Made by a program: the position numbers and the translations under genes. Below, piece by piece: positions 1 through 64,000 of a DNA stretch of 64,000 bases (the first letter of the stretch is position 1; every line of letters begins with the position of its first letter). The DNA comes from Terana coerulea. Taxonomy: Eukaryota > Basidiomycota > Agaricomycetes > Polyporales > Phanerochaetaceae. The notes below the pieces were generated by a model. It did no database searches. It saw only the letters and a list, made by a program, of their open reading frames with translations, and was not told the origin of the DNA. The stretch covers positions 186,001-250,000 of the forward strand of contig JAKOGH010000835.1 of NCBI GenBank assembly GCA_024811115.1. Direction: 5' to 3'.

Positions 1-860
1 GAAAAATTATGGGTTTAGTTTGATGCATTCTCAATGGTAGCCAAGTTGAGTGACACCCGTTGGAATGGAGTTGCAAGCGTTCCGCCCATGAAGTGGTATT
101 GGAGAAGTCGTGTGTTCAGAATGGACAAGTTTGTGCTCCAACGAGTCGGCCTAGAGTCGGCCATCTTGGTGATCGGCGAGAGGCTCAAACAAACGCTACA
201 GCCTACGAGGCCCTGCTACTTTTGAGCGCCTAAATAGCCGTAAGCGTGATTACAAGGACGCTTGGCTCTTGGCCACCGAAGCGCCCATCAGCAGCCTCAG
301 TCGAACTCCCTTTCAACTCTCACAGCCCCCACTCTGGCTCACTCCATACCAGTCCTCCCGCCTGCATTTTCAACGCCAGAAGAACCAGGTTAGTGATCAA
401 TTCCAGCTTGGGTTGGCAAATACGCCGAGTGCTCCGCCAGAGCAGTTTGAACTTAAGGAATTTCTCCCATCATCGCTAGGCTTATTGTTTACGGGGGCCG
501 CTCTAATTGTGAAGGCCTCGCCCGAACCGCCCTAAACAGACGTCGCATACTCATTTCTCGCTGGGATGATGATCCTTGTTTCCTTGGGAGCAGCGGAACG
601 TTGGGCTCGTAATTGTGAAGCGTACTCGATCAAGGCGCGCACTCCCGACGGAACCTCATTGTCCGATTATCATACAAAACATGCTGGGGCCTCCGAACAC
701 CCGTCTTTGCGTCCGTTCGATCATCTACCCCACACCCACTCATGACGAATCTCTATGAGGGGCCGATACACTTACCAACTCAAATACGTACGGAGGCCGC
801 AGGAAAGGATTATGTCAGAGATGTGAAAGCTAGAATCCAGCGAGGTGCGTGCCGCGTAAC
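1..860. other. No gene recognised
   Basis: The short open frames here have no recognisable motif, no partner exon and no repeat structure. I see nothing I can name. Confidence 0.4.
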
Positions 861-862
861 GT

Positions 863-1102
863 TCACGAGATAACACCATATCTGATGACCCAGTAGGTCT
901 GTGGATGATACGACCAGTCTACATTCCCGACAATGAACTCGATCGCTTCCTCGACTCTTTCCAAGCTCTTGACGAGCTGGTCTGCACAGTCGACGCGAAT
1001 CTGGACCGACTCTTTATTCTTTTTCCGAAGACGCTCTTGGACGAGCTCATAACAACCGTACGCACCCAAGGCTTTTATAGCTTGTTGAGCCATCGTGCTC
1101 AC
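863..1102 (-). CDS. Possible small ORF or exon, strand uncertain
   Basis: A 79-residue minus-strand frame (starts MSTMAQQAIKALGAYG) has protein-like composition, rich in charged helical residues around LVKSLERVEEAIEF. The opposite strand of the same stretch (from 905) also reads as a plausible leucine-rich peptide, so only one of them, or neither, is real. I recognise no family. It could be an exon or relic lying upstream of the orphan gene at 1162. Confidence 0.2.
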   Translation of the reverse strand: MSTMAQQAIKALGAYGCYELVQERLRKKNKESVQIRVDCADQLVKSLERVEEAIEFIVGNVDWSYHPQTYWVIRYGVIS

Positions 1103-1161
1103 ATACCTTCGGGCAGGTCGTGCTATGCAGATGGCAACGGCAATGCCTCCTCACCTCTGAA

Positions 1162-2400
1162 ATGAAACCCGTCATATTCATTATGACACCTGCGCAAATG
1201 CAACAGTTCGTACGGGTGCTACGAAGCGCTATGGAGCAAGGAGCTTCGGTCATCGACTGGACGGCTACTGCTGAAGGAGCTTACCATCGGAGATCAATGA
1301 ATTCTGCGCACGCGGACATGTGCACTTCGTTAGACAACTGGCTGATGGGCAAAGGCTTACCACCCTTCAGTGGTCGCAGAGTTGCATCACAACCCTTGCT
1401 TTCGTATACCAGTCTGGCCGGTTCATCGCGAGTCCCGCGGAGAAAGATATGCGATTATCGTGTCGGGATACAATCCTCCGCGCAACCCCGTGCTACATCC
1501 CTTCCCATCCTCTTCCCCAGCTCAACTTCCGACCCGCATGCTGGCCCAAGCACCCATCGTATCCGCACCCCATCCCCGCTCCTGCCTCTACATGTGCCGG
1601 AATACGACGCAGAGCCGGTTCGGTTGGCATTCGCGAAGAAGAGGTCGATGGCCATGCGCACTCCCGACACTCCATCTTTCCGTGCCCATCAACCACGCTC
1701 GCCAAAGCGCAGCAGGCGCACCTGGGTGTCTGGGCGCAGGTTTTCCGCGATCACGACCGCGTCTGACGAAACACTCGTCGACGTGGAACCCCCCTACGAT
1801 GCGAAGGTACAACGGTGGCTAGATAATCAAGACGAGGGTGCCGACCCGCGGGTCATAGTGGATTCTCCCATGGAGGACGATGAGCCTCGTATCCTTCTCG
1901 GCGAGCTCGAGGATATTGACGACGATGACGCCGACTCGAGTTCGACCAGGACGGACAGTTCTGATGAAGGCACACTGCCAGACTGGCCGGCGTTCAATAC
2001 GCCCAGCTATCATCCACGCTCCGACTCTCACAACTGTCATTCAACCTTCGCCCTCGTAGACACTCCTAACGACGCTGTTAGCTCAATCGCCCCGACCATG
2101 CTAGATTACCCCGTGGAACCCACCTCAGACGACGCAGGTTCCACGTCGGAGCATTCGTCTGAGGCTGAGGCGATACGCACCGTGGAGCGCATCCTCCGCG
2201 ACTATGATTCTCTTGTCGGGCCATGCGACCTACCCATGTACGCTCACGGCGAGAAGCGTGAGACGGGTCCCGACGCTCGAATGAGGTATGGTTTTACGAC
2301 GAGGAGGCGTCAAGTGCAGAAAGAGGAGCGGAAGCTTTCATTGTGGTCGAAAATTCTTCGGTTTACCTTCCCTTGCCTAAGGACACGACAGCAGTCGTGA
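1162..2400 (+). CDS. Orphan acidic/serine-rich protein
   Basis: One uninterrupted exon of about 412 codons from the ATG at 1162. The frame opens upstream, but the codons before 1162 look non-coding. I recognise no domain. The middle is rich in Pro, Ser and Arg with a basic patch (SPKRSRRTW, about residue 185). The next part is strongly acidic (ELEDIDDDDADSSS), and the tail is basic (TTRRRQVQKEERKL) before a hydrophobic/Cys end. There is no signal peptide. The alternation of basic and acidic low-complexity parts suggests a disordered, perhaps nuclear, protein, but that is inference. A first exon further upstream cannot be excluded. Confidence 0.5.
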   Translation: MKPVIFIMTPAQMQQFVRVLRSAMEQGASVIDWTATAEGAYHRRSMNSAHADMCTSLDNWLMGKGLPPFSGRRVASQPLLSYTSLAGSSRVPRRKICDYRVGIQSSAQPRATSLPILFPSSTSDPHAGPSTHRIRTPSPLLPLHVPEYDAEPVRLAFAKKRSMAMRTPDTPSFRAHQPRSPKRSRRTWVSGRRFSAITTASDETLVDVEPPYDAKVQRWLDNQDEGADPRVIVDSPMEDDEPRILLGELEDIDDDDADSSSTRTDSSDEGTLPDWPAFNTPSYHPRSDSHNCHSTFALVDTPNDAVSSIAPTMLDYPVEPTSDDAGSTSEHSSEAEAIRTVERILRDYDSLVGPCDLPMYAHGEKRETGPDARMRYGFTTRRRQVQKEERKLSLWSKILRFTFPCLRTRQQS

Positions 2401-2664
2401 CGTCCACCTTCGCTTTTCGATTACTTATGTAATTTATGTTGTATGCCTATGGGCTAATGCCTTCATGTATTGCTAATGAGTCAAAATCTATAACGCTCTG
2501 CATATCCTTTACATGATGCCGCTCGCGGTATCTGAGGCCAACAGGCTTATGAAACGTCTCGAGCACGAATCAACTTCGCCCAACATCCCTGTGATATTAC
2601 GTTGTCCAGAGAATACTCGCGACAACACATACATCGTCCGTTCTACCAAACATGAGGAGATGAT

Positions 2665-2828
2665 TTACTGAGCTGCGACATACTTCGTCAACGTCGAGAT
2701 CGATGATGAAAAGTACTCTCCGCCGCGCGGGTCGACGAACTTCTTCGTGTGCTCTGTCGGCTTCTTGTGGTTTACGCCAGCCACGAAGCGGTTCTCCGTC
2801 GGAGCAAGCTCCAGGAGATTCCTCCATA
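2665..2828 (-). pseudogene. DyP-type peroxidase C-terminal relic
   Basis: In one minus-strand frame this stretch reads TENRFVAGVNHKKPTEHT, then KKFVDPRGGEYF and TLTKYVAAQ followed by a stop. This matches the last exon of the two large DyP-like genes of this window (TENRFMTGVNPEKPVEHT...KFVDPRGGEYFFS...TLTKYVAAQ). A few residues equivalent to TTFLE are deleted, and none of the upstream exons is present. It lies about 75 bp beyond the F-box gene at 2903-3797. In the mirror block at 28.5-36.8 kb the full DyP2 follows the homologous F-box gene, so this is what remains of the left-arm DyP. Confidence 0.75.
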
Positions 2829-2902
2829 GCGCTCTGTTCCTGTGTCTTTAGTCTTCTACATCACTATTAAGCAAGTAGCCTACATGGAGTATATGAATAG
2901 AG

Positions 2903-3797
2903 CTACGTACCAATATGAGGTGCCATTATGGATCGAAATTCCACGAGGTCTATGACATCTTTGGGATAAAACTGCGTTATGCGGTCGGAGTAGTACTCAG
3001 TGGTTCTCCGTGCAATGATCTTCCGGAGACTGGATGACTGGCACATGCGGCGCACAGCCGGCACACTCCGCTCACCACCGAGAATGGAACAGTCCATTGA
3101 GACCGTCTGAAGCGACGGTGCTGCCTTTAAAGCATCCGCTAGTGGCTCGGGCAAATTGGAGTCATAGCTCGCGATGGAGACAAAGTTCTATCCGTGCTCG
3201 CATGTGTCAGCGATGTGGTAGCTTACTCCTACACCACAAGAAGCGAATGCTCACCAATACAGACGACTGCCTGACCTGCGACTGGATTAAGGATAGCACC
3301 TCCTGGTTAGACGACTCCGGATTATATATGTAGATCCGTTCTGGATGCATGCGTGGGATGGCAAAGCGCAGGCCCGCGGTCGCGCCCCTTGGCGAGTAGA
3401 GTGTTGTTATGTACACCGCATGAAGATTCGGGGCGTACTTCGCAATGACGAAGATATCATCGCCGTAGCCTCCCTCAAGTCTCAGGTTCCGGACGGCCCG
3501 GCCAAGCGTGGAAGGGTTGGCCTTCACCTGCTGGGCGACTACGCGCACGTGGGAGCTGGTACGAATGCAGACGAAACGGTAGAGGTGGGTTATGCCAAGG
3601 CGATGCCAGTTCTTGCATACACGGAGGATATCCCAGCTTGAGCGGTTCCATTCGGATGACCAGTGAACTACGACTCCAGGTTTGCGCGGCCTGTGGTCCT
3701 CGAAGAAGCGGGACAGGGGGACGTGAAAACAGTGATAAAACATCATGTCCAAAAGCTCTTCAGGCAATGAGCTCAGTAACGTTTTAGGCTCCGGCAT
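2903..3797 (-). CDS. F-box protein A
   Basis: F-box proteins recruit substrates to SCF ubiquitin ligases. The start at 3797 (MPEPKTLLSS) places the F-box helix LSSLPEELLDMMFYHCF within the first 30 residues, followed by WDILRVCKNWHRLGITHLYR, the usual F-box end. An intron of about 60 nt near 3180-3240 joins to a second exon (NFVSIASYDSNLPEPLADALK...SLQTVSMDCSILGG...SSSLRKIIARRTTEYYSD) ending at 2903, giving a leucine-rich C-terminal half. It is a paralogue of the copy at 31903-32792, to which it is clearly alignable throughout. That copy carries a premature stop, while this one looks intact. The substrate is unknown. It is co-oriented with F-box B (4330-5801). Confidence 0.75.
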
Positions 3798-4329
3798 GAT
3801 GAAAGAAGAGTAGGCTGAAGCAAAGAAAATGGTGGCTGTGGTGGGTTCAGAGAGGTCCGTCGGATGGTGGTTCGATAAAGAGCCGCGTGGCTTCAATTGC
3901 TCTCAGCGTCTCTAAGTGTTTCTGCCACGTTTGTGGCGTGAGAAACCTTTGAAGGACGTCCTTCGCCATGTTTCGGGACATCACACTGACAGGAATCGAC
4001 ACTGAGATATCTTGTTGTAAGCCCCATCAGTCTTACCACAGCTTGATTGGCTGTTTTTGGATACAAAAGTCTACTTATATCACGCTCTCACGTATCAGTA
4101 GTGTGTTACGATCCCAGCAGTAACATGGCATCTGTTACAGCTACGCGTGCTTTGTGTAACGAGACACGCCCCCACCATTTAGACTACACAACGTCCGGGA
4201 TCTGCTAAGGGCAATATCAGTAATCATCACTGCCCGGCCTCTCCAAGTTGCAACAACTTTTCCACATCGGCGGGGCAAGACCATGATGGAGGGCTTGCGG
4301 AAGTAAGAAAGTCAGTAGCAGCGAAGATA
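3798..4329. other. Intergenic, F-box A to F-box B
   Basis: This holds the 5' flank of F-box A and the 3' flank of F-box B. I see no gene, RNA or repeat in it. Confidence 0.4.
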
Positions 4330-5801
4330 TTATAGCGAAAATACTGACCCAAGCTCGCCAATAAACATGAGCATCCCGCGACGTGTCAACTCCGGCAGCC
4401 CTGCCGCCAGCCTCCTCTTTAATACCGGTCGGTAGCGACTGCTCAGTTGACTCATATTGACGGCCAAGGCGCGAAGATTAGGGAAAGACAATAATAGGTC
4501 CTGTGTTTCTCTCCACTTCGAAGACGAGATATCGGACAGCTGATACGGCCCTTGGATGATGCAAACAGAGATGCCGGGCGTTTGAATTTTCAGGGCGGTG
4601 AGAATCCTCTGGATCGCTATGTCGCCGAACAAAGGGCAATCAAGCTGCACGAGCTGCAGATTCGGGCATGGTGATAGGCTGAATTCCTCCCAGTCTGCGC
4701 AGTCGTTGAGCGACATCCAGACAAAAAGAAGTCGGTAGACTTGCCTATGTACCCGCGTGGGCTCACTAACGCAATGGCTGTGAGGTTTTCTCGGGCTTTA
4801 TTGATGACGCAGTTGAGGAGCAGAGGGTCTAGGCCGCTCGTATGTAGAAAACGCAGCGACCCGGGAGCGAGTGCTGAAAGTAGAGAGGCAGCGGTAGCAG
4901 CCTTCACATGGCCAACGTCTGGAATATGAAGCAGATCAACAAGAGCGGGCCTCAAGAAGCTGCGATAATTTGGCGGAACAAGGCCATAGGCGAGGCCACG
5001 GGCGCGGATTTCCAGCACGTGGAGGTGCCCGAACAGCTCGATGAATCCCCACAGAAGCGAGCCTGTGTACGAGACGCCCCACCCGTCCTTTTGAAGAGGG
5101 GACATTGTGACGTGGTTGGCAGATGGTCGGCTGTCCCCCACGATATCCCCGGGGCCAATGTCCCTCGCACTCGCGATTTGTTTGTCCGGTCGCCCCCGTC
5201 TGTATGTCGACCAGAGGCTGATGAAGCGGATGCGGGGCAACTTACTGAGCATTCCGCTCAGTAGCTGAACGCTGCAGGGCCACGACACGCGAAGTGTCTG
5301 GATCGTCCTGCACACCTCTGGCGAGGCCGCCAATAAGTCCGACAGCTTCTCTAGACTTGGGGCGCAAATCCGCATCGACCCTGTCTTCGAAAACTTGCCG
5401 ACGAGTACGTGCGTATACATGCGCGTGGAGAAGAACGCGTACCACGAGCGCTGCACCAAAGCGAATGATGCTAGACTCTGGTGGTTCTTCAAGAACGGCT
5501 CGAAGATCTGCTCCAAAAGTTCGACTGGGAGGTGGGGCGCTCCTTTGAGGAGGGGCTTAGTGGGTGCATAGAGGGCGAGGTCGAGTGGCTGCATCGAGTC
5601 TATGGGTAGGTTCAATATCGCCGTCGAAAGGTTTAATAGTCGACTCAAAGTCTCAAACGCCACGAAGCCGCATGTCTCGGGAGTCGGGACGCTACGTACG
5701 TGATGGCGCATCAAACCATCAACCCGCCATCTGTCTCTGAATCCCGACGATTCATCGGCGTCTACCTCTTTCACCCTCGCCGTCATCGTCCGACGCTCCA
5801 T
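4330..5801 (-). CDS. F-box protein B
   Basis: The long first exon contains an F-box-like segment (APHLPVELLEQIFEPFLKN, then SLASFALVQRSWYAFFSTRMYTHV). A leucine-rich region follows (LRVSWPCSVQLLSGMLSKLP...ALVDLLHIPDVGHVKAATAASLL). A 52 nt intron near 4700-4750 has a GC donor (gcaagt) and a cag acceptor, and leads to the last exon (DWEEFSLSPCPNLQLVQLDCPLFGD...GELGSVFSL). The start is uncertain: the frame is open from 5801, and conservation with the mirror copy begins around CGFVAFE (near 5670). The mirror copy at 28510-30807 is broken by frameshifts and an insertion, whereas this one reads through. Confidence 0.7.
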
Positions 5802-5874
5802 AGAAAGCTATTGACTTGCGTTCACCATTCATCTCAATGCCAGCCGATAAATAGCATGCATTACTCTCGGTTCC

Positions 5875-5951
5875 AGACTCTTGACGCACTAGTAAGTAAT
5901 TTGTTATCGACTATAAATTGGGGCTTGCAAATACGTGCGTCAAGAGTCTGG
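5875..5951. repeat. 17 bp perfect inverted repeat (hairpin)
   Basis: ccagactcttgacgcac at 5875 recurs as its exact reverse complement gtgcgtcaagagtctgg near 5935-5951, separated by about 43 bp. The right arm abuts the left end of the 532 bp inverted-repeat element that starts at 5950. Confidence 0.75.
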
Positions 5952-6481
5952 TGACTTTGGCTTAGACGGGTGTAGATGAGATTCACGTGGCGCTTATCTG
6001 TTGTATTGAAGTAAGTAACACGTTTGTATATGGGCTAGCGCCCTCGGTTTCATGGTTGAGATTTTGAATTGTTCCTCCTCTTAGCTACACTTTGTCATTG
6101 GTTCTACATCTTAGGTTGATTGGCATCTCTGAAAAATATATGCAAGAATATTTTTATGATGAGTAAGTCACTGCAAGGGTGCCAGTAACCTGCACAACAA
6201 GGGACTGTCTTCCCATTATGCATACTGGGAGGGATATACCCAACATGAGTCCTACTGATAATTCCAGTGTAGGACTGGATACTAAAAATGAATTTTCAAG
6301 ATGTTTCTCAATTTTTATACCAAGCATAGATGTGTATGCCGCACGGCGAGACACAATTTTTCAGCTGTCATGTAGGTGCCGAGTAAGCCTATTGTTAGTA
6401 GCGGCTTGAAGCATCGTCACAAAAGTTTCTTGCCCAGCGCTCACGTGCTCCTTATCTACACCCGTCTAAGCAAAAGTCACC
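5950..6481. mobile_element. Small inverted-repeat element (MITE-like)
   Basis: The left end ggtgactttggcttagacgg (continuing gtgtagat) is matched by the reverse complement of the right end (ggtgacttttgcttagacgg, gtgtagat) with one mismatch in 28 bp. Weaker pairing continues through a CACGTG-like stretch for roughly 45 bp. The 532 bp between has no coding capacity I trust. I could not fix a target-site duplication, so the superfamily is open. Confidence 0.65.
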
Positions 6482-6969
6482 AGATGCTACAGAGCAAGCT
6501 CTGCAGGCAGACTTTATAGTCCAATAACAAACTGATGGTATCAGTTTGTTACCTCTTGCTCTGCGCGTCTGTGAACGAGACTAGGCATGCATGCTGCAAT
6601 GCAATCCTCGTCTTGCTGCTATGCTCCCTATTATGTAATGGTAGGACATCGGCTGTAGTGAAACCCTGGCTCACATCTCACATTTACAGGGTGTTGACTG
6701 TGACCGACTCCACTTTCCAGGCTGCAATACAACATTCAGCTCAGGTGATTGACCGATGCATGTTTCACTCCGGAAAGGAATACAACATAGGAGGTTGTAC
6801 GCTTTCACGTTCCATGCATTCGCCCACGGAGCATGTGCATTGTTGATGCCTCCAGAGTATTCCCACCACCCGCTAAGTCATGGCACGAGAAGAGTGCTCT
6901 TGCTCGGCCCAATCAGATCTGCAAATTACCAGCCGCTGCCTCCCTAGACCAACGAGGACAGAACTTAGA

Positions 6970-9098
6970 TGTGTTTGCGCTCAGTCGAGGGTGTAGGTGA
7001 TGCCGTAGAACTCAGTGAAGGGATACTTGGCAAGGATCTGCTTGATGACCTACTAGATGGGCGTACCGTAGGTGACATGGTTATGCATGCCACGAGGCAT
7101 TCCTGAGTGCAGAATTCCGAGCATGTCACCGGTGCCCGTAGAGATAAGGGAGCCAGAATTGCCGTGGTCCGAAAAGTTGCCAGAATTCTTGCTATAGTTA
7201 TAGACAACCACCTCCCTAGACTCGAGTCCGAGGTCGGTGCAGGTATAGATATCCATGCTGGAATAGCGGCCCAATGTAAGCTTGGTTGTGTTACCGTGCT
7301 TGGTGACGATATAGAGGGGTTGCCGTTCTTGTCCTCCCGTGTCGGAATTGATGACGAGACGGCGAGGTAGAGCATGGATGATGGGGAGCTGGAGGTTGGC
7401 TGGGATCTTCCTGCCCTCACAAACGGCAGTGATGGGCCAGAAGAGATCCTCGAGCTGACCGGGCGTTGTACTGATCGCCTGAAGAGTTGAATTGTTAGTA
7501 AGCAAAATGGGAATGAGAAATGGAATGGAATGCACCTAAGTCGACGATGTTACACTCAAAATTCTTGAGCTTCACTTCATCGACGGTGAATATGGCAATG
7601 TCAGCGAATGTAGTGGCAGTCATCAACCGTGACGAAGATCTCGGGAGCCCAGTCGACAACACTGAATTTGTGGTTGTTGATATTCTGCCACTGGGCACTG
7701 ACGTCGACAAAAAGTGTCTGGAGAATGGCGTTGTCTTTGTTCTTCTCGTCCAAGGCATTCTTCTTGTGTTGCAGGGCCCAACTCCAACTTGGACTCTAAG
7801 TCGGCCAATTCTCCGAAAAGTCTAACGGCATTGCGGACCCTTGTATTGACAGCGTCTTCGATCTCGACGACGGCACGAGCGAGGTGGCAGTTACCGCAAA
7901 CAAAGATGTGCTGAGGGTTGGCCCCGTAAAACTCGTAATGGGTGGTTGTTTCGACAGAGGCAACGTGTTTGTTGGTAAGGGCAAGGATCCTATTGCTAGG
8001 CTCGCCATTGCTGGTCTTCACCTCCGGAACAGGAATATGAGAGTGCCCTAGGCGTCGTCGGACTGCCTGGCAATGGGGATGCCAAAGCCAGTATTGAAGG
8101 GGTGGTTGAGGCCGCACTTGGGGCTGATGTTGTCCTCGATGCTCATCAGAGGTGGGCTGGCCAGCCTTTGGACCGACCCTTCGTACTACTCCGGCTACGA
8201 CCCTGGTGATCTGGGGCGTCATTGAGAATGTGAAGGATGTCGAGCGTGGCATCGCGAACAGCCCCTGGCATTGGTGGTATTGGGACGAACAGCAATCCAC
8301 ATAACTGGGCCAAAAGTTTCCTCCGACTGGCTGTCCTGGACGATCAAGAAGCAAACTGTCTTGAGTGCGGAGTACTGGAGGCCGTTGCCCTTTATCAATG
8401 CCAGAATCTGAGGAGCGACGGTATCCCACACGGCGTTGAGCGGCGTATTGAAGACACCATGGGCAGTCTTAGTGGGGATTTTGAAGAAGCGGGTTCCAGG
8501 GGCGGGGGGATGGGAAAGGGGTTGGTCTTGATATCTGAATGCCACAAGAGTTTGGGAGGGTCGCCAGAGATGCCGTGATACCAAAAGTGCATCTCATACT
8601 TGGAGATCAAGTCGGGGTGACAACAGTGAGGGCATCTGAGTTGTTACTGAGCTGTGAGTAGAGGGGCTTGGCCTCGCTGATGGTGGGAGAGGTGGGAGAG
8701 TCTTGTGGAGGAGCCTGGGCCGGGCATCACATGTACCTGTGCTTGAGACAGTCCACCATGAAGCAGGTTACGGCTGAAAACGCAAAAAAGATGTAAGTAC
8801 ATGGGAACTGAAACAAGCAGAAAGAAGACGGAGAGACTTACTGCCTAGGTGCACGGGGTTGGCCTTCACTTTTTGACCATCTCTTTGATACCCGGAGCAA
8901 CATCAACAAGGTGGACGAACAATCATGAGTGAGAGATGGACGGGTGTAATGACGAAGCAGCTCACTTTCACCTAGGAACCCGAGGGTAATGAGCTCTTGG
9001 TCGGTTAGATTGATAATCTCTGCAGGAAACGCTCAGCACTTGTAGCGAAGAGAAACGACGGGCACCACTCACTCTTGTTCATATAAGCAGGATCCATG
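6970..9098 (-). pseudogene. Trypsin-like protease-fold protein, broken
   Basis: The minus strand carries consecutive pieces of a large basidiomycete family with a trypsin-like C-terminal domain. In order these are a possible first exon at 9098 (MDPAYMNK, then IINLTDQELITLGFLG), WYHGISGDPPKLLWHSD near 8580, a segment with VPGPVMW-like ends, LALTNKHVASVETTTHYEF near 7950, and the protease-like end FSDHGNSGSLISTGTGDML, then GILHSGMPRG near 7100. NKHVA is the expected His loop and GNSGS the Ser loop (normally GDSGS). The pieces lie in at least three frames with stops between them, and the last exon after HVTYGTPI stops at once. Family recognition is from memory of the recurrent YYHG.GDPPKL and GDSGSLI...GILHSGMPRG motifs. 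I infer a decayed gene. Confidence 0.6.
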
Positions 9099-9424
9099 GC
9101 GGCAGTGTTGTCACTGACCGGGGGTCATGACCGGTCAGAGTTAAAGGTAGGGTCAAAGGGGTCAAAGGGGTAAGTCAATCACTGACCAGTCAAAGATAAG
9201 CCGTGGGAATATGATGTAATTAGTCATTACAATTACATGTATGCTATTTCAAGTGCACTGAACACTACCGCTACAAAATTAAGTGGTGTCGGACTGGATG
9301 AAGTCATACAAAGCAATCTCGCTCTACAGGTTGTTGATACCACCTCACCAAAAAAAAGTCCCAGCTTTCTAAGGGATCTGTATCTGTGGGATATATAAAA
9401 AGAGTCTGCAAAGGTATGTCAGTT

Positions 9425-9930
9425 TTATGCACATGAGTTCGTCCGTTGCTGGCTCCCACAGTTGCTAGCGGCCGAGAGGTGTAACCGTTGATAGCTGCGT
9501 GATGTAGCCGTTGCAGGCGTCGATGCATCGCCGTTGGTGTTTCGAGAAATCGAGCTTGAAGCCAAAGCTTCAGTGAGCACGTTGAGGTTGTCTACTTCAG
9601 GCGCCGATGCCTCCTCCGCGTCCCTGACTAGCTCCTCTGCGACTTCACTAAACTCAACGGTCTCTTCGAAGTCAGCTGCAGAAGCGGAAGGTCCAGCTAT
9701 CATGGGGCTTTCGGATGCGCCGGAGGGTCTTGATTTGCCAAACTGATGCTTGAATCGCCCAGGTGTGCACCCAGCGGCAGCGTGCTTGCAATTCATCTCC
9801 ATTCGAACGACCGCGGTATCATGGACAGTACCGGTCAAGAGACGATTGCGAAGCTTCGAGTGAATGGTTCCAAACACGCTGAAGACCCGCTCGCACGCTC
9901 AGAGTTTGTGTTGACAGTGAAAACGTACGA
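9425..9930 (-). pseudogene. hAT transposase C-terminus fragment
   Basis: The frame reads ACERVFSVFGTIHSKLRNRL around 9860-9920, the hallmark hATC dimerisation segment. It is followed by an acidic/serine-rich tail (FEETVEFSEVAEELVRDAEE). It has no intact upstream frame and belongs to the element spanning 9108-13285. Confidence 0.7.
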
Positions 9931-10029
9931 CGCCAGCTTTACCACTCCATTCCTGCCCAAGTTAATAGCGCCTTGAGAGCCTCGGTCAATCATACACCAA
10001 ATTTAGATCAAGTCAATGTCCTGCAGCGT

Positions 10030-11849
10030 TCAGTATGTCAGTTCATTCTCACAAGTGGTATATTTCATGATAGATTTGCTTACCTTCGCAACATAATTAG
10101 GCTGGGCCTTGGCTTGCTGCTTGTAGTGGCTGAGGAGCATCTTTTCATCGGAGAATTCAGCCGCCTCATCAGAGTAATCAAAGAGCGCGTCAATGAATGC
10201 AGGCTGCAAGTCGCTGTCCTGAACCTCGAAAAGGCGGCAATAGGTACGTCTTGCCATTAGGATCAGGTCGTTCAGTGTTAGAGCCACGGAGTTGAAGCAG
10301 CGGCCTCGTAGGTATGGGTTGAAGAATGTTGCCAGGATATACACGTCTTGGTTGGCCTTCTTCTAGTGCTTCTCAAGACTCCCGTGAATGATGTTCCGAA
10401 CAGAGTCTGCAACAGTCGCTGATGCATATATCTGATAGAGGTTGGCGAAGGTCATGAGGACGTGATTGAAGCGAGTCTTAGAACCTTGAGTGACATTGGC
10501 GGCAATCGCCAGAGGCTCTAGGTCCATTTTTACCCTGACAGGCGGTTCTCGTGAGAGTTGATTATTCTGTGATAAATATCTGGACGTACTGCAGTGCACT
10601 CTCCCAGAACTTCTCATCCTTCACTGTCATCACTATCTCCTCCACTTTTGCCTTCACCTCCTGGGTCTTGCCGGCGACACCAACAGAGCTGCTTCATGGC
10701 CGAAGGCAAGTTACAATCATAGCAGAGGAGAGGTCGAGAAGGCGAAAAAGAGAGGTGTAGTGTGCAGTCCACTGTGTGATCACTGGGAGAATCAGAGTGA
10801 GGGGGCAGATAAACTCCGGATACGTCAACAACTGCTCTTTGCAAAAAGATCCAGCGCCATGCTATGGTTATTAAACCACTTCACAATTTCAAGAGCCCGG
10901 TCAATGATTTCCATGTATCCGCTGCCCTTCAGATAGTCTCCGACCACAAGATTTATCTGATGCGCCCAGCAGACACTGGTAATCATGCTTGGGACTGCAA
11001 GAGAAAGAAGCCAGCGTGCTTTCTTGCCGTCTGAGCCGTCGTCCGTTACTCATGCGATGATTTTGACCCCGAACTTCTCCTCAGCAAGCTTGATATCCTT
11101 CCGGATTAGCTCTGCTAGGCGAGCTCCTGACTTCGGCTCACCAGACATGTCGTGGGTCCTGAGCAGATATGGCTAAAATATCGCTCTCGTGAGGCAAGGT
11201 ATGGTAGACAATGTATACAACACTCACCTGGTGCTGAACTATCATCATAAATGTCACAACGGCCGTCTTGGCGATGTTTTTCCATCTATTGCACTAGCCA
11301 GTTGCCGGCTTCCCATGTACCTGCTCGATTACCTGGCTCTGTGCATCCTCAGCGGCCTCCTTCAAACGTGTTCCTGACAGCTGGCGATGGTCCGAGATGA
11401 TGGCACCTGGGATCCACTTTTCAACAAAATCCTTAAAAGCAGCATTCTCGGCCGTGTTCCATGCGAAATTACAGCCCACAAAGAGCTTACAGAGGTCACG
11501 TCCGAAGGTTTTCTGAAGTGCGGCGTCCCACTCCCACGCCGTCCAGACTAGATTGGTCTTGGCTTGAGCTGTCTCCAATTGTATCTGAGCTACGTTCATA
11601 GGTTGACCAGCCACGTTTCAGAGAGCTTGATGCAAAACTCGATGGACCAGGAATAGGTGTATGCGAAGGGATATGATTCGAAGCAAATGAAGAAGTGTGG
11701 AGAGGTCTGGAGTTCAGTGCGTTTTCCACGTCATCAGTGCTCTCAGTCGCTGCTCTTGCCGCCACAGCATCACGGTCAGCCTTGGTGGTATATGAGCATT
11801 TCGGGCATGCGCGGCCATGTTGTCCTTCTTTTCGCGAAATGGAAATCAC
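10030..11849 (-). pseudogene. hAT transposase core and N-terminal fragments
   Basis: Three separate minus-strand frames can be placed in hAT order: CPKCSYTTKADRD (zinc-binding-like, about 11,800), a DUF659-like stretch with SDHRQLSGTRLKEAAEDAQ (about 11,400) and NDLILMARRTYCRLFEVQD (about 10,270). They are separated by stops and frame changes, so no functional transposase remains. Confidence 0.55.
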
Positions 11850-12017
11850 ACCCTCTTCAAGAATGTTGTGTACTTGAGACCCAGTGGTCCGCCCCTGCCA
11901 AGGCAGGGTCCATTGCTATCCGAGATGGTCAGTAGTATCCTGTCTTGAAGTCCATACTCTACTCACCCAGTTTTCGCAGTATCTCTTTGCTACGAACTGC
12001 CGAGAGCACAGCAGAAG

Positions 12018-12377
12018 TAGTGATTGGCAAGGGTAAACCCTCCATGCTCAGAGGGCAACCCTTACCCTTACCCTCCAATACCCTTACCCTCATGAAGGGT
12101 AAGGGTTGAGGGCTACCCTTCAAACCCTTGCCAAAATAGGCTGAAAATGGTGCTTTAAGTGCCTTTCCCCACTTACTTATAATGTCAGTCTTCTATTTGA
12201 GTGGCTTGCATTGGTATAGAAAGCACTTACAACACTTGCAGCCCTCTCTAGCAATATGCCTAGTGCTTGAATATAGACCCCTGCCAGACAAGGGTTAACT
12301 TTCCTCAGCCCTTACCCTTACCCTCCATACCCTTACCCTTAACCCTTAGAGGGTTTGCAAACCCCTGCCTATCACTA
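12018..12377. mobile_element. Nested 360 bp hAT-like MITE with AAGGGT repeats
   Basis: The ends tagtgattggcaagggt and, as reverse complement of the right end, tagtgataggcaggggt form an inverted repeat. Next to each end lie clusters of the hexamer aagggt/accctt, in both orientations at the left (12,033-12,125) and mainly as cccttaccctt at the right (12,308-12,355). The middle is not repetitive. Short tandem-like subterminal motifs and short terminal inverted repeats are typical of hAT non-autonomous elements. It lies inside the older 9.1-13.3 kb element. The hexamer is not the fungal telomere repeat TTAGGG. Confidence 0.6.
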
Positions 12378-13469
12378 CAGACGGTCATGCCAGGCTGCAC
12401 AAATGGAGTGCATGACAGCATGATTTACAGCTTCACGTCAAGTAGGTAAGCCACAGATGTTTGTGGAAAGGTCAAGACTCACATTTGCGTGGTATTCTGG
12501 TTCCAGTGGACAAGCCCCTCGTCCATGTGGTGCAACATTGCCGTTGTTCATGTTCATCTATGTGGTGCACACCGCCTTTGTGTATGCATGCCGTGGCTAC
12601 TCAGCACTCAGCGGCATAGAGGCCCTGTTTAGAGAGATGTGTTAGATTCAGGTTAGAGAGGTGGGCGACTCGCCGGCACTGCTGCAAAACACTGGTTGAC
12701 GCAATGCGTCCACATTTTTTTACGCTGCGTGCATATACGTTGCGTTTACCTGCGCCATATTTTTTGACATGAGCGGCATGGATCTTAAATGTTCGTCTGC
12801 AACGCACCTGCCAGTGTTGTGTTCGTTTCAAGTTGCATAGTGTTGGAGACCAGCAAAGGAAGGCCTCAGGGAGAGATATAGGGCGCGCTACGTGGTATCG
12901 TTATGTGCAGGCCATTCTTCTGAGGCGGCTCAGTATGGGTCGGGATGCGTACGTGGGAGGCTGTTAAGCAGGACGAGCAAAGGTAGTTAACTTCAAGAAG
13001 TTGGGCAGAGTGCAGCGCTAAATGAAGTAGAGCGCTCAAGATTTGATGTTTGATGGGAGGAGATTTGCCACGTGGTGGGGGTAAGCAGAGACCTTGTCGT
13101 GGCAAGGTGATCCTCATCGACGAGTTACTTACCTGCACTTTCTTGCTACCAACCTCTTCGTGAACTGTTTTTTTGCCACCATGCAGTGTTGGCAAGGTCA
13201 GCTTGACCCCGGTCAAGAGCAGGTCAATCAGATGTGACCGGTAAGGTTGGTTGACCGGTCAGTCGACCGGTCAGGGGTCAGGTGCCCGGGTTTCAGTGCG
13301 AGTGCCCATGTGGGCGTGGTGCAGAGTCATCGCAGATGGCGCGGAAGTGCAGTTCAAGCACGATAGCACGTAGGCCGTCGCAACGAGTAGCATTGATGTA
13401 TTAGACATAGTTTAGATTTTTATACACCTTGCTCATACACCCCCAATCCCCTTCTCCTCAACAATGCCA

Positions 13470-14100
13470 TACTCCGAGCCTTTCATCGCCGTACCCCGCC
13501 ATCCATTTGCATCATCCCAGCGCAAACCGAGTGCCGGTTGAGGTGCCTGATGGTGGCTATTTACGGATCGGAAGGGCATGAAGTACAGGAATAATCGGAC
13601 TCACGTCTGTGCATGGTGCAACGCTTGCTTAGATGAGTGGGTACACAGGCAGCAGGAAGCCGACATGTACAATGTTGCTTCTGCAGCGTCTGATGTTGAG
13701 CTTGCACATCATTACATGATACGGGTTCTCATCCCGAAAACCTTCCTTAGAACGCTGTGAATCATGCTGTGTCACTTACCCACGCCACCATGCTCTTCCG
13801 CCAACAGTTCAAGAACAATCAAGTCAAGCCGGATGTGACGCGTGAAGGCCCACTATGTATGGACAGTTGGAGGTACGCATATAACCAGGTTATACTGGCC
13901 TGCACACTCACTGCACATAGATGGATATTTGACTGCTGCCGAATTTTGGGTCAAGAAGGTCTCGATTGGAGTGTTAACTATGCCAAGGAAGGTGACATAT
14001 AAAGCTCCGAACATATTCTCGTCGCTCGCAATGGACGGTACTAGAAGCTACAACCATGGCGGGATGGACAACTGCTCAGTGTGATATAGCTTGAACAGTA
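13470..14100 (+). pseudogene. Possible zinc-finger/transposase N-terminal fragment
   Basis: A plus-strand frame reads YRNNRTHVCAWCNACLDEW followed by a helical stretch. The spaced Cys residues (CxxCxxC) after an RT-V lead look like the BED-type start of large fungal hAT transposases. Downstream frames (13,757-14,084) continue weakly and are broken. It lies just outside the right end of the hAT relic. Identification is tentative. Confidence 0.3.
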
Positions 14101-14826
14101 TGCAATAACTTCTCGTCGTCAGTTACTCGGCTATGCTAATAGTTAGGCAGCTACAGCATATCATGCAGTCCAGTAAGGAGTACCCACAGATTGGCGTGCT
14201 TGCTGCAAATGGTAGGAATACCTGGGACAAAGTACACTCTTTGTTTACCCGTTGATCTTGTTCCTCAGCCCGTGCAGCTAGGACTACACGACGCTGCAAG
14301 CAGATCCTACCGTCAGCGTTTCCGAGTGGTCGCAACATTTACGTTATGAATTTGTCTGTTACTCCCCACCACGTGGGAATACCCGATACAGTCTTTGTGG
14401 CGTGCGAAATCCTTGAGAGCTCCTTCGTGAGGTTTCGTGACACGTGGTGAAGTAATTGGCTGGATACCGCATGTAATTATAGCGTATTGGACAGCCCATA
14501 CACTGGCATTGTTAATACTTACACTACATGCAATACTTGAATACCGCGACTTGGTTCCGGCCATAGGGCGATTGGTATACATCGAATGCTTTACATATCT
14601 TGCCAGCAATCCAACTTAAGCCCGACGTCATTTCACTTGCATCTTTCATCGCAGCTCTCGCAATTCCCAGTTCTAACTCGGGGGACGAAAAGCTCTTTGC
14701 TAAAGTACAATGTGGCAAGAGACAATTTTGTGGAACATCACTTGTAGTGCTACATCGTCCAAAACATACATGCATCCACAAGACAACTTATATGCCCCGA
14801 CAAAGACAACCACTCCAGCCAGAACC
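14100..14826. other. Intergenic, 3' of DyP1
   Basis: No gene is recognised. Short frames on both strands have neither motif nor splice partners. Confidence 0.35.
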
Positions 14827-17774
14827 TCACTGCGCCGCGACATACTTCGTCAGCGTCGCGATCGACGGCGAGAAGAAGTACTCTCCGCCGCGCGGATCGA
14901 CAAACTTCTCCAAGAACGTCGTGTGCTCCACTGGCTTCTCGGGGTTCACGCCCGTCATGAAGCGGTTCTCCGTCGGCTCCTTGCCCGTCTGGCCGAACAG
15001 CGGGTCCCAGCCGGGCACGGTCGGCTTGTTCGGCGGGAAGTTGACGTCGTTGTACCAGCCTGTCGTATGCGCATTGTGTGTCAGGTAAAGGAGGATAGAG
15101 GGGGGAAAGAAGGCGGTGCGCACCGCATTGGATGTGCCGGAAGCCGCGGTCGATGCTGCTCTGGTATGCACACAGGTGCAGCCCGCGGTCCTCGACCGTC
15201 CCGTTCGCGCGCTCGTCGTCCGAGACTTCGGGGCCGTAGGGCATGTTGTGCCGCCGTATGCTGAAGGGATGCATCAGGAGACCGAACAATAAGGTAAGCA
15301 GAGGTGTGCGAGAGGGACGTACAGATGCTTGTGCCGCTCAGATTCGGGCACGTCGTTGCGCGGGTTCGACTTGCGCATGTGGGCCGCGAACGGACACTTC
15401 CGCTGGTCCTTGTCGTTCTGATCAAACTCAAAGTTGTTCACCCGCTTGTCGTCCTTCGCGATCTCCGGTGCGTCGTGGTCCGGGGACACGGATACCGCCG
15501 TACCTTGAGACGTGCCCATGTAATCAGCATGCAAGAGCGCCAGTCATGTCAGACAAACGCACCATTCTTCCAACGGCCCATCAACCTCGCACCCAGCTTC
15601 TTCGCCGCGTCGTCGGAGGCAAGGCTGGAGAACACCTTGACGCCCTCCCTCGCGAGGTACCCATCGAACTCGGGAACGAGGTTGTTGAGCTTCCGCGTGG
15701 CAATCAAGCTGCCGTCCTTCGCCCACTCCGGCCGCTGCGCCGCCTGCTCGTCGCCCTCGCGCCCCATCACAATAACACCAATCGGAATAATCGGCGTGCC
15801 CGCGTACCGGATCTCCTCGCCCGGATCCTTGGTCGCGTACGTGATGCCCTTCACCTGCGGGTTCGTGAACCCACCGCCGCGCCAGCCAAAGTGGTCGTTG
15901 ATGCCCTGCTCGCCCGGGCGCGGGTAGCAGTATAGTGACACGACTTTCTTGATACTCGACCGCTTCGGCCCGTAGCTGAACGCGGCCTCGAGCTCCTGGA
16001 TGAACTTGAGCGCGTTCGCGTTGTTGTACGCCGTGATCAGGAAGATGCCGTCGATGTTCGCCTTATACTCCGCGTCCCAGTCCGGCGACCAGCTGCCCGC
16101 ACGCGCCGCGCCCGCGTCCCCGAGCGCCTGCGCGTCTGCCAGCTGCCCGCGCGCGAACGCGGCGTCGCCGAGCTGCGCGGGGTCGAGCCCGAAGCGCTGG
16201 ATGCCCAGACTGGTGAAGGCGACGTTAAAGCCGAGGAACGGGTGGTTCGGGTTGTCGCGCGCGCCCGGCGGCGGGTCGTACACGAGCGTGTGGGCGGTGA
16301 CGATGCGCGGGAGGGCGAAGTCCCGGAAGGTCTTGCGGAAGCGGGCGACGTCCGTGATCTGGAAGTAGTAGAAGTACTCCAAGGCTTTGGGCAGGCCGGG
16401 GCTACATGCGATTTCCACAGTGTAAGCAGGCGCGGCGTAGAGACGCAAAAACAAACGCGCTCACAGGACGTCGCCCTGCACGTTCTTCAGGCCAAGCGGA
16501 TCGGGGTCCTCTGTTCTTTTGAACTTGACCGTCGTCACCCTGTCGGCGAAAGTTAGCTGCGATTTTCCACCACGATCTGACACAGGCGTACTGATCAGGG
16601 CTGGTATGTCCCGCTTCGTCGAAGACACTAATCTGTTAGACTCGTAAGCAAACGTATTTGGAACGCTTTTTCTATGACGGAGATTTACCTCGAAGACAAT
16701 TTCGTCTGCAGTGTCAGATTTCTGGAAGCTAGATTAACGCCGGCCGTTTTGCTGCAGCATACACCCACGTACCTTCACAACTGAGATACTCTTGGCAAAA
16801 GCCTTCGCCTCAATGAGCTTCGACCGCGCCTTCGTCTGGTCGCGAGAGGCGTAGAACGTGAGGGTGAGCTTGGTGTCCGCCTGGTGAGGTTGCATGATGG
16901 AGACTGTCGTGCCGTCCCGAGAATTGTACATGGCGCTCGGTTTCCCCATCGGTTCACGAGCATGTCCCGCACGCGACGCTGGTCTCGGGTGTAGTCCAGG
17001 CACACACCTTGGTTGTACGATTGCTTCGAAACCTGCCGGACAAGTTAGTTAGCTCCGACCGCAGAGCCGAAGGCGCTCACAGCCGCCGTGGAAGACCTAC
17101 GCTGCTGATAGTTGCGCTCCAGCCCGCTGGAACGGTCAAGACCTCGCTGGGACCATTCTGCGGACCAACTAGAAGAACAACGTTTGAGGGATGTATGTAT
17201 GCGCACGAAAAGAGCTCAGCGACTCACGAGGGCCGTCCGGCCGCTTTTCACCAGGCGAGGGCTTGTTCTCCGGCGGCTTGGGCTTCTCGTCGCCCTTGTC
17301 AGGCGGCTTGGGCTTGTTGTCGCCGCCGCCTTGATTGGGTGGCTTGGGCTTGTCCTTGTCGTCGTTCGGCTTGGGCTTGGGGCTCGGCGGCTTGGGCTTC
17401 TGTTCCGGCGGCCCTCCCCACGGTGGCGGTCCTGGTGGACCCCCCGGTGGACCCCCCGGTGGCCCTCCCCATGGCGGTGGTCCCGGCGGCCCTCCTGGCG
17501 GCCCTCCCCACGGCGGCGGGCCCGGCGGCCCACCCGGGGGCCCTCCTGGAGGCCCTCCCCATGGCGGTGGACCAGGCGGACCGCCCGGCGGACCTCCCCA
17601 TGGCGGCGGACCTCCCGGCGGCGGCCCCCTCTCCAGCCTGGCGGCGGCGGGCCTGGTGGCGGACCTCCTGTCCAGCCCGGTGGTGGTGGGCCTGGAGGCG
17701 GGCCCCATCCTGGAGGGCCGAAAGGTCTGCATGCCTCTCAGTACGGCGCATGGCACAGACGTGAAGCAGGACAT
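14827..17774 (-). CDS. DyP1: module + DyP-type peroxidase-like protein
   Basis: About nine exons. The N-terminus (17,774-17,230, start uncertain) is a Gly/Pro low-complexity tract built on GGPPGGPPGPPPWGGP, then a KPKPP-rich linker. The shared module follows (GPSEVLTVPAGWSATIS, intron, SKQSYNQGVCLDYTRDQ...LTFYASRDQTKARSKLIEAK, then ISVFDEAGHTSPDQ), running directly into the DyP domain start (LKNVQGDVLPGLPKAL). The proximal haem-ligand His (KCPFAAHMRKSNPR) and distal Arg (LIATRKL) are present. The catalytic Asp motif GxxDG reads GWRGG, so Asp is replaced by Gly. There is no signal peptide, so a cytosolic location is inferred. One base is missing relative to DyP2 near 16,940, which breaks the frame inside the module. 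The gene is therefore either an assembly error or newly inactivated. It is a close paralogue of 33749-36764. Confidence 0.8.
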
Positions 17775-18472
17775 ACGGTGGCATCTCAGAAAACTATGTG
17801 ATTTTGTTGAGGAAGATGTGCGACGGGAGTGTAAGTGGAGGGCGGTGAAGGACGTAGGGAACGAACGCAGAGAGCAACGCCGAGCTATGATAAGTATAAA
17901 AGACGACGAGGCAAGCACTCGAAGACTGCAGCTCCCGAGATGCCAATCGGCCGGCGGAGGGCTGGGCCCGAAACGTTCTAAGGAAGTCATCAGTCGGGAT
18001 GAATGCTGAATTCTCGTTATGACACTCACTTCATTTAGGACCCTGACTCGGCATCATATGTCGCGGTCATATGTTCGCGTCGTGGATGATACCGCGCGCT
18101 TCCCTGCATGCAAGGCCTCGACATACTAGCCGAAGCATGGAAGGTGCAGTCGCAGCAACTCACGTCATAACCCCGGAATGCCCACGTCAAGGTCGTGATA
18201 TGCACTGAGCAGCTCAGCGCTGATCAGCCACGTTTGCGCAACCGGGAAACAGCGTAAATATCCCGCCATTTTTGTTGCTGCCAATGCTGGATGTACTGCC
18301 GAAGCTAAGCCTGAAGCTGAAGATTAATGTCATTCTTTCAAGTGAATAGTAATGCGTCAATGGGGCGGAAACAGTATGATCCTCACTGTTACAAAATCAA
18401 GCGTGGAAGTAAACTAACATGTGCTGGCGTCGAATACACGCAGCATAGTAGGCAAGCCAAATAGGGCAGCGA
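17775..18472. other. Intergenic, vWA1 to DyP1
   Basis: This is the 5' flank of DyP1. A minus-strand frame extends the Gly/Pro reading frame upstream but has no coding character of its own. Nothing else is recognised. Confidence 0.35.
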
Positions 18473-20078
18473 CTATGGCTTGAGTGCTCGTACGTTGGGA
18501 TGAAGCCCACCCAGCAAAATCCTCTCCATCTTGTCAGGAGTGATGCTTCCAGGTCCATCGTACGGAACAGTATCAACCATATGCTGCAGCACCCACCGTC
18601 AGTTAATCCAGCACAGCGCGACATTAAGTGGTAGGCGCACCCCTGTTTCGAGCTTCGTGAGCTTCTGCAGCGCCTCGTGCGCGCCCTTGTCGTGGCCGAT
18701 CTGGACGAACTGGATGCCCATCCAGTTCGGGTGGTGCTCTTCGCCCTGAACTCGGCAGAAATCTCGACGAGCATCTTGCCCAGCTCCGCCGACGCGTCGT
18801 CCGCTGTTTCACGCGTCAACACCGCTGAGAACACGGCGACGGCAGAGAGAGGGAACAAGACGCACTGGGTACACCGTCGGTGATGCAGATGAGGTCTAGA
18901 GGCTTGATCTGCGCATAGCCGGGTTTCCCGCCGAGGCTGTCAAGCCGGGCCAAGAACTCCCGCATGCGCTCCGCGACACGTTTCCCAGTCGGCGTCCCAC
19001 CTGCGCACAGGGCATTGAGAACTCGACACGAGGGGTAGCATGAGGCGAAGACATACCATTAGGCGAAACCTTGCCGATCGCTTTCGCTACCTTCGGCTTG
19101 TCCTGCAAACCACCATCTGATCAACTCCCTGCCCTCGAAAGCTGCACAAAGCAGGACGCGCCTGTACACCCCGAATCTCCTCCCGAAACTTAAACTTCTC
19201 GTTCGAGTTCAAGAAATACAGATCAATCCCGTTCGCGTCGTAGTCCACCGCCTTGCTCGCGATCCCGATCAACGCGTCCGTGAGCTCCTTCCACTTGTTG
19301 TCGTGCTGCATCGAGCCCGAGTCGTCGACGAGGAACGCGGTGTCGTAGTACTGCAGGTAGTTGTCGATCGTCGCCGGGCGCGGCAGGTCCAGCACGGGGT
19401 TGTACCCCTTCTGCGTGTCCTCCGGCACCAGCGGCGGGATCGGGTTCGGGTTCGTCTTGCGGAAGACGAGCGTGGCGAGCACGTCGCCGTACTCCCCGCC
19501 GGCGCCCGCGTTCGCGATCGTGTCGCGGCCCGTGTGCACCTTGTACTCCGACGGTTTCCTCCTTCTGGGCCCCTGAAGCTAGCTGTGGTGGGGTCTGCCG
19601 GCGCGGTCAGCTATGTTGCTGTCTTCGCATCGCATGCGACGTAAAGGACTATATGCCGTACCAGTACGACTTCGGCGCGTGGCGACAAGTACTTGTCGTT
19701 CTTCAGCTTCGCGAACGTCACGCTCCGGTCTTCAGACGAATAGAACGCGAGGTTGATTTCGAACGCGTTCGATTGCTCCCTTCAAGACGTAAGTCGTATT
19801 TCCGGAGCGCAAGTCCTTCATCTGGTCGTTGATCTTCCCGTACGGACTCGCATAGTTTCCGGTAAGACCATGTATAGACGGGTTCACAGCCATGAGTTGA
19901 CTGAAAGACTTTCGGGAGACCTGCATGCATCGCGTAGAAAAAACGTAAGCTCAGTCATCGCAGAAGCGAGCAAAGGGTTCGATGCACGCACCGCGGATAT
20001 CGTCGTAGACCAGTCTGGAGGCACGCTGGCCTTGACTTTCGCATTGCCCGCCGCGGTCACCGTCGGGCGTGCTGGCAT
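18473..20078 (-). CDS. vWA1: module + von Willebrand A domain protein
   Basis: Exon 1 (MPARPTVTAAGNAKV...VPPDWSTTIS) and exon 2 (VSRKSFSQLMAVNPSIHG...FEINLAFYSSEDRS) form the shared module. They are followed by a vWA domain with a complete metal-ion-dependent adhesion site: DDSGSM near 19,310, Thr in GGTPTGKR and Asp in LICITDGV. The tail ends MVDTVPYDGPGSITPDKMER, then ILLGG, stop at 18,473. There is no signal peptide. Two frame breaks (near 19,765 and 18,745) and a GC donor after RGVQ disturb the reading frame. The remaining exons stay conserved with vWA2 (41334-42888). It sits between DyP1 and the stand-alone module gene in the same orientation. A role as a metal-dependent binding or scaffold partner is inference. 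Confidence 0.7.
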
Positions 20079-20820
20079 CGTGCAGGATGTGGTGCAGATA
20101 GGACTCGAGTTGAGAGCGCAAGGGCGGATGACGAGGGAACGCCGTGCCAGGCCACGCTTTCACGACCCTATGACCGAATCCGCACAGAGTGCCTCTACGC
20201 ACCAGACGGCCGGAATGTCACGCCACCGGCATGAATGGTAACTTGCAGAGATGGGAGAAACGCGGGGTGTGCCTCGTAATGCAATAAACCCCAGGCTTCC
20301 ATGATTCTCAGGGGAGCTCTGTTGGGATCTATCAAGTTAGGCGCGTTATACACGGCAGAAAGAAACCGCCATACCGTCAGTGGAATGCTGAGCCTCGTGA
20401 GTCAATCTAGATTTGCGTTCCAAATCGGTTGTAGAAATCGTGGCAAGCAGTGAATCGATAGTGCTAGTATCCTGCAAGATGACGCCTACGTTCAGAACGT
20501 TCAGAGAATGGTGGGCAGGTGCAACGCGTCGGAAGATGTTCTCTCGGCAGTTTGATGTCGCCGGAGACTGTTTTCTACACGAGGACACACACAATCAGAG
20601 GTATGATCGCCACCGCCCCTAAAAGCGCAAGACATGCTTACATCTCCTATTTAACCATAAAAGAAGGAATGGAAGCTACCCTGAGGCGTCGCGGTTCAGA
20701 CAGTTCTCCCAGGTCGCTGAAAAGCCACGCTAGCGAAACGCGACGACACTTGAGCAGAGAAATAAGATGCATAATTGGACAACATTCATGACAGTACAAC
20801 AGCAAGGGAGGGGTCCGTCA
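20079..20820. other. Intergenic, module gene to vWA1
   Basis: No gene is recognised. It presumably holds the vWA1 promoter. Short plus-strand frames lack any motif. Confidence 0.35.
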
Positions 20821-21483
20821 TTATTTGGTCTTCTGGAACAGCTGGATCAAACCGAGACTATGTCGATATTGCGCGCCACCGTTAGCTATGTAGGAGATCA
20901 TATAAAACTTGCAATACATACGCGTCGGTGAAGGAATTGTTTGCGGGTTTGTCTTCGACAAAGATGAAGAACGTGATCGTGTCTGAGCCTTGATATGTCC
21001 CCGCGCCTTTATCCGCCTGTGCAAACACATCTTCACAAAAGCTTCACTTCGAAGCGTTGGTCGAACATACCTTGATGACTTGGACTTTGCTCGAACGAGT
21101 ATTCCCCGCGACAAGAGCTTCGCCGTTCCTAACCCTGTTGGACGAGTAGAAAAAGTCGACGTCCACGGTAAGTTCCTCGTCTTGAGGGACTACAGGGAGA
21201 GACGTGTTCTCATTGACTGTGATTTTCATCTGCTTTTCCGGGGGCTTGGCGACGCCATTTGCACTGTAGAAGATGGCCTCGTTGCGGTCGCCCATGTAGT
21301 CAAAGGCGACCTGCATGCCTTGGTCGTACTCCTTGCGACCTATCTGCCAACCGACGTCAGTATGACATAGACATATACAGGTTATGGACAATAGCTTACA
21401 CAGCTAACCATGGCGAACCAGCCAGGCGGCAGCTTCAGCACGACCTTGCTGCCTGAAGGGTTGGCGATCGTAGGTCGAGACAT
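20821..21483 (-). CDS. Stand-alone copy of the shared beta-module
   Basis: Four exons give a protein of about 165 residues. Exon 1 is MSRPTIANPSGSKVV plus LKLPPGWFAMVSC. Exon 2 begins IGRKEYDQGMQVAFDYMGD and contains VPQDEELTVDVDFFYSSNR and SKVQVIK. Exon 3 is ADKGAGTYQGSDTITFFIFV plus EDKPANNSFTDA. Exon 4 is LGLIQLFQKTK, stop at 20,821. All frames and splice sites are intact. It corresponds piece for piece to the N-terminal module of the amine oxidase, DyP and vWA proteins, including the intron after GWFxxxS, but no catalytic domain follows. There is no signal peptide and no membrane segment. It could be a free partner or competitor of the fused modules, or the ancestral donor. I know no family name for it. 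Confidence 0.7.
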
Positions 21484-22931
21484 GCGGGAGCACTAGGGTT
21501 GAGAGGATTGACCAGGAAGAAACACGGTGGTGAGGCGAAAGGTAGAGCCTTGTCGCTTCAAACGCGAAAGACAGCGTTCTGTGGTCTCTGTACGTGCGTT
21601 GGATCGTTGTAAGCGTAGAAGTTGCCGTGACAAGGGGATATGACGCAGCGGCCGCATTTCTCGAGTCCGCCAGAGAAGCAACGTCCGCACCTCACAACAT
21701 TCCGGAGATCTACAATCTCCTTGAACGCCGCCAGGCGTGAGACTTGGGGTGCAAACGGTAGACTGGATGCATGGAGCGAACATGAAGGGCTATTGCAAGT
21801 CGCTCAGCTGCAGGCGCCCTCCCGGCTTGCCGTGTCGTGCCGCGTCCCCGGACACCCCGTCATTGACAATTCGGCATCCGCCGATGTTCACCAGTACCGC
21901 TTTCCCACGCATTCTTCATCGCTGTCAAATATCACACTGGAAGTCGGAGTCACAATAGAGGTATGTTGAATTGCATTTACCTTACGTTTGGCGGTCTGAC
22001 ATATCAATCATTCAGACAAGTCCCCACACGTTCGCTCCTCCTTTAGTAGGCGGTGCTTGAAGATCCGCGGATTTTTTAGCCGCGAAAATACCATGGTCCG
22101 AAAGCTCCATGCCACGACGTTACAGGAGGAAGGCGCTCCCGACGTTTCGCCACCTCCGACTGCCCACATAGGAAGGCTGAACAATATCGGCCGTGCACAT
22201 GCACTACCTCTCCGCGCACGCCAATCACCCGCATTGCAGTCAATCCCCGTCAAGGAGCGGCACTCACAACCTCGCCGCGCGAGGCGGGCCTGCGCACCTC
22301 ACAGCGCTGCTCGCTTGGCCATAGCACAGCCCAGCTCGGCCCCGAGGAACATGGGAAGGCAAACTGTGCTGCTGAGAGGCCCTTTCCAGCCCGTTCAATC
22401 GGCAGAATCCTGCATAGCCCAAAAACATACGCCCGAGCTCGGCCTTGGCTCTAAATGGAACCTGCCATCTTTTTGTTGGTAGTAACTGAGCAAGCGATCC
22501 CGAATAGGTATGTTGCCCGCAACCTGTCACCCACTCGCGACTCACCACGAAGGAGCGTCCTCAGGCCGACGAATGGTTCGTGTTACGGAGATTGATATGT
22601 TCCGCCCCCATCGCTTGTATCTGGATAGCCTGGCTATACCGGAAGCCACGCAGCGTCCCATTACACCTCGGCACGGAAGCTGGTACGCAAGTGAGCCTTG
22701 TCTGGCGCTCCTGACAGAGCCTATTCGCTGAAGTGACTCTTCAGAGAACGCAATGTCGGCTGTGTGCATTCACCGCCCCGCGGACCACCACAACACGTCG
22801 TGATACAATGAAGGCAGCACGTCCGCTCGGCAACTTGAGCGAGGCGAGGTTCGCATATAAAGGGCTGGTCTGCACACTAAATCTCAAACCTCCTTCAGTC
22901 CTACATCCCCGACCCCAGCACGCTCAGAACA
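21484..22931. other. Intergenic between divergent module gene and P450
   Basis: 1.4 kb between two divergently oriented genes, so probably a shared promoter region. The 141-codon plus-strand frame at 22,057 is Arg/Pro-rich without a motif, and I do not call it a gene. A TATA-like box for the P450 lies near its right end. Confidence 0.4.
22856..22862 (+). promoter_or_regulatory. TATA-like box of the P450 gene
   Basis: tataaag (in tcgcatataaagggc) lies about 70 bp upstream of the ATG at 22,932, a plausible spacing for a fungal core promoter. Confidence 0.45.
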
Positions 22932-24658
22932 ATGGCACCTCTCACCTCAAGTATTTGCGTCAGATGCTCGCAAGCGTTCGAATGGCTCTCCGGTATCTCC
23001 TTCGTCTCCAAGCTCCTGATCTTCGTGGGCTTGGTGTTCGCGGTCATCCACTACCAACTCTCGTGTCCCCGCAAGCTCCGTCATCTCAAGCGCGTCTCCC
23101 CATACAAAACACTTTGGTCTTATGCAATCCGCGAGTCTGTGGACCAGCGCATCCGGCGGCTCATTCTTCCCTTCGCGGAACAAGGTGAAGGAGCTGTCGC
23201 CGTTTACATGCTGGGCAAGTGGGGCGTGCACCTCCTCGATCCGCATGTAAGTATCTCTCGCCCTGTTATCCGTCACACAATGAGAATCTTACTGTGTCTG
23301 CTAGCTGATCCGCACGGTCTGCCTTAACGGTGACCGATTCCCCAAGAAGAAACTATCAGGAACACCTGCACTTCACGTTCCTCAGCGGCCCCAACGTCGT
23401 ATTTTCCAACGGCGAACAGTGGAAGCGTCATTCCGCGTCCGTCAAAGCTGCCTTCGACCGCGACATTCCTGTCCACATCTTCGCCGATCTCGCCACGGAA
23501 GTGTTTGACCGCATCGGCCACGGTGGAGTGCACCGATGGACGGAGCTCATGCAGGTCAGCGTCTACATCGCATTCTACGGGTAACGCGATGCTGATGTTT
23601 CTGCGCAGCGGTACACGCTCGATGTCGTCGGCAAAGCGGCGCTCGGCCACAACTTCGACGCCATGGCCGCCTCCCCCGGCTCCGAGCTCTCCTTCGTCAG
23701 CCACTTCAACCGCGTCATGTCCGGCATCGCGACGCCCGCGCGGCTCATGTTCCCGGTCCTGGACACGCTCTTCCCCCGGCAGGCCGTCATCGAGGACCTG
23801 AACTCGCTCAACGCACGCTACGATGCGCTCCTGCAGGAGAAGCGAGGGAAGCCGGGGCGGGACATCCTCAGCTACCTGCTCGAAGACGCGTCCTTATCGC
23901 ACGAGGAACTGCGCTCCAACCTGTCCATTTTGTTTTCCGCGGGTCATGTACGTAGCCTCCCTCACTTCGTCAAACTCTCGTACTGAGCCATCATTTCCTA
24001 GGATACCACTTCGGGCGCGCTCTCGACCGCCGTCTACTACCTCGCGCGCCACCCGGCCCTCCAGGCGCTTGTGCGCGACGAGGTGCGCTCCGTGCTCTCG
24101 GCGTCCGACGCGGAACCCACGCTCGCGCAGCTGAAGGCCCTGCCCCTCCTCGACGCGACCATCAAGGAGGCGCTCCGCATCAACTCGCCCATCTCGCTCC
24201 TCCCCGCGCGCGTGTGCGCCGAGGCCGCCGTGCTCGCGCTGCCGGACCACCGTGCGGCGTACGCGATCCCCGCCGGCGTGCCGATCGTGCCCAACGTCTA
24301 CGCCGTGCACCACCACGCCGGGCTGCACCCCGACGAGGCGCGCTTCGACCCCTCGCGCTTCCTCGCGGCGCCGTCCCCCGCGCTGCAGGCGATCCCTGGG
24401 ATGGGCGGCACGGCGCTCGTGAAGACGGGCGCGTTCATCCCGTTCGGCACCGGCCCGCGGCAGTGCACGGCACGCCAGTTCTCGCTGTTCGAGCAGCGGA
24501 CGCTGCTCGCGATGCTGCTTGCGCGCTACGAGTGGGCGCTCCCGGAGAGGTCCGAGCACGGCGACAGGCTGCACAATGAGTTTGGGGCGTTTGGGCTGAG
24601 CATCCCGCATGAGCTGGACATGGAGTTCAGGCTTTTGGAGGCTGAAGAAGAGGCTTAG
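22932..24658 (+). CDS. Cytochrome P450 monooxygenase
   Basis: ER-anchored haem-thiolate monooxygenase. The N-terminal membrane anchor is at about residues 19-40 (SGISFVSKLLIFVGLVFAVI). The I-helix motif AGHDTTSG crosses an intron at 23,949-24,001, the ExxR motif is in IKEALRINSP, and the haem loop is PFGTGPRQC, so all catalytic signatures are present. Introns are seen near 23,250-23,305, 23,553-23,608 and 23,948-24,001. One frame change near 23,345 (between NGDRFPK and HLHFTFLSGPNVV) is needed to join exon 2. The substrate is unknown. It is divergent from the module genes, with the amine oxidase gene converging from the other side, and could belong to the same oxidative cluster. Confidence 0.85.
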
Positions 24659-25153
24659 TTAGGACTTATCTCGACTGTGTATACTCGTTATAATCCCTCC
24701 CGCGCGTATTCTACTGTATGCTATTACTCACTTGGCCACTGCCGCAACAATGCTATCGCGAGCTACATGAATAATGCCCTCTGCAAGCGAGCAAGCCTTT
24801 CATGTTGGATGTCCTCACCCTGCAAGTTGTGGAGTCTTCTGCCACGAATTAGCAAGAGATGTATTTAGCTTAGTGACTTGAAGCTCCCAGTGACGCACGT
24901 ATAATCTGTGCAAGAGGTTGCTAGCGTCCTTCGTCACGCCAGCTGGCCTAGCGAACGAACTCTACAATATTCTAGCACCTTACCATTCAGAGTTACTTTG
25001 CGCACGATACTGATGCATTGAAAACATTGACAAGAAATCAGTTGGTATTACACAAGAGAGGCTGAGGAGAAGTACACAAGACAAGGAAGCACATTCAAGG
25101 ACGCGGCGCTGAAACTACACGGAGCTACAGCTGGGGAGCTTGAAGCTCTCGGT
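24659..25153. other. Convergent 3' region, P450 and amine oxidase
   Basis: AT-richer 495 bp between two stop codons facing each other. No gene or repeat is seen. It presumably holds both transcript ends. Confidence 0.4.
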
Positions 25154-27856
25154 CTAGGGAGGCGCGGTCTTACCGTGCGTCTGCCCGCCGATGATGACGA
25201 CCGCCTCCAACAGGCGGGTGTCCCACTCCTCCGACGCGCCCCAGAGGTCCGTGAACTTCTTGATGATGTCCTCGTTCGGGTTCGGGTTCAGCTCCGCGTG
25301 CGCGATGAGCATCCCGAACACGGAGCGCCACGCCGAGTTGAGCGCGCCCGCGACCCATCTGCACCACGCACACATGAGCAACAGACCCAACAGAAGGAAA
25401 CAAAGAGGGCGCACCCGTGGAACGTCGACGTCGCGTCGCCCGCGAAGTGGACCCGCTGGTGCTTCGACGCCGGCTGCGTCACATACGGGTAGTTGTACTT
25501 GAACTGGCCCGGCCCGAACTGGCAGAACGCGCCGAGCTGGAAGCTGTCGCGGTAGAAGTCCCACGGGTAGTAGTCCTCGAGCTCGGCCCAGAGCATGTCG
25601 ACGTCGACGCGGTGCAGTTTCGCGAGGTTGCGCATGAGCAGGTCGAGCATCACGCGCTCCTCGGGCGAGTCCTTGCCCTTCATGAGCCCGCCGAGCCGCT
25701 GCGAGTCCTGCATGCCGTTGTACGACGCGATCATGCAGTTCGACTTCTGGCCCTTGGCCCGGTGCGAGTCGTCTGGGCCGTAGCTTCAGAATACACAGTC
25801 AGCGAGACGTTGACATGCGCGCATATAAGGGAACGTACGAGGGATAGACGACGTCCCGGATCGGCATATCCGTTGACGACTGCCCACCGACGATCCCGAG
25901 ATCCTCCCACCACGGCTTCTTGAACTGCATGCCGACCTTGACGCTCGGCGTGTACATCAGCTCGCGGATCGCGTTCTTCTGCCCGTAGTTGAGTCCGGCC
26001 TTGTCGAGGTCGACCATGCGCAGGCACGCGAAGGACATGGTGCTGATCACGTTCGAGTACTTGCGCGTCGTGACGCGCTGCGCGCGCGGGTTCGGGTTGT
26101 CGCGCCCGTCGAAGGTGACCGTGATGCTGTTCCCGTCGTCCGTCTCCTCAATGATCGTCACGCGTTGGTAGAGCTCCGGCTTGGTCTTGATCCGTTCCGT
26201 CATCGCGCGGTGGACGACCTCGGAGCCGCCGCTGCACAGCACACAGGTGAGCACACGGACGCATGGTATCAGAAACAGACACGCACTCGAGACAGAACCA
26301 GTCGATGGTCTTGCCCTTGAAGTTCGGGTCCATGAACACCAGCGACGCGAGCACCGTCTCCGGTCAGGGACTCGTCCAGCAGGCCCGTCCGCGACTCGGC
26401 CGCCTCGAACCAGCTCACGACGTCCGCCGGGTACTTGAGCACCTGCGTCAGGTACGTCCGCACCGAGTACGCGTCGTAGTCCATGAGCTTCTTATACGCC
26501 ACCTCGAACGTGTGGTCGACGAAGAGCTGGCGCATCGGCGCGAGCGCCTCGTCCCACATCTGCGAGCTGCCCTTCGCGACGTACTCCGCCGGCACGTTCC
26601 CGCCGTTCGACTGCGAGACCTTGAAGATGTCGTCCGCGCCCTGGGCCTTCGCGTTCTCCGCCTTGGTGACGGTGATGTCGTTGTAGCACATGAATGCGTT
26701 GTCGTTCCCGCGGATGTACGGGATGAAGAGCTCGGGCATGCCGAGGCGGTTCCGGACGAGGTCGAACGTGCGCTTCATGAACGTCGTGTTGGGGTAGCGC
26801 ATGGCACCGACATCTGCGTTGCCCGGAAGTTAGCGAGAGCGGGGTGACGTGCATACAGGGATAGTGGGATCATACCATAGTATTGGTATTTGCCTTGGTT
26901 CTTCGGGAAGTAGTGAGTGTACAACCGGCCGCCAACCCTCCCAGACCCCTCCATGATCTCGTAGTTGATGCCGAGAGAATCCAACATCATCGCAATGTAC
27001 AGGCCGCATACTCCAGCGCCAATGATGCCGACGGGAAGATTTTTGAGAGGAGGCGGAGGGTTGTACGGCGGCGGACGCGTAGGATAGGGCTCGCCGGGGC
27101 GGATGTAGCGATCGAGGAAGTCTTGGATTGCTTGTTTGCCTTGCTCGGTCAAGGCGCCTGTGCCGGTGTCCACCTCCGGCTCGGGTTGAGTCTCGATGCC
27201 GTAGACGGAGTGGATGGTGAGGACGAGGTCGTCGAAATTGCCCTGCCCGGGTTGGGTGTGGGTCGCATCCTCCACAAATATCTACGGGAAATATTGGAGT
27301 CAGCCATGGGGTGTGTGCGCTGGACGTAAAGCATGCGTACGACGGCTGTCATGTAATCCGGCAGTTCCGCTGGCGCATCGTCAGGCTTGTTGGACTGGAT
27401 TGCGCGCGGTCAGTAAAAAAATGGTTGCTTCAAACTATGCCACACGCACGATGAGAGGACGAAACGCTTGACTCGCGTGCTTCGGGTCTTCAAGCCTTCT
27501 TCCGGAGAGGGCTCTCTCATTCGAGTAGTAGATGCTGAGCGTCAGGGGGATGTCTTCATCTTGAGGGACGAACGTGACTTGTTGCGCGCCGGAGTCGATG
27601 TCGAACAGGGTCTGGTTACGAGACTGCCACTTGTTGGTCAAGTACCTTGTCTCGGTGTCCCCGAACTGAGGCCATTGAATGGCAACGAGCTGGTTGTAGT
27701 CCCGCCGGCTGACCTGCACTACCGTCACTCCCCGAAGTTATACAGAGTCACATATGAAGTGCTTACCGCTGAGATGGTTGTGAACCAGCCCGTCGGCAGG
27801 TCCAGCTTGAAGCTGCTGCCGTCTTTGGAGGTGAGGGCGGGTCGGCGAGTTGGCAT
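25154..27856 (-). CDS. Module + flavin amine oxidase (L-amino-acid oxidase-like)
   Basis: Exon 1 (MPTRRPALTSKDGSSFKLDL then PTGWFTTIS) and exon 2 (VSRRDYNQLVAIQWPQFGD...LTLSIYYSNERALSGR) form the shared module. It ends with IFVEDATHTQPGQGNFDDLV. Then comes a Pro-rich hinge (RPPPYNPPPPLKNLP) and the FAD-binding fold: VGIIGAGVCGLYIAMML (GxGxxG), an acidic MEGSGRVGGR, DVGAMRYPNTTF, and the C-terminal flavin motif RVHFAGDATSTFHG, then WVAGALNSAW. Such oxidases deaminate amino acids or amines, releasing H2O2 and ammonia. The substrate is not readable. One extra G near 26,360 breaks the frame before TVLASLVFMDPNF. There is no signal peptide. H2O2 production beside the DyP-like genes suggests a functional link. 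Confidence 0.85.
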
Positions 27857-27904
27857 GCTCGAGGTTCAGTGGTAAGGACTGTCGACGCGTTGAAGCCCAG
27901 CCCG

Positions 27905-27915
27905 TTGCATATATT
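27905..27915 (-). promoter_or_regulatory. TATA-like box of the amine oxidase gene
   Basis: On the minus strand aatatatgc lies about 55 bp upstream of the start at 27,856. Only spacing and composition support it. Confidence 0.3.
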
Positions 27916-27919
27916 TCCG

Positions 27920-28509
27920 CACGGCATCTCTCGCTAACTGTCAAAAGCAAGTGAGCGGCTCGAAGGAATGGAAAGATTCATGAAATCATACAGTCAGCTG
28001 AAAGACCCCTAAGACCCCGCATTCAGAGAGCTGGATCTAGGGTCATTCGCAGATCTGATTGCGCCGAGTAAGAGAGCTCTTCCTGTCAACTTTCTGTGTC
28101 ACGACCCAGCGGGCGGTGGGAATACTCTGTGGTGGCATCAACGACGCGGGAGTACCGTGGCCGATGCATGGAACGTGGAAGCGTACGACCTCCCATGTCG
28201 CATTCCTTCCCGGATTTAAACATCATACGTCGGCAAACCACCTAAGCCGAACGCGAATGTCATGACAGAGTCGTAGCCTGGAAATTGGAGTCGGCCTGAA
28301 TATGTCAGTCGGAGTTTCGCTGCGGCCGACGTCCTACAACCATTATAATGGAAGCATATGAGCAAGATTGTAACGACATTGAAAGGATGAGCAGATGTAC
28401 CTCAGCTCACTCGAGGCAGATGAATAGCTTTAGGAGCGTGGGCCGATGACGGTGAGGGAAAGAGAGGTAGGCGCCGACGGTCTGTCGGGATTTAGAAACT
28501 GGCAGCGGG
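27920..28509. other. Intergenic, amine oxidase to F-box B copy
   Basis: No gene is recognised. The last about 100 bp already align with the 5' flank of F-box B on the opposite strand, marking the outer limit of the inverted duplication. Confidence 0.4.
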
Positions 28510-29308
28510 ATGATGCGTTGATGCGCCATCATGAGTGTAGCGCCCACAGGGATGCATGCTAGCTTGCTTGTGCTTTGCGGCTTCGTGGCGTTTGAGTCGA
28601 CCACCATACCGCTCAACAGCAATTTCTCCATGGACCCACCCATCGTTTCGACTGAGCCTCTCTCTCTTGAACCCATCCTCAATTTATTCATTCAGCCCTC
28701 CCGTAAAGAAGCACCCCACCTCCCACTCGTGCTGCTCGACCTGATCTTTGAGCCACTGTTGAAGGACCACAACAGTCTGGCATCGTGCGCTCGTGGCAAG
28801 CGTTCTTATCCACGCGCATGTATACGCACATACTCGTCGGCGAGATTTCGAGGACAGGGTCGATGGGGACCTGTGCCACAAGTCTAGAGAAGTTGTCGAA
28901 TATGTTAGCAGCCTTCCCAGAGGTGTGTGGGGTGGTCTGGACGCTTCGCGTGTCATGGCCCTGCAGCATGCAACTATTGAACGGAATGCTTAGCAAGCTG
29001 CCTCGCGCACACGCCATCAGCCTCTGGTCGACATACAGGCAAAAACTGCCGGACAAAGAAATCGCGAGTGCGCGGGACGTTGGTCCCGGAGACATCGTTG
29101 GGGACAGTCGACCATCTTCTAAACATATCACGACATTCCCTCTTCTACAAAGCGAGTGTGGTGTTCCATACACAGGCTCGCTTCTATGGGGAGTTCATCG
29201 AGCGCTTCGGGCACACCCACGCGCTGGAAATCCACTGCGGTCACCTCGCTTATGGCCTTGTTCCGCCAAATCATCACGACAGCTTGCGCCCTGCTGTTGT
29301 TGACGTGC

Positions 29309-29380
29309 TCCATACTCCTATCTTCACCCATATGCCACGAAAGTAATACTTCTATCTTTACCCATATGCCACGAAAGTAA
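29309..29380 (+). repeat. Tandem 33 bp direct repeat
   Basis: Two adjacent near-identical units, actcctatcttcacccatat... and acttctatctttacccatat..., each end in gccacgaaagtaa. They mark the left edge of the insertion in the F-box B copy. Confidence 0.7.
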
Positions 29381-30199
29381 GTAAACTACTTACCCTGAGT
29401 CTACCGTCTGGCCATCCCCCGCCTGAATCACTAGGTATATGTAGGCCTACTTACTCCAGTTTGATTTACTCGTCCCCAGGTCTCTCCGGGCTCACCCACA
29501 AGCTTTGATCCGCTTCGTCGAGCCGCAGGCTCGCTGGCAGCCTCTGTCGCTGTCTGAACTCGGACTCGGAGTCCCGGTCCAGCCCGCCGTGCCCATCGAA
29601 TCCCTCGGAGCCTCGGGCGGTGTCCGATGATATGTTCCGTTTTTTAAGACCATAGCTACATGCTGCTGTTGGATTCTACTGTGTGTATGTACACTTCAGA
29701 ATAAATAACTAGCCATCTCGCAGCCGGCAACTTTGCTCAATGTCAGTCTGAGCTACTTTCTGGAGCGAAGCGAAGGGACCTCTTCCTTCGCTGATCCGGC
29801 ACTGAGTACTGAGTACTGAGTACTGATGTCCGTCCCAGTCCGGCTTACTTGTCTGAGCCTGTCTGACTCTTAATCCTCGGAGCTTCTGGCGATGTCAGAT
29901 GTGCGTTCCGGCCTGGTACGCCACTACTGTCAATTGTTTTGCGATCTCTTGCGCATGTCGTCTGCTGCATCCCAGTGCATATATATACCAGCTTCGTCTC
30001 CCCTGTTTGCGCTGACACCGGCAGCTCTCTATTTATTCAATTTGCTTTAGTATTAGTGATAACATTATGACCCATCAGTAGCCATTGCAGTAACCTCGCA
30101 GCAGACACCAACACCCTGGTAGCAAGCAACCTCGCCCAACGCCACCCTAGCCCAACGCCAGGCTAGACTCCTCCCCAGAGCGAAGCGAAGGCGCCTCTG
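29320..30199. mobile_element. Unclassified 880 bp insertion in F-box B copy
   Basis: Alignment with intact F-box B breaks after catactcct and resumes after gtattcct, so the segment is an insertion with an imperfect duplication (tactcct/tattcct). It contains gagcgaagcgaagg twice (near 29,763 and 30,176), a triple gagtact, a TATA-like tatatata near 29,990 and a putative aataaa near 29,700. It has no long open frame and no clear terminal inverted repeat. A solo LTR or other non-coding element would fit. The class is unresolved. Confidence 0.45.
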
Positions 30200-30807
30200 T
30201 ATTCCTGAAGCTGATCATGTGATGGCTGCTAACGCGGCCTCTCTACTTTCAGCACTCGCTCCCGGGTCATTGTGCTTTCTACATACTGGCGGCCTTGACC
30301 CTCCGTTCCTCAACCGGGTACTCAGCAAAGCCGGAGAAAACCTCAAAGCCCTTGCGTTGGTGAGCCCCGGCTGGCTTATAGGTAAGTAAGTCTGTTAATG
30401 TCTCTTTGTTTGGATATTGCTTAATAACTGCGAAGATTGGGAAGATATCAACCTATCAACATGCCCAAATCTCCAGCTCGTGCGGCTTGATTTCTCTTCA
30501 TTCGGTGTCATAGGGATCCTCTGGAATCTCACCGCCCTGAAGAACCAAACGCCCGGTATCTCTGTTTGCATCCTCCAAGGGCCGTATCAGCTGTCCGATA
30601 TCTCGTCTTCGAAGTGGAGAGAAATACAAGACCTATTATTGTCTTTCCCCTAACCTTCGCACCTTGGCCGTCAATATGAGTCAACTGAGCAGTCGCTACC
30701 GACCGCCGGTATTAAAGAGGAGGCTAGCGGCCGTAGGGCTGCCGGAGTTGACGCGTCGTGGGACACTCATGTTTATTGGCGAGCTAGGGTCAGTGTTTTT
30801 GCTATGA

Positions 30808-31320
30808 CATCTCCGCTGCTACTTATGTTTTTACTTCTGCCAGCCCCCATCATGTTCTTGCCCTGCTGACGTGGAAAATCTATTGCAACTTGGAGAGACC
30901 GAGCGATGATGATCACTGTCATTGCCCTCAGCGGACCTCCCACGCTATGTAGTCTGAATGCTGGGAGCGTGTCTTGTAACACAAAGCAAGCACAGGTGTA
31001 ACAGATGCCTCTTGTTTTTTTCTTTCTTACCCTAAGAAAGAAAAAAGAAAGAAAAGGCAGACTAAATGCAACTTCAGCAATTACTTCAGGTGTCCCGCTG
31101 CCTAACATATCCTATAAACTCGCCATATCGTTGTCACGAAGTCTTATGCATGCGTCTAAAAGAAATTGTCAAAAATGGTCCCGCTTTATTTCACCACCAG
31201 AACCGAACAGTGCTATCCTTGATCTGGCCGCGGGTCAAGCAGCCGTGTGTGTTGGCAAATGTCCAAATAAGGTGACTCATCCACATTATTTCCCTTGTTG
31301 TTATGGATTGTAGGGGCAAT
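30808..31320. other. Intergenic with a 14 bp-stem hairpin
   Basis: No gene is seen. At 31,015-31,047 the sequence ttttttctttctta-ccc-taagaaagaaaaaa forms a perfect 14 bp stem with a 3 nt loop, followed by further gaaa repeats. Confidence 0.5.
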
Positions 31321-31326
31321 AAGCAG

Positions 31327-31496
31327 ACTACGAAGCGTCCGGGGTGGGCGAAGGAAGACTGCCTGATTGCCACTAGGACTAGGAGGAAGCTGAACACCCT
31401 CGCCGCCGAGAAAGGACCATTCGTGACCGGTGTGAGCCCAGACAAGCCAGCGAAGCACACGAAACTGCTGAGAAGGTTGGTGAACTCTTGAAACTC
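31327..31496 (+). pseudogene. Chimeric DyP relic
   Basis: The frame reads KRPGWAKEDCLIATR, matching QRPEWAKDGSLIATR of the central DyP exon. It then reads FVTGVSPDKPAKHTKLL, matching FMTGVNPEKPVEHTTFL of the last DyP exon. In intact copies these two segments are more than 700 bp apart, so an internal deletion joined them. It lies between the two broken F-box copies of the right arm. Confidence 0.7.
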
Positions 31497-31499
31497 CGA

Positions 31500-31902
31500 G
31501 TTTTGTGATGAGATAAGAAGGTAGACAATCCTGTGATCGTTCTCGGCTCACTGGCAATTCAACGTAAGCATGTAAATCGTACTCAATCTATACTACACGC
31601 TGCAAGCTTTACTTAGCTCATAAACGCGTTTCATCATCTCTGTCTGGCTCACAGCGTTGGTCCATGAAACACAAGCGTGTCACACCATAGCAATCTAACG
31701 AAACAGAACGAAGGATGAGTCCTTTGGATTTCTCACGCCACAAAATTCAAAACCTGTTTTTGGTTGTTATTCCCACGGACGCTTGGAGACGCTGAGTCTA
31801 CGAGGGCGGCTCTTTGTCGGACCACCATCCCGAGCGACCTTTAAACGACCTCTCAGAACCCTCCACAACCACCAATCTGCTTGCTTCCGCTTTAATCTCA
31901 AG
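31500..31902. other. 5' flank of F-box A copy
   Basis: No gene is seen. The final part is the upstream region of the F-box A copy. The long frame there opens before the ATG at 31,903 but lacks conserved coding content. Confidence 0.4.
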
Positions 31903-32792
31903 ATGCCAAGATCGAAAATTCTCCTGGACTCGTTGCCTGAGGAGCTTCTGGACATGATCCTCTACCACTGTTTCTACGTCCCCTCATCCTGCTTTTTCGA
32001 GGACCACATCCCACCCGAACCCGACACCGAATTTGAGAGCCGCCCGCCTTCGTTCGTTGGGGACATCCTTTGTGTCTGCAAGGACTGGCATCGCCTCGGC
32101 AAAATCCACCTCTACCGTTCCGTCTGCATCCGCACGGGCTCCCACGCACGCGTAGTCGCCCAGCAGGTGAAGGCTAACTCTGCCACGCTTGGCCGCGCCT
32201 TACGAAATCTGAGACTTGAGGGAGGATATGGAGATGACCTCTTCATCATTGCGAAGTATGCTCAAAACTTGCACGCGGTATACATATCAACGCTCTACCC
32301 GCCACTCGGTTATTACGGAGGTCTGCGTTTTGCGGTCCCGCGTATGCATCCAGTACAAGTATACATCCACAGTCGGGATACAAATCGAGGCGGGCACGGA
32401 GAGTTACTTGCGTTAACCCGGTCATTGGTTGAGCAGTCGTCTGCGTTGGTGGGTACTCATAACGTGTACTGCAAGCTACATCACTAACGCCTGCGGACGT
32501 GGATAGAACTTTGTATACATCGTGAACATTGATGCCGACTTGTCTGAACCATTGATAGAGGCTTTCAAGTCAGCGCCTTCGCTTCAGACAATCTCAATGG
32601 ATTGCTGTATTCTCACCCGAGACACCAGTCTGCAGGCTGTGCGTCGCATATGCTAGTCATCGAGTCTCCGAAAAATCATCGCTCGGAGAACCACCAAGTG
32701 CAACTCCGACCACGTCAGTCAGCCCTATCCTGAAAAAGTCGCTGACCTCATTGAGGTTCGGCCAGTTGCTGCCCCTCATGCTGCTAGTATGT
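31903..32792 (+). pseudogene. F-box A copy with premature stop
   Basis: A mirror copy of F-box A: MPRSKILLDSLPEELLDMIL, CVCKDWHRLGKIHLYRSVCI, VVAQQVKANSATLGRALRNL, an intron of about 60 nt ending at gatag near 32,512, then NFVYIVNIDADLSEPLIEAF and SLQTISMDCCIL. At 32,654 the codon equivalent to CAG (Gln in RMCQSSSLRK) is TAG, so the conserved SSSLRKIIARRTT end is not translated. It could still make a truncated protein that retains the F-box. Confidence 0.75.
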
Positions 32793-33748
32793 GATTCAAG
32801 CCGATGTGTTCTATCTGAGTTACTTACTATCTGCTTAGAGGACCGGCTACACTGAACATACAGTAGCGGATCAGGAGAGATGCCGTTACAGCGATGTCCT
32901 GCTTCTATTTGAAGATAAGGAGTGATCGTGACCAGAGACGCAACTATTAACATCAACTTTTCGTATGGGAGTGCATGGCTTAGTGCGCGTCATGGTACTT
33001 GCTACCCATTATTTATTGTTCTCAGTTTCTGTATGATGCGATGTGAGTCAAGATGGCTCGTGCATGAAAAGACTGATGCACCAGTGCGTGATAGAGCAAG
33101 ATTGATTTGTAATGTTCCCTCATTGTGCGTACGCGATTGATCAGCTGTACAGTGCATATCAAGCGTTTGACGTGGGCATTGCGGAGTTATGATTTGAGTT
33201 GTCGCCACCATATCTTCCATGCTTCGGCTAGGTTCTCAGGCCTTGCACACAGGGAAGCCGGATACATCTCCACAAACCCGAGGCCTGGTCGAGGGAATTC
33301 TCTCAGACAATTGGAAGACATAAGGTCTCATTCACCGTTGGAGGATTTGATCGTGATGGATGACAGCATTCAGGGTCCTATATGAAGTGAGTACCAGAAC
33401 GAGCCTGCAACATTCATCCAGCTAACTACTTGATCACAGTGATTCGGAGTCAAGCCCTCGCCGAGTGATTGGCACGCTTGGGAGCCGGAGTCTCCGGATG
33501 TACGGCTCATGGTGCAACCAATACTTATCAAAGGCTACAGCTTGCCTTCGCGGTCTGCGCTCGCGTTCCACATCTTTTAAGGCCCTCGACCTGCTTCTCA
33601 ACTGCACGTCCCACCCACCACAAAAGTGATTCGCCTAGATGCCACCGTACGCCCTCTGTCGTGTCCGCGTCATGTGCCGCCCTGACTGCTCTGCAGACCG
33701 TCTGCTCCTCCGGGCTGGAGTTCGCCGCCAGGCCCGCCACCGCTCGTC
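32793..33748. other. Upstream region of DyP2
   Basis: No conserved gene is seen. The plus frame from 33,469 overlaps the DyP2 start in another frame and becomes a shadow of its Pro-rich tract. Confidence 0.35.
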
Positions 33749-36700
33749 ATGAAAGCACAGTCTCCTTCCAGTGCCCCTCCTGGTCCCCCGCCGCCTGCAT
33801 CGAAAGGGCGGCGGCTACCGCAGTGGGGTCCTCCGTATTGGGGCCCGTCACAGGAAGGCCACAAACCCTCAGGCCCGCCCAAGTCTCCCACCCACCCGCC
33901 GTTCTTCGGTCCTCCGAACTGGGGTCCGCAGCAGGAAAGCCACAAACCATCCGGGCCGCCAAAGTCTCCTACCCACCCGCCGTTCTTCGGTCCTCCGAAC
34001 TGGGGCCCGTCACAGGAAGGGCACAAACCCTCAGGACCGCCCAAGCCTCCCAGTCATCCGCCGTTCTTTGGCCCTCCGTATTGGGGACCGGCGAAGACGA
34101 ATCGCTTGAGCACTGGGTCACCACCGCCGCCCGGAGACGTACCAGGCAACGGCATCGCTGAGCCGCTCAACAAAAGAGAGGACGACAAGAAGCCGGAAAC
34201 GGAGCATAATCCTACGCCTTACGAGAGGCATCCGGGTGATTCTCGTAAGTGATCCGAAACATTGCTGACCACACAAAATATTGGGCTCATCTCCTCGACT
34301 TGTAGTCCGTTCGCACGGGACGGAATATAAGCCTACGCCAGGCGAGAAGCGGCCAGATGGTTCTCGTAAGTGACCGAGCCAATGCCAATGACCACATAAA
34401 ACATTGAGCTTATCTCTTGGTCTTGTAGTCGGTTTGCAAAATGGTCCAAGTGAATTTTTCGCCGTTCCGGCTGGTTGGAAAGCCACTATCAAAAGTGTAC
34501 GTCCGTCCTCAGGATCCTTATCTAGGATACAACTTATCTAGGATACAAACTAACGAAGTGGCTCCACAGATTTCGAAGCAATCGTACAATCAAGGCGTCA
34601 GCCTCGACTACACTCGAGATCAACGTCGTGTTAGAAACATGCTCGTGAACCGATGGGGAAATCCAGGGGCCATGCACAATTCCCAGGACGGCACCACAGT
34701 TTCTATCATGCAATCTCATCAAGCGGACACTAAGCTAATATTCACGTTCTATGCATCCCGCGATCAGTCGAAGGCTCGGTCGAAGCTTGTTGAAGCGAAG
34801 GCTTACTCGAAGAGCATTTCTGTCACGAAGGTGTGTAGTCACAAGCCATATTGACCTGGTCATTGTTAATCCATTTTCTAGACATCTGAAAATGCAGATG
34901 TGATTGTGTTCGAGGTGATTATTCATCATACAAAACACACTTCGAATTAATTTACCTATGAGTTCAACAGATCAATGTTTTCGACGAGGCAGGACATACC
35001 AACCCTGATCAGTAAGTCAGCTTTCGGTTGAGGCAAAGAATTACAACTAACGGCGTGGAAAGAGTGTCGATTATAGAATTTAATAGGGTTGAGAACCCTG
35101 ATCCGCTCGGCCTAAAGAACCTGCAAGGTGACATTCTGTGAGTGCGCGCATTTTGGAGATTTAGTACATGCTTGCTTATATCCCAATTCATGCAGTCCGG
35201 GCCTGCCCAAAGCACTGGAGCACTTCTACTACTTCCAAATTACCGACGTCAATCGCTTCCGCAAGACCTTCAGAGATTTTGCCCTGCCGCACATCGTCAC
35301 CTCCCACAAGCTCGTGTACGACCCGCCACCGGGCGCGCGCGACAACCCGAACCACCCGTTTATCGGGTTCAACGTCGCCTTCACCAGCATCGGGATTCAG
35401 CGATTCGGCCTCGACCCGACACAGCTCGGCGACGCCGCGTTTGTCCGTGGCCAGATGGCTGATGCGCAGTCGCTCGGCGACGCGGGCATCGCGCGCGGCG
35501 GGAGCTGGTCGCCGGACTGGGACGCGGGGTACAAGGCGAACATCGACGGCATCTTCCTCATTACAGCCTACAATAACGATAACGCGCTCAAGTTCATTAA
35601 GGAGCTCGAGGCGGCATTCAGCTATGGACCGAAGCGGTCGAGCATCAAGAAGGTCGTATCACTATACTGCTACCCACGACCGGGCGAGCAGGGCATCAAC
35701 GACCACTTTGGCTGGCGCGGCGGCGGGTTCACGAACCCGCAGGTGAAGGGCATCACGTACGCGACCAAGGATACGGGCGAGGAGATCCGATACACGGGCA
35801 CGCCGATTATTCCGATTGGCGTCATTGTCATGGGGCGCGAGGGCGACGAGCAGGCGGCGCAGCGACCGGAGTGGGCGAAGGACGGCAGCCTGATCGCCAC
35901 GCGGAAGCTGAATAATCTGGTGCCCGAGCTCGATGCGTACCTCGCGAGGGAGGGCGTCAAGGTGTTCTCCAGCCTTGCCTCCGACGACGCGGCGAAGAAG
36001 CTGGGTGCGAGGTTGATGGGTCGGTGGAAGAACGGTACGTTTGCATTGCATGACTGGCGTTTTTGCATGCTGATTACATGGGCACGTCTCAAGGCACGGC
36101 GGTGTCCGTGTCCCCGGACCACGACGCACCGGAGATCGCGAAGGACGACAAGCGGGTGAACAACTTTGAGTTCGATCAGAACGACAAGGACCAACGGAAG
36201 TGTCCGTTCGCGGCCCACATGCGCAAGTCGAACCCGCGCAACGACGTGCCCGAGTCTGAGCGGCACAAGCATCTGTGCGTCTCACGAACTCTTTCTCTTG
36301 TCACTCAGTCTGCTGATGTACACCTTCAGCATACGACGACACAACATGCCTTACGGTCCCGAAGTCTCGGAAGACGAACGCGCAAACGGGACGGCCGAGG
36401 ACCGCGGGCTGCACCTGTGTGCATACCAAAGCAGCATCGAACGCGGCTTCCGACACATTCAATGCGGTATGAACCTCCCTATGCCTTCTTGTCCTCGGAT
36501 GTGCCTCATCTAATACATGCATGTTCCCCAGGCTGGTACAACGATACCAACTTTCCGCCGAACAAGCCCACCGTGCCAGGCCACGATCCTCTGTTCGGCC
36601 AGACGGGCAAGGAGCCGACGGAGAACCGCTTCATGACGGGCGTGAACCCCGAGAAGTCGACAGAGCACACGACATTCTTGGAGAAGTTTGTCGACCCACG

Positions 36701-36764
36701 CGGCGGAGAGTATTTCTTCTCGCCGTCAATCTCAACGTTGACGAAGTATGTCGCGACTCAGTGA
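33749..36764 (+). CDS. DyP2: module + DyP-type peroxidase-like protein
   Basis: All frames are open. Exon 1 (start MKAQSPSSAPPG, tentative) holds about three tandem copies of a roughly 27-residue Pro-rich unit around SGPPKSPTHPPFFGPPNWGP. A short linker (YKPTPGEKRPDGS) leads to the module (GPSEFFAVPAGWKATIK, intron, SKQSYNQGVSLDYTRDQ, FTFYASRDQSKARSKL, then INVFDEAGHTNPDQ). The DyP domain follows from LKNLQGDILPGLPKAL. Haem-ligand His (KCPFAAHMRKSNPR) and distal Arg (LIATRKL) are kept, but GxxDG reads GWRGG, lacking the catalytic Asp. The terminal exons are IRRHNMPYGPEVSED..., CGWYNDTNFPPNKPTVPG and TLTKYVATQ, stop at 36,764. No signal peptide. This is the most complete of four DyP-related loci here. 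Confidence 0.85.
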
Positions 36765-37009
36765 TGATGGTGCTCGGGTTTGACGAATGGGGCCGTTTGT
36801 TTGCTGTATGTATGCATATGTACTGCTTGGGCGTTGTACTGGAAATAATGGATGAGAATGTCAATGGAGAGCCTTTGAGTGATCTCAGGGACTACGACCG
36901 TCGTTATGTATGACGTGAAGAGAGCGCAATGCTATTCAACTCATGAGCGATGCATGGCATTAGTTCAAAAGAATGAAGAGTCAATCCAATTTTGCGTCGA
37001 TCATGCAGA
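36765..37009. other. 3' flank of DyP2
   Basis: A short intergenic stretch with no recognised feature. Confidence 0.4.
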
Positions 37010-37585
37010 CTAGTTCATCAAGAGCTTGGAATAAGTCAAGGAAGCTATCGAGCTCATGGGCCCTTCTGCCATGGATGTTGTAACAACGTCATATGGAGAC
37101 CAACATGCGCAGCACACCTTGCTCAATGTTACTTCAACTCTTTGTCCCGGCTCCGCTAATGCAGTCCATAAAAGCACACTGATGCTCACAACATCACTTG
37201 CCTTCAGGTTCTCCCCCTCGAGGTTGACTGAGAACATAGCGCTACTGGGATGTTTGCATGCAAGGATCATAATATTGCGCTCGACATCCAAGTCGGCGAA
37301 CCTGTTTTCGAGCCAGTAACGCGACATCATTACAACTCCGTGTTCAGGTAGCTTCGACGCATCCGAGGCAGCAACATCTTGGGGTTGAGCAATGAAGCTG
37401 GTCGCCCCTATCTCGGAGCTCTTCAAGAACATGTCCCGGAGCCAGGTATGCACGTCAAATTGGTCGTCGATACAGTTGAAAGCCCAGCTGGCAAGCGCGA
37501 TGAGGGAGATATTGGACATTGCTCGGTGGCCCATGCGAGAGCGTCCGGGACAGGAGGGAGGCACGATTGCAAGCGCCGACGTCAA
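37010..37585 (-). CDS. Hypothetical protein, 170-190 residues
   Basis: An open frame with protein-like composition, for example SRYWLENRFADLDVERNIMI and MFSVNLEGENLKASDVVSIS. The likely start is MSNISLIALASWAF near 37,520; the upstream Met at 37,585 is possible. I recognise no family. There is no signal peptide or convincing membrane segment. It lies between DyP2 and the lipocalin-like gene. It may be one exon of a larger or decayed gene. Confidence 0.35.
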   Translation of the reverse strand: MTSALAIVPPSCPGRSRMGHRAMSNISLIALASWAFNCIDDQFDVHTWLRDMFLKSSEIGATSFIAQPQDVAASDASKLPEHGVVMMSRYWLENRFADLDVERNIMILACKHPSSAMFSVNLEGENLKASDVVSISVLLWTALAEPGQRVEVTLSKVCCACWSPYDVVTTSMAEGPMSSIASLTYSKLLMN

Positions 37586-37913
37586 CTCCCGAGAGCGCTA
37601 GGACGGGACCCCGCAGACCACACAAGAGGTAGCGGTTGTAGACGCCATGAGAGGAAGCCAGAGACGTCGCCCTGCAAACTTGCCATCGACTGAAGGGCGT
37701 CGATGGCGTTGTGGCGTCGGTTCTATCCGAGCCTAGAAACATGCTAGGCGTAGCGGAAGATTCCGCAAAACGAAGGTACGTACGGGCGTGGGCATGCAGG
37801 AGAGTGCACACGGATAACCTCATATTTTTTGAGAGATAAACGGCTAGTCTGTATAGCTGCATTATGCCATAAGTCGTACAATACTAAATGCATCACGCTC
37901 AGCAGCTAGGACT
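37586..37913. other. Intergenic
   Basis: Nothing recognised in this stretch. Confidence 0.35.
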
Positions 37914-38712
37914 TCAAGATAACGCAGCGTTGTCAACTCGCAGGTCGGACGACTTCAGTTTGCTGGGCCCTCTGAAAAACATGAACGGGTTCAGAGTGCC
38001 GTCTGAGTAGTATAGGTATATTTTGACGTACCGTAGTCGAATACGAGAGTTGCATAGAACTTCTGGCCATCTGCGGCGGTGAAGTCAGCGCGCCTGACGT
38101 ACCTCCTCTCTCCATCGATGTCCTGAATGCCCCAAGCCTACGGCCGCACGGTTAGTCTCCATTCTCAAGCCATTTGAAACGGTATTCAATGAACGTACCA
38201 CAACGGAGGTCCATCCAGCGCTGCTCTTGCTCTCCACATTAATGAGCACGACGCCGTCCTTCTCTGTCGTGGTGTCCCAGCCAGCCTGCATGCCAGCACC
38301 CTGCAGCTCCGCAACGGACACGCGCTGCGCAGTGACAGTCGTCGGACCAAACAGCCTGCTCTCGGCCTCGCGCGGCTCGCCGTCGAGCACGCGCACCTCC
38401 TCGGAGACCTTGCCTTCGCCGGCACCGCCGACGAGGCTGTGCTCGACCTCGATCGTCTCGACGTCCGCGGCGGGGTTGTGGCGGACGGTGAGCGAGAGTG
38501 TCGCCGTCATGACAATGTTGACGAGCGGCTCCGGCACTTGCTGCGCGGCAAGAGAATGGATAGCTGATCGGCGTCGGAGGAGAGGGACTTGTTCTACGTG
38601 AGGAGTATGTGTTACTGACTGTTATGAGATGGTGGAGACGACTAGGGTGGGTGCGCACCTGGACATACTTGCCACTCAGGTCAAGCGTAGTCATCGTGGT
38701 GGGTACAGCCAT
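37914..38712 (-). CDS. Lipocalin-like small fungal protein
   Basis: Exons: MAVPTTMTTLDLSGKYVQ, intron, NKSLSSDADQLSIL...EPLVNIVMTATLSLTVRH and VETIEVEHSLVGG...WDTTTEKDGVVLINVESKSS then AGWTSVV, intron, AWGIQDIDGERRYVRRADFT then AADGQKFYATLVFDY, intron, GPSKLKSSDLRVDNAALS, stop at 37,914. The pattern LSGKYVQNKSLSxDxDxIL, then beta strands, a TLTGG-like turn and WGxxxIDGxRRYxRxxxFT matches an unnamed calycin-like fungal family that I recall near biosynthetic genes. Fold and ligand binding are inference. One base is missing near 38,545, between SIL and AAQQVPEPLV. It faces the aldehyde dehydrogenase/MFS side of the window. Confidence 0.6.
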
Positions 38713-38792
38713 TGCGAGTGCTAGAGAAGAATTGTCTGGAAGGGCGAAGAGTGCAGATGATTGTTGTTGGATAGTACGATGGTCGATGAGGG

Positions 38793-38800
38793 TATTTATG
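38793..38800 (-). promoter_or_regulatory. TATA-like box of the lipocalin-like gene
   Basis: On the minus strand cataaata lies about 80 bp upstream of the start at 38,712. Confidence 0.4.
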
Positions 38801-39459
38801 CCAGAACCTTGTGGGGATATGGCCGTGCGCTTTATGTCATGGGCCTGTCTTGCTTGTCGACTAAGACGTCTTGGGGAGATTGTATAGGAGCCAAATTCGT
38901 CTAAACATGAGAATCACTCACGTGAAATGCGATTAAACTTACTCGCAGCGCCGAGTATGGGCAACTAGACACTTAGCGAGAGCGAGTGCCTCCATGAGTG
39001 ATGACTCCAATCCGATGCCCCAGCCATTGGCTATGTCGAACCAGACGAATTATGCAGAGCTACCTGTGGCAAAGACTCCCCACAATGAACGCGTGAACCT
39101 TGACATTGGTTTGGATACGCCACACGCCACACACTGGGCGTTGGGGTGACAAATGAAATTCAGGCATCGTTGACATGCCACATCATCTCTTCTCAAGACC
39201 GGGGACAGGATAGCAGTGACAGCAACATTATCAATGGCCCAGTGTGAAGCGGTCTAAAACATGGATAAGTGATTTAATAATGTATGCAATGATACTTCGG
39301 TCTGAATTTGCGTCCCGCGCATGCATCTGTAGAGCATTTTCTTTTCACAATCCTAACAATGTTTAGAAAGATATGAGTAGCCATTGAGACCCAGAACATT
39401 GCACTACTTGCCTTGCTAATAGTCTGTGATACAACAAGAAGGCCTTGCGGGTGCATTGC
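38801..39459. other. Intergenic
   Basis: No gene, RNA or repeat recognised. Confidence 0.4.
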
Positions 39460-40542
39460 TCAAGGATAACCGGCCATGATATCAGCCATAAAGACAAGCT
39501 GGGGAGGAAAGGCCATGAAGAAATCATCATCGTCGTCAAAGTCTGAATCCGACGAATAGTCAGATCCGTCGTATGCCGGGAATGAAAGGGCTTCACTGCA
39601 AGACAATGGTCAGCACGACTTTGGGCGGTGTTGTCGGATACGCACTCTAGCTGGGAATAGTTCTCATAACTAACCATCTTTCTAACATGTTCAGGATAGG
39701 CTAACTCTTCCATACAGTTGGGGACTCCACTCTGCGCCTCAGGTCTCCCAAGTACATGGATTTTTCGAATGGCGGCATTCTGAGAGATGATGTCCGGGAC
39801 GCTATCGTTATGTTCATCCATGAGTGCCATCAGCGACAGTTCGTCTATCCAGAGCTCCTCAATGCTGCAGGCGGTCTTGAGCGCCGTGATCATCGGCGCA
39901 CGGAAGGTGTAATATGGGTTGAAGTGGACATGTTTCTTCACAGCGACGGAATCACGGGGAGGCTTCAGATGGGGTCTACGGCGTGCTCACCAAATTCGTC
40001 CACTTCACCATGCTGTCCGCCAGCGCCTTCCGCAGCTCCTCGGTCTTTTTGTTGCGCGGCGCAGGTCGGCTTTCGATGAACAAACTGGCCGGGTTCAGGA
40101 GTGGCAAGACCTTCTTCAGCCCAGCGATGCTGTCCGCGCTCTTCACGCCCGTATACAAAAACACCGTCTCCAGCCGCATCGCCCCCTTCAGCACGGTGTG
40201 TAGGTCACGCCCATATCCTCCCAGTAGCTTGACCTGCCGGACCCCGGCGCCCAGCCGCGGGTTTGTCTTGAAGAGCACCGTAATTGCCCGCGTCTGCTCG
40301 GTGTTCTCGATCGCGAGCGACGAGTAGAGAAGAGGTGTACCAATGCGTAGCCAGCATTTCGAGACCAGTAAGATGTGATGTGCCTTTCGTGCGTTGACGG
40401 CGTCGCTGTCCCGGCGTCGTCGCGGAGAGCATAATGGCAAGGCAAAGCGTGACGGGAACCCGCAGAAGTCTTCCGGCGAGACGAGAAGGCAATAGCTCAG
40501 TATTTCGCGTAGCAGCTCCTCAGGCAGTTTCGACAGAGACAT
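39460..40542 (-). CDS. F-box protein C
   Basis: The start at 40,542 (MSLSKLPEELLREILSYCLL) puts the F-box at the extreme N-terminus, followed by AHHILLVSKCWLRIGTPLLY. The middle (VLFKTNPRLGAGVRQVKLLG, LETVFLYTGVKSADSIAGLK) is leucine-rich-repeat-like. Exon 2 begins KKHVHFNPYYTFRAPMITAL. Exon 3 is a strongly acidic end (YDGSDYSSDSDFDDDDDFF then MAFPPQLVFMADIMAGYP). All exons are open. It is a close paralogue of the gene at 46106-47184 with the same three-exon structure. It presumably acts as an SCF adaptor with unknown substrate. The acidic tail is unusual for a fungal F-box protein. Confidence 0.75.
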
Positions 40543-41333
40543 GTAGACGTAGTGAACTGGAGAGCAAGAGGACGGTGGTAGACACACGAAAAAGGAGCCG
40601 CGTCCCGCTCAGAGCACGCGCGTGATGGTCACGGAAATGGCGTGGCTGTGACATGGTGACCCAGTGACGGCGCTACCTCCGGCCCGGGCCGCCGGTGCAA
40701 TACAACACAACTTTGGCACAACTGTCACTCTCACCATCGCCTACCTCCATACTCAAACTCCTGGCTATGCTCTATCATCGGCAAAAACTGTGTATGATAC
40801 GCTTTGAACCAGTTACATTGCACTTCGACTCACGGAACTGGACCTGTATGAGTCACGCTTCATTCCAGTACAATCGAAGCACACCTGCCACTTGGAATAG
40901 CGAAAGCTTGCTACTCTATTCAAACTTATCTATTCCAAGGGGACAGTCCTTATTTTTACAGCTTGAGAGGCCGCGGATATGCACATACTTGTAAGTACTG
41001 GTATTGTGCTGGCATAAATTCCAAGCAAAGTTCGCTGATCTCTTTCCCAGGTGCTGTGACCTTAACGCTCATCGATTCGCGCGCAGACCCTTTCCAAGAC
41101 TCACATGCACGCCAAACCAGCCTACGCTGCGCCAGTGACAGGCAACGTGGTTGCCTGCTGTCTTCTCAAATGTGCCGCTCGACTCTGTCTTTCACAACTC
41201 TCTGCTCGTGAACTAGAGACAATAGTCGACCTTCGCCACCTCTTTAAATCAAGACGGTGGGCAAGACACTTGAAGTTACAATCATAGAATTTGTCTGCAA
41301 CATTGCTGCACCTTTATCCATTACTATCACGCG
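40543..41333. other. Intergenic between divergent F-box C and vWA2
   Basis: 790 bp with no convincing gene. It presumably contains promoters for both flanking genes. Confidence 0.4.
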
Positions 41334-42888
41334 ATGACTGGTCCCCCGAATATCTCCGCTACTCCTAGAGCAGCGAAAGCTGCCCTTACAGTGCCCCCCT
41401 AGCTGGCTCACCACAATCTCTGCGGTACGTGACATTCACAAGTTCTATTTTTGCTTCCACTCAATTGCAGCGCTCATCATGTACAGATCTCCCGCAAGTC
41501 CTACAGCCAGCTCGTGACTATCGCACCCTCCATCCGTGGGCGAGCAGGTTACTTCGTGAGTCGATACGGAACCTTGAACGTACCGATGAGGGAGTTACGT
41601 TCCGGGGAGGCGACATTCACCATTCAACCTCGGTCTGCGCCGCTAGACATCAAGCTGGCGATTTACTACTCGGATGACAAGAGCCTCACTGCCGCGGGTC
41701 TGATTGCCCAAAGTCACTTGTCGTCACGACTTACCGTCACTCAGGTACGCTTCCAGTCTATTATAGTTATCGAGAGCAGTGACCAACCATCGACATTCAG
41801 ACTACTCGCCCTGGAAGGTTAGACCCCGAAGAAGAAGTCGTTGAACTCACGCTGTATGTTGGGGATGCCCCCAGTGGCCGTCCGGCTGACTGGAATGACA
41901 ATGACCTCATCATCACCGTCCGCTTCGACCGCAATCCGAACCCAAACCCTTTCCCGCCTCCTCCTCCAGCGGGTACACTCCCAGGGTACAACGACGTTTT
42001 GGACCGCCCGCGTCCTGCAACTATCCAGAAGTACCTAAAGTCCTACGACACAGTACTCCTCATCGACGACTCGAGATCGATGGAGCTCGAGAACCGGTGG
42101 GAAGAGCTCACGAATGCCCTGATTGGGCTCACGAACAAGGCAATCGACTATGGCGCAGACGGAATGGACATTTACTTCCTTAATTCACGCGAGAGATTTA
42201 AGTTCAGAGACGAGATCCGCGGCGTTCAGGTACGTATTTCCACTAGTCGTTGGGCTTAGCTCCTACTGACTTCCATGACAAATGCAGGATAAACAGAAGG
42301 TGGCTCAGACATTAGCAAAGGTGTATCCGAGAGGTGCAAGTCGAGTTGCGTGGCGGCATTCGCCGTGGTAATTGACCATTTTCTTTACGTGGCAGGTGGA
42401 ACGCCAACTGGAAAGCGAATTTCAGAGCGCACGAGAGAGTTCATGGATCGTCTCTACGATGTAGCGGGTACCGCCAAATACTCGCTCCTCAAGCCTCTTA
42501 ACCTCGTCTGTATCACGGACGGCGCTCCCTGTACGCCTCCTATTTGCTGTCGTGTGCATCTGTTTGTTGATGGCTCGTCCATATAGCACGCGATGACTCT
42601 CCAGCTCTCACCCGGGTGCTCATAGAGCTTGCAGAAGAGCTCAGGGAGAAGCACCACCACCCCGGCTGGTTGAGCATTCGGTTTATGCAGATCGGGCACG
42701 ACGAGGAGGCGAAGCACGCTTTGGAGCGGCTCATGCTTATCGACACCGGGGTACGTGCACGAAAAATGATTGTGGAATAAGTTACTCACACTGAACAGCA
42801 GAGCATGGTCGATATCGTGCCATACGATGGGCCGGGCAGTCTCACAGCAGAGAAGATAGAGCGAATACTGCTGGGTGGTAGGTATTGA
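41334..42888 (+). CDS. vWA2: module + von Willebrand A domain protein
   Basis: Exon 1 (MTGPPNISATPRAAKAALTV, then PSWLTTIS) and exon 2 (ISRKSYSQLVTIAPSIRGRA...DIKLAIYYSDDKSL) form the shared module. It ends with LTLYVGDAPSGRPADWNDND and LIITVRFDRNPNP. The vWA domain has DDSRSM near 42,066, GGTPTGKR and LVCITDGAP, so the three metal-site loops are present. The tail ends MVDIVPYDGPGSLTAEKIER, then ILLGG, stop at 42,888. A run of six C at 41,394, where five would keep the frame, puts a TAG into exon 1 just before SWLTTIS. Every later exon is open, so this single base decides whether the gene works. No signal peptide. Confidence 0.75.
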
Positions 42889-43348
42889 GCTCTGTAGGCC
42901 GCGCCTGCGGTCCACGAAGCCTCCTGTAGGAGAAGTTACGTGGACCTTCCTAAACAAAGGCCTGTATGTCTCGTTTCTGTTAGAGGATGAATATGTCAAC
43001 ATTCTAACGATGAGGTCCTCGATCGACGTTTCGTTGAAACTTGAGCATTTCGCAACACGCTGTCCTCAACGCTCCTCCAACAGTCGTACATCAACTTCCT
43101 ATACCAGTCGCACTGTTACTTCCACAATGCATGTCGTAAGTACGCACGACCAAGTTCTCAGCTCTTCCTTGGCTCTAGCCAGCGTGGAACCACCAGAAAC
43201 CCGGATGTATGCCAACTCCCGGCGTCTAGGATATTATAGAGATCCCGCAAGGCATTGGTGTATGTAAATCATGGGGATAACACAGTATAGATATGGTCAT
43301 ACATCCCTCAGCAATGATATATGACCCCACAGCAAAGCACTAGTCCCT
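42889..43348. other. Convergent 3' region, vWA2 and ALDH
   Basis: Nothing recognised. The two flanking genes end toward each other. Confidence 0.4.
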
Positions 43349-45428
43349 TCAGAAGTTCATCCCTATGTTGATATGTACTGATTTCAGCACTGTGTACCTG
43401 TTACATATCATGCTTGTTAGTCAGGTGCAAGATTGTGCCGTGAGAAGAAAAGAGGACTGACGAGTCAAGGGCTTCCTCCCCGAGTTCCTGTCCGTGGCCT
43501 GACATCTTCACACCGCCGAAGGTGACTTGCGGGCACAAGTTGGTAGTCAGGTTGATCTAGAAACTCACGTTACACTGTATACCTTCAAAATATATCTGCA
43601 AGGATACTCACAAAGTTGGAGCCAGCGTCGATCGCATGCGCGAGGCGAATGGCCCTGTCAATGTCCTGGGTGTAGATGTGGCTGGAGAGCCCGAATGGCG
43701 TGTCATTCGCCATCTTGATTACCTCCTCCTCTGTCTTGAATTTGATGATGACGCCGACCGGGCCGAAGATCTCCTCGCGCACGATCCTCATATTTGGCGT
43801 CACGTTTGCAAAGAGGGTGGGCTTCACGAAGTACCCCTTGCCCTCGCCGCGTACTCCACCCACGAGGAGGGTTGCACCTTCTTTCTTGCCCAGAATCGAT
43901 ATATCCGAGAATACGCTTGTAAGAGAACGCAAGCGCTTGAATCAGGTCCTGTTTGTGCGTAGAGAGCTGCGAGTCGGATACTCACATCGAGCTGCGCCTG
44001 CGAGATGACGGGCGTTTGGTCGACATCTTCCTCGAACCCACTCCCCATCCGGATGGACTGTGATATCATAACCAAGGAGTTCACAAAGGCATCGTAAATC
44101 CCCTGCTGGACGTAGATACGAGATCCGGCAACACACATCTGCCCACTGTGGTAGCTGCAGCGCAGCACGTCAGGCATATACCCCAAAAGATAATGATACG
44201 AGCTCACAAAATGCCGGCAGGAATCCACTTGATCGCTTTCTGGATATCCGCATCGTCGAAAACGATAGTCGGGTTCTTACCGCCCAGCTCGAGGCTCACC
44301 CGCTTCAGATTCGACCGCGCCGCCGCCTCGCTGACCTTCCGTCCGACTGCGTTGCTCCCGGTGAACGAGATCTTACCGACAGCATGGTGCGCCGCCAGTG
44401 CCTCGCCAGCCGTTGCACCGTAGCCGGGGACGACGTTGAACACACCTGGTGGGAAGCCGGCCTCCTTGATGAGTTGGGCCAGTTTGAGCGTGGTCAGAGG
44501 GGTCAGCTCCGACGGCTTGATGACCACGGTGTTGCCTGTCGCGAGCGCTGGCGCAATCTTCCACACCGAGATCATTACTATCGTATAGCAAGGTCAGCCT
44601 GGCGGTCTGACACAACAAGGTCCATTTCACGAACGTGGAAAGTTCCATGGGACAATCAAACCCTACGGTGAGTAGTCAATGCATAGCCGAATCATACACA
44701 TCCAGATTACATACGCAAACACCTATGGGTTCACGGCGAGTGTATGCAAACCTTGCTTCGGTTGTCTGCAACGGTAGCATGTAAACGCATTCCCTCACAG
44801 ATAGGTAATGTCCAACACACCTCTATAGTCTTCCCGTGGTTCTTGTCCGCGTATCCGGCGTAATAGCGAATGGTGTCCACGACTTGCTGCAAGTCGTACC
44901 CCAGAACATGGTGGAAGTGCTTCCCTGGACAGGTACTAGCGTGAGCCGGTCACATGCTGAGAGTATGCGACCGTAAACGCACCTCCGTTGAGGGCCTCGA
45001 GGGCAGCGAGGTCTTGAAAGTTCTTTTCTACGAGTTCAGCAAGGTTGAGTAGCAGCCTTCCTCGCTCTGAGCCAGGAACCTTGAGTCCCCATGTGGTCTG
45101 GTACGCTGTCTGAGCGGCATTTACAGCAATATCAATATCCTTGCCATCCCCGATTGCGACTTTTGTAATGACGGAGGCTTCCGCTGAAAGAATGATTTAT
45201 TAGAGCTTGGCATTTCATGGAGAATAGTGTTTGCATACCTGGGTTGAATACCCTGCCATTTCCACAGTCAGGTCACACCACACTGCGCGTCGAACGATAT
45301 CGCACGTACTCGATTGTAACCTTGCTGATGGAATCGACAAACTCGCCATCTATGAAGAGACCAGTAGGTACGCTAACGGACCCTTTGTATAAGGGGGTGT
45401 CGAAGTGGTGGGTGAATGTGGCGGGCAT
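43349..45428 (-). CDS. Aldehyde dehydrogenase
   Basis: NAD(P)-dependent oxidation of aldehydes to acids. The start at 45,428 ([16 protein letters not shown]) is followed by [18 protein letters not shown], the nucleotide site [16 protein letters not shown] and [17 protein letters not shown], the general-base Glu in LELGGKNP, the nucleophile Cys in [15 protein letters not shown], the [14 protein letters not shown] segment, and the C-terminus [20 protein letters not shown], then [15 protein letters not shown], stop at 43,349. At least nine short introns all keep frame. The length is close to the usual 500 residues. It resembles fungal cytosolic class 1/2 enzymes. The substrate is not readable. 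It is co-oriented with an F-box gene and an MFS transporter. Confidence 0.88.
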
Positions 45429-45493
45429 TGCGACGCACGGTGTGAGAGCGAAGCAGGCTGGGTTGGCTGTAAGCCATGATAAGGGTTCACGCG

Positions 45494-45506
45494 CCCTTAT
45501 ATTGTA
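45494..45506 (-). promoter_or_regulatory. TATA-like box of the ALDH gene
   Basis: On the minus strand tacaatataagg lies about 70 bp upstream of the start at 45,428. Confidence 0.4.
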
Positions 45507-45509
45507 GTT

Positions 45510-46105
45510 GTCAACACGTTAGCATTCCATACAGGCTCATCAACCCCTTGTAACAAGTGCGCTTTCGATTGCTCACAGAGGTCCTCACGAATCAACTTCC
45601 TCGCTTTGCGGCTCTTCTCCTCTCATCGGACCAGCCTCTGATACATGATGTACCGCTCGACGCCCTCGCGATGATTCAGTGTTCCGTAGTGCACGGACGC
45701 AACGCCGACCTGTTGTCTGTTGGAAGACAAAAGGCTGTGTATGTTGCGCGCCGAGTGAATATAGAGTAGAGCGGGACGTACAGCTGTGACTCTTCGATCA
45801 CGTTTCGTGTGGCGTTACAAAAACCATGAAGATCTTGACACTGTCGAGTGCATGCGCGGAACCTTGGGAACGGATACGGAACTGCGTCTGCTCCGACTTG
45901 GACGACGATATGATCATGGGCGGCGCGCTAGACGCCGAGAACGTCGAGTCGGTGAGTCGGGGAGCAGGAGAAGCGTCGAAGATGTTCAGTGGTATGATTA
46001 GCAGCGCTGATCGAGTGGCTTTATAACAAGCTTGCATCGTAAGGTAGAGGATTCTACAGCACGTTGCGTCACTGTGTATGGCATAACAAAAATGTAGCAT
46101 CCAAT
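45510..46105. other. Intergenic, ALDH to F-box C copy
   Basis: A 100-codon minus frame (45,798-46,100) and a 71-codon plus frame overlap here. Neither has a motif, so I call no gene. Confidence 0.35.
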
Positions 46106-47184
46106 TTACAGACCAGCAGCCAAACCGCCAGCCATAAAGAATAGGTAGAATGGCAAGGCAAGCAAGAAGTCGTCCTCACCATCGAGCTCCGAGTCTGACG
46201 TGTAATCGGACTCATCGTCTGTCTGGTAGGGATAACTGTCGCTGCAAAGCATTCGTCAGCACGTTTTCCGAATGATATCGTCTGGTACTTACTCGGGTAC
46301 AGCATAATTTTCGTATTGAATCATCTTCCTCACACGCTCGGGGCAGCCCATCCCTTCAATCTTGCGAGCGACCAAGCTCGGCATTTCAGCGTTCCCCAGC
46401 ACATGGATTCTCCGGACGTCGGTGTCCTGGGAGACCATATCCGAGATGCTGTGTTCCTCCATAAGTCGCAACGCCGACAACTCATCCACCCATATATCCT
46501 CAATTGGACGAGCATTTTTGAGCGCCACAATCATCGGTCTGTAGAAGAAGTAGCTGGGGTTGAAGTGGACGTGTTTCTTCACGATACCAGGATTACGGAG
46601 AGACTTCAGATACAGTCTACGGGGTGCTCACTAGATTCGTCCACGTGGCCATACTATCAGTCAGTGCCGTCTGTAGCTCCTTGGTCTTCTTATTGCGCCG
46701 CGAAGGCCGGTCCTCGATGAACAGCTTGGTAGGGTTAAGGAGCGGCAGCACCTTCTTCAGCCCCGCGATGCTATCCGCGCTCCTCACGCCCACGTACATG
46801 AACAACGTCTCAAGCCGTTTTGCTTCCTTTCAACACACTGTGAATGTCACGTCCGTATCCGCCTAGCAGCTTCACCTGCCTGACCCCAGCACCGAGCCGC
46901 GGATTCGCTTTGAAGAGGACTGCAATGGCCTGCGCCTGCTCGGTGTTCCCAATGGCCAGCGAGGAGTAGAGGAGCGGTGTGCCAACGCGGAGCCAGCATT
47001 TTGAAACCAGCAAGATGTTGTGTGCTTTTTGCGCGTTCACGGCGTTGGTTTTCCGGAGCTGTCGCGGAGCAGTGAGCGGCAAGCCGTAGCGCGACGGGAA
47101 TCCGCAGAAGTCCTCCGGCGAGATGTAGAGACAATAGCTTAAAATTTCCCGTAGCAGCTCTTCAGGCAATTTTGAAAGAGGCAT
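46106..47184 (-). CDS. F-box protein C, second copy
   Basis: A paralogue of 39460-40542 with the same exon plan: MPLSKLPEELLREILSYCLY, NILLVSKCWLRVGTPLLYSS, VKLLGGYGRDIHSVLKGSK, MYVGVRSADSIAGLKKVLPL, then KKHVHFNPSYFFYRPMIVAL, and an acidic end (DDESDYTSDSELDGEDDF then GGLAAGL), stop at 46,106. One extra base in an A run (TTTT at 46,818-46,821 on plus) breaks the frame between GSK and RLETLFMY. The rest is conserved and open, so it is either an assembly slip or a young pseudogene. Confidence 0.65.
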
Positions 47185-47398
47185 AGAGATATCGTGAACT
47201 GAAAGCGAGATGGTGATGGTACACAAAAGAGCCTGACTCGCTCAAAGCATGAGCGTGACGGTGGTGACGGCGTGTGACGGTCACGGTGCTGGTGCTGTCC
47301 TGTACCGGTCTCAGGCTTCAAGCTTGAAGCTTGAACCAGAGTCATAGCGAAGGATAGCGGCTGTTAAGCGTGATGCGGTATGCCAAGACTGAGAGGTT

Positions 47399-49771
47399 TC
47401 ACAGCAGTAGTCCGACAGGCACATTCAAAACCGTAGGACAATGTACAGACTTGCACGACGTGGCGAGCTGGATTTCCGATGTCAAGTAGATGCCTTCTTC
47501 GCCTCTCTTTGCTCGCCCTGCTCCCTCCACCGCCCGCCTTTCCACCAGACAAGCAGCACGAGCAGCTCGGAGATGAGCATCCACCCTGCCCAGAGAGAGT
47601 ACAGCCCACCGTCTCCGATGCTGTCCTGATTGCGAAAAAGCCGGCCTCAGTCTCGGAGCAAAACACTAATAAAGACGAGCGAACCTGCAACGGCACGGCT
47701 ATCTCGGCTGCAACGAACCCAAGTGTTCCTCTGAAGAAGCTGTTCAGTGCTACAGCCGATGACGAGCGGCCCACGTTTGCATCGACGATGTATGCGAGGG
47801 TGCTCGAATATATTGATCTGTTACCAGACAAAAATCAGTTCAACGTCGGCATGTCCAATGACTGGAAAGGGTTGTACATTGCGAAGAAACCGGACAGGAA
47901 AAGCATGACGCAAATTGCGGCAACGTGCACGTGCTGGTTACAAACCCAGCCGTAGCCCAAGATGCTCGGGGGCAGGAAAATCATGAAGGCTCGAGTCGAG
48001 AGCAGGCGCATCTACAACAGCGTACGTCAGTACACGTGTATGTACAGAGTGAATAGTATCAACACACCTCAGGTTGGCTGTCGCCTCCACTTTTCGCCTT
48101 GAGTTGCTTGAACACCCGGTCTGACCACCGCCCGCCAAATATGCTTCCGAGCATACTACCGGCGCCGTAAGCGAGGAGAACCAAACCAATCTGCAACGCG
48201 TTGTATCCGTAGCTGTTTGCGAGCGTCCGTGAGGATGTGTAGGCGATGGAGTACCCGAAGGCAAAAATGATACCTGCAAGAACAAAATCGCCTGGTTAGC
48301 GGAGTAAGCAGACGCATAGCGGAGAAATCACGTACCGCTCGCAGTTAAAATTGCTACGTTGTTCAACCGTCGCAAGATCAGGGCCATGGGGCCAATGGGG
48401 TTGATATCTCGCAGAGAGAGCTTGATCTCTTGCAACTCTCCCTTGACTTTTCTCCTCAGTTATTGGGGTGACGGCACCCGATGCGACATGTTCCGGGCCA
48501 CTAGCAGACCCAACGGCTAACGAGGCCCCGTTTTCATCAGGAATACCACCGGCAACATGCTCCGCTTTCTTGTCGTCCTGCAGCGCCGCAAGCCTCCGCT
48601 CTTTCTTCTTCAGTTTCTCTTGCAGCCTCCGCTTCACAGCGCCGACGTACACCGCGCTTCTTTCCCTGCGGAACGTATCCTCGAAAGCCAAGAAGGCGAG
48701 CACGCAGAGGCCGGTGAAAATCGCGATGAAGTAGAAGGTGGCACGCCAGGAGAAGCCTTGGGTCAGCGCTCCTCCGAGTAACGGGCCCAATGACACGCCG
48801 ATGAGTGGTGCACTGAAGGGAGGCTTATTTAAACAGCACGTCGAACTTTATAGCAGCGAACTGACCAATAATAGAGTCCCATCATCGTCCCTCGTTCATG
48901 TGGCTCGTAGATATCGGCTAAGGTGGCGGCACCGATGGATATAACGGCTGCGCCGCTGGGTAAGAAGATGTATAATGAGCCAAGTCTCTGATTGTATGAG
49001 GACCGCATGCGTACCCAGCACCCTGGACGCATCGCATCCCAATCAACACCCCGATGTTCTTCGCTGTACCGGCGACAATGCACCCGATCAGGCATAAGGA
49101 TCATAGAGACTAGGTACACTTTCTGCATAATTCAGCCAAGGCTTTGCTTAGCTTGTGAATACCCAGAAGTGAAGGAAGGACATACCTTTCTGCCCACGAT
49201 CTCACTAGTTGCGCTCCAAATAATGGGGAATCCACCTTGCATCAATATGAAAACGGACAGCGACCAGGAAATGCTGCCTGCAGAGGTGTGCAAATCACTC
49301 TCTACTTCCGCTATACTGGCTGTGAAAAATCGGTGTCCATTTATTACCTCCAAACTGCAATGCAATAGATCGGAATAACGCACGATTGTATATGTTTCCG
49401 CCAAGGCCTGCAATCATCGATGCAGCCGAGACAAGGATGAGGACGAATAGCTGGAAAGCCTGCTGTTAGTTTCTACCTCCAAAACACGAGAGCCAAATTC
49501 ACCTTCTTGCCTCTGGACCAACTGCGTGGATCGTTCTCGACATGGACGTGTTCGATGTCTACCTTCGCATGACGTTCGCGCTCGGAGACCTGGATCTTGC
49601 CTTTCTCTATATCCTTGTTTGCTTTCGCATCCGAATGGGCCTGCTCCGAGTCAGCAGGGACATGAATTGTGGGAGTGGGCGTGGAAAAGGGGATGAAGAG
49701 ATGCGCGGTGTTGATCGTAAGGGGGCTTCGTTCGTTGGCGCAGTCGCGGGTGCGGGCGAGGTCGAGAGCAT
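47399..49771 (-). CDS. MFS transporter (DHA1-type drug/H+ antiporter family)
   Basis: A twelve-helix exporter of the plasma membrane. Visible segments: SISWSLSVFILMQGGFPIIW with SATSEIVGRK (loop 2-3 signature), AVISIGAATLADIYEPHERG, GVSLGPLLGGALTQGFSWRA with TFYFIAIFTGLCVLAFLAFE, a long charged central loop (RRLQEKLKKKERRLAALQ), then ILTASGIIFAFGYSIAYTSS, NALQIGLVLLAYGAGSMLGS and the end YSLWAGWMLISELLVLLVWW. The hydrophilic N-terminus (AHSDAKANKDIEKGKIQ) is out of frame with the ATG at 49,771 unless one base is restored in the run of five G at 49,721. The loop motif DIYEPHERGTxMGxYY is typical of fungal DHA1 multidrug exporters. The substrate is unknown. Confidence 0.8.
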
Positions 49772-50832
49772 AGCGACGGCTTTGTGGCGTTCTTAGTCTT
49801 GACCAATAGAATCTTCTACGTATCTAACAGAGCTCTATGTCATAAATCGCCGTGATTACTGATCCCGAGCCGGTGGTGTTGGAGCGTTGGCAGATGCTTG
49901 GCACCTGTACACCGACGACGGTCGAGATGGTCGAGGTCAAGGTGTGGTGCGCTATCTGTGAACCGTGGCGAGAACGGGCTACAATGTCCCACCCGCATGT
50001 TTTGTACGTGCTCCATTACTATCTGCCTTCGGGTTCTCCTGCGTCCCGTCGGCCCATAGAACCGAACACCGCGGCTTTTGAGACATAGTGGGCGCAATGT
50101 TCTGATTTCCATGGGCGCAACTCATGCTCGATGGCGTAAGGCAGAGCATCTGGAGTAGATAGTCATGAGATAAAGCTGGCTTCCCGGGTTATGGACAGAG
50201 TCGTGCATCGCTTTCAGTTTCACCGTTCGGACCGGTTTCGGACTGGCGGCTTTGAAGATCAGCATGCGGCAACCGTAACCTACTACTCAGGTGTAGTCAA
50301 GCGCACCTCGAGATGTAGAGCCTCTGAGGTTATATCTCCAAAGTCCACACATCGTAACAGAGCACCTCTACTAAGCCTCCGTACACATTGATTTCTGGCC
50401 GACGAGTGTCAATCTGCCACGGCAAGAAGATAGGCAACCAGTTAGAAAACCTCTTCGGCTTTATCATCAAGTCGGCCGAAGATCCTGATTACCTTCTTGT
50501 CCAATTCTTCTGTAGAGTCTGCGGTTGCGGGCGGACTGCTGTGCACGAGGCCGAAGTGGATAGAACGTGGGAGTAGGAACGGCACACCAAGAGCCTGTGC
50601 ACGGTAGCAGATGGCAGCAAAGCCTTCAACTTCTGCTTTCCATAAAACAACGCATGAGGCCTCGTCGTCTGCGAGGTATGTGTACGATAGGAGACAAGGG
50701 ATTGTGGGAGCAGAGTAGCAGTACCGGCGCGAGCATTGACAAGTAGTGAAGTTGGCCTCCGCCGCAGTAAGTTAACCTTCGGCGGAAGCGCCGGTCCGGG
50801 ACATTGTTTGAAATTTGAATGGGAAAAAGGAT
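49772..50832. other. Intergenic
   Basis: Several short frames on both strands lack motifs or splice partners. I see no gene. Confidence 0.35.
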
Positions 50833-50914
50833 TGATTAGACCCGGGTTCGAACCGGAGACCTTTCGCGATCACGGATGTGAGGCGAACGTGATAACCAAC
50901 TACACCATCCAACC
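50833..50914 (-). tRNA. tRNA-Val (CAC) with 8 nt intron
   Basis: The minus strand starts ggttggatggtgtagttggt. The acceptor stem GGTTGGA pairs with TCTAATC (two G-U pairs) and the discriminator is A. The T arm is TCCGG-TTCGAAC-CCGGG. The anticodon stem TTCGC pairs with GCGAA around the loop CTCACAC, giving anticodon CAC. An 8 nt intron (tccgtgat, plus 50,869-50,876) sits directly 3' of the base after the anticodon, the canonical intron site. The total is 82 nt. Confidence 0.92.
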
Positions 50915-51125
50915 GATACCGTATGCTAACGCATTTGGCTACTCCTACACGTCAAGGTGCCACAAGCCGGCTACGGCGTCGTTGCAGCACGAGTCCACTT
51001 GCAGTCTCAGGTTCGTTCGCAACTTCGACCTCATTACACTTGTACCCTTCACGAGGCTCGCTTCTACGCGGGTGTACCGTCCGACACACATTCGCGCATT
51101 TTTACGACCTTTACGATTAACCGTC

Positions 51126-52758
51126 ATGACCGAAACGACCACGCAACATAACTACACCATCCTCCGCATCAAACGAAAGAGGAACGAGGAGCCTCTCGAT
51201 GCGCTCGGTGTGTTACGTTATACCCAGTATTACGAATAAGCCTCTAATGAATCAACCTACAATTTCTTGGCTATATGCTTGCACTGACTATGTGAGCAGT
51301 GGTGGAATCGCGCGGGCGTCGCAAGAAGAGCCGTGGGGATAATGGAGAGGGGATGAACGTGTTCCAGTTCGCCGAGACGGTTGAATCCGATGCATGGGAC
51401 GACGAGAAGATCAAGCAGGAGATTGAGGTGTGTTGCATATCTTGCAGTGTATTCATGGAGTCTCATGCGTACAGAACATGTGTGACTAGACAAGAATTAG
51501 TACACTTGCGCGAGAGAGCTCTCGGCGGACTGCCTCAAATGCATCTACTACTCCAGGCGAAGCTTCCCAGGCAGGCCCATCGCCTTCTGCATCATCGATA
51601 CCAACTGCACATGTACCTGCATCAATACCACCGCCGCCTTCCCTCCCGCCCTCCTCTTCAACCGAGACGCAGCCTCCAGTGGCGTTGTCTACCAAACTTC
51701 CGCCCGTGGGCAAAGCCTCAACACTTGCTGTTCCCTCGCTAGAGCCGCCATTATCTCGGACCTTGCCCAAAATAGATGATCCTTCACGAAAGTATACTAT
51801 TGTAAAGACCCCGTCACTTCATTCGGAGTCCGATGACTGGGCTAAGAGGAAGGGCGGAAGGTTGGCTGGGCCGTAAGTTCCAATATTTATGTCACAGCAG
51901 CATGTCCTGGGTATGCTCACTCCCAGCCAGACCCAAAATTCATTCGTACAGGGATCTTCAAAAGCTGTCTTTACCATGTACGACGCCGTACCCTCCTCGA
52001 CATCTCCCGCAGCCTCGGCAGGGTCTCTTGGCGCATCTGGTGATGCGCATACGGATGCAGATATGGAGAACTTCTTGCCCATGCTGAGAGATTATCTGAA
52101 CAGTATGTGATCATGTTTTCATGTCACATCATCACTACTTGAATCACTGAACATTCTCTATCGTCAGTAAATGTCGGGACAACTCCTAGCCTCACGCCGC
52201 CAGTGTCTCTGCCACCAAAAGGTGTCGCTCCTGCAGCAGGGGCGGAAGACGATGGCGACTACGTCTGGGACGTATTTTACTCCCGCCCAGCGTCATTCCG
52301 AGACGTGTATTATGGCGGCGCTGTGAATGTGGGTACCATGTAAGTAGTCCCCTGGTGGTGTACGCCCTAGGGTGCTTACAATATGCCACATATACTCACG
52401 TGAAACTACCAGCGCTGGGCTTCCAGGAGATGATGGGTATGGCTCTTCGGACGAGAGCGAGGAAGAAGACGAGGGTGACGAAGATTCAAACGGTGCGCGT
52501 GTATTTAATGTTCTCTCGCACGGTTTATCTGAGCGTGTCTCTTAGCGGAGGAGTGGTACCAGAACGACTATCCTGAAGAGGAAGACCAACGGTCGAATGA
52601 AGAGGACCTGAGCGGTAACTTTTTCCGTCTTCGGAAGAAGCAACTGCTCACCGCCTGCTCACATTTCAGATGAGTTTCATGAGCACTCGGACTATGACGA
52701 TATGGTCCATGAGCCTAGAGGTCGTTGGAGCCTGGAAGCGCACGACGAGGGCTTCTGA
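51126..52758 (+). CDS. IWR1: Iwr1-family RNA polymerase II import factor
   Basis: Iwr1 binds assembled RNA polymerase II and carries it into the nucleus. The start at 51,126 (MTETTTQHNYTILRIKRKRN) is followed by the hallmark EEPLDALV, then VESRGRRKKSR, with an intron inside DAL|V. A long Ser/Pro-rich middle includes KYTIVKTP. The C-terminal Iwr1 motif is complete across introns: DDGDYVWDVFYSRP, then YGSSDESEEEDEGDEDSN, EEWYQNDYPEEEDQRSNEED and a DEFHEHSDYDD end. The stop is at 52,758. About seven exons, all open. It is single copy here and belongs to the conserved flank of the window. Confidence 0.85.
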
Positions 52759-53633
52759 GTATTATAGGTGACCCGCCTTCGCACCGCATCTTGCACTATC
52801 GAAGCATACATGCCTACAGGGTCACTATTCCACCGGGACTTGATTACCAGCTGAATGGTGCGGAGCAACGCCGTAGATTTCTGACGATTCTTTCCAGGAC
52901 ACCGCAATTCACATGTACAATTACCATATGTCATCATATCCAGCATATGCACACAGACCATGCATGTACCTCACTTCAGCAATAGAATTCATGATAATCT
53001 CGACATGCGTGAGGATAGCAGCCCCTGTGAGGAGATGGGATGCAAGGGCCGTCGTATTTCACTAACATTAGCCTTCGCGTAAGGTTCGATAGTGTTGGTT
53101 TGACTTGATAGAGAAAGGATACTGTACTTCGAGTTTCATTCCGCACACTTAGGCTCGCGATGATGTTCCTCTCAGTATGGTACTCGTTGGCAACGGGTGC
53201 ATTGAAAGCCTCTACTGTACACAGAGCCCCAGCCATGTGCCCTACGCGCAATATTTTTGTACATTTTGTGACAAGCGTCTTTTATCTATGTTTGGTTTTC
53301 CTCCAACTACACTACTGCAATCCTGTTTTTGACTCCTGCATTCAGCAGGTTTCCTCCGACTACATTTTGGTGAGATATTTTTGGCGTGCTTCGTACGTCT
53401 ACGAAGCATCTATGGGGATTATTGTGGTTCTGGATCACGTCGTAACAACGACGATGTCGACGAAAGCAAGGGGATGGGACGATGACGAGCGGATGGGGCG
53501 AAGGCGAACGGACGGGAAGATGAAGAGCGAGGTGGACGAGGCGGACTTCGGATGCATGCCTGCATAGGAGGTCGCCTACTCAGGCCCTGCCAAAAGAGTC
53601 GTCAACCGCAGCCTTCGAGGTCTGTGGATGATG
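52759..53633. other. Convergent 3' region, IWR1 and coiled-coil gene
   Basis: No gene is recognised. The 135-codon plus frame at 53,160 lacks coding character and is not called. Confidence 0.4.
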
Positions 53634-55675
53634 TCAATGCCAACGCAGCTGAGAAGATGAAGTGATACGCACGAGGATCAGCGAGACGGACGACCGCAGC
53701 TCTGGCAAGGGGAACAAGCCCGAGATGTCGTTCATGGAAATAGAGCCGAGGGGCTGGCGAGATCCGCGACAAACATCGGAGTTCTAGAGTAATGCAAACA
53801 AGGTGAGAGACGTAGACGCATGAGTAATAAAGAGGCGTACCTGAACGAAGCTACCGACGTTCTCCTTCTCAGCGCGCAGGAAGCGACCAGGGGTGAGAAC
53901 CAGAGACGACTCCGCAGTGGCAGAGAACTCGAAGGCGTCGAAGTGAACAGGGGTCGATGGAGCAGGAGCCACGAGAAAACCGGGGTAGAACCGTGCACGG
54001 CGCGGTGAAGCTGCCCGTTCATGGCCTGAAGTACCTCGATACCGCCCATCAAGCCACCTTCGGAGACCTCGAGCAGGTCCTCTGCCGCACAGAGTGTGTG
54101 CTCCAGTCGCATGCGCCGGGTGGTCTCAGCCGTCAATTGCACTTCCATGTTGTGCATCGTGTCCCTGAGCGACTCGATGCGCGCTGCCTGCGTCCGAGTC
54201 GTGTTCGCAGCCTCGAGACGTGCGGCGGTGATGTCCCGGACCTTCGTCTCGAGACAAGCGACTCGGCACTTGAGCGCAGTCGCGTCGGTCCTAGCGTCCA
54301 CAGCTTGGGCCTCCAGCTTGGCCTGGTCGGCCTTGAGAGACGCGTTCTCCGCCTTCAGCTCGCCGTTGGAAGTAGACAAAACACTGCACCGGTCCTTCGC
54401 GCTCTTGAACTCGGCGTTGAGCGTCCGGTTCTGGTTGCGAACCTTGGCGAGATCCGAGACGAGGTTCGTGACGTGGCTGCGCTCGGCTGCAAGATCGGCG
54501 CGAAGGGTCTGCGCCTCCCGTCGAGAAGCGGCGGCCTCTTCCTTGAGCAGAGTCGTCGCCAAGTGAGCAGAGACGGCGTCCTTCATGGCCTGTTGGAGCG
54601 ACGCCTTCGTCTGCACCTGTTCGAGGTTCGCCGACACCGCATCCTTCACCGCCTTGTCGCGCTCGTCCGTCACCTGCGCAAGCTGGGCCTTGAGCTGAGC
54701 AATCGACTCCTCAAGCGCCGCCTGCTTGTTGTCTGCGGCGAGAGTGGCGACGGATGCCTTGAACCGCTGTGTCTTGAGCTCGTTCGATGTCTTCTCAAGT
54801 GCGCCGTCGGCGGTATCTAGACGAGTACGAAGCTCTGCGACTTCATCCTGGCGCTGAACGCGTTCGGTCTCGACAGCGGCAGCCAGTTCCTCGTTCTCGG
54901 CCTTCAGTCCCATGACTTTCTCCGTCGCCGTGGTCAGGACCTCGTCAAGCTCGGCCATGAGAAGCTCCTGCTTGTGACCGGCCACGCCGAGAGAGATCAT
55001 CAGTCTGTCATTCGCCTTGCGGGATGCCTTCAGCTCCAGTTGCAGCTCGTTCTCGTTCACCTTCAGCTTGCCGATTGTCGCCTCGGCAGTAAGACGCGAT
55101 GCCTGCAGTTCGTCGCGAAGTTTGACAACATCGTGCAGCAGAGCGGACTCGCGGTGCTGGGCGTCCCGGAGTGAGCTGGAGACTATCTCCTTGTCCGCTT
55201 CGACCTGTGCCTTCTGAGCAGACACAGTGTCGAGCTGCTTGGCGATCTTCTCACGCTCCGCAATCTCAGCTTCGACCCGAGCCTCCGCATCTTCCAGCTT
55301 CTTCGTCACCTTGCACAACCGCGTCCAAAGGTCACCGGCGGTAACCTCGAGGTCGGCCAGTTTCTTCGCAGTTCGCGCTGCTGCCTCAGAAGCTTGTTCC
55401 CGCTCCGACTGAAGCGTGTCCATCAGCAAGAAGAAATCGTATTCTCCAGTCTCCCTAGCCGCATGGATCTCATCGTGCAGGCACTGGATCGCCGACTCTG
55501 CGCTTGCGACCTTGCTCCGCTCGTCGTTCACTGTGGCGCGGAGACAAGCACGTTCGACCTCGGTGGCGCTGAGTGAGGCTTGAAGACCGTTGATCTTGTC
55601 GGTGAGCTGGCCACAGTAGATGAACGCGGGCTTGGCCTTGAAGGCGAGGGTAGCTCTGACACGTGCGATGTCCAT
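53634..55675 (-). CDS. Long coiled-coil protein
   Basis: The first in-frame ATG is at 55,675 (MDIARVRATLAFKAKPAF); the codon before it is not a start. About 560 residues of nearly continuous heptad-type sequence follow, rich in Ala, Glu, Lys and Leu, with few prolines (for example LRDELQASRLTAEATIGKLK, LAQVTDERDKAVKDAVSANL). The frame near 54,000 then runs into unlikely sequence, while the next frame reads FYPGFLVAPAPSTPVHFDAF and FLRAEKENVGSFVQ. This joins by an intron to NSDVCRGSRQPLGSISMNDI and a stop at 53,634. A one-base slip near 54,000 is therefore likely. I recognise no named family. A structural or scaffold role is inference from the coiled coil. Confidence 0.7.
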
Positions 55676-56321
55676 CTTCAAACGTACGGCGGTGTTGCTG
55701 TGTTTGATGATCGACTCGAGAGATTACAAGAAAAAAAAGCAGTAGGCTGTTGAGCTGATGATGGTAGGTGAGAGCTGGTTACTGCGAGGAGGGCGGGTTT
55801 AAATCTCGTTGGGCTTGCCAGCCGCATTATGATTCTGACTGGGCGGTAGGCTGACGGTTCGACCTTTGCGCTTTGCCTGCAAGCCGCTACCCGTGAGCCC
55901 GGAGATGTATCCATGACATTCCGAGATTTTCAAGTGGAAGGACGAGCATTTGTGTATGGGGGTGAGTGGGCAGGTCACAGTCAGATGCAGAGCTGAAGCA
56001 AGCCGAACGGAGGCGTGACGCTGTTCCCACGGTCGACGCCACAAAGTCTGAACCTGTTTCTCAGACGCTAAGCGCCAGAAAACATGGGGCTGTTGGGCAT
56101 GCACAGCATCCGTTGCGTAATTATTAACTACACCGCACGTCAAGAGATCGTGAGGCTTTTGCACCGACGCTATTTCAAGATTCAGCTAAGCAGGCTGTGC
56201 AGATTCTTCAATATCCCACCGGCCAGATCAAGGCCAAATGATTAGCTGCAAGCGTAGAAGAATTTGCAAGTATTGTTTTGAGCCAAGACCACATATAATT
56301 TCAACAAATTAATTTAATCTG
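55676..56321. other. Intergenic, coiled-coil gene 5' flank
   Basis: No gene is recognised. It includes the probable promoter of the coiled-coil gene. Confidence 0.4.
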
Positions 56322-57535
56322 CTATTGAACGTATGGCAGCCATGAGTTCTTTGCGACACCCTTCGTCTTTGCCCAGACATCCTCGCATGCTTGTACCACG
56401 TCTTCTGGCAGCGGTCGTTTCTCGCTGCGAACAAGTCACCGCACCGCAATGATGTAATCAATTAGAGAACTCACCGGTCTATCCAAGCACCTAGGAGCTG
56501 CTGTTTGCCACTGGCAGTGACGATAAATCCACTGTGGTCTTCCTGGGAGAGCTTGCTGTGCCACTGAAGCCAGCGTGCGCAACGTCCGTTAGAGTCAAGC
56601 CACGCGCTCTGACGACTTCTGAGAGGCCCGATAAGCTGATGCCGTGGGATAATATCGTCCCATGTACATGCCTGAGTAGACCCAACTTGGATCGAAATGA
56701 GACAAACTCAGCGAGTTCGCTGCACCGCCGTCGACAGACGGGATGGAAAAGCGGTTTGTCAAGTAGCCTCCCGCAAGAACGGTATGCGCGGCAAATTTGA
56801 TGTTGAACTTGCGCAAATACGGAAACAATTCGGCCTCGGACACCCGGTCGATCAGCTTGTACACGCCTTGATACACGGTGGGAGCGATGAAGCCTCGACG
56901 CTTGAGGATTCCCACAACCTCTGCAACTTCCTACGATGCGAAGCCGCCGAGACCAAAGCACTGGTTGGAGTGAAGCGTGGTCAACTCGACCGCGCAGAAC
57001 GTGCATCAGAAAAACTTACAAGTGTCCCGCCTTGTAGACGTCGTTGACAACCTCCAAAGTATCCTTAAATGGGACACTCCGGTCAGGTGCATGCAGATAA
57101 AAGACACGGATTTTTACTCCATTGAGAGCACCCTGGGATATCTAGAAGGTGGCTTTCAGCGCCTCGGGTGCGTGATCACCAGGCTTCAGCGGAAATGCTT
57201 TTGTGTCGATACGAGCTGCTCATCGGAGATTGAGCTGACCCAGAAGCTATGCGTCAGGGTAGGATAGGCTAAGCGACGACAGACAGGAGCAAATGACTAG
57301 CCTTTTCAGATGTCCCAGAGCAATACAAACGCGACGTGTCTAAGCCAATATGACCGTGCTGCACCATGAGGTCCACAAATTCCTGGATCGTTGCGGGGTC
57401 TGATATCCGCTTCCCGGTACCGGGATGGCCGTAGAGACCTGCACCCTGCAAGCTTTAAGAGCGTCAGTCAATGAAAGGGAAATGAATGATGTCTGCATGG
57501 GTGCTCACAAGAATCAGGGGAATGTTGGCGGGCAT
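56322..57535 (-). pseudogene. Aldo/keto reductase family pseudogene
   Basis: The order of conserved pieces is that of a fungal aldo/keto reductase: MPANIPLIL, GAGLYGHPGTGKRISDP, HIGLDTSRLYCSGTSEK, LGQLNLR, ARIDTKAFPLKPGDHAPEAL, FYLHAPDRSVPFKDTLEVV, TTLHSNQCFGLGGFAS, EVAEVVGILKRRGFIAPTVY, AELFPYLRKFNIKFAAHTVL, LQWHSKLSQEDHSGFIVTAS, KRPLPEDVVQACEDVWAKTK. There is a TGA directly after LGQLNLR, a TAG between GGFAS and EVAEVV, and two frame changes near 56,650 and 56,560. Two nonsense codons plus two frameshifts argue for true decay rather than sequencing error. Confidence 0.75.
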
Positions 57536-58697
57536 GGGCAAGTGTGGGCTAGGGTCCCAAGGTGAGAGAGAACCTCGGAGAGGGATTTACCCAAGAACGC
57601 GATGTGTACACCTTATACACAAGTTATGATGAGGGATGGCAGTAGATGACAGCTCGCATCCCAACTCTGAATCGTTCTTCCCATGCTATGTCTCTCTAGA
57701 GATCAGTCTTAGACCCACTTCTCCCATTGATGATATTGGATCCTTGGATCCATAAGCAAGTGTAATGTTTCTGACGTTATTTCGGAAACTTACAGTAAAG
57801 AGTGGGCGTTCTAGCATACTTAGAGCCGGCACAAGGGTCTCCAAGCCCTATCCTTCGGTTTATTAGTATGAATATGCTCCCAAGATTTAAACCGCACTGA
57901 CTCGTCTATTGACATCTAGATAAAGTGAAGAAATAGTGTCAGTCCAGCAGATAAGTCATGTGCATGACTAGAAGTAAGTATGCATACCGCGTACATCGGT
58001 TCTCGTGGCTGTTGAAAGACGCGTGCACTGCGTTTTTTGACCTTCAGGAGCTACAGTGATGGCGTATCCGCACTGTCAGCTATCCTTAAAGGCCAGAAAT
58101 ATATAGCCCCCAAAGACCTCCACGCGACTGCAAATGGGTTCGAAGCAACATAAAGCAACACAGTCAGATATTATGGATTCGCCAGGTCATGGACGAGAGC
58201 AAGCACGAGCGTTGAGCGCCACATCCAACGCGCCAGTTGATGGAATTACCGAATTTGTACAGGCGCCCATTGCAGTCTGATCCGGCAAAGCGTCCAGGTC
58301 GTCAACACCCAGCAAATCCCCTCCCAAGGCCGGCATTCCTCAAGGTGAGCCCCGTCACGCCTGTTTGTGCTACAGAAGTGCTGCTGGGACGTTGTACGAG
58401 CGATTTGGGGAAGTTGAATGCAGTGGAGAGGGTGGATGGCTCGAGGAAGGGGTGGATTGGATGGGGGAGGCTTGGATGAGGCAGGTCTAGAGGCGCGGTG
58501 TTCTTAACCGTCAAGTCAGCGATTTCGTCTTGCCGTGCGACCCCACAACTGCATTCAACGCAGAAAGTGAAGCTTCGCCTGGGTATTCAGCCCTTTGGAA
58601 GATACCACTCCGCCGAGTCGCTCCAGCAGCCTTCTGTCCACACACTTTGCTTGTGGCTACAGGCGCAGTTTCTGACCGACATCTTTCCCAGACAAAA
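57536..58697. other. Intergenic upstream of RPL25
   Basis: No gene is recognised. The end nearest the RPL25 ATG is pyrimidine-rich, as expected for a ribosomal-protein promoter. Confidence 0.4.
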
Positions 58698-59400
58698 ATG
58701 GCTAGCGCAAAGACCACCAAGGCCAAGGCATCGGCTCCCAAGGGTGCGCACGCACGAACTCAGTACTGAAGAGCCACTTTTCTAACGTGTCAGTTGCATG
58801 TAGGCTCCGCCCAAACCAACAAGGCTAAGGCCGCTAAGAAGGCTGCGCTTGCTGGCACCAACTCGCATGCTTCCCGCAAGAAGCGCACCTCAGTCTCCTT
58901 CCACCGCCCCAAGACTCTCCGCCTTCCCCGTACCCCCAAGTACCCCCGCAAATCCGTTCCCCATGCGCCACGGATGGACCAGTTCAGGACGATCGTCTCG
59001 TGCGTTTCTATCACTTCTATTGTATTCAGGGGCTTACCCGATTGTTTTACGTATTCAGACCACTGAACACTGAGTCCGCAATGAAGAAGATCGAGGAGCA
59101 CAACACCCTTGTCTTCATTGTTGACCTCAAGGCCAACAAGCGTCAGATCAAGGATGCCGTGAAGAAGCTGTACGACGTCTCTGCCGCGAAGGTCAACACC
59201 CTCATCCGGTAGGCCAAAGTTCAAATGACCGAGTTCCTTGATGCTAAATTATCATTATGTTCAGGCCCGACGGCAAGAAGAAGGCGTACGTGCGCCTGAC
59301 ACCTGACCACGACGCGCTCGATGTCGCGAACAAGGTAAGTTTTCTCCATACACTTCAGACTATAGTACTGATCTCCGTGTGTCAGATTGGTTTCATCTAA
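58698..59400 (+). CDS. RPL25: 60S ribosomal protein L25/L23a (uL23)
   Basis: uL23 sits at the polypeptide exit tunnel of the large subunit. Five exons, all in frame: [16 protein letters not shown], a Lys/Ala-rich extension with [20 protein letters not shown], then [94 protein letters not shown], stop at 59,400. The terminal NKIGFI is the family hallmark. Length is about 158 residues, as expected. There is a short first exon, then an intron of 61 nt. Confidence 0.97.
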
Positions 59401-60146
59401 GCCACTTGTTTTTATCTCTTGGGACCACTTGCCTTAGCCCTGGGCTCTCCTCATGCTGTCTTCATGTCGCCTTTACACTGCATTACTTCTCACACTGTAT
59501 ATGTCTACTCCATGCCGTGAAAGTCTGAATATGCAGCTGGTGGGGATGTGCAGCAAAGTGTGCAAGCCAAGCCGAAGCCAAGGAGCATCGAGACCATGTA
59601 CCGCAAAGTTGTGGAGTCGACGTTGATGTAGATGGCCGCGGGAGTGTTCCGTCGTTATGGCGCTTATTGTGATCGGTCCTAATATGGGCGCGTTGAACGA
59701 CGCGAAGAGGGTTCTCGTCCTCATCATCTTCGGTAGCGCAGTGCTCGCCGTCCATGCACCTCTCCTGGCCTGAATCCACGTCGTTTTTTGACATATGCAC
59801 TCTGCGGACAGTTGTCGTCAGTCGAAACAAAGCGGAAAGATCTAGGCCCCGATGTTGCGATGCAGACTTTGATGGCGTCAAAACATGGACAAACGGTTGA
59901 AACAAGCGCAGGCAACCCTTGTCCTTCTCGCTTGCCGACGCCCTTCACCTTCGCATCCCAAGAAATAATTTATCTCTGGGTCTCTCTTCGTCGCCTTCAC
60001 CTGCCCACCATAGCAGCACCACACTCTTTCGACCTCTGGCGGACCTCTGTTCGGTGTCCTGCCGTCCTCGCTCTGCAGCAATCCTCGTCATAAACTCGGC
60101 TCTGACAACTCATTCGTAACCCTCACATCCTCCGAATACTTCGTCG
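59401..60146. other. Intergenic, RPL25 to MSB2
   Basis: This contains the 3' end of RPL25 and the MSB2 5' region. No other gene is recognised. Confidence 0.4.
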
Positions 60147-63100
60147 ATGTCCCCGGCCTTTCGAAAACAGTTTTTAGCTCTCTTTCTCTGCATCGCTCTC
60201 CAGCTCTCGCTTTCTACCGAGGTCGATGCTGCCCATGGTTCCCCCGCTGGTTCCCATGTAGGGCGTTCGGAAAGCTCTGCCCACCGTGCTGTGGCACGGA
60301 AGTTTGGGAGAGATGGCATCTTTGGAGACCTCCTCGGTGAGTCATCCCCTGCGTTGTTCTTGCTATTCCGATTTTCGAAGTTCCTCGACGTGTCAAATGC
60401 GCTGGGGTGTATGGGGCGCTGTGCCTACAACCTGCTTATTCGCAGGATATTCTCTTCCATCAAAAACCACAAATTGGCCCTCAAGTGCTAGCCAATTGCT
60501 TTCCAGTGCTATTGTGGGGTTCGTGAAGCCAAACGCGTTCAGAACATGTTATGTTCATCATGCTGTCGCGAAAAGGCTGTGTAACCAAGGGAGCTTTTCT
60601 CACATACGAAGGTGACCTCGTTTGTGAGAAAACACAGTCCAGCGGACTGCGCGTTACCATTCAATGCCACGCTTGGCCGTTCACTCGCACCTTCGTTACC
60701 GTACTCTTACTGACCAGTCACTCTTCATTAGGGGGTGCCGGCGATGCATTGAATACTATTGGTGATGGTTTAGATTCTGCCCTTGCACCCGTTACGTCTT
60801 TAGTTCCCGCAACCTCGACGTCGGCAGACCCGTCCGCGACCTCATTGTCGGCCTCAAGCTCCGACTCTGCTTCTTCCTCCGCGACGGACTCTGCCGCTGC
60901 CTCAAGCACCGATTCCGTCGCTGCTTCCAGCACAGACTCTGCTTCTGCCTCTGCGTCATCGACCGATTCTGCGAGCTCGAGCGCTAGCGCCAGCTCTACC
61001 GATTTGGTGTCTGCAACCAGCTCAGCCCCAACGGACATCGCGTCGGCCACTTCGTCTGCATCCACAGACGGTGCGTCGACGTCTGCTACAGATAGCTCGA
61101 CGCCATCTGCCTCCGCCACGGATAGCTCCACGCCATCCGCGTCTGATAGTGCTTCCCCTTCCAGCTCCCCCACGGATGGCGCTTCACCTTCAAGCAGTCC
61201 CACGGACAGTGCTACGCCTACATCGGATGATTCCACTCCGACCAGCACTCCCCCTCCAGTAACCACAAGCGCACCGGCGGATCCTCTTACGAGCATTGTC
61301 GGCGGGCTTACTTCGGTCGTCGGGTCGGTCACTTCTGACGTTGGATCAGCGTTTTCCAGCATTGGCTCAGCCATATCCACTGCGGTTGATCCTTCGCCGA
61401 CTAGTGCGGCTGCCAGTGCGACTGATAGCTCTGCGCCGTCCGCTCCAGCCTCTGTTACCAGTGACATCTCCTCGCCGACCGACGCTCCCACCAGCGTTGT
61501 CTCCTCGCAAACTGATGTCCCCACCAGTGCCCCTAGCTCGCAAACTGATGTCCCTTCCAGTACCCCGAGCTCGCCCAGTGATGCGCCCACGTCGTCGCCG
61601 GATACTGCATCCACATCGCAGACAGCTTCAGGCATCATTCCTACTTCGATTTCGCTGCCACCTATTCTGCCGTCTTCGATCTCGCTGCCACCGCTGTTCC
61701 CCAGCTCTTCCCCTACCTCCGATCAGGCCTCCAGTGCACCCTCTACAGACGTTTCGCAGCCCAGCTCTGCGCCCACCAGTACCCCTACGAGCGTCGACAG
61801 CTCCGCGTCAATTACCATTATCCCTACTTCGCTCCCTTCCTCGCTCCCAAGCGGCATCACCTCAGTTGTGTCAGGATTGTCATCTGTGGCATCTTCTTTG
61901 ACCTCAGAGATATCCTCAGTAATCAGCTCTGCCGCCTCCCAAATCACGTCTGCACCATCCGACATCTCGTCCGTAGCCTCAGGAATTACTTCCGTCGCGT
62001 CCAGTATAGCGAGTGGGATAACATCCTCGCCATCCGGAGCCTCGTCCCAGCCGTCTGGGATTACCTCAGCGCCGTCGTCGGCAATTACGTCCGGTGTCAC
62101 CTCTGACATTTCCTCGGGAGTTACGTCTGGAATCACATCGGTCGCGTCGGGAATTACGTCTGGAATTACGTCGGTTGCGTCGGGAGTTTCATCTGGAGTG
62201 TCGTCAGTTGCGTCGGGGGTATCGTCTGGAGTCTCATCCGTGGCGTCAGGGGTCTCATCTGGAATCTCATCCGTTGCTTCGGGCGTGAGTTCCGTAGCAT
62301 CCGGTGTCTCGTCCAGTGTCAGTGCATCGTCAGTTGCGTCCGGTGTGACGTCCGTGGCGTCCGGCGTCTCCTCCAGTGCATCGTCCGTCGCGTCGGGAGT
62401 ATCATCTTCGGGAGCATCCTCTAGCGCGTCATCCGGGATCACGTCTGGCGCCTCGTCAGTGGCATCGTCGTCGTCGGTCATCATCACCTTCCCCTCCAGT
62501 GCGAGCAGTGCTTCCGACTCGTTCAGCAGCCTTTCCACGATCAGTGCCTCGTCTTCCTCGCCTACGATCACTCCCTCCGTCGCTTCGCAGTTCAGCGGAA
62601 TCCTGACCCAGTCGTCCCTCATCTTGTTCTCGACTTCGAGCGCCAGTGCGAGCTCGACGCTGACGTTGAGCAACCCCGACGAGGCTACATCCACCCTGTC
62701 AACCTCCAGCGGCACTGTCACAATTGCACCTTCCGCCAGCCCGAGTGCCGTTCCGCTCCCGCAAAACCTGCCTGCGCGCATTTACCCGCCAGGTGGCCAG
62801 ATCAAGACTCCTACTGGTGCCTTTACCCTGATATCGCTGTTGTTCGATAGTGCGCTGCCTTGGAAGCTCGTTGCGACGAACTCGGATTCGTCCACTCAGC
62901 TGTTTGCGTACATCCCTGTGTTGATTTCGAGCGCGTTGGGTATCGATCGTACGTTACCCTGTTCCAGCACCTAAAAACTAAAATGTTCTAACTTCTCGTT
63001 GCAGAGAGCGAAGTCCAGACTTATGCGCTGCAGGTGCACGAGCCAGACACTTACAAAAGCACCTCTGACGCAGATTCTTTGGAGACCACGTACCTCGCGT

Positions 63101-63702
63101 TCATCCCCACCGGCCAAGTTGACACCCTTGCGCAGCAGCTGATTGCGAAGAACTCGCCGTTCTACACCATGCTGGGCTCTCCGTACAACACTTTGGCTGA
63201 CCACATCGTCCCGTCCTTCCCGGTCGATTCTGTCACTGCAACTGGTGACAGCGGTGGAAACAACTCGGCAAGCAACGCTGGAGGTACCACATCGGACAGT
63301 GGGGCTACATCGTCGTCCAAGACACGTGAGGACGCAATCATCGGCGTGGTCAGCTCGCTCGGTGCGATCACGCTCATCGTCCTCGCATTCCTTGTCGTCC
63401 GAGCCGTCAAACAGCGCCGTGCCCTCGCGCACCGCCGTCTCTCTGACCCTGGCGTTCCGACCGACGACGACTTCGTCGGTGCTCGGCCTGAGAACCAGGA
63501 CTTCGATCGCGACAGCGTTGGCGGCCAGCGCCGCCGCAGCTTCTACTACGCGGAGGACTCGCTGCGGGGCTTCGAGCAGCAGCAGCAGTTCGAGTCGGAG
63601 TTCACGCACCCGGGCAGCCAGCCGATGATGCGCGAGCGCAGGCCGGTGCAACCGAACATGATTGGTGCTCCGATCTTACGTGACAACACTATGGACTGGT
63701 AG
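60147..63702 (+). CDS. MSB2: Msb2-type signalling mucin
   Basis: A plasma-membrane sensor mucin upstream of the Cdc42/MAPK filamentation pathway in fungi. The signal peptide is at residues 1-28 (MSPAFRKQFLALFLCIALQL). An intron of about 390 nt (60,340-60,731) leads to a 700-residue Ser/Thr-rich ectodomain containing VASGVSSG-type tandem repeats near 62,090-62,420. The juxtamembrane homology domain follows (TPTGAFTLISLLFDSALPWK, STQLFAYIPVLISSALGID, intron, TTYLAFIPTGQVDTLAQQL). The single transmembrane helix is GVVSSLGAITLIVLAFLVV, and the cytoplasmic tail of about 100 residues starts with a basic stop-transfer KQRRALAHRRL and ends RDNTMDW. The domain order and the conserved region ahead of the helix fit Msb2. 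Hkr1 is the alternative. Confidence 0.82.
62090..62420 (+). repeat. In-frame tandem repeat of the mucin
   Basis: About a dozen degenerate units of gtcncgtcnggngtntcatc type encode VASGVSSG/ISSVASG. Copy number is likely to vary between strains. Confidence 0.7.
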
Positions 63703-64000
63703 ATGCTGCCGTTCGCGTTTCACGACCTCCGACGGACCTCACGACCCTATTTCTTTTCATATCTTGCTTTTCCCAGTGCGCCCGTGCTTTAACGACACGT
63801 GCCCGTGCTCCGTATGCGTTATATGTTCTTCCCTCTGCTCTCCCCTTGGTGCCCGCTTCCCTTTTCAGATATCCATGTTGTGGTGCTGTTTCCTTCGTTG
63901 GTTGTCGTACGGGAAAATGTATTTATCGATAGGCAGGCAGGCGTCGTCTGGACCTTGACCAATGACAGTCATCTGGGACGCAATGTATCTTCCGGTTTAC
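63703..64000. other. 3' flank of MSB2
   Basis: AT-richer downstream region with no further gene to the end of the window. Confidence 0.4.

Follow-up and report, generated by a model that had tools for sequence, protein, structure and literature searches.

We analysed a window of 64,000 nucleotides of the Terana coerulea genome, in which six genes carrying one shared module, on three unrelated partners or alone, are grouped around a cytochrome P450 gene. The features are as follows.

14827..17784, minus strand: DyP-A, proline-rich N-terminal region, module and DyP-like haem domain (spliced model)
16773..17168 (about), minus strand: module of DyP-A, first and core exons (spliced model, HMM and intron position)
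18482..20078, minus strand: vWA-A, module and vWA domain with the D-x-S-x-S, T and D positions; frame breaks
20882..21483, minus strand: solo, module with no partner, 163 aa in three exons, unbroken frame
22932..24658, plus strand: P450, cytochrome P450 with a hydrophobic N-terminal stretch, without module
25154..27856, minus strand: LAAO, module and L-amino acid oxidase in 8 exons, with one frame break
27450..27856, minus strand: module of LAAO, first and core exons (spliced model, HMM)
27341-27394 and the start of 26876-27281, minus strand: remainder of the LAAO module (spliced model)
33639..36764, plus strand: DyP-B, 12 exons, intact; N-terminal region, module and DyP-like domain
34429..35011, plus strand: module of DyP-B (hand model, HMM and hhalign)
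41334..42888, plus strand: vWA-B, module and vWA domain; frame breaks

The start exon of DyP-A was taken directly from the sequence, following the pattern of DyP-B, and its single frame break falls in the module core exon. In DyP-B about 210 residues precede the module, mostly proline-rich and encoded with 81-bp repeats; the original prediction that all six genes begin with the module is untrue for both DyP genes. A crude hydropathy scan of the module proteins showed no strongly hydrophobic N-terminus. The last exon of the P450 gene matched the Pfam p450 family (1.3e-38), and one frame break was seen in this gene by eye.

The homology of the modules was assessed by searching an HMM of 22 oxidase modules from other fungi against 3542 ORFs from the six-frame translation of four contigs. 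In the window, LAAO was matched with an E-value of 9e-26, vWA-B with 6e-17, solo with 2.5e-14, and DyP-B with 6e-11, while vWA-A (1.8e-5) and DyP-A (2e-4) were matched piecewise because of their frame breaks. The profile of a single module type recovered all six modules, each at the coordinates given earlier. Among the matches listed at E≤1, all fall within module genes, and residue-shuffled ORFs gave no match to this HMM. Comparison of four modules by hhalign resulted in E-values from 6e-14 to 2e-33, against 0.016 for the strongest of the 26 controls, which were reversed, shuffled, or unrelated. The central claim, one homologous module clustered on three unrelated partners and in a solo form, is thus supported. 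Within the T. coerulea assembly the module matches were located at two loci only; the fusion of module and oxidase is present in many other mushrooms, and when solo or a 9-row alignment of modules served as query, protein searches returned one fragment each. It had also been stated that no described family joins these domains, and none was found in literature listings, Pfam, or NCBIfam: NCBIfam had no match for the vWA protein or the oxidase module, and no Pfam family was found covering the N-terminal module of mushroom L-amino acid oxidase.

The first intron follows immediately on the P-x-[GDE]W motif. Its residue position is identical in 17 of 17 aligner-made models, which comprise five of the six window genes, the contig near-identical to the window, and the second cluster. 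The hand-built model of DyP-B conforms, so the predicted common intron position is borne out. The intron is in phase 0 in 16 of the 17 models and one base off in vWA-B, owing to the frame break of that gene. For the second-cluster models only the first intron is claimed, as the aligner, guided by the window proteins, misjudged where the vWA core exon stops. The predicted module end held in part: the module itself is shared, but its ends vary and the DyP type is without the D-[YF]-D-D ending.

The gene cluster occurs twice in the genome. At both clusters the P450 gene, missed in the original prediction, is kept between solo and LAAO, and among the 19 candidates scored in this genome its only relatives at E≤1e-6 were the cluster copies. 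The neighbouring ALDH (43.6-44.6 kb) and MFS genes were considered as members of the set and dropped, having no counterpart on contig C444 of the second cluster. In the tree, vWA (98/93), solo (98/99), and DyP (100/100) modules each unite with their counterparts from the other cluster, which argues that the vWA, solo, and DyP fusions predate the doubling of the cluster, and no sign of recent module swapping was observed among these three. The oxidase modules were not recovered as one clade (2 changes, 20% of bootstraps); that of the second cluster groups, with moderate support, with Mycena modules and apart from that of the window, so that one locus may have a history other than simple duplication. 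The original reading is partly sustained: the shared homologous module, its presence on several partners, and the clustering stand, exon shuffling has, considering this grouping by partner, to be limited to events that are not recent, and docking stays a proposal.

The structure predicted for the oxidase-type module adopts the PA-IIL/LecB/thrombocorticin lectin fold, PA-IIL-type chains being at the top of the structure search. We take this as the predicted fold of the shared module in general, the other module types being linked to the oxidase type by profile. The folds of fungal fruit-body lectins, actinoporins, and aegerolysins, weighed by eye, were dropped since PA-IIL-type chains came first, a ranking that does not in itself exclude those families, and a viral structure library gave no match at E≤0.001. 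The module is therefore predicted to be of the same fold class as PA-IIL (LecB, Pfam PF07472) without a sequence match to this family: PF07472 gave no row for 22 module members at E≤1, none for 9 module members at E≤10, and none in the T. coerulea genome, in a search in which one control genome did match, under the cut-off. Scans of 17 and of 396 genomes for prokaryotic PF07472 sequences, meant for a residue-level alignment, gave none, but in the scan of 396 the controls were likewise without a match, so this is no evidence of absence. Sharing a fold shows no function by itself.

With respect to PA-IIL, the acidic loop of the module is about seven residues longer, and a conserved S-R-[KR]-x-Y is found where the specificity loop would be expected, with the register deduced from strand order. 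Judging by sequence, the acids of the two-calcium loop are partly kept in the oxidase modules, in a longer loop, and changed in the DyP type, so the residues differ among module types. For PA-IIL, Gly114 at the C-terminus of the neighbouring chain is described as taking part in the site (PMC1903359); in contrast to that free C-terminal carboxylate, the five fused modules of the window run on into the partner, and in solo 12 more residues follow the D-A of the last strand before the chain ends. The calcium and sugar site looks remodelled, and binding therefore need not follow the classical calcium-dependent fucose/mannose mode. By analogy with PA-IIL-type lectins, which form dimers or tetramers (PA-IIL is described as a tetramer (PMC1903359) and thrombocorticin as a homodimer (PMC9700728)), the module may bind its own kind. 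In fungi, the available text of PMC10481521 reports PF07472 lectins from two ascomycete genera only, Metarhizium and Hirsutella; these are probably of the same fold class as the module, but they are assigned to the Pfam family, and that text mentions no such fusion. The module would then add a lectin-fold group to the basidiomycetes.

The fungal L-amino acid oxidase partner contains a flavin amine oxidase domain. The second-cluster copy matched Pfam Amino_oxidase (2.1e-34), its nearest PDB sequence being Hebeloma LAAO4 (3.5e-86), and together with LAAO4, L-lysine oxidases are the closest oxidases of solved structure; unlike the module fusion, solved fungal L-amino acid oxidases such as LAAO4 are without the N-terminal module. 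By family knowledge, the enzyme would convert an amino acid into an imino acid and H2O2. The haem partner is DyP-like: DyP_N was found on the main exon of DyP-A (1.5e-30), and DyP-B matched DyP_N (3.6e-34) and Dyp_perox_C (5e-6), with an ancestral D-type DyP as nearest PDB sequence (2.6e-107). In the aligned residues AAHMRK and GRWKNG, the His of AAH and the Arg of GRW, which we take to be the proximal His and the distal Arg, are kept, and haem binding is predicted from the family. The distal Asp of GxxDG is absent from 5 of 5 cluster copies, near-identical contigs counted, which read HFGWRGGG or HFGYRGGG, whereas a DyP gene outside the module matches, on C24, has GFLDG. With the distal Asp missing, the protein may not use H2O2; the predicted haem protein is thus retained, though not as an ordinary peroxidase. 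It further differs from D-type DyPs by the proline-rich region and the module in front and by showing no hydrophobic N-terminus, mushroom DyPs being described as secreted (PMC10512322). All three vWA members examined matched Pfam VWA, weakly (best E 5.3e-5; the one shown in full reached 15.7 bits against a cut-off of 23.8), no PDB sequence was found for them at E≤1, and the best PDB hit of a profile of the three domains (0.054) was unrelated. The putative metal-site positions, DDSGS or DDSRS, GGTPTG, and TDG, are present in 3 of 3 and fit the vWA metal motif, D-x-S-x-S, T, D; the predicted metal-site vWA domain agrees in these residues but not in the strength of the Pfam match.

Taking these partners together, the shared module would likely bring the oxidase, the haem-peroxidase-like protein, and the probable vWA protein to one place. 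The reading we prefer, tentatively, is that the lectin-fold module is a common tether for the three, holding them at one glycan-bearing site or in one assembly so that H2O2 and imino acid would be used where the oxidase forms them. The missing distal Asp of the DyP domain, the frame breaks in several window copies, and the placement of the second-cluster oxidase module with Mycena modules weigh against this reading. The module proteins would be cytosolic, considering the hydropathy scan, and the P450 would, from what its family does, act in the same pathway. A bolder form, which we regard as rather doubtful, is that a lectin fold was converted to an assembly tag: a LecB-like module, free of classical calcium-sugar binding, would recruit oxidase, Asp-less DyP, and vWA protein, with the membrane P450, into an intracellular amino-acid-oxidising machine of mushrooms. 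The N-terminal domain of mushroom L-amino acid oxidase, common in public records, now has a predicted fold, and in T. coerulea the module oxidase is linked to a conserved group of partners, namely the haem protein, the vWA protein, and the P450. Should the tag co-localise these, this would explain safe intracellular production and use of H2O2 in the fungus and may point to a metabolite or defence not yet described.

Defence could also be the function in another manner: the proteins would stay in the cytosol until a grazer or microbe ruptures the hypha, and the module would then attach the oxidase to foreign glycans, releasing H2O2 at the target. The predicted lectin fold and the scan of the N-termini are in line with this, as is the description of mushroom L-amino acid oxidases as antibacterial through their activity, the I. 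geotropa culture medium being without effect, which its authors read as a non-secreted oxidase (PMC7248570). Nevertheless, the I. geotropa enzyme, at 66 kDa, is smaller than the module fusion (PMC7248570), the calcium-loop residues vary between module types, and the P450, the vWA protein, and the Asp-less DyP are left unexplained; we consider this explanation unlikely.

We give a similarly low probability to a biosynthetic cluster in which an amino acid would be converted to an imine by the oxidase, then coupled or oxidised by the haem protein, and completed by the P450, with the module serving for plain assembly. Genes for an amino-acid oxidase, a haem protein, and a P450 lie together here, and such a trio works jointly in the RebO-RebD-StaP bisindole pathway, whose haem protein is of another family and which is not known to have a lectin-fold module. 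The P450, kept at both loci and without other match in the genome at E≤1e-6 among the 19 candidates scored, the DyP with its His and Arg and no distal Asp, and the logic of RebO, RebD/StaD, and StaP described in bacteria (PMC10784701) point in this direction. Against it, the nearest solved oxidases are LAAO4 and L-lysine oxidases, vWA and solo have no counterpart in the bisindole pathway, and ALDH and MFS have none on C444.

Less probable still is a role limited to homo-oligomerisation or stability, the module having been passed on to neighbouring duplicated genes, with partners that never meet. The oligomers described for PA-IIL and thrombocorticin (PMC1903359, PMC9700728) and the grouping of vWA, solo, and DyP modules by partner agree with it, but it gives no account of four protein kinds keeping the module at the same two loci only.

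That the cluster is dying and the module a relic is very improbable, although four of six window genes (DyP-A, vWA-A, vWA-B, and LAAO) have frame breaks and the second-cluster DyP has one break common to contigs C444 and C874. The other breaks differ between near-identical contigs: LAAO is broken on C874 and open on C444, vWA2 is open on C874 and broken on C444, and the vWA-B core is split on C372 and open in the window. Since, in addition, neither DyP-B nor solo is broken and the splice sites have been preserved, assembly errors are the likelier source of the breaks.

The exons of the module-bearing genes of the window were first read by hand and then modelled with a purpose-written spliced aligner, which revealed many short GT-AG introns. 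Their locations in the window are the following:

14827-17784, minus strand: DyP-A, with a DyP-like haem domain
18482-20078, minus strand: vWA-A, with a probable vWA domain
20882-21483, minus strand: solo, the module by itself
25154-27856, minus strand: LAAO, an L-amino acid oxidase
33639-36764, plus strand: DyP-B
41334-42888, plus strand: vWA-B

The original observation that all six genes begin with the module, which has a predicted PA-IIL/LecB/thrombocorticin lectin fold, holds for only four of them, because it is internal in both DyP genes. In DyP-B it is preceded by ~210 mostly proline-rich residues, with 81-bp units at 33827-34090. The frame is open throughout in DyP-B and solo and broken in the other four (DyP-A, vWA-A, LAAO and vWA-B). 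Single-base frame breaks were frequent in window 14.8-42.9 kb and on contigs C372, C444 and C874, affecting also the cytochrome P450 gene; several differ among near-identical contigs, which suggests assembly errors, and intact copies exist.

We confirmed the common intron position that had been proposed: the first intron of the module falls at the same residue in 17 of 17 aligner-made models from four contigs (five of the six window genes included), and also in the hand model of DyP-B. It was likewise borne out that one module profile recovers the others. A profile of 22 oxidase modules of other fungi (A3) retrieved every module gene among 3542 six-frame ORFs, taken from the window, 10 kb of C372, 30 kb of C444 and the whole of C874; no match outside module genes was listed among these at E<=1, and shuffled ORFs gave zero matches. 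Pairwise profile comparison gave E values of 3e-14 (DyP-B), 6e-14 (second-cluster DyP), 1e-25 (solo) and 2e-33 (second-cluster vWA), the best control reaching 0.016 among 4 reversed, 12 shuffled and 10 unrelated-domain profiles. Among the matches listed, the closest oxidase relatives came from mushrooms, which together with the intron-rich gene structure points to a basidiomycete. In the reverse search, a profile built from nine modules of this genome (A2) found the module in at least 23 of the 107 oxidase relatives listed (E<=1e-3). Twenty of these 23 were named, from Mycena, Phlegmacium, Phanerochaete, Hypsizygus, Lyophyllum, Agrocybe, Volvariella, Asterophora, Crucibulum, Coprinopsis, Sphagnurus, Infundibulicybe, Serendipita, Piloderma and Leucoagaricus, all of which we take to be Agaricomycetes.

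When module core exons were searched against the whole assembly (48.4 Mb, 896 contigs) in four runs, 34 matches resulted, with some places counted more than once; all lay on C652 (the contig of the window, which spans its positions 186001-250000), C372, C444 and C874. Window 32-42 kb is copied at 97.7% on C372, and C444 at 93-96% on C874, which leaves two module loci. The second cluster contains:

24.9-26.5 kb, minus strand: vWA1
27.4-28.0 kb, minus strand: solo1
28.9-31.0 kb, plus strand: P450
31.6-34.2 kb, minus strand: LAAO
35.8-36.4 kb, plus strand: solo2
37.2-38.8 kb, plus strand: vWA2
42.8-45.2 kb, plus strand: DyP

The order and orientation of vWA-solo-P450-LAAO are identical at both loci, with protein identities of 49-73% between them. 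An ORF comparison between the 84 kb surrounding the window and the full 86 kb of C444 turned up nothing in common at E<=1e-8 beyond the module genes and the P450, apart from an F-box-like family and one short block lying near an end of each region. All 16 vWA matches lie inside the clusters, and of the 19 candidates scored with a P450 fragment, those reaching E<=1e-6 were all copies in the clusters. Modules of the vWA, solo and DyP types group by partner rather than by locus in the tree, and those fusions therefore predate the cluster doubling. The oxidase modules are not recovered as a single clade, that of the second cluster falling among Mycena modules with moderate support. The C874 and C444 comparison also showed an inverted duplication (~77-81% identity) around P450 and LAAO, vWA1-solo1 and solo2-vWA2 forming its arms (C444 ~24.8-28.3 and 35.5-38.9 kb).

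Co-localisation of the module-bearing proteins is the reading we favour, tentatively, as possible rather than probable. The oxidase is predicted to produce imino acid, ammonia and H2O2; because the lectin-fold tag is shared, a haem partner is present and the P450 is conserved, we suggest that these products may be used locally. A biosynthetic cluster is a serious rival, and the trio of oxidase, haem protein and P450 resembles RebO, RebD/StaD and StaP as presented in the accessible part of PMC10784701. Equally serious is defence by an oxidase targeted to glycans: the available text of PMC7248570 describes mushroom amino acid oxidases as antibacterial, and one of them as considered non-secreted. 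Literature searches among open-licence papers listed no description of the module, its fusions or the cluster, and PF07472 lectins in fungi are reported only from Metarhizium and Hirsutella in the accessible part of PMC10481521. The fold is already known; what appears to be undescribed is the divergent module, together with its partners and the gene cluster.

The surroundings of the clusters include:

window 3207-5807, 28522-29346, 31699-32487, 39363-40608 and 46289-47241: F-box-like family, around and between the module genes
C444 3.6-5.1 and 12.6-14.6 kb: F-box-like relatives, adjoining the second cluster
window 43585-44593, minus strand: aldehyde dehydrogenase exons, adjoining the cluster
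window 48296-48847, minus strand: MFS transporter exons, adjoining the cluster

The F-box-like calls come from Pfam for two members (one above and one below cut-off) and from similarity or inspection by eye for the others. Neither the aldehyde dehydrogenase nor the MFS transporter had a counterpart in the ORF comparison with all 86 kb of C444. Pieces at window 9425-10362 (minus strand) resemble a hAT-kind DNA transposase, and a tRNA gene at 50833-50914 (minus strand) was the sole Rfam match in the window at the gathering threshold. Read by eye, a long Ser/Thr-rich open frame with repeats followed by a hydrophobic stretch (60527-63702, plus strand) is perhaps a cell-surface sensor. Pieces resembling the C-terminal part of DyP at window 2668-2847 (minus strand) and C444 ~46.3-47.2 kb are apparently one fragment and one further divergent DyP gene. 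Outside the module matches, C231:2001-2800 contains a disrupted DyP gene related to those of the clusters and sharing their Asp-less RGGG motif, and C5:726-730 kb two oxidase-related stretches ~2 kb apart, with 35-39% identity.
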